64,000 bases of DNA from Verrucomicrobiaceae bacterium. Lineage in GTDB: Bacteria; Verrucomicrobiota; Verrucomicrobiia; Verrucomicrobiales; Verrucomicrobiaceae. How positions within the stretch are numbered: position 1 is the first letter of the stretch; the number at the start of each line of letters is the position of its first letter. Under the pieces are notes generated by a model. That model was not told where the DNA came from. It saw nothing but the letters and a program-made list of their open reading frames with translations, and searched no databases. Both the position numbers and the translations under genes were made by a program. Where the stretch lies: contig JAEUHJ010000045.1 of assembly GCA_016795375.1 (NCBI GenBank), positions 1 through 64,000 of the forward strand. Direction: 5' to 3'. This document shows positions 1 through 64,000 of this stretch, piece by piece.

Positions 1-800
1 GCCGCGCTGCCAAAAACAATGCCGCCGACCAGAAAGGGGAGCGCGTTGCGCAGCACCGGGCGAAGCCCCGGCTCCCAATGTTGAAGGCAGCAGCGCCACC
101 AGCGTGTTTTGCGCGGCAGCCGGCGGCCCAGGGCGATCAAAAGCACCGTCACATGCGCGCCAGCGCCCCAGACCGTGCCGGCGACGAGAGTCCATGCGCT
201 GACCTGGTCTCCATCATGCATGATGGCCGCGATGATGCCGAGCGGCACCAGCACCGGCGCCGCAGCGGCGAGCAGGAATGATTTCCCGGCACGGAGCCAG
301 GCAGAGAGATGGTAGGAGAGACCAAAGCAAAGCAGGAAGGGCAGCAAGGAGTGAAGGAACCGCACCGCGAGCGCTTGTTTCTGCGCCGGGAATCCGTGCG
401 TGGCCCAGGACACCAAGGCCGGTGCCATGAGCGAGATGCCAAGGGCGCAGACGAGCAGCGCGACGAACTGCCAGGCGGCGCATTGCACGCCGAGCCGGTC
501 GGCGCGGCGCAGACCGCGGCGTTCACGCAGTTCAGCGTAGGCAGGTACGAATGACTCCGGCAGGCCGCCTGCAAGCACGGTGGATGCGAAGGAGAGAAAG
601 CCGAACACGAGCATGAAGGCGTCGAGTTCGTCCGCCGTGCCCAGCTTGGCAGCCACCACGGCATCTTTGACGAAGGCGGCCAGCTTTCCGACCACCGTGA
701 GCATGGCCACAAGCACGAAGCCTGAAACCACAGCTGACCCTGCTCCTCTGGCGAGCAGGGAGCGGAGGGGGGCAGGCAAGGCAAGGCGGATTACAGGCAT
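1..800 (-). CDS. murJ: MurJ/MviN-family lipid II flippase, C-terminus beyond left edge
   Basis: About 266 codons are visible; the frame is open to the window edge. The protein is strongly hydrophobic with several predicted membrane helices. After a short N-terminus it has the family-typical stretch around residues 30-50 (VGKLAAFVKDAVVAAKLGTA), which matches the first helix of the MurJ/MviN superfamily, followed by a D-A-F segment. Members of the family flip lipid-linked peptidoglycan precursor across the inner membrane. The ATG at 800 is the first start in this frame and precedes the hydrophobic core by about 20 residues. I see no clear ribosome-binding site. It could instead be one of the MviN-like paralogues used in exopolysaccharide clusters. 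The neighbour trxB, also on the minus strand, ends 165 bp upstream, so they may be co-transcribed. Confidence 0.82.
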   Translation of the reverse strand, partial: MPVIRLALPAPLRSLLARGAGSAVVSGFVLVAMLTVVGKLAAFVKDAVVAAKLGTADELDAFMLVFGFLSFASTVLAGGLPESFVPAYAELRERRGLRRADRLGVQCAAWQFVALLVCALGISLMAPALVSWATHGFPAQKQALAVRFLHSLLPFLLCFGLSYHLSAWLRAGKSFLLAAAAPVLVPLGIIAAIMHDGDQVSAWTLVAGTVWGAGAHVTVLLIALGRRLPRKTRWWRCCLQHWEPGLRPVLRNALPFLVGGIVFGSA

Positions 801-903
801 TTATATAAACTATAAACACCATAGAACAATTGAGCAAACTTTGCCATGGTCTTTTTCGAGGGCGGTGACAGCCCAGATTTCCCATTTTCCATGTCAGGGT
901 TGA

Positions 904-912
904 GGGGGGGGG
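904..912. repeat. G9 homopolymer between trxB and the murJ-like gene
   Basis: An uninterrupted run of nine G (C on the coding strand) lies between the trxB stop and the murJ-like start. Long G/C runs are prone to slippage. This one is non-coding and sits in the leader of the flippase gene. Confidence 0.8.
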
Positions 913-964
913 CCAAAACCCAGGCAGTTGGGCGATGTGACGCCTCCAGTTCTGGCTTTCCGAC

Positions 965-1897
965 TCAATGCACCCCTCGTTCGGCGAGGTAGCGCTCCGC
1001 CTCCAGGGCGGCGGCGCAGCCCTGGCCGGCGGCGGTGATGGCCTGGCGATAAACATGATCGGCCACGTCACCGGCGGCGAAGAGCCCCTCGGTCTTCGTG
1101 CGTGTGCCGTGGGTTTGCAGGATGTAGCCGTTCTCGTCGGTATCGACGAGGCCGCCGAGGAAGGCCGCGTTCGGAATGTGGCCGATGGCGACGAAGACGC
1201 ACTTCAGCTCCAGCTCGCTTTTTTCACCAGTGACGAGGTTCTGCAGCGTCACGGCGCGCATCTCGCCTTTTTCATCGGTGAGGTAGTCACTGACGGTGCT
1301 GTTCCAGACCGGCTTGATCTTCGGATTGGCGAGCGTGCGGTCGGCCATGATCTTCGAGGCGCGAAGCGTGTCGCGGCGATGGATCAAATAGACGGTGCTG
1401 GCGAACTTGGTGAGGAACATGGCCTCCTCGCACGCGCTGTCTCCGCCGCCGATGACGCAGACCGGCACGTTGCGGTAGAATGCGCCGTCGCAGGTGGCGC
1501 AGCTCGTCAGGCCGTGGCCGATGAGGGATTTCTCGTTCGGCAGGCCGAGGTGCTTCGGCGAGGCACCGGTGGCGATGATGACGCTGTGCGCCTCGTAAAG
1601 GGTGCCGCTTTCCGTGATGACCTCGAAATGGCCTGCGGCGGTCTTTTTGACGCTGCTGACGAGCGAGTACTCGATGCGCGCGCCGAACTTCTCTGCCTGC
1701 GCTTGCATGTTCATCATCAGCTCCGGCCCCATGATGCCGTTCGGGAAGCCGGGGAAGTTTTCCACCTCCGTGGTCGTCGTGAGCTGGCCGCCGGGCATGT
1801 TGCCGGAGAGGATGAGGGGCTTCAAATTGGCGCGTCCGGTGTAGATGGCCGCAGTGTAGCCGGCGCAGCCGGTGCCGATGATGATGATGTTTTCCAT
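965..1897 (-). CDS. trxB: Thioredoxin-disulfide reductase
   Basis: 310 residues, the usual length for low-molecular-weight TrxB. It uses NADPH and FAD to reduce thioredoxin in the cytoplasm. The FAD-binding glycine motif is at residues 8-13 (GTGCAG), the redox-active dithiol CATC at 133-136 followed by D, and the NADPH-binding GGGDSA at 150-155. The FAD motif has cysteine where most family members have proline (GxGPAG), giving an extra cysteine near the flavin. The ATG at 1897 puts the dinucleotide motif at the expected distance from the N-terminus. A C9 tract lies about 15 bp upstream of the start. The identification is secure; only the role of the extra cysteine is unknown. Confidence 0.97.
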   Translation of the reverse strand: MENIIIIGTGCAGYTAAIYTGRANLKPLILSGNMPGGQLTTTTEVENFPGFPNGIMGPELMMNMQAQAEKFGARIEYSLVSSVKKTAAGHFEVITESGTLYEAHSVIIATGASPKHLGLPNEKSLIGHGLTSCATCDGAFYRNVPVCVIGGGDSACEEAMFLTKFASTVYLIHRRDTLRASKIMADRTLANPKIKPVWNSTVSDYLTDEKGEMRAVTLQNLVTGEKSELELKCVFVAIGHIPNAAFLGGLVDTDENGYILQTHGTRTKTEGLFAAGDVADHVYRQAITAAGQGCAAALEAERYLAERGVH

Positions 1898-1911
1898 GGT
1901 GGGTCGGAGTC

Positions 1912-1920
1912 GGGGGGGGG
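1912..1920. repeat. G9 homopolymer in the trxB leader
   Basis: Nine consecutive G on the plus strand (C on the trxB coding strand) lie 15-23 bp upstream of the trxB ATG, where a Shine-Dalgarno or spacer would be. Length changes here could alter expression; that is inference. Confidence 0.8.
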
Positions 1921-2029
1921 AAATTGAGGCGCGGAAGATGGAAAGGGCCGCCGGACGTGCAAGGGACGCTTTTTCCTCATCACGGCGTTGGAGATTCTCA
2001 AGGCACGGCGTATTCCATCAGGAACAACG

Positions 2030-3238
2030 ATGCCCAGCCCCCGCCCGGATGCCACAGCCAGCCGCACCACGCTTGCGACGCTGTTTTTCTTCGCGGCACT
2101 GCCGATGGGGATGTGGAATGTGCCGCTGGCGAATGTCTTCGCCGCTCATGGGCGCGGGCATCTGGTGCCGTGGGTGCTGGCGACGACTTCGGTGGCTGCG
2201 TTCATCTCCCCTCTGTTTGTGGCGGCTCTGGCGGACCAGAAGCATTCGCCCGTGACGCTGTTGCGCTGGCTCACCGGGGGCACGTCGCTCTCCCTGCTGC
2301 TGACCTGCGGCTCTTTGCACTGGGGGTGGAGTGATGCGCTGATCCTGGCTTGCGCGCAGTTGCAGGCCCTAGTGTCGATGCCGGTGTGGAGCGTGACTAG
2401 CAGCATCGTTTTCTCCCAACTGCATGATGCGAAGCGCCAGTTCGGGCCGCTGCGCGCCTGGGCGACAGGCGGCTGGATGGCGGGCTGCTGGATCGTCAGC
2501 TTTGTGCTGCGTGCAGATGCGTCCCTGTCGGCCGCAGTCACGGCGTCGGCGCTGTGGCTGGTGGTGATGGCGCTCACTTGGACGCTGCCCAGCGTGCCGC
2601 CGCCAGTGGTGCTGCGGCAGCGCACCTGGCGGCAGATCCTCGGCATCGACGCGCTCGAGCTGCTCCGGCACCGCGACCACCGCGTGGTGTTCATCACCGC
2701 CGCGCTCTACTGTGTGCCGCTGGCCGCCTTCTACCCGTACACCGCACGGCATCTGAGCGATCTCGGCGTGGGCAGCATCTCCGCTGTGATCTCGCTCGGA
2801 CAGACGACGGAGATTCTCGTGATGCTGCTGCTCGCCAGCCTGTTGGCCAGGGTGCGCCTGAAATGGATCTTCCTCTCCGGCATGGTGGTGTGTGTGATCC
2901 GCTATGCGTTCAACGCATTCGCCACCACCGGCTGGGTGATGGCGGGCACGCTGCTGCACGGCCTGGCATACACGCTGTATTTCATCACGGCGCAGATTTA
3001 TCTGGAGGAGCGCATCGACCCCGGCTGGCGCGTGCGGGCGCAGGCGCTACTGGCCCTGCTGATGAGCGGCTTCGGCAACATGGCGGGCTATCTCGGCGGC
3101 GGGTGGTGGCATGCGGCATGCACGAAAGGCGGCGTCACTGACTGGTCGCGCTTCTGGTGGGGGGAGACGGCGCTGGCCGCGGCGGTGTGCGTGTTCTTCG
3201 CGTTCGCGTATCGCGGAAGGGGCCGCAATCCGGCATGA
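2030..3238 (+). CDS. MFS transporter, nucleoside:H+ symporter-like
   Basis: 402 residues with about 12 hydrophobic segments, the usual fold size for the major facilitator superfamily. The N-terminal half (FFAALPMGMWNVPLANVF, then a SPLFVAALADQ loop after helix 2) resembles the NupG/XapB-like group of proton symporters. The substrate cannot be read from sequence. An upstream TTG at 1988 is in frame, but the ATG at 2030 is preferred because the extra 14 residues are not hydrophobic and the first helix follows at a normal distance. The stop codon directly abuts the stop of the convergent M3 peptidase gene, with no space for a terminator. The region upstream (1898-2029) is short and holds the divergent start of trxB. 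Confidence 0.85.
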   Translation: MPSPRPDATASRTTLATLFFFAALPMGMWNVPLANVFAAHGRGHLVPWVLATTSVAAFISPLFVAALADQKHSPVTLLRWLTGGTSLSLLLTCGSLHWGWSDALILACAQLQALVSMPVWSVTSSIVFSQLHDAKRQFGPLRAWATGGWMAGCWIVSFVLRADASLSAAVTASALWLVVMALTWTLPSVPPPVVLRQRTWRQILGIDALELLRHRDHRVVFITAALYCVPLAAFYPYTARHLSDLGVGSISAVISLGQTTEILVMLLLASLLARVRLKWIFLSGMVVCVIRYAFNAFATTGWVMAGTLLHGLAYTLYFITAQIYLEERIDPGWRVRAQALLALLMSGFGNMAGYLGGGWWHAACTKGGVTDWSRFWWGETALAAAVCVFFAFAYRGRGRNPA

Positions 3239-5359
3239 TCATGCCAGCCCCGCGCGCACGAGCAGCGCCATCGCATCGGGATCGCGGCCCATGAAGTCGT
3301 GGTAGAGCTTCGCGGGATCCTCGGAATTGCCCCGGCTGAGGATGGTGTCGCGAAACTCATGACCGACGGCGGGATTGAGCACGCCTTCCTTCTGGAAGCG
3401 TGTGAACGCGTCCGCGTCGAGCACCTCGGCCCATTTGTAGCTGTAGTAACCGGCGGCGTAGCCGACGGGGCTGCTGAACAGATGGCCGAAACGGCGCGCC
3501 ATGGTCGGCGGCTCGGTTTTCAACGGCATGAGGTAACCGTCGAGCAGCTTGCGGGCGAGCTTGTCGAGATCGGCCCCCTCATCCGTCGCGTGATGCATGT
3601 GCAGCTCGAGGTCGAGCTTGCCGAAGGCGAGCTGGCGCATGATGTCGCTGGCGCTGCGGTAGTTCTTCGCGGCGAGCATCTTTTTGAAGAGCTTCGCGGG
3701 GATCGCCCCGCCGGTCTCGTGATGCCGGGCGAAGAGGTCGAGGCTCTCGCGCTCCCAGCAGAAGTTTTCCATGAGCTGCGAGGGCAGCTCGACGAAGTCC
3801 CAATAGACGTTGACGCCGTTGAGCGAGGGAACCTCGACATTGCCGCAGAGCTGGTGCAGCAGGTGGCCGAACTCATGAAACACGGTGCAGACCTCGTCAT
3901 GCGTGAGCAGCGCGGGCTTTCCGCCAGTAGGCGGGGACATGTTGCCGCAGATGAGGCCGAGGTGCAGGCGGCGGTCGCGCTCGCCGCTGGGGGGCACGCC
4001 CATCTTGAGGTAGTTCATCCACGCGCCGCCGCGTTTTGAATCACGCGGATGCCAGTCGGCGTAGAAGGAGCCGATGTGGACGCCTTTTTCGTTGCGCACC
4101 TCGTAAAACTTCACCTCGGGGTGCCATACTTCGACGGGCCCGGTTTTCCCCGGCTGTGCGCTGATATTTTCCGGCGCCTCCTGTCCCGGCGCGACATAAA
4201 CGACCTCGCGGGAGGTGATGCGCAGGCCGAACACTTTCTCCGCGAGCTGAAACATGCCGCCGAGCACCTTGTCGATGGGGAAATAGGGGCGCAGCTCCTC
4301 TTCGTCGAAGTCATATTTGGCCTTGCGCTGCTTCTCGGCCCAGAACGCGACCTCCCACGGCTCGAACAGATCCACCGCCTGGTGCTCCGAGTCCGCGCGG
4401 AACTCCTGCAGCTCGATCGTCTCACGCTGAAACGCCTCCTCTACGCGTGAGCGGAGGTCCTCGATGAAACGCAGTGCGCTGCGTCCAGTCTTCGCCATGC
4501 GGTGGGCGAGGGTGTGGTCGGCGAAGTTCGCCTTCCCCATGATCCGCGCCTTTTCGTGGCGGAGGCGCAGGATGTTCCAGACGAGGTCGGTGTTGTCATG
4601 CGCGCCTTCGTGACCAATGGCGCAGGTTCCCTCCCACACCTGACGGCGGATGGTCGTGTCTTCGAGATATTCCATGACCGGGATCATGGAGGGAGCCTTC
4701 AAGGTGAAGCGCCAGGCGGGTTTGTCCGCCGTGCCGTGATTCTTGGCAGCGGCATCAGCGCGGGCCGCCTCGATCGCCGAGGGCGGCAGGCCGTGCAGGC
4801 GTTGCGGATCGTCAGTCACGAACTCCCATTGGTTCGTCGAGTCGAGAACGTTCTCGGAGTACTTCTGCGTGAGTTTGGAGAGTTCGGTGGAGATTTCCTC
4901 CATGCGCCGCTTCTGCTCCGGCGGCAGGTCGGCGCCGGCCTGGATGAAACCCTCCATCTCCTCCTCCAAAGCACGTTTGCGCACAGGGCTGAGCTTCTTC
5001 GCATTGTCGGTGGTGCTGTAGGTGACGAGCAGATCCCAGAGATGCTCGTTGAGCGGAATCTTGGCAAAGAAGGCGCTGACTTCCGGCAACATCTTGTTGT
5101 GCGCCTCGCGCAGGGCGGGGGAGTTGCACAACGAGTCGAGGTGCGTCACGAGGCCCCACGCCTCGTTCAGGCCGCGGGTAACCTCGTCAAGGCCGAGCAC
5201 GACGGATTCAAAGCTCAGTTTGCCACGGTCCTGCTCGATGAGCGCGTCGAGATCCGCCTGCGCCTTTTCAAGGGCGGCGCGGATGTCGGCTTCGATGTGA
5301 TCCGGGGTCAGCGTGGACCAGCGGATGTGGAAATCCTGGGTGAGAAAAGGGGCTGCCAT
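3239..5359 (-). CDS. prlC: M3-family oligopeptidase (oligopeptidase A-like)
   Basis: 706 residues, close to oligopeptidase A (about 680). It is a cytoplasmic zinc metallopeptidase that degrades short peptides, including cleaved signal peptides. The zinc-binding HEFGH is at residues 495-499, preceded by D-E-V-C-T-V and followed by LLHQL as in the thimet oligopeptidase family. The typical N-terminal start (PFLTQDFHIRWSTLTPDHIE) begins four residues after the ATG at 5359. An in-frame TTG 26 codons upstream is less likely. The gene ends stop-to-stop with the convergent MFS transporter gene. No signal peptide is seen. Family assignment is firm; the gene symbol is by similarity. Confidence 0.94.
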   Translation of the reverse strand: MAAPFLTQDFHIRWSTLTPDHIEADIRAALEKAQADLDALIEQDRGKLSFESVVLGLDEVTRGLNEAWGLVTHLDSLCNSPALREAHNKMLPEVSAFFAKIPLNEHLWDLLVTYSTTDNAKKLSPVRKRALEEEMEGFIQAGADLPPEQKRRMEEISTELSKLTQKYSENVLDSTNQWEFVTDDPQRLHGLPPSAIEAARADAAAKNHGTADKPAWRFTLKAPSMIPVMEYLEDTTIRRQVWEGTCAIGHEGAHDNTDLVWNILRLRHEKARIMGKANFADHTLAHRMAKTGRSALRFIEDLRSRVEEAFQRETIELQEFRADSEHQAVDLFEPWEVAFWAEKQRKAKYDFDEEELRPYFPIDKVLGGMFQLAEKVFGLRITSREVVYVAPGQEAPENISAQPGKTGPVEVWHPEVKFYEVRNEKGVHIGSFYADWHPRDSKRGGAWMNYLKMGVPPSGERDRRLHLGLICGNMSPPTGGKPALLTHDEVCTVFHEFGHLLHQLCGNVEVPSLNGVNVYWDFVELPSQLMENFCWERESLDLFARHHETGGAIPAKLFKKMLAAKNYRSASDIMRQLAFGKLDLELHMHHATDEGADLDKLARKLLDGYLMPLKTEPPTMARRFGHLFSSPVGYAAGYYSYKWAEVLDADAFTRFQKEGVLNPAVGHEFRDTILSRGNSEDPAKLYHDFMGRDPDAMALLVRAGLA

Positions 5360-5450
5360 GTTTGGGGGGAGGCGGGCGCGACTATGGAGGGTTTGAAGAG
5401 CGAGGCAAACGGCAACAACTCTGCCGTCATGGTTCAATCCGCCGCGTGCA

Positions 5451-5479
5451 TTGACAAATCCGCCTTACTTCACACCATG
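5451..5479 (+). promoter_or_regulatory. Weak candidate promoter for gcvT-gcvH
   Basis: A TTGACA hexamer at 5451-5456 lies 32 bp upstream of the gcvT ATG. The expected -10 position has no good TATAAT-like match, so only the -35 half is convincing. I found no glycine riboswitch-like structure in this leader. Confidence 0.25.
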
Positions 5480-5487
5480 CGCGGATC

Positions 5488-6603
5488 ATGTCCGATCCCT
5501 CACCCCTTCGCCGCACCCCTTTGCACGCCGTGCATGTGGAAATGGGCGCACGCATGGTGCCCTTCGCGGGCTGGGACATGCCGGTGCAGTATTCAGGCAT
5601 CGTCGAGGAGCACAAGGCCGTGCGGCAGAGCGTCGGAGTGTTCGACATCTCACACATGGGCCAGTTCATCGTGAGCGGCAGAGGCGCGGAGGCATTCCTC
5701 AACCGCGTCCTGACCAACAACATCGCCACGCTGCAACCCGGACAGGGCCAGTACACGCTGCTGCTGAACGCACACGGCGGCGTGATCGACGATTTGATCG
5801 CCTACCGCACCAGCGAGCGCGAATTCTTCCTCGTGGTGAACGCCTCGCGCATCGACGCCGACTGGGAGCATCTCGAATCACAGCTCACAAAGGACGATGA
5901 CGTGATGATGGCGAATGCGAGCGACTTCACCGCCGGCCTCGCGATTCAAGGGCCGAAAGCTCGCGAGGTGGCCGCCGCAGTCTTTGGCAACCACGATTCC
6001 TTCCCCGCGCACAACACGATCCTCGTCACCATGACCGACACGGGGCCGATGTGGCTCTGCGGCACCGGTTACACAGGCGAGGAGGGCTTTGAGTTCTTCA
6101 TGCCCGCCGAAACGGCTGAAGCCTGGTTCCGCAAAATCGTCGATGCGGTGAAAGCTGCCGGCGGCATGGCCTGCGGACTCGGCGCGCGTGACACGCTGCG
6201 TCTCGAAATGGGCTACCCACTCAATGGCAATGATCTTTCTGAAACGCGCACGCCGTTGCAGGCGGGCCTCGGTTTCTTCGTCGCTCTCGATAAAGGCGGT
6301 TTCACAGGCCGCGAGGTTTTGGTGGAGCAGAAAACCGCTGCTCTGCCGGACAAGCTGGCCGCCTTCCGCATGACGGGCACCACGCCGCCGCCGCGCCCGC
6401 ATTATCCCGTCGCCGTCAACGGCCAGGTCGTCGGCGAAGTGTGCAGCGGCACGCAATCCCCGAGTCTAGGCGCCGGCATCGGCATGGCTTACCTGCCGGT
6501 GGATGCCGCGAAGATCGGCAATATGATCGAAATCGAGATCCGCGGCCGCCGTTTCCCTGCGGAAGTCGTGAAGAAGCCATTTTACCGCAAACCAGCCGTT
6601 TGA
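5488..6603 (+). CDS. gcvT: Glycine cleavage system T protein (aminomethyltransferase)
   Basis: 371 residues, the usual GcvT length. It transfers the methylene group from the aminomethyl-lipoyl H protein to tetrahydrofolate and releases ammonia. The N-terminus (RTPLHAVHVEMGARMVPFAGWDMPV) starts as in the family, with DISHMGQ at about residue 54 and the folate-binding GYTGEEGFE near residue 194. The C-terminal GCV_T C domain is intact. gcvH follows after 18 bp, so the two form an operon. gcvP is not in the window and must lie elsewhere. folD and a glyA-type domain in the same window complete the link to one-carbon metabolism. Confidence 0.97.
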   Translation: MSDPSPLRRTPLHAVHVEMGARMVPFAGWDMPVQYSGIVEEHKAVRQSVGVFDISHMGQFIVSGRGAEAFLNRVLTNNIATLQPGQGQYTLLLNAHGGVIDDLIAYRTSEREFFLVVNASRIDADWEHLESQLTKDDDVMMANASDFTAGLAIQGPKAREVAAAVFGNHDSFPAHNTILVTMTDTGPMWLCGTGYTGEEGFEFFMPAETAEAWFRKIVDAVKAAGGMACGLGARDTLRLEMGYPLNGNDLSETRTPLQAGLGFFVALDKGGFTGREVLVEQKTAALPDKLAAFRMTGTTPPPRPHYPVAVNGQVVGEVCSGTQSPSLGAGIGMAYLPVDAAKIGNMIEIEIRGRRFPAEVVKKPFYRKPAV

Positions 6604-6621
6604 TTCCCAACCAGCACTCCC

Positions 6622-7002
6622 ATGAGCAACGTCCCTGACAATCTCCGCTACCGCGAATCCCACGAATGGATCGACCCGATGCAAAATCCCGCGCCGGTGG
6701 GTATCACGGACCATGCGCAGGCCGAGCTGACAGACGTCGTCTTTGTCGATCCACCCAAAGTAGGCACCCAGGTCAGCGCCGGGCAGCAGGTGTGCGTGAT
6801 CGAGTCCGTGAAGGCGGCCAGCGACATCTACGCGCCGGTCTCCGGCGAGATCGCGGAGGTCAATGAGGCGCTCAGCAACGATCCCGGCCTGCTCAACCGC
6901 GATCCCTTTCTCGGCGGCTGGATTTTCAAGATCAAACCCTCGAACATCGCCGAGGCGGATGCGTTGATGAACGCGGACGCGTATCGCAAGCACATCGGTT
7001 GA
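6622..7002 (+). CDS. gcvH: Glycine cleavage system H protein
   Basis: 126 residues, normal for GcvH, the mobile lipoyl carrier that shuttles intermediates between P, T and L proteins. The lipoylation site is lysine 64 in ESVKAASD. The family features YRESHEWI near the N-terminus and GITDHAQAELTDVVFVDPP ahead of the lipoyl hairpin are present. It follows gcvT by 18 bp. The 150 bp after its stop are GC-rich with several short imperfect inverted words containing GGTCCGGC, but no T-tailed terminator is evident before the convergent SIMPL gene. Confidence 0.97.
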   Translation: MSNVPDNLRYRESHEWIDPMQNPAPVGITDHAQAELTDVVFVDPPKVGTQVSAGQQVCVIESVKAASDIYAPVSGEIAEVNEALSNDPGLLNRDPFLGGWIFKIKPSNIAEADALMNADAYRKHIG

Positions 7003-7153
7003 GGTCCGGCTCGCCCCGAAAGTTCCCAACAACAGCACGATGCAGGTCCGGCCTGCCTCGGCCACGTCATCCGCGCCCTGCTCCGGGCCTGTGGCAGGCC
7101 GGGTGAGGACGGCAAACCGCCGCCGGACCACGAGGCGGGGCGGAAGTGACGCT

Positions 7154-7795
7154 TCACCGCGTCAGTTCCCACGTCATCAGCACCGTGTCTTCGCTGTCGA
7201 TCTCCGCCGGGTTGAAGTCCATTTCCCGCGCAGGCGAGGCCAGCGCTGTGCTGAATGCCATTGGCTGGGAGCGCACGATGATCTCCGTGTGTCCATATTC
7301 GATTGCCTGAATGCTGCCGAGCTTCTGGCCGGACGCCGAGGCGATCACCTCCGCGCGGTCGCGGGCGTTGTGCACAGCCGCCTCCAGAACGCGACGTTTC
7401 ACTGCTTCAGGATCGGACACGGTGAAGCTCAGCACCAGGCTGGCCCTGGCCTTGCATCCGGTCACCGCTGTGAGGACACGGCCCAGTTCCTTGCGGCCAA
7501 AAGGAAGCTCCAGACTCAGATGATGTTTCACGCTGTAGCCGCGGAAAGTGCGGCGTCCTTGGTTGTAGTCCTCAGTCACATGCACGCCAAACGATTCCGT
7601 CTTTAGCTGCTCCGTGTCCAGGCCGGCCTTCGGCAGCGCCTTGCGCAGCAGTTCCAGGCGCTCCGCCGCGTCCTCCATCGCCTTGTCGTATTCCTTGTGC
7701 TCGCTCTCCAGTTCCAGGCCGAGAACGATCGTGTCAGGGGCTGATGACACACTGCCGTGTCCTTGCACGCGGATGAGGGGTGGGGTTGGTTTCAT
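7154..7795 (-). CDS. SIMPL-domain (DUF541) protein
   Basis: 213 residues from the ATG at 7795. The body matches the SIMPL/DUF541 family: an IRVQGHGSVSSAPDTIVLGL strand near the start, a coiled helix (YDKAMEDAAERLELLRKAL) and a second half with RDRAEVIASASGQKLGSI. SIMPL proteins are small oligomeric proteins found in periplasm or cytoplasm with poorly defined roles. No signal peptide is visible, which suggests a cytoplasmic form. An in-frame GTG at 7843 would start inside the upstream restriction-modification gene; the ATG, 26 bp after that gene's stop, is more likely. The close spacing suggests read-through from the large gene. Confidence 0.85.
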   Translation of the reverse strand: MKPTPPLIRVQGHGSVSSAPDTIVLGLELESEHKEYDKAMEDAAERLELLRKALPKAGLDTEQLKTESFGVHVTEDYNQGRRTFRGYSVKHHLSLELPFGRKELGRVLTAVTGCKARASLVLSFTVSDPEAVKRRVLEAAVHNARDRAEVIASASGQKLGSIQAIEYGHTEIIVRSQPMAFSTALASPAREMDFNPAEIDSEDTVLMTWELTR

Positions 7796-7820
7796 GGAAA
7801 TGGAGGTCTGGAGTTTGAAA

Positions 7821-10793
7821 TCATGATTTGTTTCCAATTTCACGCGGCTCCTCCCGCAAAATCAGCGGGCCGTGATAATGAGCGGCTGCGGCGCGGGATC
7901 CGTCAGAGTCAGGCGCGTTCTTCACCTTCGCTTTCCGCTTCGGCTTGTCATACTTCACCAGTGGCGCGGTGAGCTTCTCGTAAAGAGCGAAGAGATGCTC
8001 CACGCGGGCGCGGTCGTCCGGAAACGGTTCCTTGCGGTAGCAACGGTCCACCGCGCGGTCCAGATCGGCATGCGCCTTCACCAGCGCGGGCGGCATCGTC
8101 ACCGGATCGTAGAGATCGGCCAGCGTGGAGGTGGGGAACGCGGCCCGCGCATCCAGCACCGCCTGCGCTGCTTTCTCCACCGCCGCCTTCTGCGCGTCAG
8201 TAATGTCCTGCGGCCACGGGTAGTTGTTATAGACGAGTGTGTTGGAATAGCTGTAGCGGCTTTCGAGCCTGCCACAAACCTGCCGCATCCAAGCCATGTG
8301 CATCATCGAGGTGAGTATCCCGAAATGCCAAACGGTAGCCTCCGGCACGAACTGTATCTTGTTGCTGCATATGATGTTTTTGCTGGCAAACGCGATAGGA
8401 ATGTATGTGCGGCGTTCTGACGACACCTCCGGGATCGCGAGGTAATCCGAGTCTGGCTGGGCGATCTGGCGAAACAAGGTGGGAAAGGCCGCATATTTGC
8501 GCGTGCTCTCCGCCTTGCTGGCGAGGCGCATCTGCTTCACCGCCTCCACGCGGGCGAGCACCAAGGGCAGCGTGCGCAGCTCACCGGGCGAAACATCCTT
8601 CAACCAAAGACAAAATCTCTCCACGCCATTGATGAAGTCTCCGCCACTCATGAAGGGCCGGATGTATTTCACAGCCGCAGGTTCCTTCGCGAGAAGCTCG
8701 TCACGTTCCTCCGGCGTGAGGATGAGATGCCCGCCATCGGTCGGTTTGTTGCCCCAGTTCATCTTCGGCACCTCACACAACGGTTCGGAACGGTTTGTCA
8801 CCGCCCGGTCTGGTCCTTCCACGAGATACGGGCTGATGTTTTTCACCACGGTGATCGCCGGATTCTCGGGATCAGACTCGTAATCGTAAAGGCGCTTGTT
8901 CTCCGTGTCGTGTCCGCCAAAGCCGACGATGACACAATGCACATGCGCCTTGCCACGCGCCTCGCTCTCCCAGGCGAAGGTGCGGTGTGCGAAGTGAATT
9001 TTGATGTGCCAGCGGTTGAAGAGATGCGTCCAGACAAGTCCCGCCTGCTCGCCCTGGCAGATGGAGTTGGTGGAGACAAAGGCCGCCTTCGCCTGCGTGC
9101 AGTAAATATAAGCAGCGGCTTTGAAGTGCCAGTTGGCGACAAAATCAATCACGCCGGCCGCCGAGATGTCCTCCATCACCGCCTGCTGGTCTGCCTTCTG
9201 TTCGGCGCTTTGATAGTGATGACCCACAAACGGCGGATTGCCCAGAATGTAGCTGCATTGCTCCGGTGGCAGCACCTCGCGCCAGTCTTTGCGCAGCGCG
9301 TTCGCCACGTGGATGTGCGGGCTCTTGCGCAGCGGGATGCGGCGGTAGAACTGGCCGAAGGCCTCGCTCAAAAGCACGTTGGCCTGATGATCCGCCAGCC
9401 ACAGTGCCACTTCGGCGATGCGCGCAGGGAATTCCTCGATCTCGATGCCATACATCTGATCGACGTTGATCTGGGAGAGCTGGTTCACGTCTTCGAGTGA
9501 CAGCTCGTGCTGCCGTTCTTTATGCGTGATTTGTTCCCGGCTTGAATCCTGTCCCGTCTCAACCAGCGTGTGCAACTGGAGCAAAATCTCCAGCTCCAAC
9601 TGCCGCAGCTCGCGGTAGGTGACGACAAGGAAGTTCCCGCAGCCGCAGGCCGGGTCCATGATCTTGAGGGAGGCGAGCTTCTTTTGCAGATCACGCAGGC
9701 GGTTAGGGCCGCGCCCGGACTTGTCCTTCCGTGCCGCCTCAAATTCGGCGCGCAGGTCGTCGAGAAAGAGGCTGCTCACGAGCTTCATGATGTTCTTCTC
9801 CGCCGTGTAGTGCGCGCCGAGCTGGCGGCGTTTCCGGTCATCCTCGTGGTCGAACACGGTCTGGAACAGGCTGCCGAAGACGGCGGGAGAAATCTTTTCC
9901 CATTTGAAGTCGGCGCATTCGATCAAGATCGAACGCATCTTCGAAGTGCAGTCCGCAAAGAAGGAAGGTTCTGCAAACAGATCACCATTCACATAGGGAA
10001 ACTCTGCCAGGTCATCATCGAGGTTCTTGCTGCGCTTGTTCTCCGGCGTGTTGAGCACGTTGAAGAGATGCGCCAGCCGTGCGCCGAGATCACTGCCGTC
10101 TTCAGCAGTGTGTTCACGAACGAAGAGCTTGAATTGATCCGGCGGGAAAATCCCCGTGTCATCGGCGAAGAAGCAGAAGAGCAGGCGCACGAGGAACTGG
10201 CAGAGGTCGTGGCCGCGATAGCCGCCGTCCCACAGGGCGTCGTGCAGCTTCGCCATCAACTCGGTGGCCTCGAAGTTTGCTGGATCCTCAGGGTTGAGCT
10301 TGTGGCTCTTGTAGCCGGCGATGAAGGCGAAGTGGCGCGCGTTTTTGTGCAGCTCCTTCAGCGGGAATTCCACGCTGGGCGGCAGGCGCGTGAGCAGCGG
10401 CAGGTCCGGGTCCTGCTCCGGCTCCAGATCGTGGATGGCGATGCGCTGGAAGTCGGAGACGATGAGCCAGCGCGGGGCCTCTTTCTCCCGCCCCGTGTTG
10501 ATGAGGCCGCGGATGTAGTCCATGCCCTGCGCATGCGCCTTGCCCAGGTCCTCGCCCGCGCTCTTGTGCTCCACGAGGCATGTGCCGGGCCAGAAGAGGT
10601 CGATGAAGCCCCAGTTCCCGGAGAGCTTTTTCACCGGCTCCTCAAAGGTGGCGAGCGTGCGGCGGCGCTTGCCGAACACCTCGAAAAACTCGTTCCAGAA
10701 GGTCTGCCGCTCGGACTTCTCGGAGCCCTCGCCCTTCCAGTCGCGGGAGAAGGCGATGGCGCGTTGTTTGATCTCGTTCCAGGAGAGCGGCAT
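7821..10793 (-). CDS. Type IIL (MmeI-like) bifunctional restriction-modification enzyme
   Basis: 990 residues in one chain. The N-terminal nuclease has D65-x9-E75-x-K77 (in IDLFWPGTCLVEHK), the PD-(D/E)xK arrangement of MmeI-type enzymes. The adenine-N6 methyltransferase core has motif I DPACGCGNF at about 380-388 and catalytic NPPF at 519-522. A helical linker lies between them (about 160-330), and the C-terminal 350 residues are where the target-recognition domain should be. Such enzymes methylate one strand of a short asymmetric site and cut about 20 bp away, without a separate methylase gene. That fits the absence of R-M partners here. The role is probably phage defence. Specificity cannot be read from the sequence by eye. 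Confidence 0.9.
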   Translation of the reverse strand: MPLSWNEIKQRAIAFSRDWKGEGSEKSERQTFWNEFFEVFGKRRRTLATFEEPVKKLSGNWGFIDLFWPGTCLVEHKSAGEDLGKAHAQGMDYIRGLINTGREKEAPRWLIVSDFQRIAIHDLEPEQDPDLPLLTRLPPSVEFPLKELHKNARHFAFIAGYKSHKLNPEDPANFEATELMAKLHDALWDGGYRGHDLCQFLVRLLFCFFADDTGIFPPDQFKLFVREHTAEDGSDLGARLAHLFNVLNTPENKRSKNLDDDLAEFPYVNGDLFAEPSFFADCTSKMRSILIECADFKWEKISPAVFGSLFQTVFDHEDDRKRRQLGAHYTAEKNIMKLVSSLFLDDLRAEFEAARKDKSGRGPNRLRDLQKKLASLKIMDPACGCGNFLVVTYRELRQLELEILLQLHTLVETGQDSSREQITHKERQHELSLEDVNQLSQINVDQMYGIEIEEFPARIAEVALWLADHQANVLLSEAFGQFYRRIPLRKSPHIHVANALRKDWREVLPPEQCSYILGNPPFVGHHYQSAEQKADQQAVMEDISAAGVIDFVANWHFKAAAYIYCTQAKAAFVSTNSICQGEQAGLVWTHLFNRWHIKIHFAHRTFAWESEARGKAHVHCVIVGFGGHDTENKRLYDYESDPENPAITVVKNISPYLVEGPDRAVTNRSEPLCEVPKMNWGNKPTDGGHLILTPEERDELLAKEPAAVKYIRPFMSGGDFINGVERFCLWLKDVSPGELRTLPLVLARVEAVKQMRLASKAESTRKYAAFPTLFRQIAQPDSDYLAIPEVSSERRTYIPIAFASKNIICSNKIQFVPEATVWHFGILTSMMHMAWMRQVCGRLESRYSYSNTLVYNNYPWPQDITDAQKAAVEKAAQAVLDARAAFPTSTLADLYDPVTMPPALVKAHADLDRAVDRCYRKEPFPDDRARVEHLFALYEKLTAPLVKYDKPKRKAKVKNAPDSDGSRAAAAHYHGPLILREEPREIGNKS

Positions 10794-10860
10794 GCCGCAT
10801 CATTAGCAATGTTTCCTCCGCCTGCTCAAGCTTTCCTCGAATGATCCTCCACCTGCCCGC

Positions 10861-11061
10861 TCACTGGACAGGATCGAGGCACAGCATCTCTTTCTCCTCC
10901 AAGGTTTCGCGTGGCACATCACGGCGGTACTTCTTGGGATTGAAGACCTCGCTGTGGGCGTGCTTGTAGCCGGCGGGGTCGAGGGTTTGCCAGAGCCTGT
11001 GGCGGCTTGCGCTGGTGCAGGCCGCGAGGGCCAGGGTCGTGAGGAGGAAAAGCAGTCTCAT
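10861..11061 (-). CDS. Small predicted lipoprotein
   Basis: 66 residues. It starts with a short lipoprotein signal (MRLLFLLTTLALAAC), with the lipobox cysteine at residue 15. The mature part is small, basic and Tyr/Arg-containing (NPKKYRRDVPRETLEEKEM). An alternative ATG at 11088 overlaps the araD stop as ATGA and would add nine residues; either start may be used. It follows araD directly on the same strand. I do not recognise the family. Confidence 0.6.
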   Translation of the reverse strand: MRLLFLLTTLALAACTSASRHRLWQTLDPAGYKHAHSEVFNPKKYRRDVPRETLEEKEMLCLDPVQ

Positions 11062-11084
11062 GCCTGGTTGTGCGCCGGGTGTGG

Positions 11085-11783
11085 TCATTTCTGTCCGTAA
11101 TACGCGCCCGGCCCGTGCTTGCGCAGGTGATGTTTTTCCAAGATGTGCGCCGGGATGGCCTGCATGGCCGGATTCAGCGAAAACGACCCCAGCGCCATGT
11201 GCGCGCACATTTCGAGGGCGATGCTGTTGTGGAGCGAATCCATCGCGTATTTGCCGAAGGTGAACGGCGCGTGGTGCAGTTGCAGCACGGCGGGCATTTC
11301 GAGCGGGTCGAGCTTCAATTCGCGCAGACGTTCCACGATGGCAACGCCGGTGAAATGCTCGTAGTCCTGCGCCACTTCGTCGGGCGTCAGCGCACGCACG
11401 ATGGGAACTGTGCCGTGAAAATGATCCGCATGCGTCGTGCCGAAACACGGCAGTTCACGCCCGGCCTGGGCGAACATCGTGGCATGCAGGCTGTGCGTGT
11501 GCGTGATACCGCCAATGTTTGGAAATTCGCGGTAGAGCACGAGATGCGTCTTCGTGTCGGAGGACGGCCGCAGATTGCCCTCCACGACCTTCCCATCGAG
11601 GTCGAGCACGACGATGTCGGCGGGATTCAACGCGGCGTAACTGATGCCGCTCGGTTTGATCGCCCACAGGCCGGATTCACGGTCGATGCCGCTCACATTG
11701 CCCCAGGTCAGGCGCACGAGACCGCTGGGTTCGAGGGCGCGGTTGGCTTCGCAGACTTGTTCGCGGAGGTCTTGAAGTGTCAT
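11085..11783 (-). CDS. araD: L-ribulose-5-phosphate 4-epimerase / class II aldolase family
   Basis: 232 residues from the ATG at 11783, matching the roughly 231 of E. coli AraD; an ATG 14 codons upstream (11825) is possible. It interconverts L-ribulose-5-phosphate and D-xylulose-5-phosphate using a metal. The N-terminus (LREQVCEANRALEPSGLVRLTWGNVSG) and the metal-binding THTHSLHA segment near residue 95 are characteristic, as is the HHAPFTFG segment with the later histidine. No other arabinose or ascorbate genes are nearby, so the exact substrate could be a related pentulose phosphate. A divergent MoxR gene starts 124 bp upstream. Confidence 0.9.
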   Translation of the reverse strand: MTLQDLREQVCEANRALEPSGLVRLTWGNVSGIDRESGLWAIKPSGISYAALNPADIVVLDLDGKVVEGNLRPSSDTKTHLVLYREFPNIGGITHTHSLHATMFAQAGRELPCFGTTHADHFHGTVPIVRALTPDEVAQDYEHFTGVAIVERLRELKLDPLEMPAVLQLHHAPFTFGKYAMDSLHNSIALEMCAHMALGSFSLNPAMQAIPAHILEKHHLRKHGPGAYYGQK

Positions 11784-11907
11784 TGCCGCGACAAAAGGCG
11801 GATTCACCGGCAATTCCAGCAACATAACGAGCCGTGCGCGGCGTTTAACCTCAAAGCCTTGAGAGTTGACGGGAGAAGCCGCCCCGTTGACCAGTACCCA
11901 CCTTCAC

Positions 11908-12909
11908 ATGCCCGCCTCAGCCGCCCTCCCCGCCGTCCCTGATCAGGAAGCCATCGTCAAAGCCTCCGCCTGGGTGGCTCCGCTCCGAACCGAAATCTCG
12001 CGTGTGCTCGTGGGGCAGACGGTTCTCGTGGACCGTCTCCTTGTTGCCTTGCTGACGAACGGCCATGTGCTGCTCGAAGGCGTGCCGGGCATCGCCAAGA
12101 CGCTGGCCGTGCGCACGCTGGCTGGCACGCTGCGCGCGAAATTCCAGCGCATCCAGTTCACGCCCGACCTGCTGCCGGCGGACGTGATCGGCACGATGGT
12201 TTACCATCCGAAGGACGGCACCTTCACGCCGCGCCTCGGCCCGGTGTTCGCGAATCTGGTGCTGGCGGACGAGATCAACCGCGCCCCGGCCAAGGTGCAG
12301 AGCGCGCTGCTGGAGGCGATGCAGGAACGCCAGGTCACCATCGGCGAGGCCACGCACAAGCTGCCCGATCCGTTCATGGTGCTCGCCACGCAGAATCCGA
12401 TCGACCAGGAGGGCACCTACACGCTGCCGGAGGCGCAGCTCGACCGCTTCCTGCTCAAAGTCCGCGTCACCTACCCGACACCGGCCGAGGAGCGCAAGGT
12501 GCTCGACGCGATGGCCACCTCCGCGCCGAAGCTGGACGTGAACCAGATCACCGACGTGGCCACCATCAGCGCCAGCCGCCTGGTGGTGAACGACCTGTTC
12601 ATGGATGAGAAGATCCGTGATTACATCGTCGCCATCATCAATGCCACGCGCCATCCCGAGACGCTCGCGCCGCATCTGAAGCTGCTCATCCGCTGCGGCG
12701 CCTCGCCACGCGGCACGATCAACCTCGCGCTGGCGGCCAAGGCGCTGGCCTTCCTCGCCGGGCGCAACTACGTCGTGCCGCAGGACATCAAGGACCTGGC
12801 CCCCGACATCCTGCGGCACCGCATCCTGCTCTCCTACGAGGCGGAGGCCGAGGGTGTGACGAGCGAGGACGTGGTCAAGGCGCTGCTGGACAAGCTGCCG
12901 GTCCCTTAA
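11908..12909 (+). CDS. MoxR-family AAA+ ATPase
   Basis: 333 residues from the ATG at 11908; an in-frame TTG at 11866 is less likely. Walker A is GVPGIAKT near residue 58 and Walker B is LVLADEINRAP near residue 115, with ATQNPIDQEGTYTLPEAQLDRF as the sensor 1 region. MoxR ATPases act as chaperones for von Willebrand A-domain proteins. The gene opens a plus-strand cluster of six: MoxR, DUF58, a DUF4381-like membrane protein, two VWA proteins and a BatD/E protein, the layout of the Bacteroides aerotolerance (bat) operon. The DUF58 gene follows after 13 bp. Confidence 0.95.
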   Translation: MPASAALPAVPDQEAIVKASAWVAPLRTEISRVLVGQTVLVDRLLVALLTNGHVLLEGVPGIAKTLAVRTLAGTLRAKFQRIQFTPDLLPADVIGTMVYHPKDGTFTPRLGPVFANLVLADEINRAPAKVQSALLEAMQERQVTIGEATHKLPDPFMVLATQNPIDQEGTYTLPEAQLDRFLLKVRVTYPTPAEERKVLDAMATSAPKLDVNQITDVATISASRLVVNDLFMDEKIRDYIVAIINATRHPETLAPHLKLLIRCGASPRGTINLALAAKALAFLAGRNYVVPQDIKDLAPDILRHRILLSYEAEAEGVTSEDVVKALLDKLPVP

Positions 12910-12922
12910 ACCGCCATCCATC

Positions 12923-13843
12923 GTGAACCGGGACACCGTGCAGAACGACAACGACGCCCGCCTCACGCGCATCCTGAAGCGTGTGCGGCGCATCGAGCTG
13001 CTGACACGCGGCATGGTGAAGGAGATGCTCGGCGGGCAGTACCATTCACGCTTCAAAGGGCAGGGGATCGAGTTCGATGATTTTCGCGAGTACCAGCCCG
13101 GCGACGACGTGCGCTTCATCGACTGGAACGTCACCGCGCGCATGAACGACCCGTTCGTGCGCAAATACGTTGAGGAACGCGAGCTCACGGTGATGCTGTG
13201 TGTCGATGTGAGCGGCTCCGGCGACTACGGCAGCCAGGAGGACTCGAAACGCGAGCGCGCGGCGGAGATCGCGGCCGTTTTCGCCTTCAGCGCCGTGCAA
13301 AACCAGGACAAGGTGGGCCTGACGCTTTTTTCCAACGGCATCGAGCAGTACCTGCCCGCGCGCAAAGGCGCGCCGCACGCGCTGCGCATCCTGCGCGACA
13401 TTTTGAACATCGAACCGAAGCAGCGCGGCACGGACATCAAGCCCGCGCTCGATCTCGCGCTCGAACGCATCGCGCACCGGGCGCTGGTGATCGTGGTCTC
13501 GGATTTCATCACGCCGGACAGCGCGTGGGAGAAAAGCCTGCGGGCCGTCGCGGCGAAGCATGACGTGGTGGCCGCGCAGATCATGGATCCGCGCGAACTG
13601 GTGCTGCCGGACGCGGGCCGCGTGTGCCTCGAAGATCCGGAGACGGGGGAGCAGTTCCTCGTCAACACCTCCAGCCCCGCCGTGCGCGAGGAGTATGGGC
13701 GCCGCGTGACGCGGCGTCAGGACGCGCTGGTGCAGTTGTTGCGCCGCAGTGGCGTGGAGCGCGTCGCCGTGCGCACGGACGAGGATTATGTGCCCGCCTT
13801 GAAGGCGTATTTCCGCTCACGCAAAAGGAGGCGGCGCGGATGA
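12923..13843 (+). CDS. DUF58 domain protein with VWA-like fold
   Basis: 306 residues, GTG start 13 bp after the moxR stop. It contains the DUF58 signature (GQGIEFDDFREYQPGDDVRF at about 49-68, then IDWNVTARMNDP) and a VWA metal site DVSGS (DxSxS) near residue 95. DUF58 proteins always accompany MoxR ATPases and are the usual second gene of the bat cluster. The protein has no membrane helix and is probably cytoplasmic. Its last codons overlap the start of the next gene as ATGA, implying translational coupling. Confidence 0.94.
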   Translation: MNRDTVQNDNDARLTRILKRVRRIELLTRGMVKEMLGGQYHSRFKGQGIEFDDFREYQPGDDVRFIDWNVTARMNDPFVRKYVEERELTVMLCVDVSGSGDYGSQEDSKRERAAEIAAVFAFSAVQNQDKVGLTLFSNGIEQYLPARKGAPHALRILRDILNIEPKQRGTDIKPALDLALERIAHRALVIVVSDFITPDSAWEKSLRAVAAKHDVVAAQIMDPRELVLPDAGRVCLEDPETGEQFLVNTSSPAVREEYGRRVTRRQDALVQLLRRSGVERVAVRTDEDYVPALKAYFRSRKRRRRG

Positions 13844-14400
13844 TGCCCCCGTCGTTCAGCGCATGCTTGTTGCTGGCGCAGTTTCCGGGCGCGTCGCCGC
13901 TGCCGCATCCGGAGCTGCCGCCGCCGGGCGCTGTGGAGGCGCCGCTGCCGTGGTGGATTCCGTGGGCCGGCGGACTGGCGCTGCTGCTTTTGACCGGTTT
14001 GACCGTCTGGTTGCTGACAAGGCAGAAGCCGCTGCCGGTGACGCCGCCGCGCCAGCCGTGGAGCTCGGCCTTCCGCGCGCTGAGCGATCTGAGAACACGC
14101 CTCGCAGCCATCCCGCCACAGGAAATGAGCCACCGCGTGTCCCAGGTGCTCCGGCGTTACCTGCAGGAGCGCTACGCCGTTCCCGCCCCGGCGCGCACCA
14201 CGCATGAGATTTTCGATGGCACGCGGGAGCGTCTGCCCGGTGTGCCGATCCCGCGGGCGCAGGGCGTCTGGCGCGAGCGCTTCGAGCCTGTGGCCCGGCT
14301 GTGCGACGACATCTCCTTCATGCCCGCGCCACACACGCAGGAGGAGTCGGCGGCGTTGATCGACCAGGCCCTGGCACGTTTGCAGGAGGAGAAGCCATGA
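13840..14400 (+). CDS. DUF4381-like membrane protein of the bat cluster
   Basis: 186 residues. The ATG at 13840 overlaps the DUF58 stop as ATGA. The N-terminus is exported, with a single membrane helix at about residues 43-65 (PWAGGLALLLLTGLTVWLL). The remainder is cytoplasmic and helical, with SHRVSQVLRRYLQERYAVPA, typical of the small membrane proteins between DUF58 and BatA genes (DUF4381 family). Its function is not established. Its stop overlaps the next start, again as ATGA, so the first four genes are tightly coupled. Confidence 0.8.
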   Translation: MMPPSFSACLLLAQFPGASPLPHPELPPPGAVEAPLPWWIPWAGGLALLLLTGLTVWLLTRQKPLPVTPPRQPWSSAFRALSDLRTRLAAIPPQEMSHRVSQVLRRYLQERYAVPAPARTTHEIFDGTRERLPGVPIPRAQGVWRERFEPVARLCDDISFMPAPHTQEESAALIDQALARLQEEKP

Positions 14401-15425
14401 CCATTTCCGGCATCCCCAATTTTCAAATCCTGCACCCGCTGTGGCTTCTGCTGCTGCCGCTGGTGCCGCTGCTGGCCCTCCTGCGCGGCGCGCGCGGGAA
14501 ACGTCCCGCGATCAAATTCCCCCCGACTTCCCTTTTGCGCGACCTGGGCCGTCCGGCGCGCAGTGGCGCGGGCGGTTTCGCCTTCGGTCTGGTGCTGACC
14601 AGCCTGGTTTCCGGCATCGCGGCGCTTTCGCGCCCGCAGAAGGTTCTGTCGTATGACGAGGAGAAGACGGAGGGCATCTCCATCATGCTGACCTTCGACG
14701 TGTCGCTTTCCATGTTGATCGAGGACATGTACATCGGCGGCCAGCCGGTGAACCGGCTCACAGCCGCGAAGCGTGTCGTCGCGGATTTCATCAGGGAGCG
14801 GCGCAATGACAAGATCGGCATCGTGGCCTTCGCCGGCGAGACTTACCTGCCGTGCCCGCTCACGCTCGACCGCGACTGGCTCGTGAACAACCTCGACCGT
14901 GTGCAGACCCAGCGTGTCGGTGACGGCACGGCCATCGGCTCCGGCATCGCCTCCGCCGCCAACCGCCTGCGCAAGGAAAAAACCGCCAGCAAAGTCATCG
15001 TGCTGCTCACTGACGGCGCGAACAACTCCGGCCGCCTCAGCCCGACCGACGCGGCGAAGCTCGCCGCCACGCTCGGGATCAAGATTTACGCCATCGCCTT
15101 CGGCACGCCGGGCATTCACAGCATCCCGGACCCGAAACGCGGCACGTTCACGCCGGTGGGGCAGCAGTTGTTCGATGAGAAAACGCTGCAGGAGGTCGCC
15201 CGCATCGGCGGCGGGCAGTTCTACATGGCGCAGAGCCTCAATTCGCTCGAGGACGTCTTCGGGGAGATCAACCGCCTCGAAAAAACCAAGATCGAGCGGC
15301 GCAAGATCACCGAGACGGAGGAGTTGTTCCCTTGGCCGCTCGCCGTGGCCGCGCTCGCGCTGTTCCTGGCTCTGCTGCTTTCGCTCACCGTCCTGCATTC
15401 GGCACCGGAGCCGTCCGCTGTTTGA
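14397..15425 (+). CDS. BatA-like VWA-domain membrane protein
   Basis: 342 residues. The ATG at 14397 overlaps the preceding stop. It has two N-terminal hydrophobic segments (about residues 11-28 and 55-75), then a VWA domain with metal site DVSLS (DxSxS) at about residue 101, TDGANN as the later metal motif near 207, and a C-terminal membrane helix (AVAALALFLALLLSLTVL). This is the BatA arrangement: a VWA domain between membrane anchors, on the outer face of the inner membrane. In bat clusters these are thought to form a complex with MoxR-remodelled partners in stress tolerance. Insertions of about 7 residues follow the metal motif (EDMYIGG). Confidence 0.92.
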   Translation: MTISGIPNFQILHPLWLLLLPLVPLLALLRGARGKRPAIKFPPTSLLRDLGRPARSGAGGFAFGLVLTSLVSGIAALSRPQKVLSYDEEKTEGISIMLTFDVSLSMLIEDMYIGGQPVNRLTAAKRVVADFIRERRNDKIGIVAFAGETYLPCPLTLDRDWLVNNLDRVQTQRVGDGTAIGSGIASAANRLRKEKTASKVIVLLTDGANNSGRLSPTDAAKLAATLGIKIYAIAFGTPGIHSIPDPKRGTFTPVGQQLFDEKTLQEVARIGGGQFYMAQSLNSLEDVFGEINRLEKTKIERRKITETEELFPWPLAVAALALFLALLLSLTVLHSAPEPSAV

Positions 15426-15431
15426 GACCTC

Positions 15432-17447
15432 ATGACTTTCGCCCACGAACATCTGCTCTGGTTCCTGCTCATCCTCCCCGCGCTCGTGGGATTGAAGCTG
15501 TGGGTGGACGCGCACGGCTCGCTGGCGGAAAAAATGTTCACCGCGGCCCGCCTGCGGCCCGCGCTCGTCATCGGCCGTTCGCGCTGGCGCTCGTGGCTGG
15601 TTTACACGCTTTACGCGCTGGCGATGGGCTGCCTCGTCCTCGCCGTCGCGCAGCCGCGCTGGGGGGAGGAGAAGCTGGAGATTCCCGACAAGGGCCGCAA
15701 CGTCTTCATCGCCATCGACACCTCGCGCTCCATGCTCGCCCGTGACGTGCAGCCTGACCGCCTCACTCGCTCACGGCTCGCCGCGCATGACCTGGTGGTC
15801 GAACTTGGCGGTGAGCGCGTCGGGCTGCTCGCCTTCGCGGGCCGCGCCTACCTGCAAGCGCCGCTGACGACCGATCATGACGCCATCATCGAATCCCTGC
15901 TGGCCTTTGACCACACCATCATCGAATGGGGCGGCAGCAATATCGGCGATCTGCTCGATGTGACGCTGCGCGCGATCCAAAACCTGCCGAAGAGCAACTA
16001 CGCGCTCGTCATTTTCAGCGACGGTGGCGACGCGGACCAGAATCTCACGCCTTACATCCAGCGCCTCACGGCGGCGGGCGTCATCGTCGTCACCGTCGGT
16101 GTCGGCATGGAGGGCGGCACGCTCATTCCGAATCCGGAGATGGAGGGCGACTACATCCGTGACGAGGAGGGCAATGTGGTGCGCTCCCGGCTCGAAAGCG
16201 GCGTGCTGCAGCAGCTTGCCTCGGCCACGGGAGGCCGTTTCTTGAAGCTCGGTGCCCAGCCGCTCAACCGCAGCACGCTCCAGCCCGTGCTCGACCGTCT
16301 GAGCGAGCAGCAGTCCGCCAACCGCCAGACTTCACGGCCGATTGAGCGCTTTGCCTGGCCGCTGGGTCTGGGTATGTTCTTCCTCATGTTTGCCTGGATC
16401 CTCAGCGCCCTGCCTCGTTCGTCCGCACGCCCGGCGGTGCTGGCGCTGGCCGTTGCCGCGTTCGCTCCGGTGCCCCCCGCGCAGGCGGCGGGCATTCACG
16501 GGACGCTGGCCTCCATTTTCCAGCCAAAGGGTCCGGTGCCGGAGGACGCCCGCGAAGCCCTGGAGGGGCGCGATTTCAAGCAGGCTCGCGCGCTTTACGA
16601 AAAACTGCTGAAGGAGAAAGGCTACAGCCCCGCCGCGCGCGAGGAGATGCTCTACGGTCTCGCGAGCGCCGAGCACGCGCTCACCAACTACGACGGCAGC
16701 GTGAAGAAATTCAGCGAGGCGCTCCACACCCAGGACAAGGCGCTGCGCGCGCGCGCCCACCGCGGCATCGGACACACACTTTATGACCAGGGCGCCCGCG
16801 GCCTGCAGCAGCCGAAGATCACCATCCAGCGCTGGACTGATTCGCTCCGCCATCTCGACGCCGCGCTCGAAATCGATCCGGATAACAAGGAGCTGCGTGA
16901 GAATCGTGATCATGTCGCCAGGATGCTCGACGAGCTGCGCAAGGTCATGGAGCAGATGATGGAACAGCAGCAGCAGGGTAATCAGGGAAACAAAGGCCAG
17001 AAGGGGCAGAAAGGTCAGAAAGGCCAGAAGGGCGAGGGGCAGGAAGGCGGGGAGGGCGACCAGGAAGGCGCTGGCAAGGAAGGCAGCGAGCCTGGCGACC
17101 AGAATAAGAAGGAGCAAGACGGCAAAGGCGAGAAGAAGGAGTCTGATGACGGCATCGGCGGCAAAGACGCCAAGGAGCTGCCCGAAGGCCGCATCCAGGC
17201 CGCCGGAGGGGACAAGGAAGGCGGGAAAGAAGGCCAGCAAGGCAAGCCCGGCCAGCAACCGGATGATGGCGAAGGCGGGGAGAAAAAACAGAACGCAAAA
17301 GGCGTGCAGCCCGATGATCAGCGCAATGCGCGCACCGGCTACACACCGGGCGAGGCCGAGGGCATCATCCGTCAATACATGGACGAGATCACGGCGCCTC
17401 CGACCAACCGCTACCACACGCCGCCGGTGAACAAAAAAGATTGGTGA
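15432..17447 (+). CDS. Fused BatB/BatC-like protein: VWA plus TPR, low-complexity tail
   Basis: 671 residues. N-terminal membrane helices, a VWA domain with DTSRS (DxSxS) at about residue 97 and SDGGDAD near 196, a membrane helix at about 310-330 and another hydrophobic stretch at about 335-355 (VLALAVAAFAPVPPAQAA) that resembles an internal signal sequence. TPR helices follow (about 375-500). From about 505 to 640 the protein is extremely rich in Gly, Lys, Gln and Glu, with repeated KGQ units. This matches BatB followed by BatC (TPR) in one chain. It starts six bases after the BatA stop. The charged tail is probably disordered. Confidence 0.9.
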   Translation: MTFAHEHLLWFLLILPALVGLKLWVDAHGSLAEKMFTAARLRPALVIGRSRWRSWLVYTLYALAMGCLVLAVAQPRWGEEKLEIPDKGRNVFIAIDTSRSMLARDVQPDRLTRSRLAAHDLVVELGGERVGLLAFAGRAYLQAPLTTDHDAIIESLLAFDHTIIEWGGSNIGDLLDVTLRAIQNLPKSNYALVIFSDGGDADQNLTPYIQRLTAAGVIVVTVGVGMEGGTLIPNPEMEGDYIRDEEGNVVRSRLESGVLQQLASATGGRFLKLGAQPLNRSTLQPVLDRLSEQQSANRQTSRPIERFAWPLGLGMFFLMFAWILSALPRSSARPAVLALAVAAFAPVPPAQAAGIHGTLASIFQPKGPVPEDAREALEGRDFKQARALYEKLLKEKGYSPAAREEMLYGLASAEHALTNYDGSVKKFSEALHTQDKALRARAHRGIGHTLYDQGARGLQQPKITIQRWTDSLRHLDAALEIDPDNKELRENRDHVARMLDELRKVMEQMMEQQQQGNQGNKGQKGQKGQKGQKGEGQEGGEGDQEGAGKEGSEPGDQNKKEQDGKGEKKESDDGIGGKDAKELPEGRIQAAGGDKEGGKEGQQGKPGQQPDDGEGGEKKQNAKGVQPDDQRNARTGYTPGEAEGIIRQYMDEITAPPTNRYHTPPVNKKDW

Positions 17448-17461
17448 AGCCGCTTCGCGGC

Positions 17462-17608
17462 AATGACGAATGACGAAACCAGAAGGACGAATGAAATCCC
17501 GAGCCCGAATGATTCAAAGCTCCCGACGGCAGGCTGAAGTACCCCGGCTTGCTGCCAGGGAAAATTTTCCGGGCATTCGTCATTCGTCATTCGGATCTCG
17601 TCATTTCG
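17462..17608. repeat. Inverted heptamer-repeat element, site A
   Basis: Left arm 17462-17496 reads in 7-bp steps AATGACG, AATGACG, then degenerate units AAACCAG, AAGGACG, AATGAAA. Right arm 17574-17608 reads CATTCGT, CATTCGT, CATTCGG, ATCTCGT, CATTTCG, the reverse complement of the same unit. The arms enclose 77 bp. The element overlaps the 5' end of the BatD/E gene and the right arm encodes IRHSSFGSRHF just before its signal sequence. The same word family recurs at 22.9-23.0 kb. Confidence 0.85.
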
Positions 17609-20121
17609 CCGCCCTTTTGTTTTGCTCTTTATTACATGCCGCCGCCCTGGCGGCGACGGTACGCGCCTACATCCAGCCGGAACGCGCCCACACCGGCCAG
17701 GTCGTCAACTACGTCATCACCGTGCAGAATGGCACCGTGCAGAGCCTGCCACAGTTGCGCCTGCCGGTGCAGGTCGGCATGAACTCCGGCGTCTCCACCT
17801 CGCAGAACATCGCATTGCGCGGCAACCAGCGCGTGTTCTCCACCCAGCTCGCCTGGGGTGTGGCGGGAACGGAGCCGGGTGAGTTTGTCATCGCGCCGCA
17901 GGAGGTGCTGGTGAACGGGGAGATCCTCAAAACGAACGAGGTTCGTCTCGTCGTCACCGAGCCGCCCACGCCCGCCACGCCGCCGGACGCTGCGGAGGAT
18001 GCCAGCACGCCGCTCTTCCAGATCGAAGTCGGCAAAACGGAAGTCTATCAAGGCGAGGTGGTGCCCATCAGCGCCACGCTCTATGTGCCGCGCAGCATCA
18101 CGTTGCGTCGTGTGGGGCTCATCGATGTGAGCAAGAGCGACTTCGCCATCGCCCGCTTCCCGCAGCAGGCCGACCAGGCGCCGACCTCGATCAACGGCAT
18201 CGATTACATCACCGTCACCTACCGCAGCACGCTTTCCGCGCTGCATGCGGGTGATTTGAAGGTCGGACCCGCCACCTGCGAGCTGTTGTACGAGGTGTAC
18301 AATGAGGACGATCAGCGCCAGATGCGCCGCGGACTGCCCTTCGGCCTGATGATGAGGGACTCGGAGACGCGCAAGCAGGTCGTCAAAAGCCAGGAGGTGA
18401 AGATGAAAGTCCTCCCCCTGCCAGCCGAGGGCAAGCCAGCCCACTTCTCAGGAGCCGTCGGAGATTTCACCCTGAGCGCCACCGCCACGCCGAATGAACT
18501 CGCCGTGGGCGATCCGCTGGCCGTGGACATCACCATCGACGGCGTGGGAAACTTCGACGCGCTCAATCCGCCCTCCCTCATGCCGCCGGACGGCTGGAAG
18601 GCCTACCCTCCGCGCCGCTACAACGTCGATGGCCCCGTCGATCCCAATCTCACGCCCACCGCGCAGCGCCGCATCGGCTACTCGATGGTGTTTGTGCCTG
18701 AAAAGGAGCACAAGGAGCTGCCGCCGTTTGAGCTGAGCTTCTTCAGTCCCACGGAGAAAAAATACATTGTCGCGAGCACACCGGCCATCCCGTTGCGCAT
18801 CAAGCCAGGGGCCATGGCTGCGGCTGTCGGCGGCGTTGGCAGCACGGACACTGGCGTCGCCCCAAAACCGCCGGTCGTGCAGCAACCGAAGCCGGACATC
18901 AGCGACATTCTCATGACCTTGCCAGCGAAGGCGGACTGGCTCGCCTCCGCCACGACCGCCGGCGCACCGCTCACCACCAGCGCACGATTCTGGGCTGTAC
19001 AGTCCGTCCCGGCGCTGCTGGTCATCCTGGCGATGTTTCTCGCATGGTTCCGTCGCCATCGTGAGGAGAGCTCCCGTGGTTTGCGCGGTGAATTGCAGCA
19101 ACTGTGGCACGGGCTGCATCAGCAGGATCTCGACGACCGCGAATTCCTCCAACGCGCCGCCCATTTCATCCACCGCAGTCATCCTGGCGCGGTGGAGGAC
19201 ATGGAACTGAAGAACATCCTGCATCGTTACGAGACCCGGAGCTTCATGGCGGCGGCGGCGCAAGGTCAGGAGCTGGATTCCGGCGAGCGGGCGCGCATCC
19301 TGGGCTCGCTCTCTCCTTTGCTGAAACACGCGGCCCTGTTCGCTGCCGCGTTCGTTTTTCTCGGGGGGGGGGCCTTCGCCGCCGATGAATCACCGGATGA
19401 AATCTACCGCCAGGCCCGCGAGGCGCTGGAGAAGGGCAAGTTCACCCAGGCGCAATACCTCGGTGAATCGCTCACCAAAAAGAACCCGCCCGCGTTGAGT
19501 GCCGCGGTCTTCGCGCTCATCGGTCATGCACGTTACCGGCAGGAGGATTTCGGCCGCGCGGCCCTGTGGTACCAGCGCGCGCAATTGCTGGAGCCTGCGA
19601 ATCCCGAGGTGCGGCAGAACCTGCGCCATCTCGACGAGAAGCTCCGCTTTTTCCGCTTCCAGGGAGATTCGCCGCTGGCAGAATGGAGCCTGATCGTTGG
19701 CAGAAACACCTGGATCATCGCCGCGTCCGCCGGGGTGTGGCTCGTCTTGTTCGCGGTCATGCGCTGCATCCTCGCCTCCTCGCGCAAATCCAGCGGCGGA
19801 ACCTGCGCCCTCGTCCTCAGCATCGTCGGTGCGGTGATTTTCCTTCCGTCCGCCGCCTTTGCGGCCATCCGCCCCGATCCCGCCCGGCGAGTGAAGGACA
19901 TGGTGGTTGTCACTGCGAAGGAGGTCAGCGCCTACACCGCTGCCACGCTCACCTCCGGCAGCGTCATCGATCTGCCGCCGGGCAGCCAGATGCGTCTGCT
20001 CGAAAAACGCGGTGCGTGGAGCTACATCGAAATCCCCGGCGCGGATGAACCCGTGCGCGGCTGGGTCGAGTCCGCCGTGTACACCCCGTTGTGGCCGTGG
20101 GAGGCGGGATTGCTGCCCTGA
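17470..20121 (+). CDS. Fused BatD/BatE-like protein with C-terminal SH3-like region
   Basis: 883 residues if the ATG at 17470 is used; 17491 and 17509 are alternatives. The true start is obscured by the heptamer repeat that makes up the N-terminal 45 residues. A signal-like stretch (FAALLFCSLLHAAALAA) ends near residue 62. BatD beta-rich domains follow (about 63-500), a membrane helix (FWAVQSVPALLVILAMFLAW, about 515), then a second signal-like stretch at 617-637 containing a G10 run. After that comes a BatE-like half: TPR repeats (about 640-725), two membrane helices and a small SH3-like domain at the end. BatD and BatE are usually separate genes. The position of the G10 run between them makes the fusion suspicious. 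Confidence 0.82.
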   Translation: MTKPEGRMKSRARMIQSSRRQAEVPRLAARENFPGIRHSSFGSRHFAALLFCSLLHAAALAATVRAYIQPERAHTGQVVNYVITVQNGTVQSLPQLRLPVQVGMNSGVSTSQNIALRGNQRVFSTQLAWGVAGTEPGEFVIAPQEVLVNGEILKTNEVRLVVTEPPTPATPPDAAEDASTPLFQIEVGKTEVYQGEVVPISATLYVPRSITLRRVGLIDVSKSDFAIARFPQQADQAPTSINGIDYITVTYRSTLSALHAGDLKVGPATCELLYEVYNEDDQRQMRRGLPFGLMMRDSETRKQVVKSQEVKMKVLPLPAEGKPAHFSGAVGDFTLSATATPNELAVGDPLAVDITIDGVGNFDALNPPSLMPPDGWKAYPPRRYNVDGPVDPNLTPTAQRRIGYSMVFVPEKEHKELPPFELSFFSPTEKKYIVASTPAIPLRIKPGAMAAAVGGVGSTDTGVAPKPPVVQQPKPDISDILMTLPAKADWLASATTAGAPLTTSARFWAVQSVPALLVILAMFLAWFRRHREESSRGLRGELQQLWHGLHQQDLDDREFLQRAAHFIHRSHPGAVEDMELKNILHRYETRSFMAAAAQGQELDSGERARILGSLSPLLKHAALFAAAFVFLGGGAFAADESPDEIYRQAREALEKGKFTQAQYLGESLTKKNPPALSAAVFALIGHARYRQEDFGRAALWYQRAQLLEPANPEVRQNLRHLDEKLRFFRFQGDSPLAEWSLIVGRNTWIIAASAGVWLVLFAVMRCILASSRKSSGGTCALVLSIVGAVIFLPSAAFAAIRPDPARRVKDMVVVTAKEVSAYTAATLTSGSVIDLPPGSQMRLLEKRGAWSYIEIPGADEPVRGWVESAVYTPLWPWEAGLLP
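19363..19372. repeat. G10 homopolymer inside the BatD/E gene
   Basis: Ten consecutive G encode three glycines in FVFLGGGAFAAD, at about codons 631-634, in a stretch that looks like a signal peptide for a separate BatE protein. A change of one base would split the fusion into two reading frames. Confidence 0.85.
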
Positions 20122-20140
20122 CTTTCATCCGGAGACGCCG

Positions 20141-21016
20141 TCACGCGGCGAGTCTGCATGCCTTGATCGTGTTCGCAATGAGCATCGCGATGGTCATCGG
20201 GCCGACACCGCCGGGAACAGGCGTGATGGCGCGGCATTTCGGCGCGACTTCGTCGAAGGCGACATCACCGACGAGCTTGTAGCCTTTTTCGCTGGCAGGA
20301 TCGTCCACGCGGTTGATGCCGACATCGATGACGACGGCGCCTTCCTTGACGTGCTCCGCCTTGATGAAATGCGGACGACCGATGGCAGCGATGATGATGT
20401 CGGCGGTTTTGGTGATCGCGGCGAGATCGCGCGTGCGTGAATGCGTCACGGTGACAGTGGCATCGCCACCCTTGCCTTTCGCCATGAGCAGCAGCGCCAT
20501 CGGCTTGCCGACGATCATGCTGCGGCCGACGACAACGGCGTGCGCGCCTTTCGTCTCGATGCCCGCGTCAATGAGCAGGCGCTGACAGCCGAGGGGCGTG
20601 CAGGGGACGAAGCCGGTGAGATCTTCCAGCGCGAGCTTGGCGACGTTCGCAGGATGGAAGCCATCGACATCCTTCGCGGGATCAATCGCACGCACGATCG
20701 CGGCCTCGTCGATGTGTTTCGGCGGCGGACTTTGCACCAGAATGCCGTGAATCGCAGGGTCGTTGTTCAACGCATGCACATGCGCAAGCAGCTCGTCCTG
20801 CGTGGTGGTGGCCGGAAGCTCCAGTTTGACTGAGTGCAGGCCCAGATCGCGGCATTTTTTGTCCTTGGAGCGCACATAGGCTCGCGAAGCGGGATCATCG
20901 CCAACGAGAACGACAGCGAGCCCGGGTTTGCGCCCCTGGGCGGCGAGTCCGGCGATGTCGCGGCGGCATTCGGCGAGGACTTTTTCAGCGACGGCGGCTC
21001 CAGAGATGAGGGTCAT
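20141..21016 (-). CDS. folD: Methylenetetrahydrofolate dehydrogenase / methenyl-THF cyclohydrolase
   Basis: 291 residues from the ATG at 21016, the usual FolD size; upstream in-frame sequence is not conserved. It oxidises methylene-THF to methenyl-THF with NADP and hydrolyses it to formyl-THF. Active-site features are Y-V-R-S-K-D-K-K near residue 50 (catalytic lysine), [10 protein letters not shown] near 95, [11 protein letters not shown], and [16 protein letters not shown] for dinucleotide binding, ending in [14 protein letters not shown]. It converges with the BatD/E gene 19 bp away. With gcvT/gcvH and the GlyA domain in this window it supplies one-carbon units. Confidence 0.97.
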
Positions 21017-21047
21017 GCGCTTTCGTTGGCGCAGGGCGTGCCGCTTT

Positions 21048-21254
21048 TCAAGCCGCCAGCATCTTCCGCTTGCCACCCTGGGCCAGCATGACGGCAAGTT
21101 CCGGCATGTAGCGGGCAATCTCATGCGAGAGCACTGAGAGGCGGGTCTCGGACTTCCAGTTGCCCTTCAGACTACGATCGGTGTCGGTCATCTCGACCTC
21201 CACGAGTGTCGAGAACACGGCGGAGTCGGCTTGAAGATCGAGTTGCAGAGTCAT
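21048..21254 (-). CDS. Small conserved-looking protein, unknown
   Basis: 68 residues. The ATG at 21254 overlaps the stop of the preceding 83-residue gene as ATGA, so the two are translationally coupled. The sequence starts with a short beta-like stretch ([20 protein letters not shown]) and ends with a helical part rich in Lys/Arg. There is no signal peptide or cysteine motif. I do not recognise the family. The coupling and the position 31 bp before folD support it being real. Confidence 0.6.
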
Positions 21255-21502
21255 GATGATAGTGAAGGTTGATCCGGCGTGATCAGGACGAGCTCGCCGT
21301 CCTTGAGCGTCCATTTGCGTCTGTCCAAAGCCCCCGAGTTCAACATGGCATCAATCCCATTGCTCAAAAGCATCCGCGCCGCCTCGGCGGGACTGCTGCC
21401 GAACGTGCCCTTCAGGGTCATGTCTTCGAGATACTGCTTGATCTGCGGGGTGACCGCGATCGTCAGCGAAAGTGAGTCGAAGGTGTTTGAAGGGCGGGCC
21501 AT
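21251..21502 (-). CDS. Small ribbon-helix-helix-like protein
   Basis: 83 residues. The N-terminal half (SLTIAVTPQIKQYLEDMTLK, then GTFGSSPAEAARMLLSNGID) has the strand-helix-helix pattern of small CopG/RHH-type DNA-binding proteins. The C-terminus is charged. It is the first gene of a two-gene unit with the 68-residue protein and could be an autoregulator or antitoxin-like. No toxin fold is evident in its partner. A plausible promoter lies upstream in the AT-rich gap. Confidence 0.65.
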   Translation of the reverse strand: MARPSNTFDSLSLTIAVTPQIKQYLEDMTLKGTFGSSPAEAARMLLSNGIDAMLNSGALDRRKWTLKDGELVLITPDQPSLSS

Positions 21503-21528
21503 CCAATAGAAATCAGGTAATAATTAGG

Positions 21529-21557
21529 TTTTAACTCCAACTTGGCCGGATGGTCAA
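21529..21557 (-). promoter_or_regulatory. Candidate promoter for the small two-gene unit
   Basis: On the minus strand, TTGACC (21552-21557) and TTAAAA (21529-21534) are separated by 17 bp, 27 bp upstream of the ATG at 21502. The whole gap 21503-21680 is AT-rich compared with its surroundings and must also hold the promoter for the divergent DUF1080 gene. Confidence 0.4.
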
Positions 21558-21680
21558 GGTTGGTTTCGATTTATTTGGGGTTTTTACCCAATAAAAATCG
21601 CGGATTTATTTAACATTTATTAAACAATTGAGCTTTTCGATGGAAATCGAACCCGGCGGGCGTTCAAATCGCCCTGTTTT

Positions 21681-22382
21681 ATGAAAACTCGTCTCATCGC
21701 CTCCCTCTCCACCGCTGCCCTGCTGTCCGTCACCTTGTTCAGTCTCCATGCCGAAGAAAAAGGCGGATGGCAGAAGTGGTTCGCTGACGGCACGCTTTCA
21801 GGCGGGCAGGTCATCAGCGGCCAGGCCTCTTACAAGGTGGAAGACGGGGTGCTCGTCGGCACCACCGTCGATGGCAGTCCGAACACCTTCCTTGCCATCG
21901 GACCGTTCAAGGACTTTGAACTCGAGTTCGAGGTGAAGGTGGACGATGAACTCAACTCCGGCGTCCAGGTGCGCAGCCATATCGCCAAGGAGGGTGATCC
22001 AGCACCCGAAGGCAGCAAGAACGGCAAACCGCTGCCTGCCGGCCGTCTCTACGGTCCGCAGTGCGAAATCGCCATCAACGGCACCGCCGGTGATTTTTAC
22101 GACGAGGCCCGTCGCGGCACCTGGTGGAGCATCCTCACGAAGACCGAGTCCGTGCGCAGCGACGCGGCGAAGGCTGCCTTCAAGAAGGGCGAATGGAACC
22201 GCTACCGCATCGTGGTGAAGGGTGATCACTACCAGAGCTTTGTGAATGGCGTCCCTACTGCTGATTTCACCCAACCCGGCGACCCAGAAGGCCACATCGG
22301 CTTCCAGGTGCATGGCATCAAGAAAGGCGCCGGCCCCTACAGCGTGCGCTGGCGTAATGTGAAGTTCCGCGCGGCGAAGTAA
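21681..22382 (+). CDS. Secreted DUF1080 (3-keto-disaccharide hydrolase-type) protein
   Basis: 233 residues. A signal peptide covers about residues 1-24 (ending LFSLHAEE). The mature part is a jelly-roll of the DUF1080 family: GWQKWFADGTLSGGQVISG, then YKVEDGVLVGTT, DFELEFEVKVDDELNSGVQVRS and a C-terminal GHIGFQVHG. DUF1080 domains are abundant in Verrucomicrobia and Planctomycetes and some hydrolyse 3-keto-glycosides. The substrate here is unknown. Its 3' end overlaps the convergent minus-strand gene by 46 bp. Confidence 0.9.
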   Translation: MKTRLIASLSTAALLSVTLFSLHAEEKGGWQKWFADGTLSGGQVISGQASYKVEDGVLVGTTVDGSPNTFLAIGPFKDFELEFEVKVDDELNSGVQVRSHIAKEGDPAPEGSKNGKPLPAGRLYGPQCEIAINGTAGDFYDEARRGTWWSILTKTESVRSDAAKAAFKKGEWNRYRIVVKGDHYQSFVNGVPTADFTQPGDPEGHIGFQVHGIKKGAGPYSVRWRNVKFRAAK

Positions 22383-23005
22383 GCGAACGCGAGCAGCAAA
22401 ACGCACGAGGCCGTCACTGCCTGCGGGCGACGCCACCACGGTGTCAGGCGGACGGGGATGGCCTTTGACCGGTCACCCGCGAGCAGCAGCATCCATTTCG
22501 GCGGCGTGGCGGGATCGGCCCCGTCGTGTGTCCACAGCAGCACGTCGTGAAGTTTGCCCTTTGGCATCTCAAAGACGATTTCCGGTGTCTCACTGTGCCA
22601 GCGCCACGCCGAAGTGGTCAAGGCGTGTGGCTGCGATTCCGTCTCGGACGGCAGATAAGAAGCAGGAGCAAACTCCGCCCAGTTGTCATGCTGTGAGATG
22701 CTGGCACTGGCGATTTGCGCCAGCGGTACGAGGGCGTCATCACGACGCAGTCGGATGGGATCGAGCAATGCGTCCTTCGCCGCCGACTCATCCACGATCA
22801 GCGGATTGCCACCGTGGTCGGCGGTGATTTCGAGCAGCACCTCCGCGTCTGGCAGCAAGGTGAGCTTCGCGCTCAAAAACTCCGCGCCATGACCGAAAAC
22901 ACACAGAGGAGCGTTGAGAATGACGAATGATGAAATTCGAATGACGAATGAGCGGATGGCGTGCTGCATCGGCGATTCGTCATTCGGGAATTCGGAAATC
23001 GTCAT
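22337..23005 (-). CDS. Membrane-anchored protein of unknown function with repeat-derived N-terminus
   Basis: 222 residues from the ATG at 23005, which overlaps the stop of the preceding NHL-propeller gene as ATGA. A later ATG at 22969 is also possible. The first 35 or so residues, including the hydrophobic SFVIRISSFVILNAPL, are encoded by the heptamer-repeat element and seem to serve as a signal or anchor. The rest is a beta-rich exported domain followed by a C-terminal membrane helix (TASCVLLLAFAYFAARNF). I do not recognise the family. The 3' end overlaps the DUF1080 gene. Confidence 0.65.
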   Translation of the reverse strand: MTISEFPNDESPMQHAIRSFVIRISSFVILNAPLCVFGHGAEFLSAKLTLLPDAEVLLEITADHGGNPLIVDESAAKDALLDPIRLRRDDALVPLAQIASASISQHDNWAEFAPASYLPSETESQPHALTTSAWRWHSETPEIVFEMPKGKLHDVLLWTHDGADPATPPKWMLLLAGDRSKAIPVRLTPWWRRPQAVTASCVLLLAFAYFAARNFTLRQRTL

Positions 23006-23008
23006 TTC
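22921..23008. repeat. Inverted heptamer-repeat element, site B
   Basis: Left arm 22921-22955 in 7-bp steps: TGACGAA, TGATGAA, ATTCGAA, TGACGAA, TGAGCGG. Right arm 22974-23008: GATTCGT, CATTCGG, GAATTCG, GAAATCG, TCATTTC. The arms are inverted and share words with site A. The right arm contains both the TGA stop of the NHL gene and the ATG of the next gene. Confidence 0.85.
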
Positions 23009-23949
23009 TTGAGGTTCCACCTCAAGACACGGCCCCACTGGTTCCATTCGGTTTCGAGGATGTTGCCATCGTTGTCGAAGGTGATTCCGTGCGGGCTGGT
23101 CACCACGCCTTGCTTCCAGTCTTTCGGCTCGATCTTCGGCGTGTTGGTTGTTTGCGGGCTGGTGCCGAGGTCGGCGACGCGCTTATTGTCCTTGTCCCAG
23201 ACGCTGACATTGCCGGCGATCTCGGCCACGCACATCAGATCACCGTGGAAGCTGGCGGAGCTTGGATTGCGCATCCCGGTGGCGATTTCGCCGATGAAGG
23301 CGCCGTCGAGCCGGGTGTGCAGCATGCGCTTGTGGCCGCGGTCGCAGATCATCACGCGCGCGGGTTCAAAGCGGCGGTCGATGAAAATCTTGTGCGCGTT
23401 GGCGAGCTTCAGCGGCTCGCCCGGGCCGCCGAAAACGCTCTTGAACTTGCCTTCACGGCTGAAGACGAAGATGAAGCTCTGGCCGTAGCCATCGACGACA
23501 TAAATGTCGCCGTTCGGGGCCACGTCGCAGTTCGTGAGCTTGAGACCCTTGCCGATCTTGTCGGCGGGGAACTCGCTCGTCGGGATGGTCATGAGCACCT
23601 TGCCTTCGAGGTCGCACTTGATGACCTTTTGCTCGCCGAGCACGGCGGCGAAGATGAACTCGTCCCCATTGTCCTTGCGGATGACAAAGCCGTGCAGCGA
23701 CTGCGGCAGCGGCAGCGCCTTGATGAACTTGCCGTCTTTGCCATAGACCTGGATGCCGGCGTTCGCCTCCTGGACGCTCACATAGATGTTTCCGGCGGCA
23801 TCGACGGCTATCTCGCCGTGGCCGTTGCCGATGGTTTCCTTGCCAGGCGGCGGCTGGATGAAGTTCGGGACGAATTCATAGGCCACCTCAGCGGCGGCGC
23901 TGCCGGCGAGGGCCATGACGGACAGGAGGGAGAGTGTGCGGTTTTTCAT
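23002..23949 (-). CDS. Secreted NHL/SMP-30-type beta-propeller protein
   Basis: 315 residues. Signal peptide at about 1-20 (LLSVMALAGSAAAE). Repeated propeller blades are visible: GEIAVDAAGNIYVSVQEAN, then CDVAPNGDIYVVDGYGQS, and HGITFDNDGNILETEWNQWG, the last two typical of six-bladed NHL-repeat lyase/hydrolase-like proteins. It is probably periplasmic. The ligand is unknown. The stop codon lies within the heptamer repeat and overlaps the next gene's start. Confidence 0.87.
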   Translation of the reverse strand: MKNRTLSLLSVMALAGSAAAEVAYEFVPNFIQPPPGKETIGNGHGEIAVDAAGNIYVSVQEANAGIQVYGKDGKFIKALPLPQSLHGFVIRKDNGDEFIFAAVLGEQKVIKCDLEGKVLMTIPTSEFPADKIGKGLKLTNCDVAPNGDIYVVDGYGQSFIFVFSREGKFKSVFGGPGEPLKLANAHKIFIDRRFEPARVMICDRGHKRMLHTRLDGAFIGEIATGMRNPSSASFHGDLMCVAEIAGNVSVWDKDNKRVADLGTSPQTTNTPKIEPKDWKQGVVTSPHGITFDNDGNILETEWNQWGRVLRWNLKK

Positions 23950-24069
23950 CAGGGCGATTCAAACGGGTGCCGGAGGCGGCGTCAATCTTCCCGTGAGCAT
24001 TTTACTGGATGCTCCTGTCATACGGCGGGAAACTTCAGGCCACGCATCGCGTTTCAACGACACCCTTTC

Positions 24070-26286
24070 ATGAAAAAACTCGGCTTCATCATCTTCGGCG
24101 GCGCTATTCTGGCCGTCTCCGTCATCGGCCTGCGCGCTCAATCGCAGCTCGCGGAATTCGACGCGAAGTTCAAGGCTTTCGACAAAAACAGCGACGGCGT
24201 CATCAGCGGTGACGAGATGAACAGCGCCGGGTATCTGAAAATGCTCGATGCCGACAAGAACGGCACGCTCACTCGTGACGAGGCGTTGCAAAGCGTGCGC
24301 AAGGCTCAAAATCTGGCCGGCGGCATCTCGGAAAGCGGCGCGTTGTTCAAGCGCATGGACAGGAACAACGACGGCAGGCTCACCGAGGACGAGCTGCCGA
24401 ACAAGCGATGGTTCAACGGCCTCGACCTCGACAAAGATGGCGGCGTGAGCCAGGAAGAGGCTGCGAAGGCGCTCGCGAACCTGCGCAAACGCGGAAGCGG
24501 CAGCGATGAGACTCCCAGCGGCCCGATCAAGCCTGCGCATGAAGATCCTGCGTTCAAGGAAGCACCGTTGCGGCTCAAAGGCAGCGATCACGGTGTCGGC
24601 CGCATGGTGGATGACCTCGCACTCAAGACGCTGGACGGCAAAGACATCAAACTGAGCGCCGCCGCGGGCAAAAACGGCCTCGTGATCGCCCTGTTCAGCA
24701 CCAGTTGCCCGATCAGTCGCAAACTGGCACCGGAGATGACACGCCTGGAGCAGGATTTGCAGAAACAGGGAGTCGCGATGCTGCTGGTGAACGCTCCTCC
24801 GGGGCAAAAAAGCGATGAGATCACGAAATTCGTCACTATCCACGGCCTGAAATCGCAGGTGGCGCTCGACGGCGACGCTGTGCTGGCGCGGTCTTTGACC
24901 GCGACGACGACCACGGAGGTGTTCCTGCTCGACGCGGCACGCACACTCGCCTATCGCGGTGCGCTGAACGACCAATATGGCCTCGGTTATTCGAAGGAGC
25001 AGCCGTCTCATCATTATCTGCGCGACGCGGTGGCCGCGATGCTGCGCGGCGAGCCCGCCGCCATCACTACGACCAGTGCGCCGGGCTGCGCGCTCGACCT
25101 GCCTGCGAAAGCCGCCGTGGCGGCCACGTCAGTGACCTACCACCGTGACGTCGCCCGCATCATCCAGGCGAATTGTGTCGAATGTCATCACAGCGGCGGC
25201 GTGGCACCGTTCGCGCTCGATTCGTATGACACGGTGATCGAGCACGCGGGCATGATCCGCAAGCAGGTCGAACGCGGTGCTATGCCGCCGTGGTTCGCCG
25301 CGCCGCTGGAGGGAGTGACGCATTCGCCTTGGGGCAATGACCGCTCGCTCTCCGGACGCGACCGCGCAGATTTGCTCGCCTGGCTGGCTTCGAATCGCCC
25401 GAAAGGCGATGTGGCCGACGCGCCGAAACCACGCCAGTTCCCCGTTGAATGGAGCATCGGCAAGCCTGATGCCATCGTCGCCGCGGCGAAGCCCGTTGCA
25501 GTCAAAGCCGAAGGCACCATGCCTTACCAGCACGTCATGGTGACCACGGATTTCCCGGAGGATCGCTGGGTGCGCGGCTACGAGATTCTGCCGACGGCGC
25601 GTGAGGTCGTGCATCATGTCATTGTCACCGTCTTTGAAAAAGGCCGCAAGGTGCGCGGCGGTGGCGATGAGGGCGCGGAAGGTTACTGGGCGGCCTACGT
25701 TCCCGGAAACACGAAGCAGATCTATCCCGAGGGCTTTGCGCGGAAGCTGCCCGCCGGCGCGACCGTCAGCTTCCAGATTCATTACACGCCGAACGGCAGG
25801 GCGGTGGAGGACACGATGCGCATGGGGCTGCTGTTTGCCAAGGAGCCGCCGGAATACGTCGTCCACACCTCCTCGCTGGCCAATCATCGCCTCAGCATCC
25901 CAGCCGGAGCCGCGAATCACGTCGAAACCGCGCAGCGCAAGCTGCCTGCGGACATCAATGCCCTGGCCTGGATGGCGCACATGCATGTGCGTGGCAAGGC
26001 GTTCAAGTTCGAGGCCATAACACCTGACGGGAAGACCGAGACGCTGCTCGACATCCCGCGCTACGACTTCAACTGGCAGCTCCGCTACGACTACGCCACG
26101 CCCCGTTTCCTCCCGCGCGGCACCACCATCAAAATCACCGCCATCTACGACAACAGCAGCACCAATCCCGCGAACCCCGATCCGACCAAAACGGTCCGCT
26201 GGGGCCAGCAGACCCACGATGAAATGATGATCGGCTACCTGGAGCACTACACGCCGCTGAACGCGGAGGTGGAGGGCGGGGAGTAA
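24070..26286 (+). CDS. Exported multidomain redox protein: EF-hands, redoxin, cytochrome c, Cu-monooxygenase-like
   Basis: 738 residues. The ATG at 24070 is followed by a signal sequence (LGFIIFGGAILAVSVIGLRA). Domains in order: calcium-binding EF-hand loops (DKNSDGVISGDE near 40, DADKNGTLTRDE near 62, DRNNDGRLTEDE near 98, DLDKDGGVSQEE near 119); an AhpC/TSA-like redoxin (about 175-330) with only one cysteine at its active-site position (TSCPIS); one cytochrome c site CVECH near 376; and a C-terminal copper type II monooxygenase-like part with HH near 518 and HMH near 639, ending in THDEMMIGY. The whole acts outside the cytoplasm. This architecture occurs in the PVC group; the substrate is not known. 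The long open frame upstream of 24070 is not coding. Confidence 0.88.
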   Translation: MKKLGFIIFGGAILAVSVIGLRAQSQLAEFDAKFKAFDKNSDGVISGDEMNSAGYLKMLDADKNGTLTRDEALQSVRKAQNLAGGISESGALFKRMDRNNDGRLTEDELPNKRWFNGLDLDKDGGVSQEEAAKALANLRKRGSGSDETPSGPIKPAHEDPAFKEAPLRLKGSDHGVGRMVDDLALKTLDGKDIKLSAAAGKNGLVIALFSTSCPISRKLAPEMTRLEQDLQKQGVAMLLVNAPPGQKSDEITKFVTIHGLKSQVALDGDAVLARSLTATTTTEVFLLDAARTLAYRGALNDQYGLGYSKEQPSHHYLRDAVAAMLRGEPAAITTTSAPGCALDLPAKAAVAATSVTYHRDVARIIQANCVECHHSGGVAPFALDSYDTVIEHAGMIRKQVERGAMPPWFAAPLEGVTHSPWGNDRSLSGRDRADLLAWLASNRPKGDVADAPKPRQFPVEWSIGKPDAIVAAAKPVAVKAEGTMPYQHVMVTTDFPEDRWVRGYEILPTAREVVHHVIVTVFEKGRKVRGGGDEGAEGYWAAYVPGNTKQIYPEGFARKLPAGATVSFQIHYTPNGRAVEDTMRMGLLFAKEPPEYVVHTSSLANHRLSIPAGAANHVETAQRKLPADINALAWMAHMHVRGKAFKFEAITPDGKTETLLDIPRYDFNWQLRYDYATPRFLPRGTTIKITAIYDNSSTNPANPDPTKTVRWGQQTHDEMMIGYLEHYTPLNAEVEGGE

Positions 26287-26311
26287 GCATGCAGAAGCTT
26301 TATGCAAATCC

Positions 26312-27208
26312 TCAGCGCGTGAGCGTTTGGAGTTTTTGCTCCTCAAGCCTCAGCTTCTTCAACTCAGATTCGAGCAAGGTGAGTTCGTTGCGCACCATGC
26401 CTGCGTTTCCTTCCGCCACATCGCGGAGTGTGCGCAGGGTGAAGGTGGAGCCGCCGAGACCGGATTCACGGATGATTTTCACGTCGAGATCACGGACTTC
26501 GTCCTCAAGCTTGTTTTTGTGGGCGGTGGTGCCGGTGATTCGTGATTCCAGCTCGGCGATGCGCCTGCGGACCATGTTAAGGCGGCCTTCCTGGCCGCTG
26601 GAGGAGGTTGATTGGACGGGCTGGACTGCCAGTCCCAGCTCGACTTCCAATTGTTTCAACCGGGTGGCAATGCCGGCAGGACCGGCGTCAATGCGTTCCA
26701 GCAAGTCGGCGGGCAGTTCGGAGAGGGGCGCGGTGCCGATGCCGTCCGAGTGAACGAAGGAGCATTTGCCCTCATCGAGCTTTCTGAGCCGGACATTTTT
26801 GAAAACGCGTCCCGTGGAGAGGCGGACTTCGGGAAACTCTGTCTCCATCATGCGCGACATGGCTGTTTCCGCCTGCTTTTTGACCGCCTCGCTCAGATGG
26901 CGCAAGTCCCCCTCGATCAGCCTGCGCTTGCTCTCTGCGGCGTCGTGCTTTTTTTCAGCTTCTACAAGACGCGACTCGGCGGACTGGATCTGCTGCCGCA
27001 CTCCTTTGCTTTGTTCCAACTGGCTGGTGCGCGCGGACTGAAGCCGCTGCTGTGTCTCCAGCACCGCCCTGGCTTGCTGCAACTGGAGCTTGGACACGTC
27101 CAGTTCAGCGGCCGCCTTGTCAACCTTGTCGAAGTAGAACAACACGAAGGCTCCCAAGACAATCAGCAGCAGCACGATGATGGGAGCCCATGCCTTGTTT
27201 TCGTCCAT
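26312..27208 (-). CDS. Membrane-anchored coiled-coil protein, paralogue 1
   Basis: 298 residues. One N-terminal membrane helix (WAPIIVLLLIVLGAFVLFYF) preceded by MDENKA, then a long coiled coil (about 30-130), a small globular segment (about 130-170, with GRVFKNVRLRKLDEGKCSF and HSDGIGTAPLSELP) and a second coiled coil. It is clearly paralogous to the next gene upstream: both start NKAWAPI and share the HS-x-GIGT-x-P-x-x-x-LP segment. No enzyme motif is visible. Together with the lipoprotein gene it forms a minus-strand three-gene unit. Confidence 0.75.
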   Translation of the reverse strand: MDENKAWAPIIVLLLIVLGAFVLFYFDKVDKAAAELDVSKLQLQQARAVLETQQRLQSARTSQLEQSKGVRQQIQSAESRLVEAEKKHDAAESKRRLIEGDLRHLSEAVKKQAETAMSRMMETEFPEVRLSTGRVFKNVRLRKLDEGKCSFVHSDGIGTAPLSELPADLLERIDAGPAGIATRLKQLEVELGLAVQPVQSTSSSGQEGRLNMVRRRIAELESRITGTTAHKNKLEDEVRDLDVKIIRESGLGGSTFTLRTLRDVAEGNAGMVRNELTLLESELKKLRLEEQKLQTLTR

Positions 27209-27230
27209 GTGATATTCGTTGAGACAACAC

Positions 27231-28166
27231 CTACCTGGATTGCCTGGCGCTCAGAACATCAAGTTCCACCAGTATCTTTCGAAGTTCAGCCTCAAAGGTG
27301 AGAACTGCGGCAGCATTGGCTTGGGACTGTGCTTGGGCCTTTTGATAATCCTCCCTGAGCCTGGTCGTGGGAACGCCACGGGATTTGCTGTCGCTGATCT
27401 GGCTCGAAATTCGGGAAGCCTGGTCGTCCCAGTTGTTCTTATTCTGGCGGGAGGCGGAGATTTTTGACTGCAAGTCGGCCTGTCGGAACTTCAAGTCTTT
27501 AAATCTGACCTCATCCATGGCGGACATGCCGGAGGCTGAAGGTGCGGTGGCAGGAGCAGCCTGTGCAACCGGAGCGGCGTTTTTTGGCTTTTCTGCGAGG
27601 CTTTCCTGGAACTGTTCAAACTGCCGGACCAGCGAGTTGTCCCCAAGATCAAAGCGGGCGATGAGATCTTTCGGCAGGTCGTCGAAGGGGATGGTGCCGA
27701 TGCCTTCGGAGTGGATGATGGAGATGGACTTTTCCTCCACCTTGCGAATCACGGCATTTTTCAGACTTTTGCCGCTTTGCAAGGTGATGTCTCCGAGCTT
27801 CGCGCCTGAGGCAGCCTGCCAGATTTTCTGGCGGATGGAAGGCATGGCTCCGATCCAGTATTTAAGGTCTCCTTCGACGGAACGTTGTTTCTTGTCCGCG
27901 TCAGCCTGGGTCTGCTCCAGCGTTTTCTGGCGGGTCTCGGCGACCTGGATTTTTTGCAGCATGGCATTGTGGTCGGCGGCAAGTTTTTTGCGCGACTCCA
28001 GCATCTCATGGCGCACGCGGAGGCTTTCATGGGCCTGCTCGGTGATGAGCTTGGCGTTTTGGAAGTCAGCGTTCGCCTTGTCCACTTTTTCCAGGTAATA
28101 GAAGGCGAACACGCCCGACATGATGAAGAGGAGGACAAGGATGGGAGCCCAGGCTTTGTTTTCCAT
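27231..28166 (-). CDS. Membrane-anchored coiled-coil protein, paralogue 2
   Basis: 311 residues, same layout as its neighbour: membrane helix at about 8-25 (PILVLLFIMSGVFAFYYL), coiled coil at about 28-105, globular segment at about 115-165 (GKSLKNAVIRKVEEKSISI and HSEGIGTIPFDDLPKDL), a Pro/Ala linker and a final coiled coil. The globular segment resembles short beta-barrel-like domains common in Verrucomicrobia membrane proteins. The spacing to the next gene is 22 bp. It probably forms hetero-oligomers with paralogue 1; that is inference. Confidence 0.75.
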   Translation of the reverse strand: MENKAWAPILVLLFIMSGVFAFYYLEKVDKANADFQNAKLITEQAHESLRVRHEMLESRKKLAADHNAMLQKIQVAETRQKTLEQTQADADKKQRSVEGDLKYWIGAMPSIRQKIWQAASGAKLGDITLQSGKSLKNAVIRKVEEKSISIIHSEGIGTIPFDDLPKDLIARFDLGDNSLVRQFEQFQESLAEKPKNAAPVAQAAPATAPSASGMSAMDEVRFKDLKFRQADLQSKISASRQNKNNWDDQASRISSQISDSKSRGVPTTRLREDYQKAQAQSQANAAAVLTFEAELRKILVELDVLSARQSR

Positions 28167-28186
28167 GAGAAATATCGTGTGGGGGA

Positions 28187-28525
28187 TTAGAGGTTGTTTT
28201 TCTCCCGGAATGCCTCGGCCTGCTTTTTGAGGGGAAGGAACCGCGCCTCAATATCCTCCCACTTCTTCATTTTAGCGGATGCCTCGGCCTCGACGGAGGC
28301 GGTTTTCTTCTCCACCTCCTCCAGTCTGCGCTGCAGGGCGACCAGGTTGAAGGCGTCGGGCATGGTCTGGATGGTCCGGTCCAACTCCGCGATCTGCGCC
28401 TGCACCGCCTCACGCTCGGCGTCGAGCTTCTCCCGCTCCTGCCTGAGGATGTTGTGCTTGTTGCATCCCGGGAGGGAGAAGGAGAGAAGCGAAAGCAGCA
28501 GCAGGAGGATGGATGAATGCTTCAT
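28187..28525 (-). CDS. Small coiled-coil lipoprotein
   Basis: 112 residues from the ATG at 28525 (ATG 28537 is also in frame). Lipoprotein signal MKHSSILLLLLSLLSFSLPGC with lipobox cysteine at 21. The mature protein is one long charged coiled coil (about 30-112). It heads the unit with the two coiled-coil membrane proteins and is transcribed divergently from the ParA-like gene. The function is unknown; the architecture suggests an envelope scaffold or spacer. Confidence 0.72.
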   Translation of the reverse strand: MKHSSILLLLLSLLSFSLPGCNKHNILRQEREKLDAEREAVQAQIAELDRTIQTMPDAFNLVALQRRLEEVEKKTASVEAEASAKMKKWEDIEARFLPLKKQAEAFREKNNL

Positions 28526-28575
28526 TCTTGAATTCATGCGGTTTTTTTATGGGGGGCAGTAAAAAAATCGGGGTC

Positions 28576-28604
28576 TTCTAACTGCGCATGCCGTACCTCG
28601 TCAA
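28576..28604 (-). promoter_or_regulatory. Candidate promoter for the coiled-coil unit
   Basis: On the minus strand TTGACG (28599-28604) and TTAGAA (28576-28581) are spaced by 17 bp, 50 bp upstream of the lipoprotein start. The rest of the 139-bp divergent gap must hold the promoter for the ParA-like gene. Confidence 0.35.
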
Positions 28605-28664
28605 GAATCTTTGCTGTCTGAGCAACCTTCTTGCCAATCCATAAACTCACCCTAGCATCGTCGC

Positions 28665-29474
28665 GTGATCGCGATTGCAACGGCCAGTCAAAAAGGAGGC
28701 GTGGGGAAAACCACGTTGTGCATCAATCTTGCCTACTCGCTGGCGCGGCGTGGCTGGCGGGTGCTGCTGGTGGACACCGATCCGCAAGGCGGCGTCGGCC
28801 TGTCGCTGGCGAAGAGTGCGAAGGCGCGGGAGGGTTTTCATGAGTTCCTCGTGCGTGGCGGTGATTTGAACAAAATCGTGGTGCCGACGCGGCTGCCGGA
28901 GCTGGAGATCATCCCCGCCGGGCAGTATGACACCTGCGCGCGGCAGGGCTGGCCGGTGCATGAGGTGCCCGCGCGGCTGGCGGACCTGCTGCGCGGCGCG
29001 GAGCTGCACGGGGTGGACATCGTGCTGATGGACACGGCGGCAGGACTGAGCAGCACGACGGAGGCGGTGGTGAAGGCATGTGATTTCGTGGTGCTGCCGC
29101 AGCAGGCGGAGCCGCTGGCGATCCGCAGCGTGCCGCATCTGCTGGAGACGCTGGCGCGTTTCCGCGCGGAGGGCGCGGGGGTGCGTGTGGCGGGGATTTT
29201 GCTGACGATGGTGATGCGCGAGCAGGAGATGAGCCTGAAGGTGGCGCGCGAGCTGCGGGAGATGCTGCCGGTGAATTTGATGTTCCCGCAGAGCATTCCG
29301 AGGCTCGCGTCGTTTTTGGAGGCGAGCGCCCTCGGCGTGCCGGTGGCGCTGACGAAACGCAATCCGCCGCCGGAGGCGTTGATTTTCGACCAGATCGCCG
29401 CGGAGCTGGAGCAGCGCACGGGATTGATGAAGGAACGGGAAAAGGAGCACGGCCATGCAAGTCTCCTGGATTGA
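28665..29474 (+). CDS. ParA/MinD-family ATPase (chromosomal)
   Basis: 269 residues, GTG start. Deviant Walker A SQKGGVGKTTLC at 8-19, Walker B-type DIVLMDTAAGLSS near 115-127. The length and motifs fit the ParA/Soj/MinD superfamily, which positions DNA or protein cargoes using ATP-dependent surface gradients. No ParB gene or parS-like repeat is next to it. Its 3' end overlaps the roadblock-like gene by 20 bp, so its partner may be that protein. Alternatives are roles in polar organisation or secretion-system positioning. Confidence 0.88.
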   Translation: MIAIATASQKGGVGKTTLCINLAYSLARRGWRVLLVDTDPQGGVGLSLAKSAKAREGFHEFLVRGGDLNKIVVPTRLPELEIIPAGQYDTCARQGWPVHEVPARLADLLRGAELHGVDIVLMDTAAGLSSTTEAVVKACDFVVLPQQAEPLAIRSVPHLLETLARFRAEGAGVRVAGILLTMVMREQEMSLKVARELREMLPVNLMFPQSIPRLASFLEASALGVPVALTKRNPPPEALIFDQIAAELEQRTGLMKEREKEHGHASLLD

Positions 29475-30408
29475 TGCTGACAGGCTCCGGGAGCTCGTGG
29501 CGCAGATCGCTCCGCAGGATGAGCGCGCAGCCGCCACGCCTTCATTGACGGAGATCGAGACGGCGCCGGGTGGTGGTGCCGCATGGGAGCCTGCGACTGG
29601 TTTTGCGCAGGTGATGGATGAGCCGGACGAAAGTGCGGAGCGAAGCGCGGCTGAAACGCCCTGGCTGCCGGAGACATGCGCAGAGCAGATCGTCGTGACA
29701 GAGATCGCGGCTGAAACGCCTGCAACTGCTGACATTTCTGACGGGGAGGAACATGATTCCCACGGCCATGTGCTGCACAATCCCGCCGCGGCGTTGCCCC
29801 TGAGCCGCATTCGTGACAAGCTGCGCGCGATCCGCCAGAGCGCGGTGGAGTCGGGCATTCTCACGCGTCCTGCCGAGCCGCCGCCGAGTACGGAGATGAC
29901 TGTGGAAGCCGCCGGAGCGTCATTGAATGACGGAGACTGCCGCCCGGAGGTGGAGCGCGCTTCTCAGGCGACGGAAGCGAATGCCGGGAACATGGCCGTG
30001 CAACAGAGCGTGCCATCCTTTGAAATTCCCCGCGGGTCACGGGATGAGCGCCTGTCGGCCTTTGCAGACTGGGCGAGGCAGGTGCTGCGGGAGGACGGCG
30101 GTCATGTGCTGGTGATGAGTGATGACGGGGAGGTGCTCTGGGGCGGCGAGGCGAAGGCTGGCCTGGTGCTTTCCACGATGATGGCGTGGGGAGCCGCGAT
30201 GCGCGCCGGTGCCGCCGTCGCTTGCGCGCCGCCGCCGGTCATGCGGCAGCCGCTGGCGTCCGGGCATGTGCTCACGGTCATCCCGTGCGAGACGGGCGCC
30301 GGAGTGGTGCATGCCGCCGTGGCGGCTCCTGAAGGACTGGCGGATGATGTGGCGCTGGTGCTGCGCGGCGCCTTGTGCGCGGCGATGGCGGCGGAACAGC
30401 GCTGGTGA
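29455..30408 (+). CDS. Protein with C-terminal roadblock/LC7-like domain
   Basis: 317 residues, overlapping the ParA gene by 20 bp. Residues 1-190 are acidic and low-complexity, with one short predicted helix (LPLSRIRDKLRAIRQSAVES). Residues 195-317 look like a roadblock/LC7 fold: a helix, then HVLVMSDDGEVLWGG, a hydrophobic helix (LVLSTMMAWGAAMRAGA), HVLTVIPCE and VVHAAVAAPEG. Roadblock domains usually regulate small GTPases (MglB) or scaffold complexes. The domain call is by pattern only and needs structural prediction. Coupling to a ParA ATPase suggests it regulates or localises that ATPase. Confidence 0.6.
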   Translation: MQVSWIDADRLRELVAQIAPQDERAAATPSLTEIETAPGGGAAWEPATGFAQVMDEPDESAERSAAETPWLPETCAEQIVVTEIAAETPATADISDGEEHDSHGHVLHNPAAALPLSRIRDKLRAIRQSAVESGILTRPAEPPPSTEMTVEAAGASLNDGDCRPEVERASQATEANAGNMAVQQSVPSFEIPRGSRDERLSAFADWARQVLREDGGHVLVMSDDGEVLWGGEAKAGLVLSTMMAWGAAMRAGAAVACAPPPVMRQPLASGHVLTVIPCETGAGVVHAAVAAPEGLADDVALVLRGALCAAMAAEQRW

Positions 30409-33030
30409 TCACCGTTTGAGGAGCGCCAGCTCGCTGATGCCCCAGAGGCTGCCGCCGGAGCCAGTCTGGGTGATGCGGACGAAGCGGCCTTTCTGCGGCG
30501 CTTTGAAAGTGATCACCGAGAGGGCGCTGCCGCTGCCTTCGGCGGCAGTGGTCCACCGGGCACCGTCGGCTGACACCTCGATCTTGTATTTGCGCGCGTA
30601 GTCCTGGTAGTTGGACAGGGTGTCCAGCACGACGGCCGCGATGTTCTCATCCGCAGGCAGCTCGACGGTGAACCACTCGCCGCCTTTAATGGCCGCCCCG
30701 CTGGTCCAGCGGGAGGTGGTGTTGCCATCGACAGCCTTCGCGCAGTCCTGCTGCTTGTGGCTGGCGCTGAGTTTCCACGCGCCGCGCGGTTCGATCCAGG
30801 CCAGGCTGGTTTTGACACGTTCCTTGAGCGGGAGCGGAGGCGCGGGCAGGAAGTAGTAATCCCGCCAGCGTCCTTCGATGAGCTGGAGCTGGTCCGTCTT
30901 CAACGGGGCGGCGTAGATGATGCATTCCGCGAGGAAGCCGCTGAACTGGTCGGGCGCGCCTGCTTTCACGCGGCCGAATTGAAGGTTGTCGAGAGGCTTG
31001 GAGGGCGCCGCGGCCTTCGCGCCCGCCGCGGAGATGAAGGCCCTGCCGTCTGTGTCGCGTACGCGCAGTTCCAGCGCGCCGCTGGCGGCGTTCCAGGTGA
31101 GCATGACCACGCAGGCGGCGCTGCCATTGACGCCGGTGGAGGCGAGGCTGGAACTGGCTTTGCCGCTTTTGATCTCGGCAACGACATTCTTCTTCCCGTC
31201 CACGCGCAGCGAGACGCTGGCCCCCTCCTCGTTGGAGAGGGTGAGCAGCCGTGTCGGCAATCGCGCGGCCTCGGGCTGGAAAACGGTGATGAGGGTGAGT
31301 CCCTTTTCGCCGCCCGGCACGACGTCGGCGCCAAATGGCATGTTCTGCAGTTCCTTGCCGGCAGGGGCGAGTTCCAGCGCGCAGGGCTTGCCGTTGCGCG
31401 GCCGGAAGTCCAGCACCGCCCGTCCGCTTCTAGGGCCGACTCCGCTGGCGTTGGTGGGCCAGTTCACGCTTTTCGGAGCATTTTCCGCGCTCGCGGCGCG
31501 CAGGATGTTGTCGCCCCCGCGCTCGGAGAGGTCATGCCATTCGAGCACGGCCTCGTTCACGCCGGCTGGAGCCGGTTTGCCGTCCGCGCCTTTGCGCCCG
31601 CTCAAGACGCCGGTGTTTCCGACATGAAACAGGACGATGCCGCGGTCCGCCGGCGGATAGGTGCGGTCTTGCGGCAGTTGGAAGCTGACTTTCGGCGGAT
31701 CGGTTGAGATGCCGACGGCGGAAAGCACGGCGGAGGCACCTCCCTGGCCGCGGGCGTCATCGGACGGCTTGCCGCCAAGGAAAAAGCATCCGCCGGTGAT
31801 CAAAAGCACAACGCCGCCTCCGATCACAGCCAGCTTTTTGACCGGCAGGCCGCCCGATTTGGCTGATGTTGGCGCGGAGGCTGGTTGAATGACGGAGGAG
31901 GAGCTTCGCGGCTGGGTCGTCGTGCGTCCTGTGCCGGGTCTGCGCGGAGCGGGGGCCAGCGGGGTGGTGATCGCGGCTATTTCGATGACTGGCTGCGCCT
32001 CCGGGATGATTTCCACCGGCACGGCCACAGCCTCGACCTCGGCCACTGGCACCGCGCCTGTGCCGGGATGATGCGCTGGCGGAAAATAGCCCGTCAGGGG
32101 CACCGTGCCTGTTCCAGGCGGCGCATACCCCGGCTGTGCGGGCGGCATGTAAACCGGCGGCGGTGCGTACATGCCCATCCACGGTCCATAAGGCACCATG
32201 GCCGGCATTTTTTCCCACGCGCGGAATTCCTCGATGGCCTGCTGGGCATTGGCGGGCCGGTCGTCCGGCTTCTGCGCCATGAGGCGTGCGCACCATGCCC
32301 CCAGCCACTGCGGCACATGGGGCGCGATGACATGCAAAGGCGTGAGCTCATGGTCGATGTGCTTGTCGATGACATCCGACATGGATTCGCCGTCGAATGC
32401 CTTCCTTCCTGACAGCGCCTCGTAAAACACGCAGCCCAGCGAGTAGAGGTCCGTGCGTTCGTCCACCGGCTCGCGGGTGAGCTGCTCGGGGGCCATGTAA
32501 TAAATGGAACCCATCACCGTGCCTTCCTGGTCCTCCGTCTGCTTGCGCGCGCGCAAACCGGCGCGTGCCAGGCCGAAGTCGATGATCTTTGCCTGCATGC
32601 GGCCGCCGGGCAGGCGCTCCACCTTGATGTTCTCCGGTTTGATGTCGCGGTGCAGGATGTGGTGCTGGTGCGCGGCCAGCAGGCCTTCGAGCGTCTGCGA
32701 GGCCAGCTCCTTGAAGTCGTCGTAGGGCAGGGGGCCGCGGGCGACGACGTCCGCCAGATCCTCGCCTTGCAGCAGCTCCATGACCATGAACAGCCCCTCG
32801 TCATCGCTCGCCACGTCGAAAATGGTCACGATGTTCGGATTGCGCATGGAGGCCAGCGCGTCGGCCTCGCGGCGCAGCTCGGAGGCGATGTCCTTGTCAG
32901 CGCTGGCCTCGTTGGCGCTCAGCAGCCTCTTCACGGCCACCCAGCGTTTGAGCTGGCTGTCATAAGCACGGAAAACGGCTCCGACGCCGCCCGCGCCGAG
33001 TTTTTCATAGATTTTGTATCGCTCTGCCAT
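30409..33030 (-). CDS. Membrane Ser/Thr protein kinase with LamG-like and F5/8-type C domains outside
   Basis: 873 residues. N-terminal Hanks-type kinase (about 1-270): glycine loop GAGGVGAVF at 12-20, VAVKRL lysine near 34, catalytic HRDIKPEN near 127-134 and DFGLA near 151-155. A Pro-rich linker carries the chain to one membrane helix (LAVIGGGVVLLITGGCFFLGG, about 400-420). The exterior part has a LamG-like region (about 470-710) and a C-terminal discoidin (F5/8 type C) domain (about 735-873: NTTSRWTSGA, then NYQDYARKYKIEVSADG). This suggests sensing of polysaccharide. It converges with the roadblock gene with no space; the phosphatase gene starts divergently 148 bp away. Confidence 0.92.
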   Translation of the reverse strand: MAERYKIYEKLGAGGVGAVFRAYDSQLKRWVAVKRLLSANEASADKDIASELRREADALASMRNPNIVTIFDVASDDEGLFMVMELLQGEDLADVVARGPLPYDDFKELASQTLEGLLAAHQHHILHRDIKPENIKVERLPGGRMQAKIIDFGLARAGLRARKQTEDQEGTVMGSIYYMAPEQLTREPVDERTDLYSLGCVFYEALSGRKAFDGESMSDVIDKHIDHELTPLHVIAPHVPQWLGAWCARLMAQKPDDRPANAQQAIEEFRAWEKMPAMVPYGPWMGMYAPPPVYMPPAQPGYAPPGTGTVPLTGYFPPAHHPGTGAVPVAEVEAVAVPVEIIPEAQPVIEIAAITTPLAPAPRRPGTGRTTTQPRSSSSVIQPASAPTSAKSGGLPVKKLAVIGGGVVLLITGGCFFLGGKPSDDARGQGGASAVLSAVGISTDPPKVSFQLPQDRTYPPADRGIVLFHVGNTGVLSGRKGADGKPAPAGVNEAVLEWHDLSERGGDNILRAASAENAPKSVNWPTNASGVGPRSGRAVLDFRPRNGKPCALELAPAGKELQNMPFGADVVPGGEKGLTLITVFQPEAARLPTRLLTLSNEEGASVSLRVDGKKNVVAEIKSGKASSSLASTGVNGSAACVVMLTWNAASGALELRVRDTDGRAFISAAGAKAAAPSKPLDNLQFGRVKAGAPDQFSGFLAECIIYAAPLKTDQLQLIEGRWRDYYFLPAPPLPLKERVKTSLAWIEPRGAWKLSASHKQQDCAKAVDGNTTSRWTSGAAIKGGEWFTVELPADENIAAVVLDTLSNYQDYARKYKIEVSADGARWTTAAEGSGSALSVITFKAPQKGRFVRITQTGSGGSLWGISELALLKR

Positions 33031-33140
33031 CCCTGTTCGAATGCTTGAAGATCAAGCCCGGAGCAAAACCCATGAGCCAGTGGTTTGGCAAGCGCGATGT
33101 TCCATGAAAACATCTTTCCCGCGTTGATGCGGCTCATGCT

Positions 33141-33169
33141 TTGACAAGACCGCCTGTCCCGCCACACTG
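33141..33169 (+). promoter_or_regulatory. Weak candidate promoter before the phosphatase gene
   Basis: TTGACA at 33141-33146 lies 31 bp upstream of the TTG start. The -10 region is poor (ACACTG at a 17-bp spacing). The position relative to the gene resembles the TTGACA before gcvT. Confidence 0.25.
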
Positions 33170-33177
33170 CGCGCCCC

Positions 33178-33654
33178 TTGAAACGCGTTCTTTTTGTCTG
33201 CACCGGAAACACCTGCCGCAGCCCCATGGCAGAGGCGCTTTTTCGTGACCTAGTGAAGGGCCGTTCTGACTATGAGGTGGACAGCGCCGGTGTCGCCGCC
33301 GCCGCCGGCATGCCCACCAGCAAGCACGCCGTCGCCATTTTGCGTGAGAAAGGACTGCCTTGCGCCGGCTCCGCCAGCCGCAGGCTCAGCGCGGAAATGC
33401 TCCGTGCCGCGACCCATGTGTTCGTCATGTCCGATCATCACATCACCGCCATCGAGGGGGCGTTCCCCGGACATGCGGGCAAAGTTTACCTCGTGTCTGA
33501 ATTCGCCGCTGATGACGCGCTGCGCGGCAGGGATGTCTCCGACCCCTTCGGTCAGGGGCGTGCCGCGTATGAGGAGACACTGGGCGATCTGGAAAAAATG
33601 CTTCCCAGCCTGCTTGCCTTCATCGACAAAACCTGGAAAGACACCGCTTCTTGA
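33178..33654 (+). CDS. Low-molecular-weight protein-tyrosine-phosphatase family protein
   Basis: 158 residues, TTG start directly before KRVLFVCTGNTCRSPMAEA. The P-loop is C8-x5-R14-S, followed by the family's MAEALF helix, and the general acid is the aspartate of DVSDPFGQG near 120-128. The family dephosphorylates tyrosine or acts as arsenate reductase; lengths and motifs fit the Wzb/YwlE type. It sits next to a Ser/Thr kinase gene and only 3 bp before the RpiB-GlyA gene, as the YwlE and RpiB genes are neighbours in many Gram-positive genomes. It could be an arginine phosphatase-like enzyme. Confidence 0.9.
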   Translation: MKRVLFVCTGNTCRSPMAEALFRDLVKGRSDYEVDSAGVAAAAGMPTSKHAVAILREKGLPCAGSASRRLSAEMLRAATHVFVMSDHHITAIEGAFPGHAGKVYLVSEFAADDALRGRDVSDPFGQGRAAYEETLGDLEKMLPSLLAFIDKTWKDTAS

Positions 33655-33657
33655 ATC

Positions 33658-35352
33658 ATGTCCCATCCTGATCTTCCACGCACTCTCGCCATCGGTTCCG
33701 ATCACGGCGGCCTCGTGCTCAAAAATGCCGTCGCCGCGCATTTGAAGGCCGCAGGATTTGCAGTCGAGGACGTCGGCACGCACACGATGGACAGCGTGGA
33801 CTACCCGGACTTCGCGGAGATGGTCAGCGAGCGTGTTTTGGACGGCCGCGCGGACGCGGGCATCCTCGTTTGCACCACCGGCATCGGCGTCAGCATCGCC
33901 GCGAACCGCCACGCCGGCATCCAGGCCTCCCTCGTGCACGATGTGGCGACCGCCAGGATCACCCGCGAGCACAATGCCTCGAACATTCTCTGCCTCGCAG
34001 GCAAAACCACGCCCGAAGCCACCGCGAACGCCATCGCGGACGCCTGGCTCGTCACCCCCTTTGCTGGAGGCCGTCATGGCCGCCGCGTCGATAAAATGAA
34101 CACCCAAGCCCACCCCCTCAGCATCCTCGCCTCCGCCGATCCCGCCGTCGCCCACATCATCCAGGGCGAGCAGCACCGCCAGCAGGACCACATCGAGCTC
34201 ATCGCGAGCGAAAATTTCACTTCTCGCGCCGTGATGGCGGCTCAAGGCAGCTGCCTCACGAACAAATACGCCGAAGGTTACCCAGCGAAGCGCTGGTATG
34301 GCGGCTGCGAAGAGGTCGATAAGGTCGAGCAGCTCGCCATCGACCGCGCGTGCGAGCTCTTTGGCGCGAAATTCGCCAACGTGCAGCCGCATTCCGGCTC
34401 GCAGGCGAATGCGGCGGTCTATTTCAGCGTGCTCCAGCCCGGCGACAAAGTGCTCGGCATGAACCTCGCCCACGGCGGTCATCTCACCCATGGCAACCCC
34501 GCCAACTTCAGCGGCCGTTTTTACCAGTTCTGTCAATACGGCGTCAGCGCCAGCGACGAGCGCATCAACTACGACGAGCTCGCCGAAGTCGCCCTGCGTG
34601 AAAAACCAAAGATGATCACCGCCGGTGCCAGCGCCTATCCGCGCATCATCGACTTCAAAAAGATGAGCGAGATCGCCAAGAGCGTCGGCGCGTATCTGTT
34701 CGTCGATATGGCCCACATCGCCGGCCTCGTCGCCGGTGGCGCGCATCCCTCGCCGATGGAATACGCCGACTTCGTCACCACCACGACGCACAAAAGCCTG
34801 CGCGGCCCTCGTGGCGGCATGATCCTCACCAACAACGAAGACCTCTTCAAAAAGATTCAGAGCCAGGTCTTCCCCGGCGTGCAGGGCGGCCCGCTCATGC
34901 ACGTCATCGCCGCCAAGGCCGTCTGCCTCGGCGAGTGCCTCAAGCCTGACTTCAAAGCCTACACCGCCCAGGTCGTCAAAAACGCCCAGGCGCTCGCTGC
35001 GGCGCTCATGGCCCTCGGCTACCGCATCACCAGCGGCGGCACGGACAATCACCTCATGCTCGTCGATCTCCGCCCGCAGGGCCTCAACGGCAAAATCGCC
35101 AGCGAGACTCTCGATAAAGCCGCCATCACCGTGAACAAAAACGGTATCCCCTTCGACACTGAGAAGATCACCCTCGGCGGTGGCATCCGCGTCGGCACCC
35201 CCGCCGTGACCACTCGCGGCATGAAAGAAGCCGAGATGAGCCAAATCGCCGCCTGGATCGACCGCGCCCTCAAGAACCGCGAAAACGACACCGTGCTCGC
35301 GGAGATCCGCAAAGAAGTCAGCGAGACGAACCAGCGTTTCCCGCTGCCTTGA
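33658..35352 (+). CDS. Fused ribose-5-phosphate isomerase B and serine hydroxymethyltransferase
   Basis: 564 residues in one open frame. Residues 1-146 are Rpi[27 protein letters not shown] near 81 and ending [10 protein letters not shown], the usual RpiB C-terminus. Residues 147-564 are Gly[31 protein letters not shown], and the pyridoxal-phosphate lysine in [14 protein letters not shown]. The junction is K-M-N-T; the M (ATG at 34096) would be a normal GlyA start, so GlyA could also be made alone by internal initiation. RpiB and GlyA are usually separate, adjacent genes. No stop codon separates them here. The pathways are the pentose phosphate pathway and serine-glycine/one-carbon metabolism. 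Confidence 0.95.
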
Positions 35353-36237
35353 TCAGCTTTTCCGTTCGGACGGCTTCCAATCTCCCGCCTTCGTCTCGCG
35401 AATGTCCAGCGCCGCGATGCCGGGACGTGTGAATTCGATGCGGCGCTGCTTGTAGAGCGCGCCGAGCGCCTGTTTGAATGCCTTCTTGCTCGCATCAAAG
35501 GCGCTGCGGATTTTTTCAGGTGGTGTGTCGTCGTCAAAGTCGAGCCGACCGCCGTTGTTTTTGAGCGCTTCGAGAATCCGATCCGTCAGGGAGGCGACAC
35601 GTTGATAGCCGGAGGCATCCAGGCTGAGGTCGATCTTCCCGCCAGGATGAATCGCGCCGATGAAGCCTTTCACCTGCTGTCCGATTTGCAATAGCGCGCC
35701 GACATTCGAGTGATACAGCAGGCCAGGGTGAGTGCCTTCGATGATCGCATTGTAACCCAGCGGCGTCCGGGCGGTGATCAGAAGCGAGACGGCCTGCGCC
35801 GGTTTGAACGGCGGTCGTTCGCGGCTCAGATGGCGGTTCAGTCGTGTCGTTGCGATGATGCGGTCGGTTTTTTCATCCAGCAGGATGTAGGCGACCACTT
35901 TGTCGCCCACCGCGACCTGGTCTGCCTGTTCGCGAAATGGCAGCAGCAGGTCCTTCAGCAGGCCCCAATGCAGGAATGCGCCGATGTTGCGGTTCACACT
36001 GACGACTTCCAGCGTCGCAAACTCGCCCACCGTGGCAAATGGCTTCTCCGTGGTGGCGACCAGGCGGTCTTCCGAATCGCGATACACGAAAACGTCCAGC
36101 GCATCGCCGATGCTCGTGCCTTTCGGGATGTAGCGGTTCGGCAGCAGGATTTCCCCATGCTCGCCACCATCCAGATAAACACCATGCGGTGTGCTGTGAA
36201 GGACGGTGAGGGAGTTCTGTCTGCCGATCTGCGCCAT
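35353..36237 (-). CDS. CvfB-family S1 RNA-binding protein
   Basis: 294 residues from the ATG at 36237; the 23 upstream in-frame codons are not family-like. CvfB proteins contain S1 domains plus a winged helix and influence virulence-factor expression in Staphylococcus. Visible features: GVYLDGGEHGEILLPNRYIP and GAFLHWGLLKDLLLPF in S1 repeats, ANLxRxL-like TTRLNRHL near 120, a third S1 (HPGLLYHSNVG) and the C-terminal winged-helix segment SKKAFKQALGALYKQRRIEF. It converges with the RpiB-GlyA gene, with adjacent stops. Confidence 0.9.
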   Translation of the reverse strand: MAQIGRQNSLTVLHSTPHGVYLDGGEHGEILLPNRYIPKGTSIGDALDVFVYRDSEDRLVATTEKPFATVGEFATLEVVSVNRNIGAFLHWGLLKDLLLPFREQADQVAVGDKVVAYILLDEKTDRIIATTRLNRHLSRERPPFKPAQAVSLLITARTPLGYNAIIEGTHPGLLYHSNVGALLQIGQQVKGFIGAIHPGGKIDLSLDASGYQRVASLTDRILEALKNNGGRLDFDDDTPPEKIRSAFDASKKAFKQALGALYKQRRIEFTRPGIAALDIRETKAGDWKPSERKS

Positions 36238-36307
36238 GATCCGCAGACTAGGCTGTGTTTGGACCAAGGCGAGCACGTTGTTCACGCTAAAGTGTGAACA
36301 ACGCACC

Positions 36308-37531
36308 TCAACGCGGCTGCTGCATCTTCATCACGACCAGTTTCTCCGCATCTCGCGCGTACAACAGGCCGTTGGAGAACGCCGCGTGGCTGCGATGCCC
36401 GGCGCGGGTGATCTGGCTGCGACGCAGCAGATCGAATTTCTCCGGCGTGGCCTGGAAGATCCACAGCTCGCCGGATTCGGCGTGCAGCAGCAGTTTGTCG
36501 CCGACGAGGATCAGCGTGCCGCCGGGGATGCGATCGGGCGCTTCCCACATGACTTTGCCATCCGCCACGCGGACGCAACGCAGATTCATGCCGCTCTCCT
36601 GCCTGCCATGCAGGCCATAGACGTGGCCGTCGTGATGAACCGGCGTGGTGTAGTGACAGTCGAGCGTGTCGGGCTTCTTCCACACGTTGACCAGCTTGCT
36701 CCCGGCCTTGTTCCATTGCCAGAGGCCGACTCCAACATCGTAGGCGGCGGAGAACAGCAGTTTTCCACCGCCGCAGGCCACTGGAGCGGCCGCGTTGACC
36801 GAGGCGTCGATTCCGGCGCGGAAGGATTCCGCTGCCAGGAGCCGACCGGTGCTGTTTTGCATGATCGCAACGCCGGCGCGCGTGAAAAAAACGCCGGTGT
36901 CAGGATCATCAGGCATCACAATGGGCGAGGAGTAGCCGGCTTCGTCATCCGAGGCTTTCCAGAGGAGTTTTCCCCTCACCACATCGAGGGCGATGATGCC
37001 AGCCCCGTCTTTGCCGCCGACATTGAGCAGCACTTTGCCTTCGGAAACGAGCGGGGAACAGGCGCGGCCGAAAAACCCCTGCGGTGACTCAATCTCGGCC
37101 ACGGTGTCGTAGCTCCACAGCAACTTGCCTGATTCAAAATCGAGCGCCTGCATGATGCCTTCCGGGCCGTGCGTGATGATTTTGCCGTCCGTGACGCAGG
37201 GCGTTGCGCGCGGGCCGTTGTCGAAGCCGAAGCTGTCGCGGTAGTCCGTCTTGTAACTCTGCTTCCACAGCGGCCTGCCATCGGCGGCGTCGAGCGCCTC
37301 GGTGATCATTTCGTCGTTCTGGCGATGAAACACGATGACATGCTTCTTCACCACGACCGGCCCGGCGTGGCCGCTGCCGAGCTTGCGGTTCCAGAGGATT
37401 TCCGGATCCGTGGCGCCGGTGAGAGCCGCCTCGCCCTGCGCGGTGCAGTTGCGTTGGGGGCCGAGGAACTGCGGCCAGTCGCCGGCGTGAAGCATTCCTG
37501 TGATGAGAAGAACCAGAACGAACGTGCGCAT
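36308..37531 (-). CDS. Secreted PQQ-like beta-propeller protein
   Basis: 407 residues from the ATG at 37531. Signal peptide MRTFVLVLLITGMLHAGDWP. PQQ-like (YfgL-type) blades repeat the pattern W(K/D)xxxGKLLW: LDAADGRPLWKQSY, LDFESGKLLWSYDT, LDVVRGKLLWKASD. The D-W-P-Q-F-L-G-P start is typical of PVC outer-membrane or periplasmic PQQ-like proteins. It is probably structural or a ligand binder rather than a quinoprotein dehydrogenase, since it lacks the dehydrogenase active-site segments. It starts 15 bp downstream of the tsaD stop, so it may be in the tsaD operon. Confidence 0.85.
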   Translation of the reverse strand: MRTFVLVLLITGMLHAGDWPQFLGPQRNCTAQGEAALTGATDPEILWNRKLGSGHAGPVVVKKHVIVFHRQNDEMITEALDAADGRPLWKQSYKTDYRDSFGFDNGPRATPCVTDGKIITHGPEGIMQALDFESGKLLWSYDTVAEIESPQGFFGRACSPLVSEGKVLLNVGGKDGAGIIALDVVRGKLLWKASDDEAGYSSPIVMPDDPDTGVFFTRAGVAIMQNSTGRLLAAESFRAGIDASVNAAAPVACGGGKLLFSAAYDVGVGLWQWNKAGSKLVNVWKKPDTLDCHYTTPVHHDGHVYGLHGRQESGMNLRCVRVADGKVMWEAPDRIPGGTLILVGDKLLLHAESGELWIFQATPEKFDLLRRSQITRAGHRSHAAFSNGLLYARDAEKLVVMKMQQPR

Positions 37532-37545
37532 GAGAATGGGGGGAT

Positions 37546-38586
37546 TCAGCCGGCCAGCGGGAGATTGGGATCCACATCCGCCTCCAGTGGCGAGGTGTGG
37601 CCGGCATTGAAGCGTTGCACGGCTGCGAAGGCGATCATGCCCGCATTGTCGGTGCAAAGATCGGGCCGTGCGAGCAGCAGTTGCAGTCCTTCTCTGGCGC
37701 AGCGCGCAGTCAGGGCGTCGCGCAGGCCGCGGTTGCAGCTCACGCCACCGCTGACGGTGACGAGCGGCTCGTCGCTGCGTTTCGCCGAGAGCACGAGCTT
37801 TTCCACCAGCACCTCGATGATCGCAGTCTGCACGCTGGCACTGAGGTCAGCGAGCGTTTGCGCGTTCTTCAAATCGAGCTTTGGCAGTTCGTAGAGTACA
37901 GCCGTCTTCAGTCCGCTGAAGCTGAACTCCAGGCTCCTGCCATCGAGGAAGCTGCGTGGAAACGCGAACGCCTGCGGATCGCCCTGTCGCGCGAGTTTGT
38001 CGATCTCCGGGCCGCCGGGGTAGGGGAGGCCGATCATTTTTGCCACTTTGTCGAAGGCCTCCCCAGCCGCGTCATCGCGTGTGCGTCCGAGCAATTCATA
38101 CCGCCCGATGCCATGCACGCGCACGAGCATGGTGTGGCCGCCGCTGACGATGAGGGCGACGCAAGGGCGCACGGGGCCGGTGCCATTCATGAAAGGCGAG
38201 AGCAGATGGCCCTCCATGTGATTCACGGCGAGAAACGGCTTGTTCTCCGCCAGGGCGAGAGCCTTGGCCAGCGACGTGCCAATCAGCAGCGAGCTGACGA
38301 GACCCGGGCCGCTCGTGGCTGCGAATGCGGCCATGTCGCCCAGTGTTTTGCCCGCATCCGCCAGAACCTGCCGCACCAACGGCCGCGCATGCAGGATGTG
38401 GTTTCTCGAGGCCACTTCCGGGACGACGCCGCCATACTGGCGGTGAATGTCGATTTGCGAGGCGATGCGGCTGGCGATCAACTCGCCTTCCAGTGTACAG
38501 ATCGCGGCGGCGGTCTCGTCGCAGGAGGATTCGAGGGCGAGCAGGCACGACTGGCCGCTGGATGCTGGATGCTGGATGCTGGACAT
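37546..38586 (-). CDS. tsaD: tRNA N6-threonylcarbamoyladenosine transferase
   Basis: 346 residues from the ATG at 38586. TsaD transfers the threonylcarbamoyl group to A37 of tRNAs reading ANN codons. ASKHA-fold features: LALESSCDETAAAI at the N-terminus, VNHMEGHLLSPF (iron-binding histidines) near 117, VSGGHTMLV near 142, and VSGGVSCNRGLRDAL near 279. The first 13 residues (MSSIQHPASSGQS) are not part of the family; they are encoded by the heptamer repeat, so the conserved start LALESS comes about 10 residues later than usual. The PQQ-like gene follows. Confidence 0.96.
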   Translation of the reverse strand: MSSIQHPASSGQSCLLALESSCDETAAAICTLEGELIASRIASQIDIHRQYGGVVPEVASRNHILHARPLVRQVLADAGKTLGDMAAFAATSGPGLVSSLLIGTSLAKALALAENKPFLAVNHMEGHLLSPFMNGTGPVRPCVALIVSGGHTMLVRVHGIGRYELLGRTRDDAAGEAFDKVAKMIGLPYPGGPEIDKLARQGDPQAFAFPRSFLDGRSLEFSFSGLKTAVLYELPKLDLKNAQTLADLSASVQTAIIEVLVEKLVLSAKRSDEPLVTVSGGVSCNRGLRDALTARCAREGLQLLLARPDLCTDNAGMIAFAAVQRFNAGHTSPLEADVDPNLPLAG

Positions 38587-38641
38587 CGAATGGATAACGG
38601 GGACCACCATGATGAGAGCAGATCAAGTATCCAGCGGCCAA
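38551..38641. repeat. Inverted heptamer-repeat element, site C
   Basis: Left arm 38551-38585: CTGGCCG, then CTGGATG three times, then CTGGACA in strict 7-bp steps. A short inverted arm at 38629-38641 (ATCCAGCGGCCAA) matches the left arm CTGGCCGCTGGAT at 12 of 13 positions. The left arm encodes SSIQHPASS of the TsaD N-terminus. This word family differs from sites A and B but has the same 7-bp period and inverted layout. Confidence 0.82.
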
Positions 38642-38642
38642 C

Positions 38643-38682
38643 AAAAAAGCCGCCGTCCCCCGGTTGGGCGGGGAACGGCGGC
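38643..38682 (-). terminator. Intrinsic terminator of the Cys-rich lipoprotein gene
   Basis: On the minus strand GCCGCCGTTCCCC and GGGGGACGGCGGC form a strong stem (38649-38682) followed by TTTTTT (38643-38648). It lies 22 bp after the stop of the small gene at 38705 and insulates tsaD from it. Confidence 0.85.
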
Positions 38683-38704
38683 GTGGATTCAGTTTCCTGG
38701 CCGA

Positions 38705-38857
38705 CTAGTGCTTGTGCCCGTCCTTGCAGCAGGCCTTGCTGTCTTTCGAGCAGCAGGCTTTTGCCTTGGAGTCGCACGTCGCGCAGTCCTTCTTCGTCGC
38801 GCAGGATGCGAGAAGCATCGAGGACGCGGCGAGGAGGATGGTGGCAAGACGGATCAT
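38705..38857 (-). CDS. Tiny cysteine-rich lipoprotein
   Basis: 50 residues. Signal MIRLATILLAASSMLLASC with lipobox cysteine at 19. The mature 31 residues contain six cysteines, as one C-x2-C (DCATC) and two CC pairs (KACCSKD and KACCKD), and end in DGHKH. This looks like a metal-binding or disulfide-rich envelope peptide. It has its own strong terminator. I do not recognise the family; the lipobox, terminator and regular Cys pattern make it convincing. Confidence 0.72.
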   Translation of the reverse strand: MIRLATILLAASSMLLASCATKKDCATCDSKAKACCSKDSKACCKDGHKH

Positions 38858-38909
38858 GTCAGTGAGCAATGGTAAGGTTGGATGCCGCCCGCATGTGGCG
38901 GCTGGTCAC

Positions 38910-39011
38910 TTACTTGCCGACGACCGGGGGCGGCGGGGGCGGAGGAGGGGTCTGCTGGCAGGAGCTGAGCACGGCGGAGGCCGCGATGAGGGTGAGGATA
39001 GCGATTTTCAT
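38910..39011 (-). CDS. Tiny proline-rich lipoprotein
   Basis: 33 residues. Signal MKIAILTLIAASAVLSSC with lipobox cysteine at 18, then QQT, eight prolines and VVGK. Small lipoproteins with a Pro-rich stub are common in Gram-negative genomes and easily missed. It is on the same strand and upstream of the Cys-rich lipoprotein. The function is unknown. The 192-bp region upstream (39012-39203) has nothing else I recognise. Confidence 0.55.
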   Translation of the reverse strand: MKIAILTLIAASAVLSSCQQTPPPPPPPPVVGK

Positions 39012-39203
39012 GTGTGTGGGTGTTAACCAGTTTGTGTTAGGTTCCCATCCACCAGACTCCTGGCAGCGGGATTTTTCGAGAGTAACGACAACTTCTGTTT
39101 TTGCAAACATCCAAATGCAATCTCTGCGAAAACCCGTAAATGACGCGGACATGCTGAAAAACTTGAGATTGCCAGAATGTCAGGCGGTCAAGCGTGCCGG
39201 CAC

Positions 39204-39401
39204 TCACCCCAGCGGGCCTCCATCACCGAGTCCGTAAGCCGTCCCCGTCACCGCCCCATCCGTCTCCTCGAAATAGATGCGCAACGGACGGCAGCACACC
39301 TCGCAGTCGTAGTCCACGTCACATGGAACTTCGTCAAGCGACGGCGCGGGAACCGTGAATTCCTGGAAACAACTCGGACAGGTGACGGGTGTCGTGTGCA
39401 T
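39204..39401 (-). CDS. CPXCG motif-containing cysteine-rich protein
   Basis: 65 residues. Cysteines occur as TCPSC near residues 7-11, a lone C near 27 and DCEVCCRP near 32-39, matching the CPXCG family of small presumed zinc-ribbon proteins (CPxC ... D-Y-x-C-x-x-C-C-x-P). These are found in diverse Gram-negative bacteria without a known function. It is cytoplasmic, with no signal peptide. The start is 10 bp from the REPIN-like element. Confidence 0.85.
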   Translation of the reverse strand: MHTTPVTCPSCFQEFTVPAPSLDEVPCDVDYDCEVCCRPLRIYFEETDGAVTGTAYGLGDGGPLG

Positions 39402-39410
39402 GAGTGGGGG

Positions 39411-39471
39411 AAGTAGTCCAGTTGCTTCGCAACTGGATCATGGAGCTTGTTGCGAAGCAACAAGACTACTT
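39411..39471. repeat. REPIN-like element (two inverted REP-type hairpins with GTAG ends)
   Basis: 61 bp. Outer arms AAGTAGTC (39411-39418) and GACTACTT (39464-39471) are perfect inverted repeats containing GTAG. Each half has a hairpin: CCAGTTGC-TTC-GCAACTGG (39418-39436) and CTTGTTGC-GAA-GCAACAAG (39446-39464). The halves are inverted copies of each other (shared GTTGCTTCGCAAC). This is the architecture of REP doublets mobilised by RAYT (TnpA-REP) transposases. The right end supplies the TAG stop of the GSDH gene. I saw no second copy and no RAYT gene in the window. Confidence 0.75.
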
Positions 39472-42165
39472 CAAGGCGCTCAAAAACGCGATCACATCGG
39501 CCGCCTCCTGCCCGGTCATGGCTTGCAGCAGGCCTTCGGGCATCAGGGACACCGGCTCGACTTTCTGGCTTTTGATCTGGGCGCGGTTGAAGGTTTGAGC
39601 CTGTCCGGCGGGCAGTTTGAGCGTCACGGCCGTGTCTCCTGGGCTGACAACGAAGCCGGTTTGCACACCGCCGTCTTTCAGCGTGAGCGTCCACGTCTCG
39701 TAACCTTTTGCGATGGCCTTGGAAGGCTGATGCAGGCTTTGGAGAATCTGCTCGCGGGTGAGCCGTGCGCCGACCTTGCTCAAGTCCGGGCCGAAATCCC
39801 GGCCTGCGCCGTTGATGATGTGGCAGGCGAGGCAGGCGGCCATTTTGCCGGTCATGCTGACGAGTTCGGAGCCGCGCCTCGCGTCACCTCTCGCGGCGAG
39901 GAGCTTCTTCACGTCGAAATTCATGCCGAGGGTCTTCACACGCTGCTCGTGTGGCAGGAAGCATTCGAAGTAGCAGGCGATCTCGGGATTGGCGTGCCTC
40001 GCAAGCGCGGCGTCAAACTTTGCCTCGTTCTTGCGGATCGCGTTCGCGAGCAGCAAGGCGTCAGAGGGGGACTCTGCTCTGGAGGGGCGACGATTCGTCG
40101 CCTCCCCGGCGATCCAATCCCACAGCAGTCTGAAACCGTGCGGATCGACCTCGCGGGCTCCAATCATCGGCATGTGACCGCTGCCGCTGCGCGCGATGCG
40201 GGCCAGCAGGACGCTCTGTTGCGGGTGGCCGGGGGAGATGACACGGGCATCAGCCAGCGCCAGATCACCACGCACCGGCTTTTCATCAAACATCATCGTC
40301 TCTGCCGTTGGCAGATCGGCGTTCACCATGAGCTGCACGCTGCCGCCGCCGTGGCGCCGATGGCAATGAGCGCAGTTCGCGTGCAGCCACGAGCGGGCGC
40401 GGTCTTCGAGCGCTGCTTGTTCATCATGGCTGGGGACGAGGCGGTTTTTGAGCCGCTCGAAGAACGGGCCGTCGAAGATCCCGGAGGCTTCATCTGCCCG
40501 TCTGCCGCCGATGCTGACAAGCTGGTCCGGCTGGAAGCCAAGCGCGAAGCCGCTCCAGTTGTTGTGGCAGCGAGCGCATTCGGCGCGGCCGTGGGCGCGC
40601 CAGGGCTGCCTGTCGATGGTGAATTCCTCACCATCCGCGCCGATGAGTTGCGCGTCCGTTCCGGCGTCGTTCCAGCGGTAGGAGCAACCGTTCCAGGTCT
40701 CGCCATCGAAATGCAGCACCTGGGTTTCGACACGTTTTTGGCGAAGGGTGATCGTGCGGGCCAGCACGGCATCGGCAGGCCAGGCCACCGTGAAGTTGGG
40801 CTTCGCGGGATTGCCGCTGAGGATGGTTTTGATTCGCTCTCCGTCTGGCAGCGCCACAAAACGGCTCGCGCCAGCTCCATCCTGCCACATCGGTTCCGCG
40901 ATCTCGAAGGGCAAAACGCCTGCGGCGGGTGTTTGCTTTGTCGTGTCGGTGAAAAGGCCGGTTTCGCTGAGTTTGCGCGGAAACTGGCTTGGTTTGCCGA
41001 CGGCGGGATTTCTGCCAAGGCGGTAAACGCGAGTGTCTTTCTCCCAGTTCATCCAATAAATCTCCCCATCCCCGCTGAGGCCGAAGGTGACGATCTTGTG
41101 CGGCGTGTCGGCGATCTCCTCGCGGCGTGTGAACTGACCCCCGTCGTGCCACAGCGCCCAGATCTTGCCGGTTTCGTAGTCACCGTAGATGTAGGCGTCG
41201 TGCAATTCAGGAAAACGGCTGCCGTGATAAACATAACCGCCGGTGATGCTCGCGGCTTCGGTGTGCGGATGCGCCGCGACGGGCGGGATGATGTCACCGG
41301 GGCCTTTTGTCTCCGGCATGATGGGCTGGCTGGCTTCCATCGCGCTCCAGCCGTGGTTGCCGCCTTTCGGCACGAGATGAATCATCTCCCACAGCTCCCA
41401 GCCCACGTCGCCGCACCAGAGGCGGCCTTTTTTGTCGAAGCTGATCTTCCATGGATTGCGGAAGCCGAAGGCGTAAATCTCCGGGCGGGCATCCGGTGTG
41501 GTGAGGAATGGATTGTCCTGCGGATTGGCATACGCCCTGCCGTCTTCCCCGTGATCCACGTCGATGCGGAGGATGGAGGAAAGCAAGTCGCTCAAATCCT
41601 GGCCCGTCTTGAGGGAATCAGGAGGAGAAGGGGCTTCTGCGTCGCCGGTGGAGCAGTAGAGCATGCCGTCGGGGCCGAACTGGATCGAGGCGCCGTTGTG
41701 TCCGCCGCTCAGCCAGGTGAGAAGCACGGTTTCAGATTTCGGGTCGAGCACGGGCGGTTCCTGCCGGCTGAGCTTGAAGCGCGAGAGCTTGCTGCCGTCG
41801 GGGATTTTGTCCCCGTTCACATAAGTGACGAAGACGAGGCCGTTCTCCCGCCACTTCGGATGAAAGGCGATGCCGTAGGCGTGACTGAACTCCGGATGAC
41901 CGGGCTTGAGGTCGATGAGCAGGTCTTTCGTGGTGGCGTCCGGCGTGTCCGCGAAGGTCCATATCTTCCCGTTGTTCTCCACGGCGGCAAAGCGCCCTGC
42001 GCCCGGCACCGCGATCATTTCCAGCGCGTCGTTCAACGTGATCCGCGTGAACACCTGCTCCGGCACGAAGGGTTTCGGCGTCTCCGGCGAACCGTGGACG
42101 CGGGAGGTGGTCCACTGCGCGTGTGCCGTGGCGAGAGACGCGATGAAAATCAAGGCGCGGAGCAT
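39466..42165 (-). CDS. Secreted sorbosone dehydrogenase-like / multiheme cytochrome c protein
   Basis: 899 residues from the ATG at 42165, with a signal peptide (MLRALIFIASLATAHAQ). N-terminal GSDH-type propeller (about 40-420: AYGIAFHPKWRENGLVFVTY, GGHNGASIQFGPDGMLYCST, PEIYAFGFRNPWKISFD). Then heme-binding CxxCH sites CARCH and CAHCH in the middle region, and CLACH near the C-terminus, followed by a DFGPDLSKVG segment and a C-terminal domain typical of PVC heme proteins. It is probably a periplasmic dehydrogenase that passes electrons to its own hemes. The stop codon is inside the REPIN-like element. Confidence 0.9.
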   Translation of the reverse strand: MLRALIFIASLATAHAQWTTSRVHGSPETPKPFVPEQVFTRITLNDALEMIAVPGAGRFAAVENNGKIWTFADTPDATTKDLLIDLKPGHPEFSHAYGIAFHPKWRENGLVFVTYVNGDKIPDGSKLSRFKLSRQEPPVLDPKSETVLLTWLSGGHNGASIQFGPDGMLYCSTGDAEAPSPPDSLKTGQDLSDLLSSILRIDVDHGEDGRAYANPQDNPFLTTPDARPEIYAFGFRNPWKISFDKKGRLWCGDVGWELWEMIHLVPKGGNHGWSAMEASQPIMPETKGPGDIIPPVAAHPHTEAASITGGYVYHGSRFPELHDAYIYGDYETGKIWALWHDGGQFTRREEIADTPHKIVTFGLSGDGEIYWMNWEKDTRVYRLGRNPAVGKPSQFPRKLSETGLFTDTTKQTPAAGVLPFEIAEPMWQDGAGASRFVALPDGERIKTILSGNPAKPNFTVAWPADAVLARTITLRQKRVETQVLHFDGETWNGCSYRWNDAGTDAQLIGADGEEFTIDRQPWRAHGRAECARCHNNWSGFALGFQPDQLVSIGGRRADEASGIFDGPFFERLKNRLVPSHDEQAALEDRARSWLHANCAHCHRRHGGGSVQLMVNADLPTAETMMFDEKPVRGDLALADARVISPGHPQQSVLLARIARSGSGHMPMIGAREVDPHGFRLLWDWIAGEATNRRPSRAESPSDALLLANAIRKNEAKFDAALARHANPEIACYFECFLPHEQRVKTLGMNFDVKKLLAARGDARRGSELVSMTGKMAACLACHIINGAGRDFGPDLSKVGARLTREQILQSLHQPSKAIAKGYETWTLTLKDGGVQTGFVVSPGDTAVTLKLPAGQAQTFNRAQIKSQKVEPVSLMPEGLLQAMTGQEAADVIAFLSALK

Positions 42166-42220
42166 GCGGCATGATGCGGTGATGTTTCTCACGCTGGCAA
42201 GCCTGGAATTGGCGGCGCGC

Positions 42221-43651
42221 TCAAAGATCCAGCATCGCATCCATCATGCGCTGATGGAGCTCGGAGACGGCTTTGCCAGCGGCGTAATGATTCACCATGA
42301 AGGCGAAGCAGAACTCCACACCAGATTTGCCCGTGACGAAGCCGGTGACCGTGCGCACGCCGGACATCGCACCACCTTTCCATTTCAAGCCGCCCTCGGT
42401 GAGCAGCGATTCCTTGTAGGCGGCGCCCTGCGGCCCCTTTCCTGCGAGAAACTGCAATCGCGCGAGATCGAGCGGGCGGATGAAGTCGGCGCGGGCCAGT
42501 CCGCAGCCGTCTTCCATGCGCAGGCCGGTGAAATCGAGGCCACGAGGTTTCCAGTGTTCGCGAATGACGACATCGGGCGCTTTGCCGGCCTTCACGCCGA
42601 GCATGCGGAAGACGCATTCGGTCTCGTGATTGTCGGAAGACGCGTGGATGCTCGTGACAATGTCGATCAGAGGTGGTGATTCGTGTTTCAGCAGTTCGCG
42701 CTTGGGTTCTGCATGGTCGATTTTGGTTTTGCCGATCCGGATGCCTTGGGCCGCAAGCATCTTGGTCAAGCAATGGGTGGCGAAGCGCGCGGGATCAGGC
42801 GCCGCGCCGCTGACACTGAATTTCTCCGCGCCGAGGGGCACGGTGCCGCGCAGATGGATCACGTTTGTCATTTCACCGCCGTGGATGACCACTCCGTCGC
42901 CGGAATCTTTTGAGCCGGTCGTGACTTCGTTGCTCCAATCGACATCGGGCACGTCAACACTGATGCCCAGCAGTGTGGCTGGCGCGCCCACGCTCCCGCC
43001 GGCACGAAAGGCGAGCGTGTAACGGTTGTGATTGAGGTTCAGGCCGCACACGCCGCTGCCGTAGCCGTTGCCGATGTCGCCCCAGTTCCAGAAGTCGCCG
43101 TAAAGGCTGCCTGGGAAAATGCGCGCATCAGCGCGAACCCGCCCGGTGATCATGCTCAGGCCGAGTTTTTTCAATTCATCCGCCCACGCCTGCAAGTCGG
43201 CCATCGCCAGCATCGGATCACCGCCGCCGATGATGACGAGATCTCCGCGAATAACGCCTGCTTCAATGGGGGCGGTGGATTTCAGCGTCGTGGTGAAGCG
43301 GAAATCGGGGCCGAGAACTTCGAGCGCGGTGGCCGTGGTGAGCGTTTTGAGGCTGGAGGCGGGGATGAAGGCGGTCTGCGCGTTGTCCTCCATCACGCTG
43401 TCACCTTGCGAGTCAATGAGGCAGAAGCCGATGGCCGCGCCCGCGAGCGCGGGTTTGGCACGGGCTTCGCCGAGCAATGCGCGCAGCGCCTGGAAGCGCG
43501 GCGGAGGCGGGGTGACGACGGGGGGAGGGGGCGTGATGACGGGCAGAGGCGCGGCGACGGCGGGATGTGGTGGTGGAGGCTCCGCGCGGCGCGGGATGAG
43601 CAGCGCCGCCAGCGCGGAGGCGAGAACCAGGATGATGATGTTCTTCAGCAT
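42221..43651 (-). CDS. dacB: D-alanyl-D-alanine carboxypeptidase/endopeptidase (PBP4 type)
   Basis: 476 residues from the ATG at 43651. A signal/anchor (IIILVLASALAALLIP) is followed by an extremely proline-rich stretch (about 25-52). The S13 peptidase domain has SSLK (catalytic S-x-x-K) near 97, SSDNH (S-x-N) near 345 and KGG near 443, the PBP4 (DacB) triad. It trims or cleaves peptidoglycan peptides in the periplasm. The longer open frame extending to 44329 is an artefact through the opposite-strand VOC and thiH genes. Confidence 0.92.
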   Translation of the reverse strand: MLKNIIILVLASALAALLIPRRAEPPPPHPAVAAPLPVITPPPPVVTPPPPRFQALRALLGEARAKPALAGAAIGFCLIDSQGDSVMEDNAQTAFIPASSLKTLTTATALEVLGPDFRFTTTLKSTAPIEAGVIRGDLVIIGGGDPMLAMADLQAWADELKKLGLSMITGRVRADARIFPGSLYGDFWNWGDIGNGYGSGVCGLNLNHNRYTLAFRAGGSVGAPATLLGISVDVPDVDWSNEVTTGSKDSGDGVVIHGGEMTNVIHLRGTVPLGAEKFSVSGAAPDPARFATHCLTKMLAAQGIRIGKTKIDHAEPKRELLKHESPPLIDIVTSIHASSDNHETECVFRMLGVKAGKAPDVVIREHWKPRGLDFTGLRMEDGCGLARADFIRPLDLARLQFLAGKGPQGAAYKESLLTEGGLKWKGGAMSGVRTVTGFVTGKSGVEFCFAFMVNHYAAGKAVSELHQRMMDAMLDL

Positions 43652-43729
43652 GCGCCGATGGTAGCGCGAAACGGCTTTCCGCCAAGAGGGGCGCTTGCGG
43701 TTCCGCCATGCGCGGGCAGTTTTGCCGCC

Positions 43730-44077
43730 ATGAAGCCCGAAAAAGTGAAGTTCATGTTGATGGCGGCCGACATGCGGCGCGCCGTGGCCTTTTACCGCGA
43801 TGTGATCGGCCTCGAAGAGGTGTTTGTGAGCGATTTCTGGACCGAGCTGCGTCATGGCGACGCCATCATCGCGCTGCACGGCGGCCACGACGGCTCGCGC
43901 AATCCCACGGGCCTGAGTTTTCAATACGAGGACGTGCTGGTGATGGCGGAGAGGATCGCGGAGGCCGGAGCGAGGATCCTGCAACCGCCCCGGCAGCGCG
44001 AGGGAGATCCCGTCCTGCTGGGCATCTTCCGTGACGCGGAGGGGAACGAGGTGTTCATCACGCAGTATGTGGGGTGA
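43730..44077 (+). CDS. VOC (glyoxalase/bleomycin-resistance fold) protein
   Basis: 115 residues, the size of a single VOC domain. Features: FMLMAADMRRAVAFYRDVIG at 8-27 (strand and helix of the first beta-alpha-beta-beta-beta module) and FRDAEGNEVFITQY at the end (second metal-binding glutamate). The substrate is not predictable. The ATG at 43730 is the first in frame after the divergent PBP4 start. thiH follows 46 bp later. Confidence 0.85.
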   Translation: MKPEKVKFMLMAADMRRAVAFYRDVIGLEEVFVSDFWTELRHGDAIIALHGGHDGSRNPTGLSFQYEDVLVMAERIAEAGARILQPPRQREGDPVLLGIFRDAEGNEVFITQYVG

Positions 44078-44123
44078 TTGCGCGTTGCAGACGCCGGATT
44101 GCGGATTATCCAGGGCAGCCCAG

Positions 44124-45263
44124 ATGCAAACCTCCTTCATTTCCACGCTCGATGCCCTCCCGGCGCGCAAAACGCCGTTGATGGAGCGCTTTGCGGCGTT
44201 GCTGGAGCCGAAGGCACCGGCGCAGGTCGAGGCGATGGCGCGCGAGTCGCAGATCATCACACGGCGGAATTTTGGCAGGACGATGCGGCTGTTCGCGCCC
44301 CTGTATGTCTCGAATGAATGCGTGAACAACTGCAGCTACTGCGGCTTTTCCAGGGACAACAACGCGATCCTGCGCGTGACGCTGACCGTCGAACACGTCG
44401 TGCGCGAGGCGCGGCATCTGGTGGCGCAGGGCTTTCGCAGCATTCTTCTCGTGGCGGGCGAGCATCCCAGGTTCGTCAGCGACGGCTACCTTGAGGAGTG
44501 CATTCGCGCGTTGCGCGATTTTGTCCCCTCGATCAGCATCGAGGTCGGGCCGATGGAGGCGCCGGAATATGCGCGCATGGTCAGGGCGGGCGCGGAAGGT
44601 CTCGTGGTGTATCAGGAGACGTATGACCGCGCCGTTTACGAGCAAATGCACACGGCGGGGCCGAAGAAGGACTTCGACTGGCGTCTGGCATGCCCGGAGC
44701 GCGGTTATGAAGGCGGTTTCCGCAGGATCGGCGTCGGCGCGTTGTTTGGTTTGGGGGACTGGCGACTGGAGGCGCTGCGCCTGGCCGCGCATCTGGAGCA
44801 TCTGTACAAACACTGCTGGAAATCGACCTTCACCGTGTCGTTCCCACGTCTGCGGCCTGCGGCGGGCGGGTTCGCACCGATGACAGATTTCCCGGACTGG
44901 GCGCTGGTGCAGACGATCTGCGCGTTCCGCATCACGTTCCCCGAGGTGGGCGTCGTTTTGAGCACGCGCGAGTCCGCGCCGTTGCGCGACGCGCTCGCCC
45001 CGCTGGGGGTGACGACGATGAGCGCTGGCAGCCACACCGAGCCCGGCGGCTATACCGGCGCCGGGAACGACGATCTGCACCTCACCGTGCGCGGGCGGCG
45101 TGTGGAAATTGAATCCAAGGAGGAAGCCGGCCGCGCCGAAGGCCAGTTCGGCGTCGCGGACGAACGTTCTGCACATGGCGTGGCGGAGATGCTGCGCGAA
45201 CGCGGCCTTGATCCTGTTTGGAAGGACTGGGATGCTTCGATCCTGGCGACGATGATGGCGTAA
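44124..45263 (+). CDS. thiH: 2-iminoacetate synthase, radical SAM
   Basis: 379 residues from the ATG at 44124. ThiH cleaves tyrosine to dehydroglycine and p-cresol for the thiazole moiety of thiamine. The [4Fe-4S] cluster motif is C-x3-C-x2-C (CVNNCSYCGFS) near 71-78, preceded by LFAPLYVSNE; GPMEAPEY, and VYQETYDRAVYEQMH near 166-180 are family-typical. thiS follows 23 bp later, so this is an operon. No thiG, thiF or thiE is visible. I saw no TPP riboswitch upstream. Confidence 0.95.
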   Translation: MQTSFISTLDALPARKTPLMERFAALLEPKAPAQVEAMARESQIITRRNFGRTMRLFAPLYVSNECVNNCSYCGFSRDNNAILRVTLTVEHVVREARHLVAQGFRSILLVAGEHPRFVSDGYLEECIRALRDFVPSISIEVGPMEAPEYARMVRAGAEGLVVYQETYDRAVYEQMHTAGPKKDFDWRLACPERGYEGGFRRIGVGALFGLGDWRLEALRLAAHLEHLYKHCWKSTFTVSFPRLRPAAGGFAPMTDFPDWALVQTICAFRITFPEVGVVLSTRESAPLRDALAPLGVTTMSAGSHTEPGGYTGAGNDDLHLTVRGRRVEIESKEEAGRAEGQFGVADERSAHGVAEMLRERGLDPVWKDWDASILATMMA

Positions 45264-45286
45264 TTTTTCAATCACGATCCAACGAC

Positions 45287-45487
45287 ATGACGATCACTTT
45301 GAATGGAGAAAAACGGGAGCTGACAGCGCCTCAGTCCGTGCGTTCGCTGCTGGAGGCCGCCGGCCTGGCCGGCAAACCCGTGGTGGTGGAGCAGAATCAG
45401 ACCGCCCTGCTGCCGCGTGAGATCGATTCAGCGGCGGTGAATGATGGTGACGTGATCGAGATCGTGCAGATCACGGCGGGAGGATAG
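45287..45487 (+). CDS. thiS: Sulfur carrier protein ThiS
   Basis: 66 residues, normal for ThiS. It is a ubiquitin-fold sulfur carrier that is thiocarboxylated at its C-terminal glycine. The sequence starts MTITLNGEKREL and ends IEIVQITAGG with the required Gly-Gly. It follows thiH by 23 bp on the same strand. The ATG at 45287 is chosen because the upstream in-frame codons lie in the thiH 3' end. Confidence 0.95.
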   Translation: MTITLNGEKRELTAPQSVRSLLEAAGLAGKPVVVEQNQTALLPREIDSAAVNDGDVIEIVQITAGG

Positions 45488-45503
45488 GCGTCTCTCCGGT
45501 TTC

Positions 45504-46589
45504 TCAGACGGAGCCGGGCATGGGAGTCCGCAACTCCACGCCGCCGCAGTCTTTGCAGAGGGTGATGCCGGTTTGATACTCGGCATTGCAGCGCGGGCAG
45601 ACGGGCAGCTTCGCGCCCGGAGGCGGGTCATAATCGCTTCCGACGACACCTTCGAGGCAGAAGAACGCCTTCAATGCCTCCGCTTCGGGTGTCAGAGAGT
45701 TGTCCCGAGTCCAGCCGGGATGATAGCGTGTCTCACGCCAGAAGCGGCGGGCATGCCGGAGCCAGGATTCGCCGCCCAGCAGGCCGCGCCAGGCGAGCGG
45801 GTGCGGCGGCTCCTCATTGCCGGCGAGGCTGATGGCGTCTGCGGCGCGCATGGCGAGCTGGGGCAGGAGGGCGATGCCCAGCGCGCGCCAGCGACGGTGC
45901 GGGATGAGTGATTTGACGGGCAGTGTGGCGCGGAGGAACAGCCACGCCTGCGCGATTTGCAGCAGAAACAACACGCCTGCGGAAGCCAACACGACGAGGC
46001 TGTCGCCAAAGCGGTGGTATGCCGCGCTGATGACGCCGAAGCACCAGATGAAATGCGTGGTGGCGATGATGCGCGGCATTCGTGTGCGTTGCGCGGCATC
46101 AGCGGCAGTCCTGGCGGCGGCCTTGGTGTCGAGTGATGCACGGGCATGCTTGAGGAAGGCCGCGCGGCGTTCGTCGGCTGGCAGCTCGCGCCATTCGGCA
46201 AGGCGTCGCCTCCAGATTTCCGCCAGCGCTTCCGACGGCATGCGGAGGTGTGTGCCGGGATCAAGGTGAAGACCGGCGCCTTCAACGCGCGGGCCGAGCC
46301 TGTCCCACGCAATGCGCGCGGTCATCCCGTCGCCCAGGCGCACCTTCAAAAAATCCTGTTCCGGCACAAAGAGCCACGGCAGCGCCGTCACATGCGCCTG
46401 CATGGGTGGCAGGGCCGACAGCAACAGCGGCGAACCGCCACCGACGTGCAGCCGTGACCATGGACGAATCACAGTCCATCCCCGCCCGCCCGGCCCTGCG
46501 GCCATCCAGGTGGTGGACGACACGAGGCGCAGGCACTCGGCGAGGTAGAGCAGCGCGAAGACTGCGAACAGCGTCTGGCCGTCGGTCAT
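45504..46589 (-). CDS. Membrane protein with C-terminal zinc-ribbon-like motif
   Basis: 361 residues. N-terminal hydrophobic segment (LFAVFALLYLAECLRL), a soluble stretch, two or three central membrane helices (about 172-215) and a C-terminal CPRCNAEY ... CKDCGG pair, about 18 residues apart, as in rubredoxin-like zinc ribbons. I do not recognise a family. It follows the DUF2167 gene by three bases on the same strand, so they are almost certainly co-transcribed. Confidence 0.75.
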   Translation of the reverse strand: MTDGQTLFAVFALLYLAECLRLVSSTTWMAAGPGGRGWTVIRPWSRLHVGGGSPLLLSALPPMQAHVTALPWLFVPEQDFLKVRLGDGMTARIAWDRLGPRVEGAGLHLDPGTHLRMPSEALAEIWRRRLAEWRELPADERRAAFLKHARASLDTKAAARTAADAAQRTRMPRIIATTHFIWCFGVISAAYHRFGDSLVVLASAGVLFLLQIAQAWLFLRATLPVKSLIPHRRWRALGIALLPQLAMRAADAISLAGNEEPPHPLAWRGLLGGESWLRHARRFWRETRYHPGWTRDNSLTPEAEALKAFFCLEGVVGSDYDPPPGAKLPVCPRCNAEYQTGITLCKDCGGVELRTPMPGSV

Positions 46590-46592
46590 GCG

Positions 46593-47537
46593 CTATTCGC
46601 GGGGAGGCTGGCGGGCGCCGAAAAGACTGCCGAAGAGTTTTTTGATCGCGGCGAGGACGCCGATGACGAGCAGGATCGCCGCCTTGCCCAGTTTGGCGAT
46701 GAAACCGCTGAGCTTGGCAAACAGCCCCATCTTCGCGGCGGCAAAGGCCCCCGTGCCGGCGATGAGCGCGGTGAGGCCGTATTTGGCCACCTTGTCCCCT
46801 TCGCGAAATTCGGCGTAGCGCTGGCCCTCGGTGTAGGAGAAGCCTTCGAGGATTTTCTGGTAGCCTGGCAACAGGGGCTCCAGCTCCTCCGGGGAGCAAA
46901 GCAGGGTGACTTCCATCACGCCGTTGCGGCCAAGGACACGGGTGTTGTGATTGATGGTCACTCCTCCGGTGGCTTTTGACCTGAGCTTCAAGGCCCATTC
47001 GAGATTTTTGGTCCGGTCGTTGAAGTGCGGCGGCACGGCCCAGCCGGTGATCTCGAGCTCGTCGAGACCCATTTGCTTCCGGCGTTCATTGTCAGCCACC
47101 TGCCCTTCCTGCATGGACGCCAGCAGCTCGTCGGCTTTCAAATCGTTCTTTTCGTCGTCCTTCACATAGCCCACGTCATCGAATTCAAAGATGATGCTGT
47201 GCTCCTGGAAATTTTCCGTCGCCAGCAGTCCCAGATAGCGGTCGGAGGGAGGGTTGCCGTAAAATTCCAGCATCCTGCCGGCTCCCTTGCCGTCGGTGAA
47301 ACGATAGCCTGGCGGGATGAGGATCTGGGCGAGGGAGCCGATCTTGCCAGATCCCTGGCGGGTCCAGCCGAACTTTTCGATCTCCTCGCTGATTTTCTTG
47401 ATCCGGGCCGCCTTCTGTTCCGGCGTGGGCGGCGCGTCGGCGGCGGGGCCGCTTTCAGCGGGTTGCTGGGAGAGGACGGAAGGGGCGGCCGCAAGGCAGG
47501 CCAGCAGGGCGACGGTGAGCGCGAAAGATGTTTTCAT
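46593..47537 (-). CDS. DUF2167 membrane protein
   Basis: 314 residues from the ATG at 47537. Signal peptide LTVALLACLAAAPSVLS. The body has the DUF2167 pattern: GWTRQGSGKIGSLAQILIPP and YRFTDG near the start, GYVKDDEKNDLKADELLASM in the middle, ITGWAVPPHFNDRTKNLEWAL and YGLTALIAGTGAFAAAKMGL near the end, then a basic C-terminal helix (AILLVIGVLAAIKKLF). DUF2167 proteins are predicted membrane proteins without an assigned role. It is upstream of the zinc-ribbon membrane gene. Confidence 0.88.
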   Translation of the reverse strand: MKTSFALTVALLACLAAAPSVLSQQPAESGPAADAPPTPEQKAARIKKISEEIEKFGWTRQGSGKIGSLAQILIPPGYRFTDGKGAGRMLEFYGNPPSDRYLGLLATENFQEHSIIFEFDDVGYVKDDEKNDLKADELLASMQEGQVADNERRKQMGLDELEITGWAVPPHFNDRTKNLEWALKLRSKATGGVTINHNTRVLGRNGVMEVTLLCSPEELEPLLPGYQKILEGFSYTEGQRYAEFREGDKVAKYGLTALIAGTGAFAAAKMGLFAKLSGFIAKLGKAAILLVIGVLAAIKKLFGSLFGARQPPRE

Positions 47538-47649
47538 CGCGGCGGAGTCTGACAGGTTTTGTGACAAAACGTCAAGAGGGGCTTTCACGGATTAGTGTTT
47601 GGCAGCGGCAAAGCGCGGCGCATGTTGCCCGCACTGCCGCAGATGACGC

Positions 47650-48423
47650 ATGACTGAAACGAACACAGCCTCCGGCCACGCTCCGCGTCGCGGACCTGGT
47701 TGTCTTGCCGTGATGTCTCTGACACTGCTGGCGGTGGCGGCCATCGCCGGAATCGTGGTGTGGAAGATGATGGATTCCGGTTTCGGCCTGAAGTGGCTGA
47801 TGGAGCATTTCCAGCAGCGCAGCATCACGGAGGTCTTCCGCGAGAGCGTGCGGCGCATCGCCTCCACGAACGGGGATGTGCTGGAGCTGGCGACGCTGGA
47901 GTCGGAGGAGACGGTGACGAAGTTCGACTCGAAGACGCTCTTTGACGTGGTTTATCTCGGCACCACGGAGTCGGAGATCCGTGCGATGGTGGTGTTCCGC
48001 TACCATTTGAAACTGTCGGATGACTGGAGCCTGAACGTGAAGGACGGGCGCTGTGTGGTGGTCGCGCCGGGAATCAGGCCGTCCCTGCCGCCGGCGATCC
48101 GCACGGAGACGATGGAGAAAAAATCGGCGGCGGGCTGGCTGCGCTTCAACGCGGCGGAGAACCTCTCCGAGCTGGAGAAGGGGCTGACGGCCCTGCTGGA
48201 AAAACGCGCCGCGACTCCGGGCAAGATCAAAAGCGTGCGTGAGGCGGCGCGGCTCTCCGTGGCGAAATTTGTCCGGGCGTGGGTGCTCAAGGAGCAGCAA
48301 GACCTCGAGCAGGGCGGCATCCGCGAGATCGTGGTGCTTTTTCCCGATGAGCCGGGGGCGGAGGATGGCAGCGCGGCTTTGAAGCAGCCCGCCACTTTGC
48401 AGCTTGAGGTCAAAGCGGACTGA
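47650..48423 (+). CDS. DUF4230-like single-pass membrane protein
   Basis: 257 residues. One membrane helix (LAVMSLTLLAVAAIAGIVVW, about 19-38), then a soluble domain with VLELATLESEETVTKFDSK and a WSLNVKDGRCVVVAPGI segment, reminiscent of DUF4230 proteins. The C-terminal part is helical and charged. The function is unknown. It converges with the pseudopilin gene 6 bp away. The family call is tentative. Confidence 0.7.
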   Translation: MTETNTASGHAPRRGPGCLAVMSLTLLAVAAIAGIVVWKMMDSGFGLKWLMEHFQQRSITEVFRESVRRIASTNGDVLELATLESEETVTKFDSKTLFDVVYLGTTESEIRAMVVFRYHLKLSDDWSLNVKDGRCVVVAPGIRPSLPPAIRTETMEKKSAAGWLRFNAAENLSELEKGLTALLEKRAATPGKIKSVREAARLSVAKFVRAWVLKEQQDLEQGGIREIVVLFPDEPGAEDGSAALKQPATLQLEVKAD

Positions 48424-48429
48424 AGCGGC

Positions 48430-48852
48430 TCAAAGCTGGCCGCCGGCCGGTTCGTAGAGCAGCAGCCCGGCCTCGAACTTCACAAAGGCGAGCGCGCCCG
48501 GCAGGCGATGCTCGTCGATGCCGCCGAGGCGGAAGGTTTTGCCCTTCCAGATGCCGTCCTGGCCCACCGTGCCGGCAATGAGCTTGTCCACCGTGGCCCG
48601 CTTGTCCCCCTCCACCACGAAATCCGCGCCTGCCATCGTGGCGCTTACGCCGAGTGAGACGATCTCCTGCGCATTGCGCTGATCGACCACGCGCCGCATC
48701 GCCTCGCGGTGCCCGCCGCCGTGGCTGGCAATGACCAGGCCGCACATGATGGCGATGATGGTGACGACCACGAGCAGCTCCAGTAGCGAAAAGCCGCGCG
48801 CGCCCCGTGCGGAGGCGGCGGGCGGGCCGGAACGGTGTGGAAGGCGTGACAT
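48430..48852 (-). CDS. Lone type IV pilin/pseudopilin-like protein
   Basis: 140 residues. After 20 basic residues comes the prepilin cleavage site and helix GFSLLELLVVVTIIAIMCG, with Gly before F and Glu at position +5. The rest is a small globular head (GTVGQDGIWKGKTFRLGG). This is the class III signal used in type II secretion pseudopilins, type IV pilins and the many DUF1559-like proteins of PVC bacteria. No assembly genes are nearby. Confidence 0.85.
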   Translation of the reverse strand: MSRLPHRSGPPAASARGARGFSLLELLVVVTIIAIMCGLVIASHGGGHREAMRRVVDQRNAQEIVSLGVSATMAGADFVVEGDKRATVDKLIAGTVGQDGIWKGKTFRLGGIDEHRLPGALAFVKFEAGLLLYEPAGGQL

Positions 48853-48936
48853 CAGCGGAAAATGTCCTCCATCGTGACGCCGGTGCAATCTCTCGTTTTG
48901 AATCCGGCGTATTCCACGGCTAGGACACACCCGAAA

Positions 48937-49521
48937 ATGATCCCTGATGATCTTCTGCCAGCCTTGTCGCATGCCGCGGTCGAGTCGGCGGGCTACCGTG
49001 TCGCGCGGTGGGCCGCAGCCCGCGAGGTGTTGCACGCACGCGTCACGAAAGGACGTGTCGCGGGGGATTTGGGGCGGTTTTTGACGCGCTGGATGCCCGC
49101 CGGGCCGCTGGACGTCGTCGCCGGAACCTTCGGACTCGACTTTGACCTCACGCCAGAGGGGATGAGGCTGCGGGGCGGGGAGCCGGCCTTTGTGGCCGTT
49201 TCGCAGGAGCACGCGTTGCTGCATTTGCCGGCGCTGCGCTCGTTCTGGCGCAATGAACTGCGGCAGGCGCATTTCGAGGAGTTGACGCGCATCGTGCCGC
49301 AGGCATGGTTCATGGATGACGGGGAGGTGCCGCCCGGAGCGGTCATCCACGGTCTCGGCATCACGTCGTTCGAGCGGTTGGACAGGGTGGATTCAGACGC
49401 GTGGGCGGCGCGGGAGGGTGTTTTGAGCCGGAAAATGCCCGCCGGAACGCGGATCCGCGCCACATACGGTCGTGATGACAGGGGCCGTGTTGTTTTGCGT
49501 TCCCTTGAAGCGGCACCTTGA
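48937..49521 (+). CDS. Hypothetical cytoplasmic protein
   Basis: 194 residues from the ATG at 48937 (ATG 48862 in frame would add 25 unlikely residues overlapping the divergent promoter). No signal peptide or membrane segment. Helical N-terminus ([20 protein letters not shown]), later [20 protein letters not shown] and a C-terminal strand-rich part. I do not recognise a family. clpX starts 44 bp downstream, so it may be co-transcribed. Confidence 0.55.
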
Positions 49522-49565
49522 CGCGCGGCACGCCTCCGTGCGACATTCAACCACCTCCAAACAAC

Positions 49566-50858
49566 ATGGCTCGCGGCTCCAACGTCACCCTCTGCTCCTT
49601 CTGCGGCAAAAGCCACGCGGAAGTGAAGAAGCTCATCGCCGGGCCGGGGGTGTACATCTGCGACAACTGCATCCACGTCTGCAAAAACATCCTCGACAAG
49701 GAGTCCGCGCAGGAGACGGACAGCGGCGGAGGCTCGCTGCTCGTGCCGCGCCCGGCGGACATCGCGGCGCTGCTCGACCAGCATGTCATCGGCCAGCCGC
49801 AGGCGAAGAAGGTGCTCAGCGTCGCGGTGCATAATCATTACAAGCGCATCCTCCATGCGCAGCAGCGGGCCGCGCGCGGCGGCGCGCAGAAAAAAATCGC
49901 CGCCACGCTGCCGGATCCGCACGATGTCGAGATCGAGAAGAGCAACGTGCTGCTCATCGGCCCCACCGGCTGCGGCAAGACGCTGCTGGCCAAGACCCTC
50001 GCGAAAATCCTCAACGTGCCCTTCAGCATCGCTGATGCCACCACGCTCACCGAGGCCGGCTATGTGGGCGAGGACGTGGAGAACATCATCCTGCGCCTGC
50101 TCCAGGCCGCGGATTACGATGTCGCGCGTGCCGAGGTCGGCATCGTTTACATCGACGAGATCGACAAGATCGGCCGCAAGACCGAGAACGTCAGCATCAC
50201 GCGTGATGTCTCCGGCGAAGGCGTGCAGCAGGCGCTGCTGAAAATCATCGAGGGCACGGTCTGCAATGTGCCGCCGCAGGGCGGGCGCAAGCATCCGCAG
50301 CAGGAATACATCCAGGTGAACACGGAGAACATCCTCTTCATCTGCGGCGGAGCCTTCGTCGGCCTCGAAAAAATCATCGAACGCCGCCTCGGGCGGAAAA
50401 CGATGGGCTTTGCCGTCTCCCGTGAGACGGCAGCCGCGGAATCCGCCAGGGCGAAGCCCGGCGTGGAGCCGGAGGATTTGCTGGCCTTTGGTTTGATTCC
50501 TGAATTCATCGGCCGTCTGCCGGTCGTCTGCGCGCTGGAGGCGCTGACCGAGCAGGAGCTCATGCGTGTGCTCACGGAGCCGAAAAACGCGCTCACCAAG
50601 CAGTTCTCCAAACTCCTGCACATGGACGGGGTCGAGCTTTCCATCACCCGCGACGCCATGCTCGCCATGGCAAAGGAGGCCGTCGAGCGTGGCACCGGCG
50701 CGCGCGGCCTGCGCAGCATTTTTGAGCGCATCATGCTCGACGTCATGTATGACGTGCCCAGCCGCATGGACGTGCGCGGCGTCACCATCAACGAAGGTGT
50801 CGTCAAAGGAGAGCGCGCCCCGCTCATGCGCAAGCGCATTGACCGCAAGGCGGCGTAG
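49566..50858 (+). CDS. clpX: ATP-dependent Clp protease ATP-binding subunit ClpX
   Basis: 430 residues, normal for ClpX. N-terminal zinc finger ([11 protein letters not shown], then CDNCIHVC), Walker [11 protein letters not shown], pore loop GYVGEDVE, Walker [11 protein letters not shown], and the C-terminal [17 protein letters not shown]. It unfolds substrates for ClpP. No clpP is adjacent. It ends just before a long hairpin terminator shared with the convergent carA. Confidence 0.98.
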
Positions 50859-50894
50859 GTCATGGGCTGGAAAAGCCTTCCTTGCCTGAGAGAT

Positions 50895-50955
50895 GGCCGA
50901 AAAAGAGACAAGAGAAGAAAAGAGATCTCTTTTCCTTCTTTTCTCCTTTTCGGCC
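50895..50955. terminator. Long palindromic bidirectional terminator between clpX and carA
   Basis: A 61-bp near-palindrome centred on AGAGATCTCT with outer GGCCGAAAA/TTTTCGGCC. One arm is purine-rich, the other pyrimidine-rich, so the stem ends in T-rich sequence on both strands. It separates two convergent genes. Confidence 0.75.
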
Positions 50956-50977
50956 AATCCTGCTCTGACCAACCGGC

Positions 50978-52147
50978 TCAGCGCCCCTTATCGATCATCG
51001 CGGCGAATTCGGCGAAGAAGTACTTCGCGTCGTGCGGGCCGGGGGCGGCCTCGGGATGGTATTGCACGCTGAGCACAGGGGCTTCGCGGTGGCGCATGCC
51101 CTCGACAGTGCCGTCATTGAGGTTGATGTGCGTGACCTCGACGTTGCCGGGCAGCGATGACGGGTCGATGGCGAAGCCGTGGTTCTGGCTGGTGATGGCG
51201 ACCTGGCCGTTGCGCAGGTCTTTCACCGGCTGGTTGCCGCCACGGTGGCCGAATTTCAGTTTGAAGGTCTTCCCGCCATACGCGTGGCCGAGAATCTGAT
51301 GGCCGAGGCAGATGGCGAAGATCGGCTTCACACCGATGAGCTGCTTCACCTCCTTGTGGATGTAATCGAGCGCGGCGGGGTCGCCGGGGCCGTTGGAGAG
51401 GAAGATGCCGTCGGGATTTTTGGCGAGCACATCCTTCGCGCTGGTCGTCGCGGGAACGACATCGACACGGAAGCCGGCCTGACGCAGGCGGCGCAGGATG
51501 TTGCGTTTCACGCCGAAGTCGTAGGCCACGATGTGATGCTTCGCGGGCTTCAGTGCGTGAAACGCACCAGTGGGGCCACCTTCGCGATGTTGTGAGGGGC
51601 TGGGGATGTCCCAGTCGCGGCTTTCCTGGTCCTCGGGGTCCCAGAGATAAGGCTTCGGCGTGGTGACTTCCTTCACGAAGTCGCTGCCTTCCATCGGCGC
51701 GCTGCTGGCGGCGAGCTTCACCGACTCTTCATGATTGAGCACCTCGGAGGTGATGATGGCGCGCATCGCGCCGCGGGTGCGCAGATGCTTGGTCAGCGCA
51801 CGCGTGTCGATGCCCTGGATGCCGGGGATGTTCCATTCCTTGAGCCACGAGCTGAGATCCTGCGTGCTGCGCCAGTTGCTCGGCACGTTGCACAGTTCCT
51901 CGATGACGAAGCCGCGCACCTGCGGGCGGTCGCTCTCGAAGTCGAGCGGGTTCACGCCGTAGTTGCCGATCTGCGTGTAAGTCATCGTCACGATCTGGCC
52001 GCGGTAGGACGGATCGGTGAGCACCTCCTGGTAGCCGGTCATGGAGGTGTTAAAGCAGATTTCGCCGGTGTGCGTGGCCTCGGCGCCGAACGCCGTGCCT
52101 TCAAACACCCGGCCGTCTTCGAGGGCGAGGAGGGCTTTCTTCATCAA
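50978..52147 (-). CDS. carA: Carbamoyl-phosphate synthase small subunit
   Basis: 389 residues, normal for CarA (glutamine amidotransferase subunit). It supplies ammonia to CarB for carbamoyl phosphate in pyrimidine and arginine synthesis. N-terminal domain: [20 protein letters not shown]. Class I GATase catalytic cysteine in [12 protein letters not shown] near 273, with [10 protein letters not shown] near 358-367 (His and Glu of the triad). An in-frame insertion of about 17 residues around 190-206 ([14 protein letters not shown] region) lies between domains. carB is not in the window. An ATG one codon later could equally be the start. Confidence 0.97.
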
Positions 52148-52235
52148 GTTGCGCCGCTGGTCATAGCCAGAAGGGCGGGGGGCGCAAGGAATGACAAAGG
52201 CTGAATTTTAAGTTCCTCTCTCCGTTCTACCGCGC

Positions 52236-52733
52236 TCACGGAACCTCCTCTTTCACCGCCTCCACCACGCTCGTTTTGCCATCTTTCGTCTCCAGCCGCA
52301 GTTTCAGCCGGCCAAACTCCTTCTTGTAACTCCAGCCGACCTCCGCCTGCCACGTCGTGGCGCTGGTTTGCCGGAGCTTGCGCAGTTGCAGGACAAAAGC
52401 GGCGAGCCGGGTCTCGGAATCGGCGATGATGTGATCCGGCGGAACATCCTTCAAGTTCATCGCATTGATGAATTTCAGCTTCAGATCAGCAAAACGGGCG
52501 GTGAAGCCGTCGGAGGCGGGAGTCATGCCGTCGCGGTTGATCTCGCCGAGCACGATGGAGTGACTTTTCGCCACGCCGGGATTCAGGCCGGGCAGTTGGG
52601 CGATGAGATGCCGCAGCGCGGCCTCCCCGGCGTCGCATTCATAAAGGTTCAGCGGCAGCGCGGTCGTGTCGGACGAGTCGCAGGCGGCGAGGCCGAGGCA
52701 GAGGGTGGCAAAAAGGGCGTGTCGGCGGGTCAT
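52236..52733 (-). CDS. Predicted lipoprotein, unknown function
   Basis: 165 residues from the ATG at 52733; an ATG four codons earlier (52745) is also possible. Signal MTRRHALFATLCLGLAAC with lipobox cysteine at 18. The mature protein is alpha/beta with no motif I recognise (HSIVLGEINRDGM, then WQAEVGWSYKKEFGRLKLRL at the end). It diverges from hflX. The 88 bp between its stop and the carA start are empty. Confidence 0.72.
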   Translation of the reverse strand: MTRRHALFATLCLGLAACDSSDTTALPLNLYECDAGEAALRHLIAQLPGLNPGVAKSHSIVLGEINRDGMTPASDGFTARFADLKLKFINAMNLKDVPPDHIIADSETRLAAFVLQLRKLRQTSATTWQAEVGWSYKKEFGRLKLRLETKDGKTSVVEAVKEEVP

Positions 52734-52799
52734 GACCACGTTCATGGCATGGAATACGCGGCTTGGCAACGTGCCGCCGCTCGCCATGCTCCGCCCCAC

Positions 52800-54092
<1,293 letters not shown>

Positions 54093-54112
54093 TCTGTGAG
54101 CGTGGCGCGGGG

Positions 54113-54235
54113 CAAAGTTCCAAGTTTCAGGTTTAAAGTTTTCAAGTTGCCGTTTCGTCGCTCAATACTTCCTCTTTTGACCGTTCTTCTTCGGCTTCCC
54201 AACTTTGAACCTTCAACCTTGAACTTGTAACTGCT
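54113..54235. repeat. Inverted heptamer-repeat element, site D
   Basis: Left arm 54113-54148: CAAAGTT, CCAAGTT, TCAGGTT, TAAAGTT, then TCAAGTT after one extra T. Right arm 54201-54235: AACTTTG, AACCTTC, AACCTTG, AACTTGT, AACTGCT, the inverse words. The right arm ends 3 bp before the ATG of the SDR gene, so it is its 5' leader. A third word family with the same 7-bp period. Confidence 0.8.
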
Positions 54236-54238
54236 TCC

Positions 54239-55012
54239 ATGTTCTCGCTCGCAAACAAAACCGTCATCATCACCGGCGCCGGATCAGGCATCGGCCAGGC
54301 CATCGCCGTTCTCTTTGCCAGACAGGGCGCGCATGTCGAGGTTTTCGACCTCAAGCAGGAATCCGCGCAGGAAACCGCTGATCAGATCAAGGCCGCGGGC
54401 GGCAGCGCGAACGCCACCGCCTGTGATGTGGGCGATTTCGCCGGCGTGAAGGCGCTTTTTGACGCCGTGGCGGCGAAGCACGGCAAGATCGACATCCTCG
54501 TGAACAACGCCGGCATCGCCCACATCGGCACCGCACTCACCACGACCGAGGAGGACATGGACCGCCTGCACCGTGTGAACATCAAAGGCGTGCATGCCTG
54601 CGCGCAGGCGGCGTTGACGCACATGGTGACGCGGAAAAACGGCGTGATCCTCAACATGTGCTCCATCGCGGCGCAGATGGGGCTGGCTGACCGCTTCGCC
54701 TATTCGATGACGAAAGGCGCCGTGCTGATGATGACCTACTCGATCGCCAAGGATTTCATCAAGGACGGCATCCGCTGCAATTGCATCGCCCCCGCGCGCG
54801 TCCACACGCCGTTCGTGGACGGCTACCTCGCCAAAACCTATCCGGGCCGCGAGGAGGAGATGTTCCAGAAGCTCAGTGAAGCCCAGCCCATCGGCCGCAT
54901 GGCGAAGCCTGACGAGGTCGCCGCCCTCGCGCTTTACCTGTGCAGCGACGAGGCATCCTTCGCCACCGGCACGAGTTACGCGCTCGACGGCGGCGCGGTG
55001 AATTTGCGCTGA
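54239..55012 (+). CDS. Short-chain dehydrogenase/reductase (SDR)
   Basis: 257 residues, classical SDR. NAD(P)-binding TGAGSGIG at 12-19, NNAG at about 89-92, catalytic S-x(12)-Y-x3-K (serine in CSIAAQ, then YSMTK). The C-terminus (SYALDGGAVNLR) is typical. The acidic residue after the second strand (VFDLK) suggests NAD preference. Substrate is unknown; genes of this kind are often annotated as sugar or 3-oxoacyl reductases. Its leader is a heptamer-repeat arm. It is the last chromosomal gene before the tRNA junction. Confidence 0.92.
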   Translation: MFSLANKTVIITGAGSGIGQAIAVLFARQGAHVEVFDLKQESAQETADQIKAAGGSANATACDVGDFAGVKALFDAVAAKHGKIDILVNNAGIAHIGTALTTTEEDMDRLHRVNIKGVHACAQAALTHMVTRKNGVILNMCSIAAQMGLADRFAYSMTKGAVLMMTYSIAKDFIKDGIRCNCIAPARVHTPFVDGYLAKTYPGREEEMFQKLSEAQPIGRMAKPDEVAALALYLCSDEASFATGTSYALDGGAVNLR

Positions 55013-55079
55013 CGAGGCATCGTTGTTGAATCTCGCGGTTGAAACTGCCCGTTTCCGGTGGGAATGACCGTCTCCCCGC

Positions 55080-55117
55080 GTCCCGGTAGTTCAATGGATA
55101 GAACGAGGGTTTCCTAA
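55080..55117 (+). pseudogene. 5' half of a tRNA-Arg(CCU) gene, truncated in the anticodon loop
   Basis: Acceptor strand GTCCCGG (55080-55086), TA, D-stem GTTC/GAAC with loop AATGGATA, then AGGGT and anticodon loop TTCCTAA (55111-55117, anticodon CCT). The 3' anticodon strand should be ACCCT, but the sequence continues ATCGGGAAGC and no T-arm or acceptor 3' strand follows. The tRNA is therefore broken exactly in the anticodon loop, a known crossover site for tyrosine recombinases. This marks the left junction of the element to the right. Confidence 0.78.
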
Positions 55118-55174
55118 ATCGGGAAGCGGGTGTTGCATGGGTTTGCAGAGCGTTGCAAAGCATTGTGCCACAAG

Positions 55175-55196
55175 GAAAAACGGGGGTTCCCCCTTT
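55175..55196 (-). terminator. Candidate terminator downstream of parA-parB
   Basis: On the minus strand a short GC stem (GGGGGAACCCCC) is followed by GTTTTT. It lies about 100 bp after the parB-like stop. The loop is tight, so efficiency is uncertain. Confidence 0.4.
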
Positions 55197-55245
55197 GCAT
55201 CGTGTTGCGTGCCGCAGCATGGTTTTGCCCAAATTTGAGGCTCAA

Positions 55246-55288
55246 CCGTATAATTTTCCGTATAATGGTCCGGCGCTGTTTTGCGCCG
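55246..55288. repeat. Paired CCGTATAAT direct repeats and adjacent hairpin
   Basis: CCGTATAAT occurs at 55246-55254 and 55258-55266 (12-bp spacing), followed by hairpin CGGCGC-TGTTTT-GCGCCG (55271-55288) just after the parB-like stop. The repeats may be protein-binding or recombinase arm sites; the hairpin may end the parAB transcript. Function unknown. Confidence 0.5.
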
Positions 55289-55292
55289 AAAA

Positions 55293-55667
55293 TCAGAGCA
55301 TGTAGCCGTGTTTGCGGAGCCAGTCGGAAAGTGCTTCGGCAACGATGTCCTGCTGAGTGAACGGGTTCTGCCGCTGCAATTTTCGCTGCATGGAAGCAGT
55401 CAAAAGCGCGGTGCTGATCTCTGCTGAAATCCTCGTGTTGAGAGCCATGACGCCTGACATGGCGACCTGCGGGTTGAAGATGGGCGTTGTGGGTTGGAAT
55501 GCTGGCTGCGGAGCTGCTTCCTGTTTGAGTGCTGTTCTGGGCATAGGGGCGTCCTCCTTCCTCTGGGTTGTTTTCTTGGGTTTCTCTTTGGGCTTTGGTG
55601 TTTCTGGATTGAGGAACGCTTCCTCCTCTGGAGTCAGTCCATCGCCAAGTGTTCTGCGCTTAACCAC
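55293..55667 (-). CDS. Small ParB-like partition partner (putative)
   Basis: 124 residues, GTG start overlapping the parA stop by 8 bp. N-terminus is basic and disordered (Pro/Lys-rich, about 25-60). The C-terminal 60 residues (LTASMQRKLQRQNPFTQQDI, then VAEALSDWLRKHGYML) have the helical pattern of small partition proteins that pair with ParA, with possible ribbon-helix-helix DNA binding. The translational coupling with parA supports the assignment. There is no classical ParB domain. Confidence 0.65.
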   Translation of the reverse strand: MVKRRTLGDGLTPEEEAFLNPETPKPKEKPKKTTQRKEDAPMPRTALKQEAAPQPAFQPTTPIFNPQVAMSGVMALNTRISAEISTALLTASMQRKLQRQNPFTQQDIVAEALSDWLRKHGYML

Positions 55668-56283
55668 GGGTCATCTCCTTCATGAGCTGCTGCATTTCAT
55701 GGGACGCGAGCAAGGCTGACGCTCCCATTTGCCAGACAACTTTCGCCTGCCCCGCTGCATCCGCGAAACTCTGACGTTGGGAAAGTCCGCCAAGAACATC
55801 AATCCCCAGCTTCTTCGCAGCACCTAGCATTTCGCGACTGAGACGGCCTCGCTTCTGAAGCTTGTTTGGAATGAGCACGCCGGTTGGCTTTCCCCTTCTG
55901 GCCTTCTGCGCTTCGCGGAGCAACTGCACTGCTTTTGAAGCAGCGCGAAGATCCAGGATGGAAGGACCGCAAGGTAGAAAGACGCGGTCGGAACGGAGCA
56001 TGACTGCCCTTGTTGTTGAGGAAAGACCTGCCGGTCCATCAATGACTACATCATCTGCGTTTTCCGCGAGTTTTGCCACTCGTTGAACGATGTCCTCCGG
56101 CTCTGAAATCAGTTCCAGCCGGATGGGAAGGCCAAGCTCCCGAATCCATTGCGATGCCGAATTTTGCGGATCAGCGTCGATGAAAGTGACGCTGCGTTTC
56201 TTTTTGGCGAGCCATGCAGCAAGGTGAACCGCGATTGTGGTTTTGCCGACGCCGCCCTTTGAATTTGTAAGTCCATAAATCAT
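55660..56283 (-). CDS. parA: Plasmid partition ATPase ParA
   Basis: 207 residues from the ATG at 56283, a small type Ib ParA. Walker A NSKGGVGKTTIAVHLA near the N-terminus, D-A-D-P-Q-N-S (A') near 36-42, DDVVIDGPAGLSS near 75-87. An ATG four codons upstream (56295) is possible but directly abuts a -10-like TATCAT. It forms a two-gene unit with the ParB-like gene. The upstream region has an inverted repeat suitable for autoregulation. Confidence 0.92.
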   Translation of the reverse strand: MIYGLTNSKGGVGKTTIAVHLAAWLAKKKRSVTFIDADPQNSASQWIRELGLPIRLELISEPEDIVQRVAKLAENADDVVIDGPAGLSSTTRAVMLRSDRVFLPCGPSILDLRAASKAVQLLREAQKARRGKPTGVLIPNKLQKRGRLSREMLGAAKKLGIDVLGGLSQRQSFADAAGQAKVVWQMGASALLASHEMQQLMKEMTRG

Positions 56284-56304
56284 GTATGGGCACATGATAG
56301 TGCC

Positions 56305-56328
56305 TGTTCACGAACACTGAACTGTTCG
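56305..56328. promoter_or_regulatory. Candidate parA operator
   Basis: Palindrome TGTTC-AC-GAACA (56305-56316) overlaps a wider CGAACA-N6-TGTTCG (56311-56328). They lie 20-45 bp upstream of parA over its likely promoter, as expected for autorepression by ParA or ParB. Confidence 0.5.
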
Positions 56329-56455
56329 TCAGCCAGCAGACTGCGCATCGGCTCTTTTTATGGAACATGGTGGCAGACTTGCAACACAGCCAGCTTGCAA
56401 GATTGCTAGCTTGCTCGCAGCTCATAGCGATCTGCTCTTCCCTCAAATGCCTGAC

Positions 56456-56533
56456 GGCAGGCGAGCCTCTCCAAAAGGCTCGTCGCCTGCCGACGGGTTT
56501 AAGTGTTTTAATTCTTTGTTTAAGTAAGGTTTA
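56456..56533. other. Origin hairpin and AT-rich unwinding region
   Basis: An imperfect hairpin (GGCAGGCGAGCC / GGCTCGTCGCCTGCC, 56456-56491) is followed by an AT-rich segment 56498-56533 with two direct TTTAAGT repeats 21 bp apart and TTTTAATT between them. This looks like the DNA-unwinding element of the iteron origin next to it. I saw no consensus DnaA box (TTATNCACA). The remaining part of the 56284-56455 gap holds the operator and repeated CTTGC words. Confidence 0.6.
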
Positions 56534-56577
56534 TGGATGCCGAAAGCCTTGCGCTACTTGGCTTGCAGAGGTGTTCT

Positions 56578-56761
56578 GGTCGCTGGAGCCACGATAGAAG
56601 GTCGCTGACCCCACGATAGCAAAGTCGCCAGCCCCCCGATACCCGGTCGCTGGCCCCGCGATAGGGTCGCTAACCCCCCGATATTTCAAGGTTGTTGGCA
56701 CCACGAGGGGTGTTCGTCCCAAAGGCCGAAATCATCCAGAAGGTCGCTGGCACCACGATAT
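56578..56761 (+). repeat. Seven iterons of a plasmid replication origin
   Basis: Copies of about 20 bp with consensus GGTCGCTGGCCCCACGATAG start at 56578, 56600, 56623, 56645, 56665, 56690 and 56742. Most are spaced 20-25 bp (about two helical turns). The 56690 copy is degenerate. They sit directly upstream of the rep gene and downstream of an AT-rich region, the classical arrangement of iteron origins. Confidence 0.85.
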
Positions 56762-56795
56762 TGTTATTTAACATCGAATCTGGTATGCCCATTGA

Positions 56796-57968
56796 ATGGG
56801 CAGGAAGATCGAGGGTGGCATCATAGAAAATCAAGACCTTGCGCGGTTTACCGCCTCCCCTGCAAACGTGGCTCCCAAAGACCAGATTGATCTGATGGCC
56901 CGAAACTGGTTCAGCCTGACTCCAGGCCGCACGGAGCCAATTCAGCATCAGTATGTGGATGCCAAAACCGGCCTTACGGAGACCGTCCGTATCACAGGAA
57001 GTGCTGAATACGGAATAGCCACAATCTTCGACCAGGATTTGCTCATCTTCGCAATCTCGCAGTGGATTGATGCGAAACGCTCCGGGCTGGAGCCTTCACG
57101 AAGAATTCACTTCACTCCTTATCAGTTCTTTTCCTGGCTGGGCATTGCTCCACATGGGACGGCGTATGCGCGACTCAAGGAAGTGCTTCATAGACTCAAA
57201 ATGACGAGCATCCAGACGACGATTCGGTCTGAGACCGGGAAACGTAATCGTAACCGCATCAGGCAGTTCTCATGGATTTCAGAATGGGAAATCACAGAAG
57301 AGCAAGGCGAGGTGCGCGGAATTGAGGTCGTGCTGGCGGAGTGGCTGTTTGAAAGCATCCAGGATTTTCACGTCCTCACGCTGGACAAGCGCTATTTTGA
57401 GATTCCGGGAACCGTGGAGCGCTGGCTGTATCTTTATGCTCGCAAGGCCACCGGCGGGCCGAGCGGCATCTGGAAGGAGAGCTTCAAAAACCTCTACCAA
57501 AAGTCGGCATCACAGCAGGAATACAAGCATTTTGCGAGCACCCTCCGAAAGTTGGCAAAGAAGGACAATCTTCCCGGAATGCGCCTCGAAAAGGTCTGTT
57601 CCGTAGCGGGCAAAGACATGCTGTTGATGGAACGCATGGACAAGCGTTCCTCAACTGAGGCGGTTGCGGCACCGGCCAAGGCTGAGATTCAGCTTTCGCT
57701 CATTGAACGAACGCCACTTGAGGAAGCCTGGGAGAACGTCCTTGAAATCATGCGCAAGCGCGAGGGCGCTGAGCAGGTGCGGGCTTGGTTGGAGAAACTT
57801 CATCTGGTTAGTCTCCAGGATGAAACGCTCAAATTCCGCGCTCCAACCAAGTTCATCGCTGAGTGGGTCTCGAACAATTTCAAGCACAAGCTCGAATCTG
57901 CCTGGGAATCAATCGGGCAACCGTTAAAGGGCATCTGCATCGAGTCCGGTTCAAAAAAGGCTGCTTAG
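56796..57968 (+). CDS. Plasmid replication initiator with DnaA-domain-I-like C-terminus
   Basis: 390 residues, start 35 bp after the last iteron. The N-terminal two-thirds resemble RepA/TrfA-type initiators (RPA family): MARNWFSLTPGRTEPIQHQY near 34, FTPYQFFSWLGI near 107, and a winged-helix-like part with GTAYARLKEVLHRLKMTSIQ. Residues about 305-380 resemble DnaA domain I: LEEAWENVLEIMRK, WLEKLHLVSLQD, LKFRAPTKFIAEWVSNNF. DnaA domain I recruits the DnaB helicase; a Rep carrying its own copy could load helicase directly. That is inference. The start ATG is the first in frame. Confidence 0.85.
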   Translation: MGRKIEGGIIENQDLARFTASPANVAPKDQIDLMARNWFSLTPGRTEPIQHQYVDAKTGLTETVRITGSAEYGIATIFDQDLLIFAISQWIDAKRSGLEPSRRIHFTPYQFFSWLGIAPHGTAYARLKEVLHRLKMTSIQTTIRSETGKRNRNRIRQFSWISEWEITEEQGEVRGIEVVLAEWLFESIQDFHVLTLDKRYFEIPGTVERWLYLYARKATGGPSGIWKESFKNLYQKSASQQEYKHFASTLRKLAKKDNLPGMRLEKVCSVAGKDMLLMERMDKRSSTEAVAAPAKAEIQLSLIERTPLEEAWENVLEIMRKREGAEQVRAWLEKLHLVSLQDETLKFRAPTKFIAEWVSNNFKHKLESAWESIGQPLKGICIESGSKKAA

Positions 57969-57976
57969 AAAAGCGC

Positions 57977-58864
57977 TCATGTCCTCTGGCGAAAGAAATC
58001 GATCGCTTCGTTGAGCATCGCTGCCTTCTCATTGTTCTCGGCTGCTGAAGAGTTCGGGTCGGGATGGAAAGCCTTGATGAGATCGCGATAATTGCGTTCA
58101 GCCTGCTCAACATCGTAGGGCGGATGGGGTGGCATCAGCCTGAGCAATTCCGCGTATCGCTGCTCTCTGGCTCTTTCATTCTCGTCTGGAGCCGTGTTCG
58201 GAGCGCGTTTGGCGCGTGGTTTCCGGCCACCTGCGTTTGGCAGAGGGGCATCAGTAAAGGTGCCGCCAGCGGGCATTTTCTCCTCCGCGTCCTCGATGAT
58301 GTCGCCGTGCTTCTTCTCTGATCTGATCCCGTACCAGTAGTTGATGAATTCCTTCAGCCACATGCCTGCCATGACAAAGATCAGCCAAGTGGAGAGTCGT
58401 TGCTCGCCCATGAATGCCCGAAGTGCTGTGGCAGCAACGAATACGAATGCCGGTTCAAACCATAGATGAAGCAGGGTTTCAAAACGCGCATTGCCCCGAT
58501 TCTGCGAGAAGCCCGGAAGCCTCAAAAGATGCGAGGTGCCGGAATAGAAATCGTGGCGCCCTTGTTTTCTGGTTTCGCGGAGGACAGCCACCGCAAGGTG
58601 AAGGATGTAGAGCAAGGAAGCGCCGATGGCGAACATTGCCACGGCCCAATATTTCGTCCAAGCGCCCTGCTCATTCCATGCGTAGATGACGAACAAAAGA
58701 GTAGCCCAGATGAAGGAGAGAAAAACGCTTTTGGGGCTGAGGAAGGAGAATCCAAAACCGGATCGCAGGAAGACGATGGCCGGTATGGCAAGCCAATGCA
58801 GAATCGGACTGATGAGAGGAACGCTCGGAAGCGGGCCTGAAGTTTGGATCTGCCTGTCTTTCAT
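57977..58864 (-). CDS. Membrane protein with C-terminal J-domain
   Basis: 295 residues. Four or so membrane helices (about 20-37, 45-62, 70-95 and 136-165). The cytoplasmic C-terminus (about 235-295) has helix II (QAERNYRDLIKAF), the HPD tripeptide at 267-269 and helix III (AMLNEAIDFF), the minimal J-domain that stimulates Hsp70/DnaK. It is downstream of the coupling-protein gene, 8 bp apart, so they form an operon. Because the coupling protein has no membrane segment, this protein may act as its anchor. It converges with rep. Confidence 0.78.
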   Translation of the reverse strand: MKDRQIQTSGPLPSVPLISPILHWLAIPAIVFLRSGFGFSFLSPKSVFLSFIWATLLFVIYAWNEQGAWTKYWAVAMFAIGASLLYILHLAVAVLRETRKQGRHDFYSGTSHLLRLPGFSQNRGNARFETLLHLWFEPAFVFVAATALRAFMGEQRLSTWLIFVMAGMWLKEFINYWYGIRSEKKHGDIIEDAEEKMPAGGTFTDAPLPNAGGRKPRAKRAPNTAPDENERAREQRYAELLRLMPPHPPYDVEQAERNYRDLIKAFHPDPNSSAAENNEKAAMLNEAIDFFRQRT

Positions 58865-58872
58865 TGTGGAAC

Positions 58873-60411
58873 TCAGTAGCGTTGGGGGAATGAATGGCGG
58901 ATGTGGTTCTGTGCGACCGGCTCGCCTTTCTTCATGCCAAGCCAGCGTCTCCCTCCCTGAAAAATGATTGCATCTGCCAGGAAGTTCGATTCCGCGCCTC
59001 CGGTGCGAAGCATGGTGAACTCCTGTGGTTGCACAACGTATTCAACGACCATGCTGCCCCCGGCGCTCTGATTCATTGCCCCGCCCTTTGCCAGTGCCTC
59101 GGAAAGCCCGCCGTAGAATTGCGCTTGCCGGGTTTTGCCGATTGAGTCGGAAGCCCAGTTGTTGGTATTGGGATCGCCGTTCGCGTGGAAAATCTTGGTC
59201 TGGAGGTTGCCCAAAAAGCTCTCGGCGTCCGACCGCGCATTCTGTCCGCCAAAGGCGGAAAAGTAGCTGGGGAGGTTCTGGGTCAAATAGACGGTGCAGG
59301 CGCGAGAACTGCGAGCGGTGCTTTGGAAAAGCGCATCGTAGGAATTGACGAAAAACTGAGATTCGTCCGCCCAAAGAAAGACGGGGCGAGCCGCAGCCTG
59401 TGCCGCTTCGCGGGACGTGCCTGCGGAAATCCTCCGTTCGACGGCTCGCTGCCAGATGAATTTGAAGAGCACCTGGGCGAACTGTCCCAGCTCGTTGAAC
59501 TCCTTCACCGGGAGGTTGAGAAGGATCACCCTGCCCTTGAAACAATCCTCAGGGCCGAATGTGAGGTCAGTGCAAAAAAGATCCCGCAGCAGGCCCCGCA
59601 GGAAGCAGTCGGCCATACTGGTGAAGGTGGAGACGATCACGGACCGGGTTTCTGGGGCCAGCGAGGGAAATTCCCGCATCCAAAAGTCGCGGGTCAGCTC
59701 AAAATCACTGCTCCGCCCCTTTTCATGCGCCCTGCCCGCCGCCACCTCCAGGAGGGCGGCGCAGGCAGATACCTTTTTCCAGTCGGGATTTTCTGCCTCT
59801 TCGACCGAACGCGGGGCGGAAGTGATGATGCGGTAAAGGGAAGGAAGATCAATGTCATCGAGGGCGAGGACGGCAAGGTCAATGGCGTTACGGAGGAGCT
59901 GTTTGAGGGTCCGCTGCCAGTAGGCGTCCTGCCCGCCTCCCTGCCCTTGCTTTCGTTCGGCGGCTTCGAGCACGCTGCAAAAGAGGTTCACCAGATTCTC
60001 GGTATGCCCTGCCCCCGTTCCGGGCCGCTTGAACTCGTAGCGAAGGAAGTTGAAGCGGTGGGGGCCGCCCGGCTCGACAATGAGCAAATCTGACTCACGT
60101 CCGGCAGCCTGGGCGTAGCGCCGCCATGACAGCACTTCATCGCTTTTGGCGGTCAGGACCAGTCCGCCAAGGTTGGATTCCATGAATGCCCTTGCGATGG
60201 CCTGCCCGCTCCCGGAAGACTTTCCAGAACCCGTTGCCCCGAAAATCTGCACTCCTTCAAACGCATCCTTGAGACACCAGTAGTTTTCGGGCGGGCAGTT
60301 TTTGCCGTCATGGCTCAACTCCAAAAGTGCCTCATCATCGTCCGGCCAATTCGGTTTTGGGGTGGATTGGGAGGCGTCCAGGGGACGCTTGGCGAGAGTG
60401 AAATCATCCAT
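58873..60411 (-). CDS. Type IV coupling protein ATPase (TraD/VirD4-like) lacking membrane helices
   Basis: 512 residues. FGATGSGKSS (Walker A, 57-66), Walker B region PVFLWADESQFF near 352, and YLTQNLPSYFSAFGG near 385 as in TraG/VirD4 proteins, which deliver relaxase-bound DNA to the mating pore. Typical coupling proteins begin with two membrane helices; this one starts with a short soluble segment (about 50 residues) before Walker A. The next gene in the operon is a multi-pass membrane protein. A divergent relaxase gene lies 356 bp away. Confidence 0.88.
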   Translation of the reverse strand: MDDFTLAKRPLDASQSTPKPNWPDDDEALLELSHDGKNCPPENYWCLKDAFEGVQIFGATGSGKSSGSGQAIARAFMESNLGGLVLTAKSDEVLSWRRYAQAAGRESDLLIVEPGGPHRFNFLRYEFKRPGTGAGHTENLVNLFCSVLEAAERKQGQGGGQDAYWQRTLKQLLRNAIDLAVLALDDIDLPSLYRIITSAPRSVEEAENPDWKKVSACAALLEVAAGRAHEKGRSSDFELTRDFWMREFPSLAPETRSVIVSTFTSMADCFLRGLLRDLFCTDLTFGPEDCFKGRVILLNLPVKEFNELGQFAQVLFKFIWQRAVERRISAGTSREAAQAAARPVFLWADESQFFVNSYDALFQSTARSSRACTVYLTQNLPSYFSAFGGQNARSDAESFLGNLQTKIFHANGDPNTNNWASDSIGKTRQAQFYGGLSEALAKGGAMNQSAGGSMVVEYVVQPQEFTMLRTGGAESNFLADAIIFQGGRRWLGMKKGEPVAQNHIRHSFPQRY

Positions 60412-60767
60412 GCGGTAGGAGTGGGAGGCGGCTGAAAGCCTAGCCGTTCAGCCGACCTGGGGCGAGCGGAAAAGACAGCCTAAGCACTGCTTAGGGGAGA
60501 TGTCTGAAGACACTGTTGCAATATTGCTAGCAAGCTAGCACGCACGCAAGAACGCCAGCTTTCAAGGTGGCAAGGAGGCCAGCAATCAGGCTCGCTGGCT
60601 TGCATTGCTGCTGGCTGGCAAGCATTCAAACAAGGTGGCAATCTCGCGAGGTAGAAGGCATACTTGCTGGAGAGCGAGAATGCCCGCTTGCGAGGTTGCA
60701 AGTAGGCAAGTTCTGCCTACCGGGCAGCAAAATGGATTTGGCGGGCAAATTATGGTAATCTGAAACA
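60412..60767. other. oriT-like region between coupling protein and relaxase genes
   Basis: 356 bp without a credible gene. It holds a perfect 17-bp palindrome CCTAAGCA-C-TGCTTAGG (60479-60495), GCTAGCAAGCTAGC (60526-60539), two CAAGGTGGCAA direct repeats (60563-60573 and 60631-60641) and a hairpin GTAGGCA-AGTTC-TGCCTAC (60702-60720), 47 bp before the relaxase ATG. Relaxase genes usually have oriT next to them, with a hairpin beside the nick site. The nick site cannot be identified by eye. The region also holds two divergent promoters. Confidence 0.6.
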
Positions 60768-63700
60768 ATGCTAAGAGTCGTGGCCCATACCAGCGCGGCG
60801 GCAGCTCGCAAATACTATGCGGACGGCCTGAAACGCGAAGACTACTACTCGGAAGGCCAGGAGATCGTTGGCAAATGGCATGGCAAAGCCGCTGCGAGGC
60901 TTGGCATTGAGGGGCAGGTGGACCGCGAGCAGTTCGCGGCGTTGGTTGAGAACCGGCATCCGGTGACAGGGCAGAAGCTGACGCCGCGCACAAAGGACAG
61001 GCGCCGGGTCGGCTATGACCTCAATTTCCATGCGCCAAAAAGTCTCTCGGTGCTCTATGCCCTGACACAGGATAAAGAGGTTCTGGCCGCGTTCCGGCAG
61101 GCAGTGGCCGAGACCATGGCGGAACTGGAGGAGAGGGCGGAAACTCGGGTCCGCAAGAAAGGGGCGGAGGAAAACCGTGTCACAGGCAATCTGGCTTGGG
61201 CAGAGTTCGTGCATTTCACGTCGCGGCCCGTCGGGGGTATTCCAGACCCGCACCTGCACGCGCACTGCTTCACCTTCAACGCCACCTTTGATGGGGTGGA
61301 AGGCCGCTGGAAAGCGGCCCAGTTTGGGGCCATCAAACGGGAGGCGCACTATGCTGAGGCTGCGTTTCATGCACGGCTGGCGGCCTCGCTTTCCAAAATG
61401 GGCTATGGCATTGAACGCCGAAAAGGCGGCTGGGAGATTCAAGACATGCCTGCCAGTGTCCTTGCCAAATTCTCGCGGCGCACCGCTCAGATTGAGCGGC
61501 TGGCGGATGAAATGGGGATCAAGGACGCAAAGGCCAAGGATGGTCTGGGGGCGGCCAGCCGCGAGGGAAAGCGGCACGGGATGAGCTTTTCTGACCTCCT
61601 GGCAGCGTGGAGCGTCCGGCTGACGGATGATGAAAAGGTCCAGATTTCAAAGGTCTGCTATAATAGAGGGGCGGGCAGGGCGGTGCGAGTATCAGCTGCG
61701 GAGGCCGTCGATCACGCACTCTCAAAGCTCTTTGAAAGGCAGTCGGTTGCGGAGCGCGGCCACATTCTGGCGGCAGCGCTTCGGTTCGGTGCCGGTGATG
61801 TGACGCCACAGCAAATTAAGGCAGAATTTGAGCGCAGGGCGTTGATTGGCCGGAAGGTCGGTGATCAGCACCTATGCACCATGCGAGAGGTTTTAGCGGA
61901 GGAAATTGCTCTTGTGGGCTTTGTCCGCACGGGGCGCAATTCGGCGATGCCGCTCGGCGGCAGGGGAAGAGTGGTGCTCTCCGAAAAGCTTTCGGAAGAG
62001 CAGCGGGCAGCCGTGAAGCATCTTCTTTCCAGCCGTGACCAGGTGATGGCGATTCGGGGTGGGGCGGGGGTCGGCAAAACGACGCTCATGCAGGAGGCGG
62101 CAAAAGCTATCGAAGCAAGAGGGCTCAAATTCTTCGCCTTTGCTCCGTCGGCGGCGGCATCCCGAGAAACCCTGCGGGAGGCAGGGTTCGCAGGTGCCGA
62201 TACGGTCGCGCATCTTCTTCTGAATCAGAAGCTGCAAAAGCAGGTACAGGGGCAGGTCATTTGGGTGGATGAGGCTGGCCTCCTCGGGGTGCGCGATTTG
62301 TGGCACATCATGGAAGTGGCAGGGCCTTCGACCCGCATCATCTTGACCGGCGATACCGCGCAGCACGCACCGGTGGCAAGGGGCGATGCCTTCCGCCTGC
62401 TGCAAAAGCATGCGGGCCTCCGGGTTGCGGAAGTCACACAGATCCGAAGGCAGGAGATCGAGGACTACAAGAAAGCGATTGAAGCTCTCGCAAAGGGTGA
62501 CATCAGAACCGGTTTTCGGAGGCTGGAAGCACTCGGAGCATTCATCGAAATCGAGAGTGAGGCAGAGCGCCACCGCGAATTGGCGGCCGATTATCTCGCC
62601 CTCGGGAAAAAGGGAACACCTCCGCTGGTCGTGTCTCCCACGCACGCGGAAAGTGGAAAGGTGACGGCGGCGATTCGTGAAGCGCGGCGAGCGGCGGGAC
62701 AGCTCGGCCCGGAGCGCCGATTGGTCCAGTATCACAATCTGGCCTGGGAAGAGGCGGAAAGGCGCCTGCCGGAGAATTATCGGGCGGGACTCGTGGTGCA
62801 ATTTCACCAGAATTCAAAAGGCATCATGCGGGGTGCGAGCTTCCGGGTAGCGGGACGCCGGGAGGATGGCAGTGTGAAACTGGTCACACCATCAGGAGAA
62901 GAAGCCACCTTGCCTTTGAGCGAAGCTGCCAAGTTCCTCGTGTACGAAGAACGCGAAATCGCTTTGGCAAAGGGAGACCGCATTCGCATCACGCGAAACG
63001 GCGAGAGCCAGAATGGAAAGCGCCTCAGCAATGGCAATCTCTTGACAGTGGAGAAGTTCGGAAAAAGGGGCGAGATCGTGCTCAGCAACGGCGCGGTGCT
63101 CGCGGCAAACCATGGGCATTTTGCGTATGGCTACTGCCAGACCTCACATTCCAGCCAGAGCAAGAGCGTCCGGGATGTGCTCATTGCCCAAAGCTCAGAT
63201 TCGTTCGTTGCGAGTTCCCGCGAACAATTTTATGTGTCGTGCAGTCGTGGGAAGCAAACTGTTCGCATTTACACAGACAACCGCCAGGAACTCCAGCAGG
63301 CGGTTGGAATCTCGTCTTCCCGAATGGCTGGGGTGGAACTTGCGGACCTTTCCGCAGCAGACCTTGCCGCATTCATGAGCACCGAACTTGGCGCAAGACA
63401 GTGGCGCGATACCATCCAGAGCCGCAGAGGGGTGGACGGCTCCAGAACCTTCGTGGAGAAGCTTGTGGAGCAGCGCAAAACCGACCCCACTTTGCAAAAG
63501 CCAAACGACATGTCGTGGAAGGGCTATATTGAGATGCGCCGCAACCTCGCCGGGGCGGATGGCAAAAGCCGCTCCAAGGGGCATCCTGCGGCGATGACGA
63601 AGGGGGCGAGTGTTAAAGGCAAGACCTTGCCGAAGCGAAGCGAGCATTCGGCGTCCCGAGTTGCAGAATTGAAAGCCACCCGAGAAGCAAAGCGGCAGGA

Positions 63701-64000
63701 TGCCGCCAAGGAAAAGCCGAAAGCGTCTGAGGCGCAAAAGGTCCGACAGAAAAGCCGCATGGCAAAAGCATACGATTCCGCGGCAAGCCACTTCAAAAAA
63801 GTGGCGGACAAGGTGCGCGGAAGGTCAGCGCCGCCACCCGAAGGCAAGGTGGTCAAGATGGGGTCAACCAACGTAAAGCCGTTGCACAATAACAACGCAG
63901 AGCGAGCGGCTGCGCACGCGAAGCGGGAAAAAGCAGCAAGCGCTAGGAAAAGCGGTGAACAACAGGCTAAAAAGATGAGTGAAGCAAAGGCGAAACAGAC
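60768..64000 (+). CDS. MobF-type relaxase with RecD-like helicase domain, C-terminus beyond window
   Basis: 1,077 codons visible, open at the right edge. TrwC/TraI-type relaxase domain (about 1-290): tyrosine pairs YY at 16-17 and 26-27, and the metal-binding HLHAH at 162-166. The helicase has Walker A GGAGVGKTTL near 432, Walker B VIWVDEAGLLG near 499, GDTAQHAP near 527 and motif VI VSCSRGK near 824. Residues beyond about 900 are basic, helical and low-complexity. The relaxase nicks and unwinds plasmid DNA for transfer. The ATG at 60768 gives the conserved N-terminus MLRVVAHTSA. Confidence 0.95.
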   Translation, partial: MLRVVAHTSAAAARKYYADGLKREDYYSEGQEIVGKWHGKAAARLGIEGQVDREQFAALVENRHPVTGQKLTPRTKDRRRVGYDLNFHAPKSLSVLYALTQDKEVLAAFRQAVAETMAELEERAETRVRKKGAEENRVTGNLAWAEFVHFTSRPVGGIPDPHLHAHCFTFNATFDGVEGRWKAAQFGAIKREAHYAEAAFHARLAASLSKMGYGIERRKGGWEIQDMPASVLAKFSRRTAQIERLADEMGIKDAKAKDGLGAASREGKRHGMSFSDLLAAWSVRLTDDEKVQISKVCYNRGAGRAVRVSAAEAVDHALSKLFERQSVAERGHILAAALRFGAGDVTPQQIKAEFERRALIGRKVGDQHLCTMREVLAEEIALVGFVRTGRNSAMPLGGRGRVVLSEKLSEEQRAAVKHLLSSRDQVMAIRGGAGVGKTTLMQEAAKAIEARGLKFFAFAPSAAASRETLREAGFAGADTVAHLLLNQKLQKQVQGQVIWVDEAGLLGVRDLWHIMEVAGPSTRIILTGDTAQHAPVARGDAFRLLQKHAGLRVAEVTQIRRQEIEDYKKAIEALAKGDIRTGFRRLEALGAFIEIESEAERHRELAADYLALGKKGTPPLVVSPTHAESGKVTAAIREARRAAGQLGPERRLVQYHNLAWEEAERRLPENYRAGLVVQFHQNSKGIMRGASFRVAGRREDGSVKLVTPSGEEATLPLSEAAKFLVYEEREIALAKGDRIRITRNGESQNGKRLSNGNLLTVEKFGKRGEIVLSNGAVLAANHGHFAYGYCQTSHSSQSKSVRDVLIAQSSDSFVASSREQFYVSCSRGKQTVRIYTDNRQELQQAVGISSSRMAGVELADLSAADLAAFMSTELGARQWRDTIQSRRGVDGSRTFVEKLVEQRKTDPTLQKPNDMSWKGYIEMRRNLAGADGKSRSKGHPAAMTKGASVKGKTLPKRSEHSASRVAELKATREAKRQDAAKEKPKASEAQKVRQKSRMAKAYDSAASHFKKVADKVRGRSAPPPEGKVVKMGSTNVKPLHNNNAERAAAHAKREKAASARKSGEQQAKKMSEAKAKQ

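What the first reader, a model, noticed from the sequence alone, without database searches (positions are those of the whole stretch)
17462..54235. Frame-neutral heptamer repeats with inverted arms: a possible repeat class with three word families
Four intergenic elements (17462-17608, 22921-23008, 38551-38641, 54113-54235) are built from 7-bp units kept in phase for up to five units, with an inverted arm 66-77 bp or so away. The words differ (CATTCGT / CTGGATG / CAAGTTT-like) but the period and layout are the same. Since 7 mod 3 = 1, a pure run translates to the same 7-residue cycle in all three frames (for CATTCGT: I-R-H-S-S-F-V). Such a repeat can be inserted near a gene start without creating stops on one strand, while giving stops and ATGs on the other. 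Heptanucleotide tandem repeats (STRR) are known in heterocystous cyanobacteria. Whether this class has been described in Verrucomicrobia is not known to me.
Basis: partly seen in the sequence, partly recalled or inferred. Interest (0 to 1): 0.88.

Follow-up and report, generated by a model that had tools for sequence, protein, structure and literature searches.

The report
Gene-less copies of IVP hairpin elements
Short, hairpin-shaped DNA repeats scattered between the genes of a bacterium look like gene-less copies of a little-known kind of spreading DNA element whose full versions carry the gene of a small protein known from inserts in ribosomal RNA genes.

Summary
The four features are real: inverted repeats with arms of short, mostly 7-bp words. 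Two word families are strongly enriched in the genome, the third weakly. The same kind of arms encloses PF05635 genes (23S rRNA intervening-sequence protein, IVP/S23p): 3 of 3 in this genome, and in all 137 of 171 loci read here (own, relatives, many named phyla) against 7 of 468 shifted windows; by groups of loci with related flanks, 65 of 81. Arm words track IVP clade. One locus in congeners shows full element, gene-less palindrome, solo arm and empty site; nuoB-nuoC and batD show filled and empty sites. Words of window elements 3 and 4 flank IVP genes in relatives; no IVP with the AATGACG words of elements 1 and 2 was found. Best reading: gene-less members of a class of mobile IVP elements. 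Spread is supported; that IVP drives it is inferred. Paired 7/8-mer arrays, and heptamers in one 23S IVS, are in print; ten searches listed no paper linking such arms to IVP genes outside rRNA.

The parts
17462..17608 (.). Element 1: AATGACG-family inverted repeat; tight arms 17462-17477 and 17576-17591, further units on either side of the loop; between a VWA-domain gene and batD
   Evidence: (score 16; 2 of 2888 random positions reach it); ortholog series
22918..23008 (.). Element 2: AATGACG-family inverted repeat; arms 22919-22949 and 22975-23006
38551..38641 (.). Element 3: GCTGGAT-family inverted repeat; arms 38552-38570 and 38622-38640; runs into the 5' end of tsaD (minus strand)
   Evidence: same words flank IVP genes in L308, L314, L321
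54113..54227 (.). Element 4: AAGTTTC/AAGGTTC-family inverted repeat, more diverged; arms 54115-54140 and 54201-54226; between a GTPase gene (GTP-bdg_N/M domains, HflX-like) and an SDR gene
   Evidence: same words flank IVP genes in L101-L104, L107, L108
17470..20121 (+). batD-like ORF whose first possible start codon lies inside element 1
   Evidence: PF13584
37546..38610 (-). tsaD ORF whose N-terminal residues (...MSSIQHPASSGQS...) are encoded by element 3
   Evidence: PF00814

Best explanation
The four features are gene-less copies, intact or decaying, of a class of small insertion elements. A full element is: left arm of short-period words (usually 7 bp, also 6, 8, 9 or 10), a gene for a ~120-residue four-helix-bundle protein (PF05635, IVP/S23p), and a right arm that is the inverted copy of the left. 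Gene-less forms arise by internal deletion of the gene and then behave like MITEs: they multiply in bursts, often sit between a stop codon and the next start codon, and decay to single arms. SHOWN here: inverted arms around IVP genes; arm words that follow IVP clade between loci with unrelated flanks; filled and empty sites; a deletion series at one locus. INFERRED: that IVP recognises the words of its own arms and is needed for spread. NOT KNOWN: the chemistry, because IVP has (to my knowledge) no nuclease, transposase or reverse transcriptase domain, so other factors would have to join the DNA. Where transcribed, the arms should form a long stem that RNase III could cut, as published for 23S rRNA IVSs, which would explain why insertion inside the nuo operon is tolerated.
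For: Own genome: 3 IVP genes (one with an internal stop), all 3 between inverted short-period arms. Own plus relatives: 65 of 72 and 14 of 20; named genomes of many phyla: 58 of 79; shifted-window controls 0 of 207, 1 of 54 and 6 of 207. Many loci are orthologous; joined into 81 groups by homologous flanking ORFs, 65 groups have arms in at least half of their loci, and 43 of 57 ungrouped loci have them. Mispaired flanks reach the cut-off in 124 of 1440, 14 of 342 and 90 of 1580. Arm-word similarity follows IVP identity over 7245 locus pairs without homologous flanking ORFs, r = 0.31, reached by 0 of 2000 permutations. Window words 3 and 4 are IVP arms in relatives. glgE-like locus: of 11 same-genus genomes with the same upstream gene, 5 have the full element, 3 a gene-less palindrome, 2 a solo arm, 1 is empty; the gene-less copies align to the G001 element at both ends, the right block (61 of 81, 49 of 57, 61 of 82 identical) including the last 25-28 nt of the IVP gene (19 of 25, 23 of 28, 19 of 26). 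nuoB-nuoC: 3 of 26 loci filled (spacer 170-177 bp); the 9 other loci with >=87% identical NuoC have 11-18 bp. AATGACG words: 1 to 310 matches in the 34 same-genus relatives (27 in the own genome), 9 in 21 genomes of other families; reversed pattern 1 in all 56. The Coxiella 23S IVS has tandem heptamers before S23p (PMC4990558, passages).
Against: No IVP with AATGACG arms was found, and AATGACG copy number does not follow IVP number: G010 has 75 matches and 1 IVP with other words (L147), G025 has 1 match and 6 IVPs. So the largest family spreads without a visible cognate IVP. 34 of 171 IVP genes lack arms at the cut-off. The own right flank beats every other locus's right flank in only 32 of 72, 9 of 19 and 43 of 79 (families are shared). 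No target-site duplication was established. Arm mismatches show no excess of G-U over A-C pairs (106 against 140), so selection on an RNA stem in the gene sense is not seen. Element 4's family is weakly enriched in this genome. Inverted repeats as such also flank Y1_Tnp genes here (2 of 10 at 250 bp, 7 of 10 at 450 bp), though not short-period ones.
Confidence: 0.62

Rival explanations
1. REP/REPIN-like palindromes moved by a Y1 (RAYT) transposase.
For: They are palindromic, short, extragenic and multi-copy; the genome has 10 Y1_Tnp matches, 7 of which have some inverted repeat within 450 bp.
Against: None of the 10 Y1_Tnp loci has a period-7 or -8 array, and only 1 (L088) has an AATGACGAA-type word in its locus; their flanking palindromes are other sequences, e.g. 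CCGCACAG...CTGTGCGGACCACTT. Short-period arms sit around IVP genes instead.
Confidence: 0.1
2. Regulatory or architectural sites: paired tandem arrays bound by a nucleoid or regulatory protein, as proposed for Geobacter metallireducens, or transcription-ending hairpins. IVP genes would be regulated by such sites rather than belong to them.
For: Paired 7/8-mer arrays on opposite strands were described as putative IHF/HU sites (PMC2700814, passages). Long stems fold well.
Against: Presence and absence at one locus between close species, copy numbers from 1 to 310 within a genus, in-frame arrays inside coding genes, and words that differ by element but follow the IVP clade fit insertion better.
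Confidence: 0.12
3. Local slippage and template switching: any 7-bp word expands in place and its inverted copy is made by strand switching; IVP genes are only a favoured neighbour.
For: Many words share one period; pure runs of 9 or more units exist in congeners (G018 and G005); arms are near copies of each other.
Against: It does not explain why the arms enclose IVP genes in 137 of 171 loci, why similar words occur with similar IVPs at unrelated loci of distant phyla, or ~160-bp insertions with a loop.
Confidence: 0.1
4. Mobile elements moved by an unidentified enzyme in trans, e.g. a reverse transcriptase, with IVP as passenger or helper (as Avd helps the DGR reverse transcriptase).
For: PF05635 resembles Avd (PMC10053308, passages); IVP itself has no known catalytic domain; AATGACG copies abound where no cognate IVP was found.
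Against: RVT_1 matches occur in only 30 of 56 genomes and are absent in G005, G008, G029 and G004, which have 66, 64, 62 and 35 AATGACG matches. Drafts are incomplete and past activity is not excluded; other enzymes were not searched.
Confidence: 0.3

Closest known systems
23S rRNA intervening sequences with S23p/IVP ORF (Coxiella, Leptospira; PMC4990558, passages)
   Same: Terminal inverted repeats that form a stem, S23p ORF in the loop, about 430 nt in Coxiella, tandem heptamers before the ORF, called selfish.
   Different: Those IVSs lie inside rRNA genes; these lie between (or in frame within) protein genes, in many copies, with gene-less derivatives and clade-specific words.
Paired tandem octa/heptanucleotide 'global regulator binding sites' of Geobacter metallireducens (PMC2700814, passages)
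   Same: Tandem 7- or 8-mers in pairs on opposite strands at variable distance, multi-copy.
   Different: Read there as possible IHF/HU sites; the main text holds none of the words S23, IVP, 23S, intervening sequence or four helix.
TAACTGA heptamer repeats of Beggiatoaceae, Cyanobacteria and Bacteroidetes (PMC4679880, passages)
   Same: 7-bp units, mostly intergenic, near starts, mixed with other heptamers in some genomes, shorter spacers without repeats in some relatives.
   Different: Direct repeats (169 sets, one indirect repeat, in the main genome), one main word, read as translational regulators; none of the same five words in the text.
REP/REPIN palindromes with RAYT
   Same: Short multi-copy extragenic palindromes.
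   Different: No Y1 transposase partner seen; arms are short-period arrays; partner gene is IVP.
DGR accessory protein Avd
   Same: Resembles PF05635 according to PMC10053308 (passages).
   Different: DGR parts beside the elements were not searched for; reverse transcriptase genes are missing from several genomes with many copies.

Membership tests
23S rRNA IVS (S23p type) | Lies within an rRNA gene | tested here: not met
   Rfam scan of the window: 0 matches; neighbouring genes are protein genes
23S rRNA IVS (S23p type) | Complementary ends that form a stem | tested here: met
23S rRNA IVS (S23p type) | Encodes S23p/IVP (PF05635) | tested here: not met
   Not in the four window elements; the genome's three PF05635 genes lie elsewhere, each between such arms
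23S rRNA IVS (S23p type) | Excised from the transcript by RNase III | not testable with these tools
   Needs RNA data
IVP element (as defined in this report) | Inverted short-period arms with the words of an IVP clade | tested here: inconclusive
   Met for elements 3 and 4; no IVP with AATGACG arms found for elements 1 and 2
MITE | Internal-deletion derivative of a larger element | tested here: inconclusive
   Supported at the glgE-like locus for the 10-bp family, not shown for the window elements themselves
MITE | Target-site duplication | tested here: inconclusive
   Empty and filled nuoB-nuoC sites differ too much at the edges to call one by eye
REP/REPIN-RAYT | Y1_Tnp gene flanked by the same repeats | tested here: not met
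   10 of 10 Y1_Tnp loci of the own genome lack period-7 and -8 arrays
Cyanobacterial STRR / TAACTGA heptamer repeats | Head-to-tail direct repeats without inverted partner | tested here: not met
   Inverted arms in all four elements; the STRR definition is recalled

The most novel reading that the evidence does not exclude
IVP elements are a widespread, so far unnamed class of bacterial mobile DNA whose mobility protein is a small non-catalytic four-helix-bundle protein that recognises its own short-period words, each protein clade with its own word and period. The classic 23S rRNA intervening sequences are the rRNA-borne members, and many scattered 'heptamer repeats' in bacteria are their gene-less derivatives.
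Probability: 0.45. Interest if true: 0.92.

Novelty: new variant of a known kind. Interest (0 to 1): 0.8.

Why it matters
It would join three unexplained observations: selfish intervening sequences in 23S rRNA genes, IVP/S23p proteins of unknown function, and heptamer or octamer repeats seen piecemeal in Cyanobacteria, Beggiatoaceae and Geobacter. It makes the origin of IVSs ('remnants of a transposition event' is one published hypothesis, PMC4990558) directly testable. If IVP reads short-period words by clade, it is a new type of repeat-recognising protein. The elements also change genes: at batD and tsaD the start region now overlaps repeat, and five DUF1549/DUF1553 genes carry in-frame arrays.

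Tried and rejected
RNA-stem selection: arm mismatches would favour G-U pairs if the gene-sense RNA stem were kept; they do not (106 against 140). Reverse transcriptase requirement: not supported. RAYT as mover: not supported. AATGACG-armed IVP: not found among the 171 IVP loci scored, nor, by an HMM built from 123 IVPs, in the loci or the own-genome stretches (only the known IVP of L046). A first arm test with looser scoring and 300-bp flanks gave medians 27 paired and 13 mispaired, but only 6 of 32 beat the 99th percentile of mispaired flanks, because loci share word families; the stricter scoring replaced it. The palindrome search in the own-genome sample was too noisy (54 real against 22 in a shuffle; most printed cases are not short-period). 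A look for ten short 23S rRNA motifs (recalled) in the IVP loci gave one single-motif match (L180), not followed. Literature: 10 searches; none listed a paper that I could see links IVP/S23p genes outside rRNA with short-period inverted arms; subscription journals and preprints are not held. Read as passages only: PMC4679880, PMC10053308, PMC4990558, PMC11270868, PMC2700814; all others in listings only.
Full report
WHAT WAS CHECKED. The four elements are in the sequence at the given places. Each is an inverted repeat with short-period arms. Scored as left half against reverse complement of right half, they reach 16, 13, 14 and 13.5; random window positions of the same geometry reach those scores in 2 of 2888, 2 of 2877, 1 of 2902 and 1 of 2884 draws. 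All four fold better than shuffles on the + strand (z -4.8, -4.7, -4.3, -3.3; for element 4 one of 200 shuffles does as well); element 4 does not on the minus strand (z -1.2). The CATTCGT words have 53 genome matches against 0 for the reversed pattern, the GCTGGAT words 12 against 0; both counts include overlapping registers of one array. The words of element 4 are weakly enriched: 6 against 1 at two mismatches, little beyond.

THE CLASS IS WIDER THAN THE FINDING. A sample of the genome (window plus 40 stretches, 748,973 bases; 20 stretches were the first 20 contigs, 20 came from long contigs most of which I knew to hold matches) showed further period-7 word families: GCGATGA/GGGATCA, AATCAGA, CTTGAAA, GCATTCC. 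Long arrays (score 18 or more) are commonest at period 7 (4; periods 12, 16, 21: 2, 1, 1); short ones (12 or more) are as common at periods 6, 12 and 21 (8, 9, 8 against 7). [quoted passage not shown] That led to the main test.

IVP GENES SIT BETWEEN SUCH ARMS. The genome has three PF05635 genes, one with an internal stop. All three lie between inverted arms, each with its own words: GCGATGA/GGGATCA, GGGAGAT, and a 10-bp family GTTTGCGGTG. For a numerical test, 250 bp left of each gene was aligned to the reverse complement of 250 bp right of it: score 13 or more in 65 of 72 loci, against 0 of 207 windows shifted outwards in the same loci. These 72 are the 3 own genes, 29 loci returned (one best per genome) and 40 that I picked from its list, mostly strong ones. 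Twenty further loci, from six same-genus genomes mostly rich in AATGACG copies, gave 14 of 20, control 1 of 54. Together 137 of 171, control 7 of 468. Many loci are orthologous: joined by homologous flanking ORFs they form 81 groups, of which 65 have arms in at least half of their loci; of 57 ungrouped loci 43 have arms. The best period among arms scoring 14 or more was 7 in 36, 10 in 15, 8 in 7, 11 in 2 and 5 in 1 of 61, and 7 in 32, 8 in 15, 9 in 5 and 10 in 3 of 55. Left flanks paired with right flanks of other loci score 13 or more in 124 of 1440, 14 of 342 and 90 of 1580, which reflects shared word families; the own right flank beats all others in 32 of 72, 9 of 19 and 43 of 79.

WORDS FOLLOW THE PROTEIN. 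Among the 123 elements with score 13 or more, excluding pairs with homologous flanking ORFs, arm-word similarity rises with IVP identity (mean cosine 0.03-0.06 below 50% identity, 0.10 at 50-60%, 0.23 at 60-80%; 7245 pairs; r = 0.31; 0 of 2000 permutations reach it, maximum 0.09). Loci labelled Bacteroidetes, Ignavibacteriales, Dadabacteria, Bryobacterales, Planctomycetota and Victivallales share CAGAATTCAG-type words with 70-82% identical proteins. There are exceptions: some similar proteins have unlike arms (L201/L217, 90% identical, cosine 0). The arms are strand-polar: the left arm in the gene sense has more G than C in 113 of 123, against 71 of 121 outer flanks. IVPs of the 10-bp clade look conserved (dN/dS median 0.07), but only 26 of 66 pairs gave a usable dS, many of these near saturation and not independent. 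The profile of 16 IVPs matches the solved proteins 2gsc and 2rld; that XCC0516 (2gsc) is built of four-helix bundles is in PMC10053308's reference list and PMC4990558.

GENE-LESS COPIES DERIVE FROM FULL ONES. At the locus upstream of a glgE-like gene (name recalled), 11 of 22 same-genus genomes read show the same upstream gene: five carry the full element (spacer 525-639 bp; G000, G015, G001, G013, G023), three a palindrome of the same 10-bp words without the gene (151-162 bp; G002, G012, and G021 with a reduced left arm), two a solo left arm (G004, G017), one neither (G008). Against the G001 element the gene-less copies align at the left arm (28 of 36, 28 of 39, 12 of 18 identical) and in a right block (61 of 81, 49 of 57, 61 of 82) that begins in the last 25-28 nt of the IVP gene (19 of 25, 23 of 28, 19 of 26 identical). 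This points to an internal deletion; the similarity inside the gene end is short, so independent origin is not fully excluded.

INSERTION AND SPREAD. nuoB-nuoC: three of 26 loci (G000, G015, G001) have an AATGACG palindrome in a 170-177 bp spacer between stop and start; nine others with NuoC at least 87% identical have 11-18 bp; one distant genome (L300) has a 180-bp spacer without such words. Window element 1 (batD), by eye: of 21 genomes read, 3 have both arms (G000, G011, G015), 2 have both arms reduced (G023, G004), 5 keep mainly left-arm remnants (G012, G001, G021, G002, G013), 10 show no AATGACG-type arm, and in 1 (G016) the upstream gene was not found. AATGACGAATGACGAA matches (one mismatch) range from 1 to 310 among 34 same-genus relatives, with 9 in 21 genomes of other families and 1 reversed-pattern match in all 56. 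This looks like expansion in bursts.

LINK TO THE WINDOW. Words of element 3 flank IVP genes in L308, L314 and L321 (same genus); words of element 4 flank IVP genes in L101-L103, L107 and L108 (same genus) and L104 (another family of the order). For elements 1 and 2 no IVP with AATGACG arms was found, and copy number does not follow IVP number (G010: 75 matches, 1 IVP; G025: 1 match, 6 IVPs). Their membership rests on layout and on the general class, and is the weakest point.

MECHANISM. Shown: insertion, unequal copy number, shared inheritance of arm words and gene; supported: internal deletion, selection on IVP. Inferred: IVP recognises the words and promotes copying. Open: the enzyme. Reverse transcriptase genes were not found in several genomes with many copies, Y1 transposases have other palindromes, and the wobble test gives no sign of selection on an RNA stem. 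RNase III cutting is carried over from 23S IVSs (PMC4990558), not tested.

WHAT IS KNOWN. The Coxiella 23S IVS is called a selfish element with terminal inverted repeats, an S23p ORF and tandem GACAGAT heptamers upstream of it (PMC4990558, passages). IVP ORFs also occur in 16S and 23S insertions of CPR bacteria (PMC11270868, one passage). Paired tandem octa- and heptanucleotides were annotated as putative IHF/HU sites in Geobacter metallireducens (PMC2700814, passages), whose text has none of the words S23, IVP, 23S, intervening sequence or four helix. TAACTGA heptamers are known in Beggiatoaceae and others (PMC4679880, passages). PF05635 resembles Avd (PMC10053308, passages). None of the ten search listings showed the link reported here; most subscription papers are not held.

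VERDICT. New variant of a known kind, because 23S IVSs are the nearest kin; possibly a mobile-element class of its own.

Noticed in passing
L010 1501-1540, L068 3919-3957, L077 6900-6918, L078 6726-6755, L071 9819-9843: Five heptamer arrays of different words lie in frame inside proteins with DUF1549 (four also with DUF1553); in four of them at the same place, between the LTGLPPTPEEV stretch and the SPHYGERWARHWLD stretch.
   Followed up: partly
17470-17650 and 38551-38610: Start regions of batD and tsaD overlap repeat arms; in several congeners the first batD start codon lies in a decayed left arm (MIQS...).
   Followed up: partly
L356 (G010) and L367 (G022), just before the batD mature start: Signal-peptide region holds a different AGTTTTC-like array (TTTTTAGTTTTCAGTCTTC...), perhaps another word family at the same place as window element 1.
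   Followed up: no
L046 3341-3485, L056 2645-2764, L075 16749-16828, L093, L091: Another palindrome family, AAAGTGGTCCGCACAG..CTGTGCGG, not short-period; also within 450 bp of two Y1_Tnp genes (L093, L091), so perhaps the RAYT-linked REP of this genome.
   Followed up: no
L018 1501-1700; L316, L319: Period-6 words (CTCGTC/CTCCTC type) in a gene-less palindrome of the own genome and around divergent PF05635 genes in congeners.
   Followed up: partly
L068 17588-17661: Palindrome with period-9-like arms ACCACGGAATACACAGAACACACGGAAA, possibly the same class.
   Followed up: no
window 17449-17461; L275, L285; L122: Small GC-rich hairpins (e.g. GCCGCTTCGCGGC) lie just outside the left arm in several elements; part of the element or target site is unclear.
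   Followed up: no
G018:C6:160077-160141, G005:C55:33907-33985: Long pure arrays of the AATGACG unit (9 or more units) in congeners.
   Followed up: no
L328 (G001): The glgE-locus element seems to have three arms: a small gene-less palindrome lies directly before the IVP gene, as if one element had inserted next to another.
   Followed up: no

Follow-up and report, generated by a model that had tools for sequence, protein, structure and literature searches.

A dispersed heptamer repeat as the probable source of a new predicted export signal at a gene junction in Verrucomicrobiaceae

In Yersinia pestis, the predicted signal peptide of YPO1552 consists in part of an RU-2 repeat (Delihas 2007, PMC2759123), and in Rickettsia, palindromic elements are inserted and translated in frame within protein-coding genes (Ogata 2000, 2002, reviewed in PMC10969869); the kind of event described here is thus already known. 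In this study, we analyzed a 64,000-nucleotide stretch of DNA from a Verrucomicrobiaceae bacterium (hereafter the window), the named relatives of whose genome include Prosthecobacter MAGs. We consider it very probable, from comparison of the sequences, that a MITE-like heptamer element has replaced the junction between two overlapping genes of this stretch and that its 3' arm now codes for a new predicted export signal of the downstream protein, P0001. The features of the locus are as follows:

23002..23949, minus strand: P0002, an NHL/6-bladed beta-propeller gene with its own signal peptide, directly upstream of P0001 in most genomes
22337..23005, minus strand: P0001, a 222-residue open reading frame with a predicted export signal, a low-confidence beta-rich domain and a C-terminal transmembrane helix
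22975..23006, minus strand: 5' arm of the heptamer element (GAATGACG-type on the transcribed strand), containing the NHL stop TGA (23004-23002) and the overlapping ATG (23005-23003) and standing where relatives have TAA or TAG plus ATG
22952..22974, minus strand: spacer between the arms, containing an internal ATG (22969-22967) that is the likelier start codon and is kept in genomes G000, G022, G051 and G023
22918..22951, minus strand: 3' arm of the heptamer element (CATTCGTCATTC-type), coding for the hydrophobic core (SFVIRISSFVI) of the predicted signal peptide
22892..22909, minus strand: PLCVFG, an ancestral c-region that precedes the presumed cleavage site (PLCALG or PLCAFG in hairpin-type orthologues)

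An earlier, sequence-only reading had described a heptamer repeat at this junction, with the propeller TGA and an overlapping ATG in the right arm, and both descriptions hold: the heptamer words lie in opposed arms that include a perfect 12-nt inverted pair (22938-22949/22975-22986), and the two codons form an ATGA overlap on the minus strand, from which the 222-residue frame begins and runs through SFVIRISSFVIL. Directly before the element, in the last codons of the propeller gene, CTTGAGGTGGAACCTCAAG (window 23009-23027, minus strand) forms a short hairpin that is perfect in G000, G023 and G053 and imperfect in G022. The unit of the repeat is GAATGAC / GTCATTC, arranged as two opposed arrays round a short spacer, and the elements resemble MITEs in size (∼70 to 135 bp, within the <600 bp of that class) and inverted arms, with recurrent ends AAATGACGAAT / ATTCGTCATTT. 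With up to one mismatch, the 11-mer ATTCGTCATTC occurs 9 times in the window compared to 1.24 expected, a count that no shuffle reached, and the source genome carries 43 copies compared to 1 of the reversed control. Across the family, TTCGTCATTCG ranges from 0 to 305 copies per genome; a stricter two-word pattern matched 11 of 288 genomes phylum-wide, and its occurrence beyond Verrucomicrobiaceae was sporadic. Four contigs of G023 (C27, C28, C69, and C110) start within or near heptamer arrays, so that the repeat probably fragments assemblies and its copy number is probably underestimated. Y1_Tnp, the one candidate for a mobilizing transposase that was counted (none was identified as the mobilizer), is encoded in 67 of 68 genomes, and heptamer copy number is correlated with it at a rho of 0.46 in the genus. 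Our literature search on the heptamer, or on heptamer repeats in Verrucomicrobia, returned no paper.

The composition of the unit bears on its capacity to code. Since 7 and 3 share no common factor, a GTCATTC array can be read in any frame, giving SFVIRHS without a stop in all three, and the opposite strand gives E*RMTND in all frames, that is, one stop and one ATG per 21 nt. This any-frame property is shared by ∼3% of heptamers (80 of 2,340 circular, strand-specific units).

P0001 matched no family in Pfam and NCBIfam searches with the 222-residue protein; AlphaFold gave a mediocre model of it (pLDDT 71), for which a fold search in the PDB returned no match. Orthologues are nevertheless present in 55 of the 68 family genomes, and nearly all carry a signal peptide at the N terminus, as assigned here and throughout by hydropathy, charge and position. 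In one of these genomes (G031), a TPP riboswitch (66 bits) lies downstream of the orthologue (L103 1653-1764). The heptamer-type N terminus is common to four species (G000, G022, G051, and G023), where MT.SE.PNDES.M....[IL]RSFVIRIS.FV[IF]L, with small variations, precedes a conserved G-H-G-A-E-F, and the frame through the repeat is open in all four despite their divergence. Where orthologues lack the repeat, this position is taken by an unrelated signal peptide, of the type MRLARSILILAAGGAVLAPLCALG followed by HG in close relatives, as expected if repeat DNA was domesticated, and none of these orthologues shows the same N terminus without the repeat at the DNA level.

The sequence-only reading had taken the overlapping ATG as the start of the gene, which is probably wrong. 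The n-region from that codon is acidic; the internal ATG at 22969-22967, kept in all four species, gives a signal of 26 residues, close to the 24 to 25 of canonical orthologues, and for these reasons the internal ATG is probably the start codon. Read from there, the N terminus has the features of a Sec signal peptide, namely, a positive n-region (charge +2), a best 12-residue hydropathy of 2.07 and VFG before the His (codon 22891-22889) at which the mature protein presumably begins. The same reading had also derived the first ∼35 residues wholly from the repeat, and here only the core, SFVIRISSFVI, stands: MQHAI comes from the spacer and PLCVFG is ancestral, so that with an internal start merely ∼14 residues are of repeat-arm and 5 of spacer origin. 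The idea that repeat DNA was domesticated as an N-terminal signal thus survives in its essentials, in frame in four species, with the start and the origin of the c-region corrected.

Comparison of the junctions across genomes shows that the element came in by replacement. Heptamers are found at the P0001 junction in six genomes (the four above, G053, and G004, the last from another genus), and in all six the 5' arm of a hairpin seen in relatives is gone, whereas the export context, the c-region and the mature protein are kept. The clearest case is that of the sisters G003 and G004, which share 87% and 90% DNA identity on the two sides of the junction: G003 has the stop, the ATG and the hairpin, and in G004, TGACGAATTCCCGAATGACC is followed by a long spacer, GTCATTCGTCATTCG and then CCCTTGTGTGC, a remnant of the hairpin's right arm. 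In G053, there is an extra host CGATCC at the left and a CCCCCCTGTGTGC remnant at the right, whereas in the window lineage the repeat starts at the propeller stop itself. The different boundaries in G053 and the different spacer in G004 argue for at least three separate replacements, one in the window lineage (four species) and two or more elsewhere at this locus. No clear target-site duplication was found in the sister comparison or in other junction alignments; what is seen is replacement. Genomes with heptamers at this junction also have more heptamer copies than the others (p = 6e-4). Within the window lineage, the spacer and both boundaries are largely kept, yet the gene trees do not group the four species as a clade (AU p = 2e-4 with the mature protein and 4e-4 with the NHL gene). 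A single origin with vertical descent is rejected by these tests, and the junction alleles must therefore have been exchanged by recombination, or lost and regained.

The structure that was displaced is itself conserved. In relatives, the codons of the signal peptide hold a hairpin, GCAGGGGGAGCC..GGCCCCCCTG or variants such as GGGGGAACACGCGTGTTCCCCC, whose exact motif occurs in 22 genomes, once in each and always at the P0001 junction. A covariance model places the hairpin at this junction in 41 genomes (35 to 68 bits), of which 26 were used to build the model and match by construction; a 42nd, G058, was added by eye. Elsewhere in every genome the model found nothing above 29.5 bits, and at the junction of the six heptamer genomes it found no match. 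Codon identity at same-residue positions in the hairpin segment reaches 0.95 among close relatives compared to 0.58 in the rest of the gene, and 0.74 compared to 0.43 in a wider set. RNAalifold reported little covariation because the arms are out of register in the MAFFT alignment, and pairing changes were read by eye. Rfam holds no entry for this hairpin. A role as terminator gained no consistent support: of two loci tested, the scan was positive in G010 (L097) and negative in G017 (L037).

The junction of P0001 is not the only place where the repeat meets a coding sequence. We surveyed 35 sites in G000 and 45 loci in G023, in which most elements are intergenic and lie just upstream of a start codon; in G000, the upstream stop is sometimes inside the element. 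The window itself contains a second case:

17461..17605, plus strand: site A, a second heptamer element, which forms the batD 5' end; its right arm codes IRHSSF in the N terminus
17470..20121, plus strand: batD-like gene (PF13584), with its 5' end within the site A element

Among batD orthologues, several relatives have the same element, remnants of it, or none, and in the source genome (G000:C34, L040 and L041, window 17461-17605) a heptamer element lies 5' of each of several bat-operon-like genes (DUF58-like, BatA-like and batD). A pectate-lyase-like gene (G000:C61) has the signal SFVILASSFVIPPLANA before ATP, and its 25 homologues divide into 13 with heptamer-type signals, 11 with ordinary ones and 1 that is unclear. 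Their tree requires at least six changes of signal type, four of them forced by well-supported branches, and some pairs of opposite type have mature parts that are 94 to 96% identical. In G023, at least 7 genes (by eye, among the 45 loci) have complete signal peptides that contain the right arm, such as MRPLCLILSSFVILVSSFA before AERRPNIL and MKRLVLLLSSFAITHSSFG; they include sulfatases, a DUF1080-like gene and others, and the sulfatases may share one common origin. At L222 (1080-1180) of this genome, a heptamer stretch lies between divergent sulfatase-like genes, each outward arm forming the signal core of one of them (SSFVILVSSFA and SSFCILHSSFA). Arms used as signal peptides show a weakly supported change from Arg to Leu (p = 0.04 for Leu; 0.12 for loss of Arg). 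Open frames run through the repeat in P0001, batD, the pectate-lyase-like gene and the G023 sulfatases, as judged from DNA. Within the genus, several further genes for secreted proteins seem to have undergone the same swap of an old signal for a repeat-derived one. The broader proposal sees in the heptamer element a source of signal peptides on which Verrucomicrobiaceae have drawn generally and recurrently, an any-frame adapter by which signals were born or swapped dozens of times in the genus through insertion or inter-copy recombination; we judge it evenly balanced between right and wrong.

For P0001, the scenario that we favor is that a dispersed element replaced the propeller/P0001 junction. 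With the replacement went the old stop and the old start, the greater part of the signal peptide, and the intercistronic hairpin's 5' arm. The element's own 5' arm now supplies the propeller's TGA and the overlapping ATG, an ATG in the spacer would probably begin translation, and the 3' arm, open in every frame, would code for the core SFVIRISSFVI; because this core joins the surviving c-region PLCVFG ahead of the His, the mature protein would still be exported. That the peptide works in secretion and that the internal ATG is used is what we infer from these features. The repeat could instead be untranslated intergenic DNA, with the gene starting further downstream, as the position of most G000 and G023 elements just upstream of an ATG might suggest. 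This we hold to be very improbable, as the translation lacks any Met from after residue 13 until about residue 145, and a protein started later would lose its signal together with a large part of the mature domain; moreover, a signal peptide stands at this position in almost every orthologue, and none of the four diverged species has a stop in the frame across the repeat. Nor do we find it probable that the repeat is a passenger, tolerated while export is marginal, with its conservation due to gene conversion with other copies or recent interspecies recombination. The gene-tree incongruence and the supply of donor copies, which number from dozens to hundreds in a genome, speak for such a reading, and gene conversion could indeed account for the nucleotide conservation of the arms: codon identity at same-residue positions in the four species is 0.85 in the N terminus compared to 0.60 elsewhere, but one 37-codon window elsewhere in the gene matches the N terminus (0.857), whereas the canonical hairpin tops every other window. 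Yet the spacer and both boundaries are largely kept in the four species, the frame is never broken, and unrelated genes for secreted proteins have comparable signals of heptamer origin.

A further reading, compatible with replacement by the element, is that one hairpin was exchanged for another, the selected trait being mainly an intercistronic RNA hairpin (acting in differential mRNA stability, attenuation or coupling) and the peptide a by-product. The codon-level conservation of the canonical hairpin and the removal of its 5' arm in each replacement fit this reading, as does the strong folding of the element (z = -4.4 to -5.4; -4.6 for the window segment). Against it, the two hairpins have no sequence in common, the canonical one scored as a terminator in only one of two loci, and the heptamer signal peptides at L200, L213, L219, L221, and L227 have no left arm nearby, so that peptide supply is independent of a hairpin. 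We regard the exchange as rather unlikely to be the main story; a takeover of the old hairpin's role by that of the element is a slightly better prospect, though still a doubtful one. A terminator scan of the window junction found none.

The birth of new signal peptides can seldom be observed. In the present case, relatives with the old and the new signal coexist, the donor sequence is identifiable, and in one case the sister species is still without the insertion (G003 beside G004). The arithmetic of 7 against 3 gives a simple reason why the repeat is translatable whatever the frame. A conserved and unlisted intercistronic hairpin, lying within the codons of a signal peptide, also comes to light at this locus; it is lost at each arrival of the repeat, which makes the function of the hairpin testable.

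Among described systems, RU-2 is alike in that a small dispersed repeat gives an exported protein its signal peptide while homologues elsewhere have unrelated ones; it concerns one locus, one species and another repeat, whereas the heptamer involves several gene families and species, a sister comparison, a replaced hairpin and a 7-base unit readable in any frame. The Rickettsia palindromic elements share the pattern of insertion, a palindromic repeat in frame within coding genes, but the heptamer has arms of tandem heptamers, occurs in a different phylum and is found mainly at gene 5' ends and in signal peptides. In G023, in-frame heptamer residues also lie away from the N terminus, in an RmlB-like dehydratase (L208, DSSFDIRHS) and a cyclase-like protein (L197, LRHSSFVIRH), and these resemble Rickettsia insertions. 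Like REP/REPIN sequences with their RAYT (Y1) transposases, the heptamer elements are short inverted intergenic repeats, present in many copies between co-directional genes and in genomes nearly all of which encode Y1_Tnp, but their arms are tandem heptamers and the correlation of copy number with Y1_Tnp is moderate. Within the literature searched, the recurrence, the any-frame unit and the replacement of a hairpin look new.

Follow-up and report, generated by a model that had tools for sequence, protein, structure and literature searches.

How is a coupling ATPase that has no membrane segment of its own held at a membrane, and what does a J-domain do on the membrane protein encoded next to it? 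These questions are raised by two adjacent genes of a Verrucomicrobiaceae bacterium, which we have analyzed within a stretch of 64,000 nucleotides (the window). VirD4-type coupling proteins (T4CPs) need their membrane part, and no transfer is seen with TrwB deprived of its transmembrane domain (TMD) (PMC7434980). T4CPs that lack an anchor and have a membrane partner have been described as a subfamily, exemplified by TraJ/TraI of pIP501; experimental precedents are pIP501 TraJ with TraI and R27 TraG with TraJ (PMC7434980, PMC13037476). As for the second question, relaxases have to be unfolded for export by a T4SS, and which protein is the unfoldase is a stated open question (PMC5826034).

Here, we suggest that the two genes encode one split T4CP with a membrane anchor that is supplied in trans, a reading to which, judging from sequence, we would give a probability of roughly 0.7. 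The J-domain is best read as an optional, lineage-specific module on the anchor of this split T4CP.

Results

The T4CP (Table 1) scores over the Pfam cut-offs for TraG-D_C and T4SS-DNA_transf and has the TraG-D_C region and the NBD with Walker A and B motifs that define the superfamily. A first-pass annotation of the locus had claimed that the N-terminal anchor of this protein is missing, and this claim was confirmed: no hydrophobic or transmembrane segment was found in the protein by hydropathy and AlphaFold models, on which all transmembrane calls made here are based, i.e. the N-terminal TMD of VirD4-type T4CPs is absent. The frame upstream of the start is open for 12 more codons only, and a TMD hidden by a frameshift or a late start was rejected, as no TM-coding frame is joined upstream. 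The AlphaFold model (pLDDT 89.1) has Cag-beta of H. pylori and TrwB as first-ranked structural matches. It aligns over almost the whole length of TrwB-deltaN70, a coupling protein from which the membrane part was removed on purpose (Foldseek, E ~1e-10, TM-score 0.68 by target length), and has an all-alpha domain inserted in the NBD (helical block 122-291). Thus, the T4CP resembles TrwB of R388 in the fold of NBD and all-alpha domain and in the Walker motifs and differs from it in the absence of an N-terminal TMD and in sequence (~13% identity); as modelled, it would in effect be a natural counterpart of the TrwB truncation that crystallographers have used. By profile comparison, the nearest solved sequence is DotL/IcmO. 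HerA and TdpA folds are secondary structural matches, and together with the defence genes present on the same island they could be taken to suggest that the pair serves a role outside conjugation, e.g. as a defence motor of the HerA kind that has a membrane partner. However, Cag-beta and TrwB rank first structurally and a relaxase gene is divergently adjacent to the pair and conserved with it, which makes such a role highly improbable.

Table 1. Features of the T4CP/membrane protein locus and of the island around it (window positions, unless a contig or residues are named)
Feature	Position	Strand	Length or residues	Remarks
attL	55086..55118	.	33 bp	Perfect direct repeat of part of the tRNA-Arg(CCU) gene
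Small protein downstream of ParA	55293..55667	-		Likely partition partner, judged from position
ParA-family partition ATPase	55660..56295	-		Pfam CbiA/ParA
RepA-type replication initiator	56796..57968	+		Convergent with the J-domain gene
Membrane protein (putative anchor)	57977..58864	-	295 aa	Four TM helices and C-terminal J-domain
Basic segment of anchor			residues 214-220	RKPRAKR
J-domain of anchor			residues ~228-295	C-terminal
HPD tripeptide of J-domain	58058..58066	-	residues 267-269	Between helices II and III
Coupling ATPase (T4CP)	58873..60411	-	512 aa	Anchorless, VirD4/TrwB-type
Walker A of T4CP			residues 58-66	GATGSGKSS
Walker B of T4CP			residues 345-350	FLWADE
Intergenic region	60412..60767	.		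Between the divergent T4CP and relaxase genes
MobF relaxase-helicase	60768..64000	+	N-terminal 1077 aa	TrwC/TraI-type; continues beyond the window end
Tyrosine integrase	contig C57:94089-95330	-		Adjoins attR
attR	contig C57:95303-95335		33 bp	Second copy, within intact tRNA-Arg(CCU); beyond the window

The next gene follows 8 bp after the T4CP stop on the same strand and in the same transcription unit, and its product is, as had been annotated, a multi-pass membrane protein with an HPD J-domain. In the AlphaFold model (pLDDT 80), TM helices span residues 47-64, 73-98, 126-152 and 155 to ~180; the fourth continues as a long helix, which gives way to a basic, disordered stretch and, at the C-terminus, a domain of three helices. 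K and R are enriched in the loops predicted to be cytosolic in a positive-inside pattern, suggesting that the C-terminus with the J-domain lies on the cytosolic side. The C-terminal domain has the J fold of three helices with the HPD between helices II and III and matches the J-domains of human Tid1 (Foldseek p=0.96) and E. coli DnaJ (p=0.89, 2.1 A over 53 columns). Its Pfam DnaJ score of 21 bits is below the curated gathering cut-off of 27.8, and the J-domain call therefore relies on the alignment of orthologues and on the model. DnaK-binding J-domains such as that of DnaJ usually have a basic helix II surface; compared with DnaJ, such a surface is lacking here, the net charge of helix II being 0 in the window protein and -3 to +1 in the family. 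For the membrane half, no Pfam or NCBIfam family was matched and Foldseek found no fold match in the PDB besides those of the J-domain part. G38 (in an FG motif), G109, E137-P138 (in TM3) and D188 (after TM4) are invariant in this family across phyla, and H104 is nearly invariant.

The two genes are part of an integrated island of 40.2 kb in tRNA-Arg(CCU) that carries RepA, ParA, the MobF relaxase, a tyrosine integrase and the T4CP with its membrane protein. With integrase, att direct repeats and relaxase, the island has the features of an integrative mobilizable element. VirB4 (PF03135, PF19044) and VirB10 (PF03743) had no match in the genome, a metagenome bin that is 87% complete and in which absent transfer genes may be assembly gaps; within the limit set by this completeness, transfer should therefore need a helper, and the element would be mobilizable but not self-transmissible. 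On one side, the pair is flanked by the replication-partition module (55293-57968), on the other by the divergent relaxase gene, the product of which matches NCBIfam MobF above its cut-off (1e-61). The block of 55.2-65.8 kb is conserved as one unit in relatives, as delimited by tblastx of relative loci against the contig (G115, G237 and G033 were used, and noisy loci were left out). Within this block, the best match of the ParA-family protein is NCBIfam ParA_partition, below its cut-off, and orthologues of the small protein, 40-54% identical, are found behind ParA in relatives. The RepA-type initiator (Pfam RPA 7e-58, DnaA_N 1e-12) is fused to a C-terminal DnaA_N-like domain. The region between the T4CP and relaxase genes likely holds promoters and perhaps oriT; it is dense in short GCAAG/CTTGC-like repeats and is a candidate oriT. 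Beyond the window, the same island encodes a long prokaryotic Argonaute (PADLOC pAgo_II, E=8e-230; contig C57:79993-83501, i.e. L010:15993-19501), which is followed by an associated gene for a helical restriction nuclease, with HEC-05 and SoFic-like defence genes nearby.

Co-conservation of the pair had been set as a test by the first-pass annotation, and the pair passed it. Of 56 genomes belonging to the same genus and order, eight encode the membrane protein, and all eight have an adjacent T4CP (70-100% identical). In every close relative found, the two genes have stayed together, and the pairing of the T4CP with the J-domain membrane protein is therefore not due to chance. In a wider scan of 84,980 species genomes, 325 relatives of the T4CP were found; none was found in a scan of viral contigs. 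The loci of the best 80 of these 325 relatives, several of which come from metagenome bins, were searched with a profile built from the membrane half of the window family only. Among the 6962 stop-to-stop frames of these loci, 53 matched at E<1, all beside a T4CP: 50 directly downstream of it, one following the second T4CP copy of L061 and two at most 2 kb downstream. No match was found elsewhere in the 80 loci, and since many other membrane ORFs in them were not matched, the signal does not reflect mere hydrophobicity. An expanded profile recognized the anchor in 68 of the 76 loci that could be assessed, with representatives of Verrucomicrobiota, Planctomycetota, Bacteroidota, KSB1, Calditrichota, Chloroflexota and Pseudomonadota. 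T4CP stop and anchor start overlap by 4 bp in 15 loci, and among the 74 T4CPs of the family that were examined, the N-terminus ahead of Walker A is hydrophobic in none. Relaxase genes were recognized near only part of this wider T4CP family.

That one family of membrane partners follows anchorless T4CPs immediately downstream in several phyla strongly supports the earlier proposal that the anchor may work in trans. Moreover, the genome encodes one TraG-D_C protein, and no second T4CP, anchored or other, was found in the island or the genome, which removes the objection that the first-pass annotation itself had raised. Exclusion proteins frequently adjoin traD-like genes, and the membrane protein could, in principle, be no anchor but serve entry exclusion or another accessory function at the membrane and be encoded behind the T4CP by happenstance. 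We consider this improbable, given that exclusion proteins are variable whereas the residues listed above are invariant across phyla, that the protein is strictly coupled to anchorless T4CPs, and that, going by the VirB4 and VirB10 searches, the element appears to have no mating apparatus to exclude. In eight of the 76 loci, no recognized anchor was found downstream of the T4CP, implying either that a different partner exists or that some members of the T4CP family need none. Five of these eight loci are from Opitutaceae (L108, L112, L115, L124 and L126), in which anchorless T4CPs of the same family occur without a recognizable downstream anchor. On proteobacterial plasmids with anchorless T4CPs of this family, the next gene encodes a small TM protein too divergent to join the anchor family by profile. 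Same-genus genomes also contain a second T4CP subfamily (38% identical), the anchor of which has 223-225 aa and no J-domain, and a marine Verrucomicrobiales locus (L061) has two T4CP-anchor pairs ~3 kb apart, 369-2866(-) and 6001-8327(+), one of them with a J-domain.

Among the loci fetched, the J-domain is confined to one Verrucomicrobiaceae/-ales clade. Of the 21 members of this clade, 14 have an intact HPD, four have a degraded tripeptide (RPD, RVD, GGD or HSD) and three have no J-domain and terminate directly after the basic motif; related anchors carry other short tails at the position of the J-domain. In the T4CP tree, these states correspond to at least three independent losses of the HPD and to two losses of the whole domain; near-identical rows inflate the number of HPD members, and the event counts are independent of them. 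The proteins that have lost the HPD retain the fold pattern (PP[YF]..L..AE..Y and LNEAI.FFR). Among HPD members, mean identity is 55% in the J-domain vs 52% in the membrane half (ratio 1.08); in comparison with members that have lost the HPD it is 44% vs 51% (ratio 0.89). This greater divergence of the J-domain where the HPD is lost suggests that the HPD matters where it is present. Together, these comparisons indicate that the HPD probably does something where present and is inessential to the module.

The first-pass annotation had proposed that DnaK is recruited and unfolds the large relaxase. In that model, the J-domain of the anchor recruits DnaK to the entrance of the channel, where DnaK, through its ATPase cycle, unfolds the MobF relaxase, a large protein, ahead of its translocation. 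The host genome has DnaK homologues (Hsp70s), the window relaxase is large, and relaxases must unfold to pass a T4SS by means of an unfoldase that is unknown (PMC5826034); the HPD is intact in two-thirds of the clade, and the members with an HPD conserve the J-domain about as well as the membrane half. On the other hand, helix II is not basic, HPD and J-domain were lost repeatedly, and these losses left in place the membrane half and the T4CP, as well as the MobF relaxase wherever it can be seen. Specifically, the element of G018, the anchor of which lacks a J-domain, retains an intact and uninterrupted MobF relaxase that is 67% identical to that of the window, and MobF relaxases are also encoded beside J-less anchors of the same family elsewhere (L065, L066, L082, L086, L116, L117 and L123). 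As a general mechanism, the proposal was therefore not upheld, and we regard it as doubtful; the repeated decay of the HPD and loss of the J-domain beside retained relaxases imply that any role of DnaK would be at most that of an auxiliary, lineage-specific aid. Alternatively, the J-domain may be a docking or assembly module that binds the T4CP or the relaxosome directly without involvement of Hsp70. In this it would resemble Pam16, a degenerate J-like protein. The fold pattern that outlasts the HPD, the non-basic helix II and the other short tails at the same place in related anchors argue for such a module, but the majority of the clade keeps the HPD and the J-domain diverges more where the HPD is lost, so that we rate this alternative as plausible, if somewhat short of even odds.

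Discussion

The data suggest a VirD4/TrwB-type T4CP in two parts: the 512-aa ATPase would be its cytosolic motor, and the protein with four TM helices, co-translated with the motor and acting in trans, would anchor it in the inner membrane. We propose that (i) the anchor binds the motor and positions it, as a hexamer, at the base of the secretion channel of a helper element, (ii) the complex of MobF relaxase and DNA is handed over at the seated motor, and (iii) the end of the cytosolic tail of the anchor varies by lineage, with a J-domain in one Verrucomicrobial clade. An intact HPD, as an optional add-on, may recruit host DnaK to the motor or the relaxase, although any contact with DnaK is conjectural; where the HPD has been lost, docking is probably the only role left to the J fold.

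This arrangement has parallels in several known systems. As in Inc18 pIP501 TraJ/TraI, a soluble VirD4-type ATPase is encoded next to a small membrane protein that is the proposed anchor, and the absence of a TMD together with an adjacent membrane protein places the T4CP among those described as lacking a TMD. However, the Inc18 TraI-type protein (that of the pIP501 relative pRE25 was used) has 143 aa and two helices and is encoded upstream, whereas the anchor here has 295 aa and four TM helices and is encoded downstream; also, unlike here, the pIP501-type pair sits in a full conjugation operon and has no J-domain on the anchor. The TraG-J pairs, i.e. R27 TraG/TraJ, likewise include a T4CP that needs an adjacent multi-pass membrane protein of ~200 aa, but in R27 the TMD is part of TraG itself. 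In hhalign comparisons, the anchor showed no homology to the Inc18 TraI-type protein (probability 0.3%; one sequence, pRE25) or to a DUF4400 protein (R27 TraJ candidate; 0.2%). The anchor would therefore act in the manner of the pIP501 and R27 systems while belonging to neither partner family. CloDF13/MOBC mobilizable plasmids similarly carry a relaxase and their own T4CP, and they lack mating-pair genes (PMC7434980), as the present element probably does; the element described here differs from them in being integrative with att sites in a tRNA gene, in its MobF relaxase and in its split T4CP.

The J-domain has its own parallels. In membrane J-proteins of the DjlA class, the J-domain is membrane-tethered, as it is here; here, by comparison, the membrane part belongs to a T4CP-linked family, the G/F and zinc domains of DnaJ are absent, and the J-domain has repeatedly been degraded or lost. 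On pRE25 (Inc18), a plasmid with a T4CP of the anchorless kind, the gene of a DnaJ-domain protein (L132:17907-18404) lies ~1.2 kb upstream of the gene for the mobQ relaxase; this may be another case, separate from the present one, in which J-domains and anchorless T4CPs are linked. A Rhodothermus marinus plasmid (L009:7338-8213) encodes a J-domain protein between cas2 and cas6 of a CRISPR locus; assignment of the J-domain to a CRISPR-linked family was rejected, since only the J-domain matches and the plasmid protein is soluble and has an unrelated context.

The first-pass annotation knew of no described system of this form. This view has to be revised for the combination of an anchorless T4CP with a membrane partner, which had been described (PMC7434980), and stands with respect to the J-domain, in that no described system with a J-domain on the anchor was found and a literature search for J-domains in connection with coupling proteins or relaxases gave nothing relevant. 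The anchor family had not been described, and the principle of a split T4CP was already known.

Splitting of the coupling protein into motor and anchor would be a widespread design that crosses phyla and has its own, unnamed anchor family, and current T4CP surveys would log its members merely as odd truncated T4CPs. Anchors with an intact HPD, with a dead HPD and without a J-domain occur in close relatives and constitute a natural experiment on the unloading or unfolding of relaxases by Hsp70 (PMC5826034). Recruitment of host DnaK to the secretion channel by the J-domain on the T4CP anchor, and unfolding of the relaxase there, seems unlikely to us; if it were true, it would directly answer, at least in this lineage, the question of which factor unfolds T4SS substrates.
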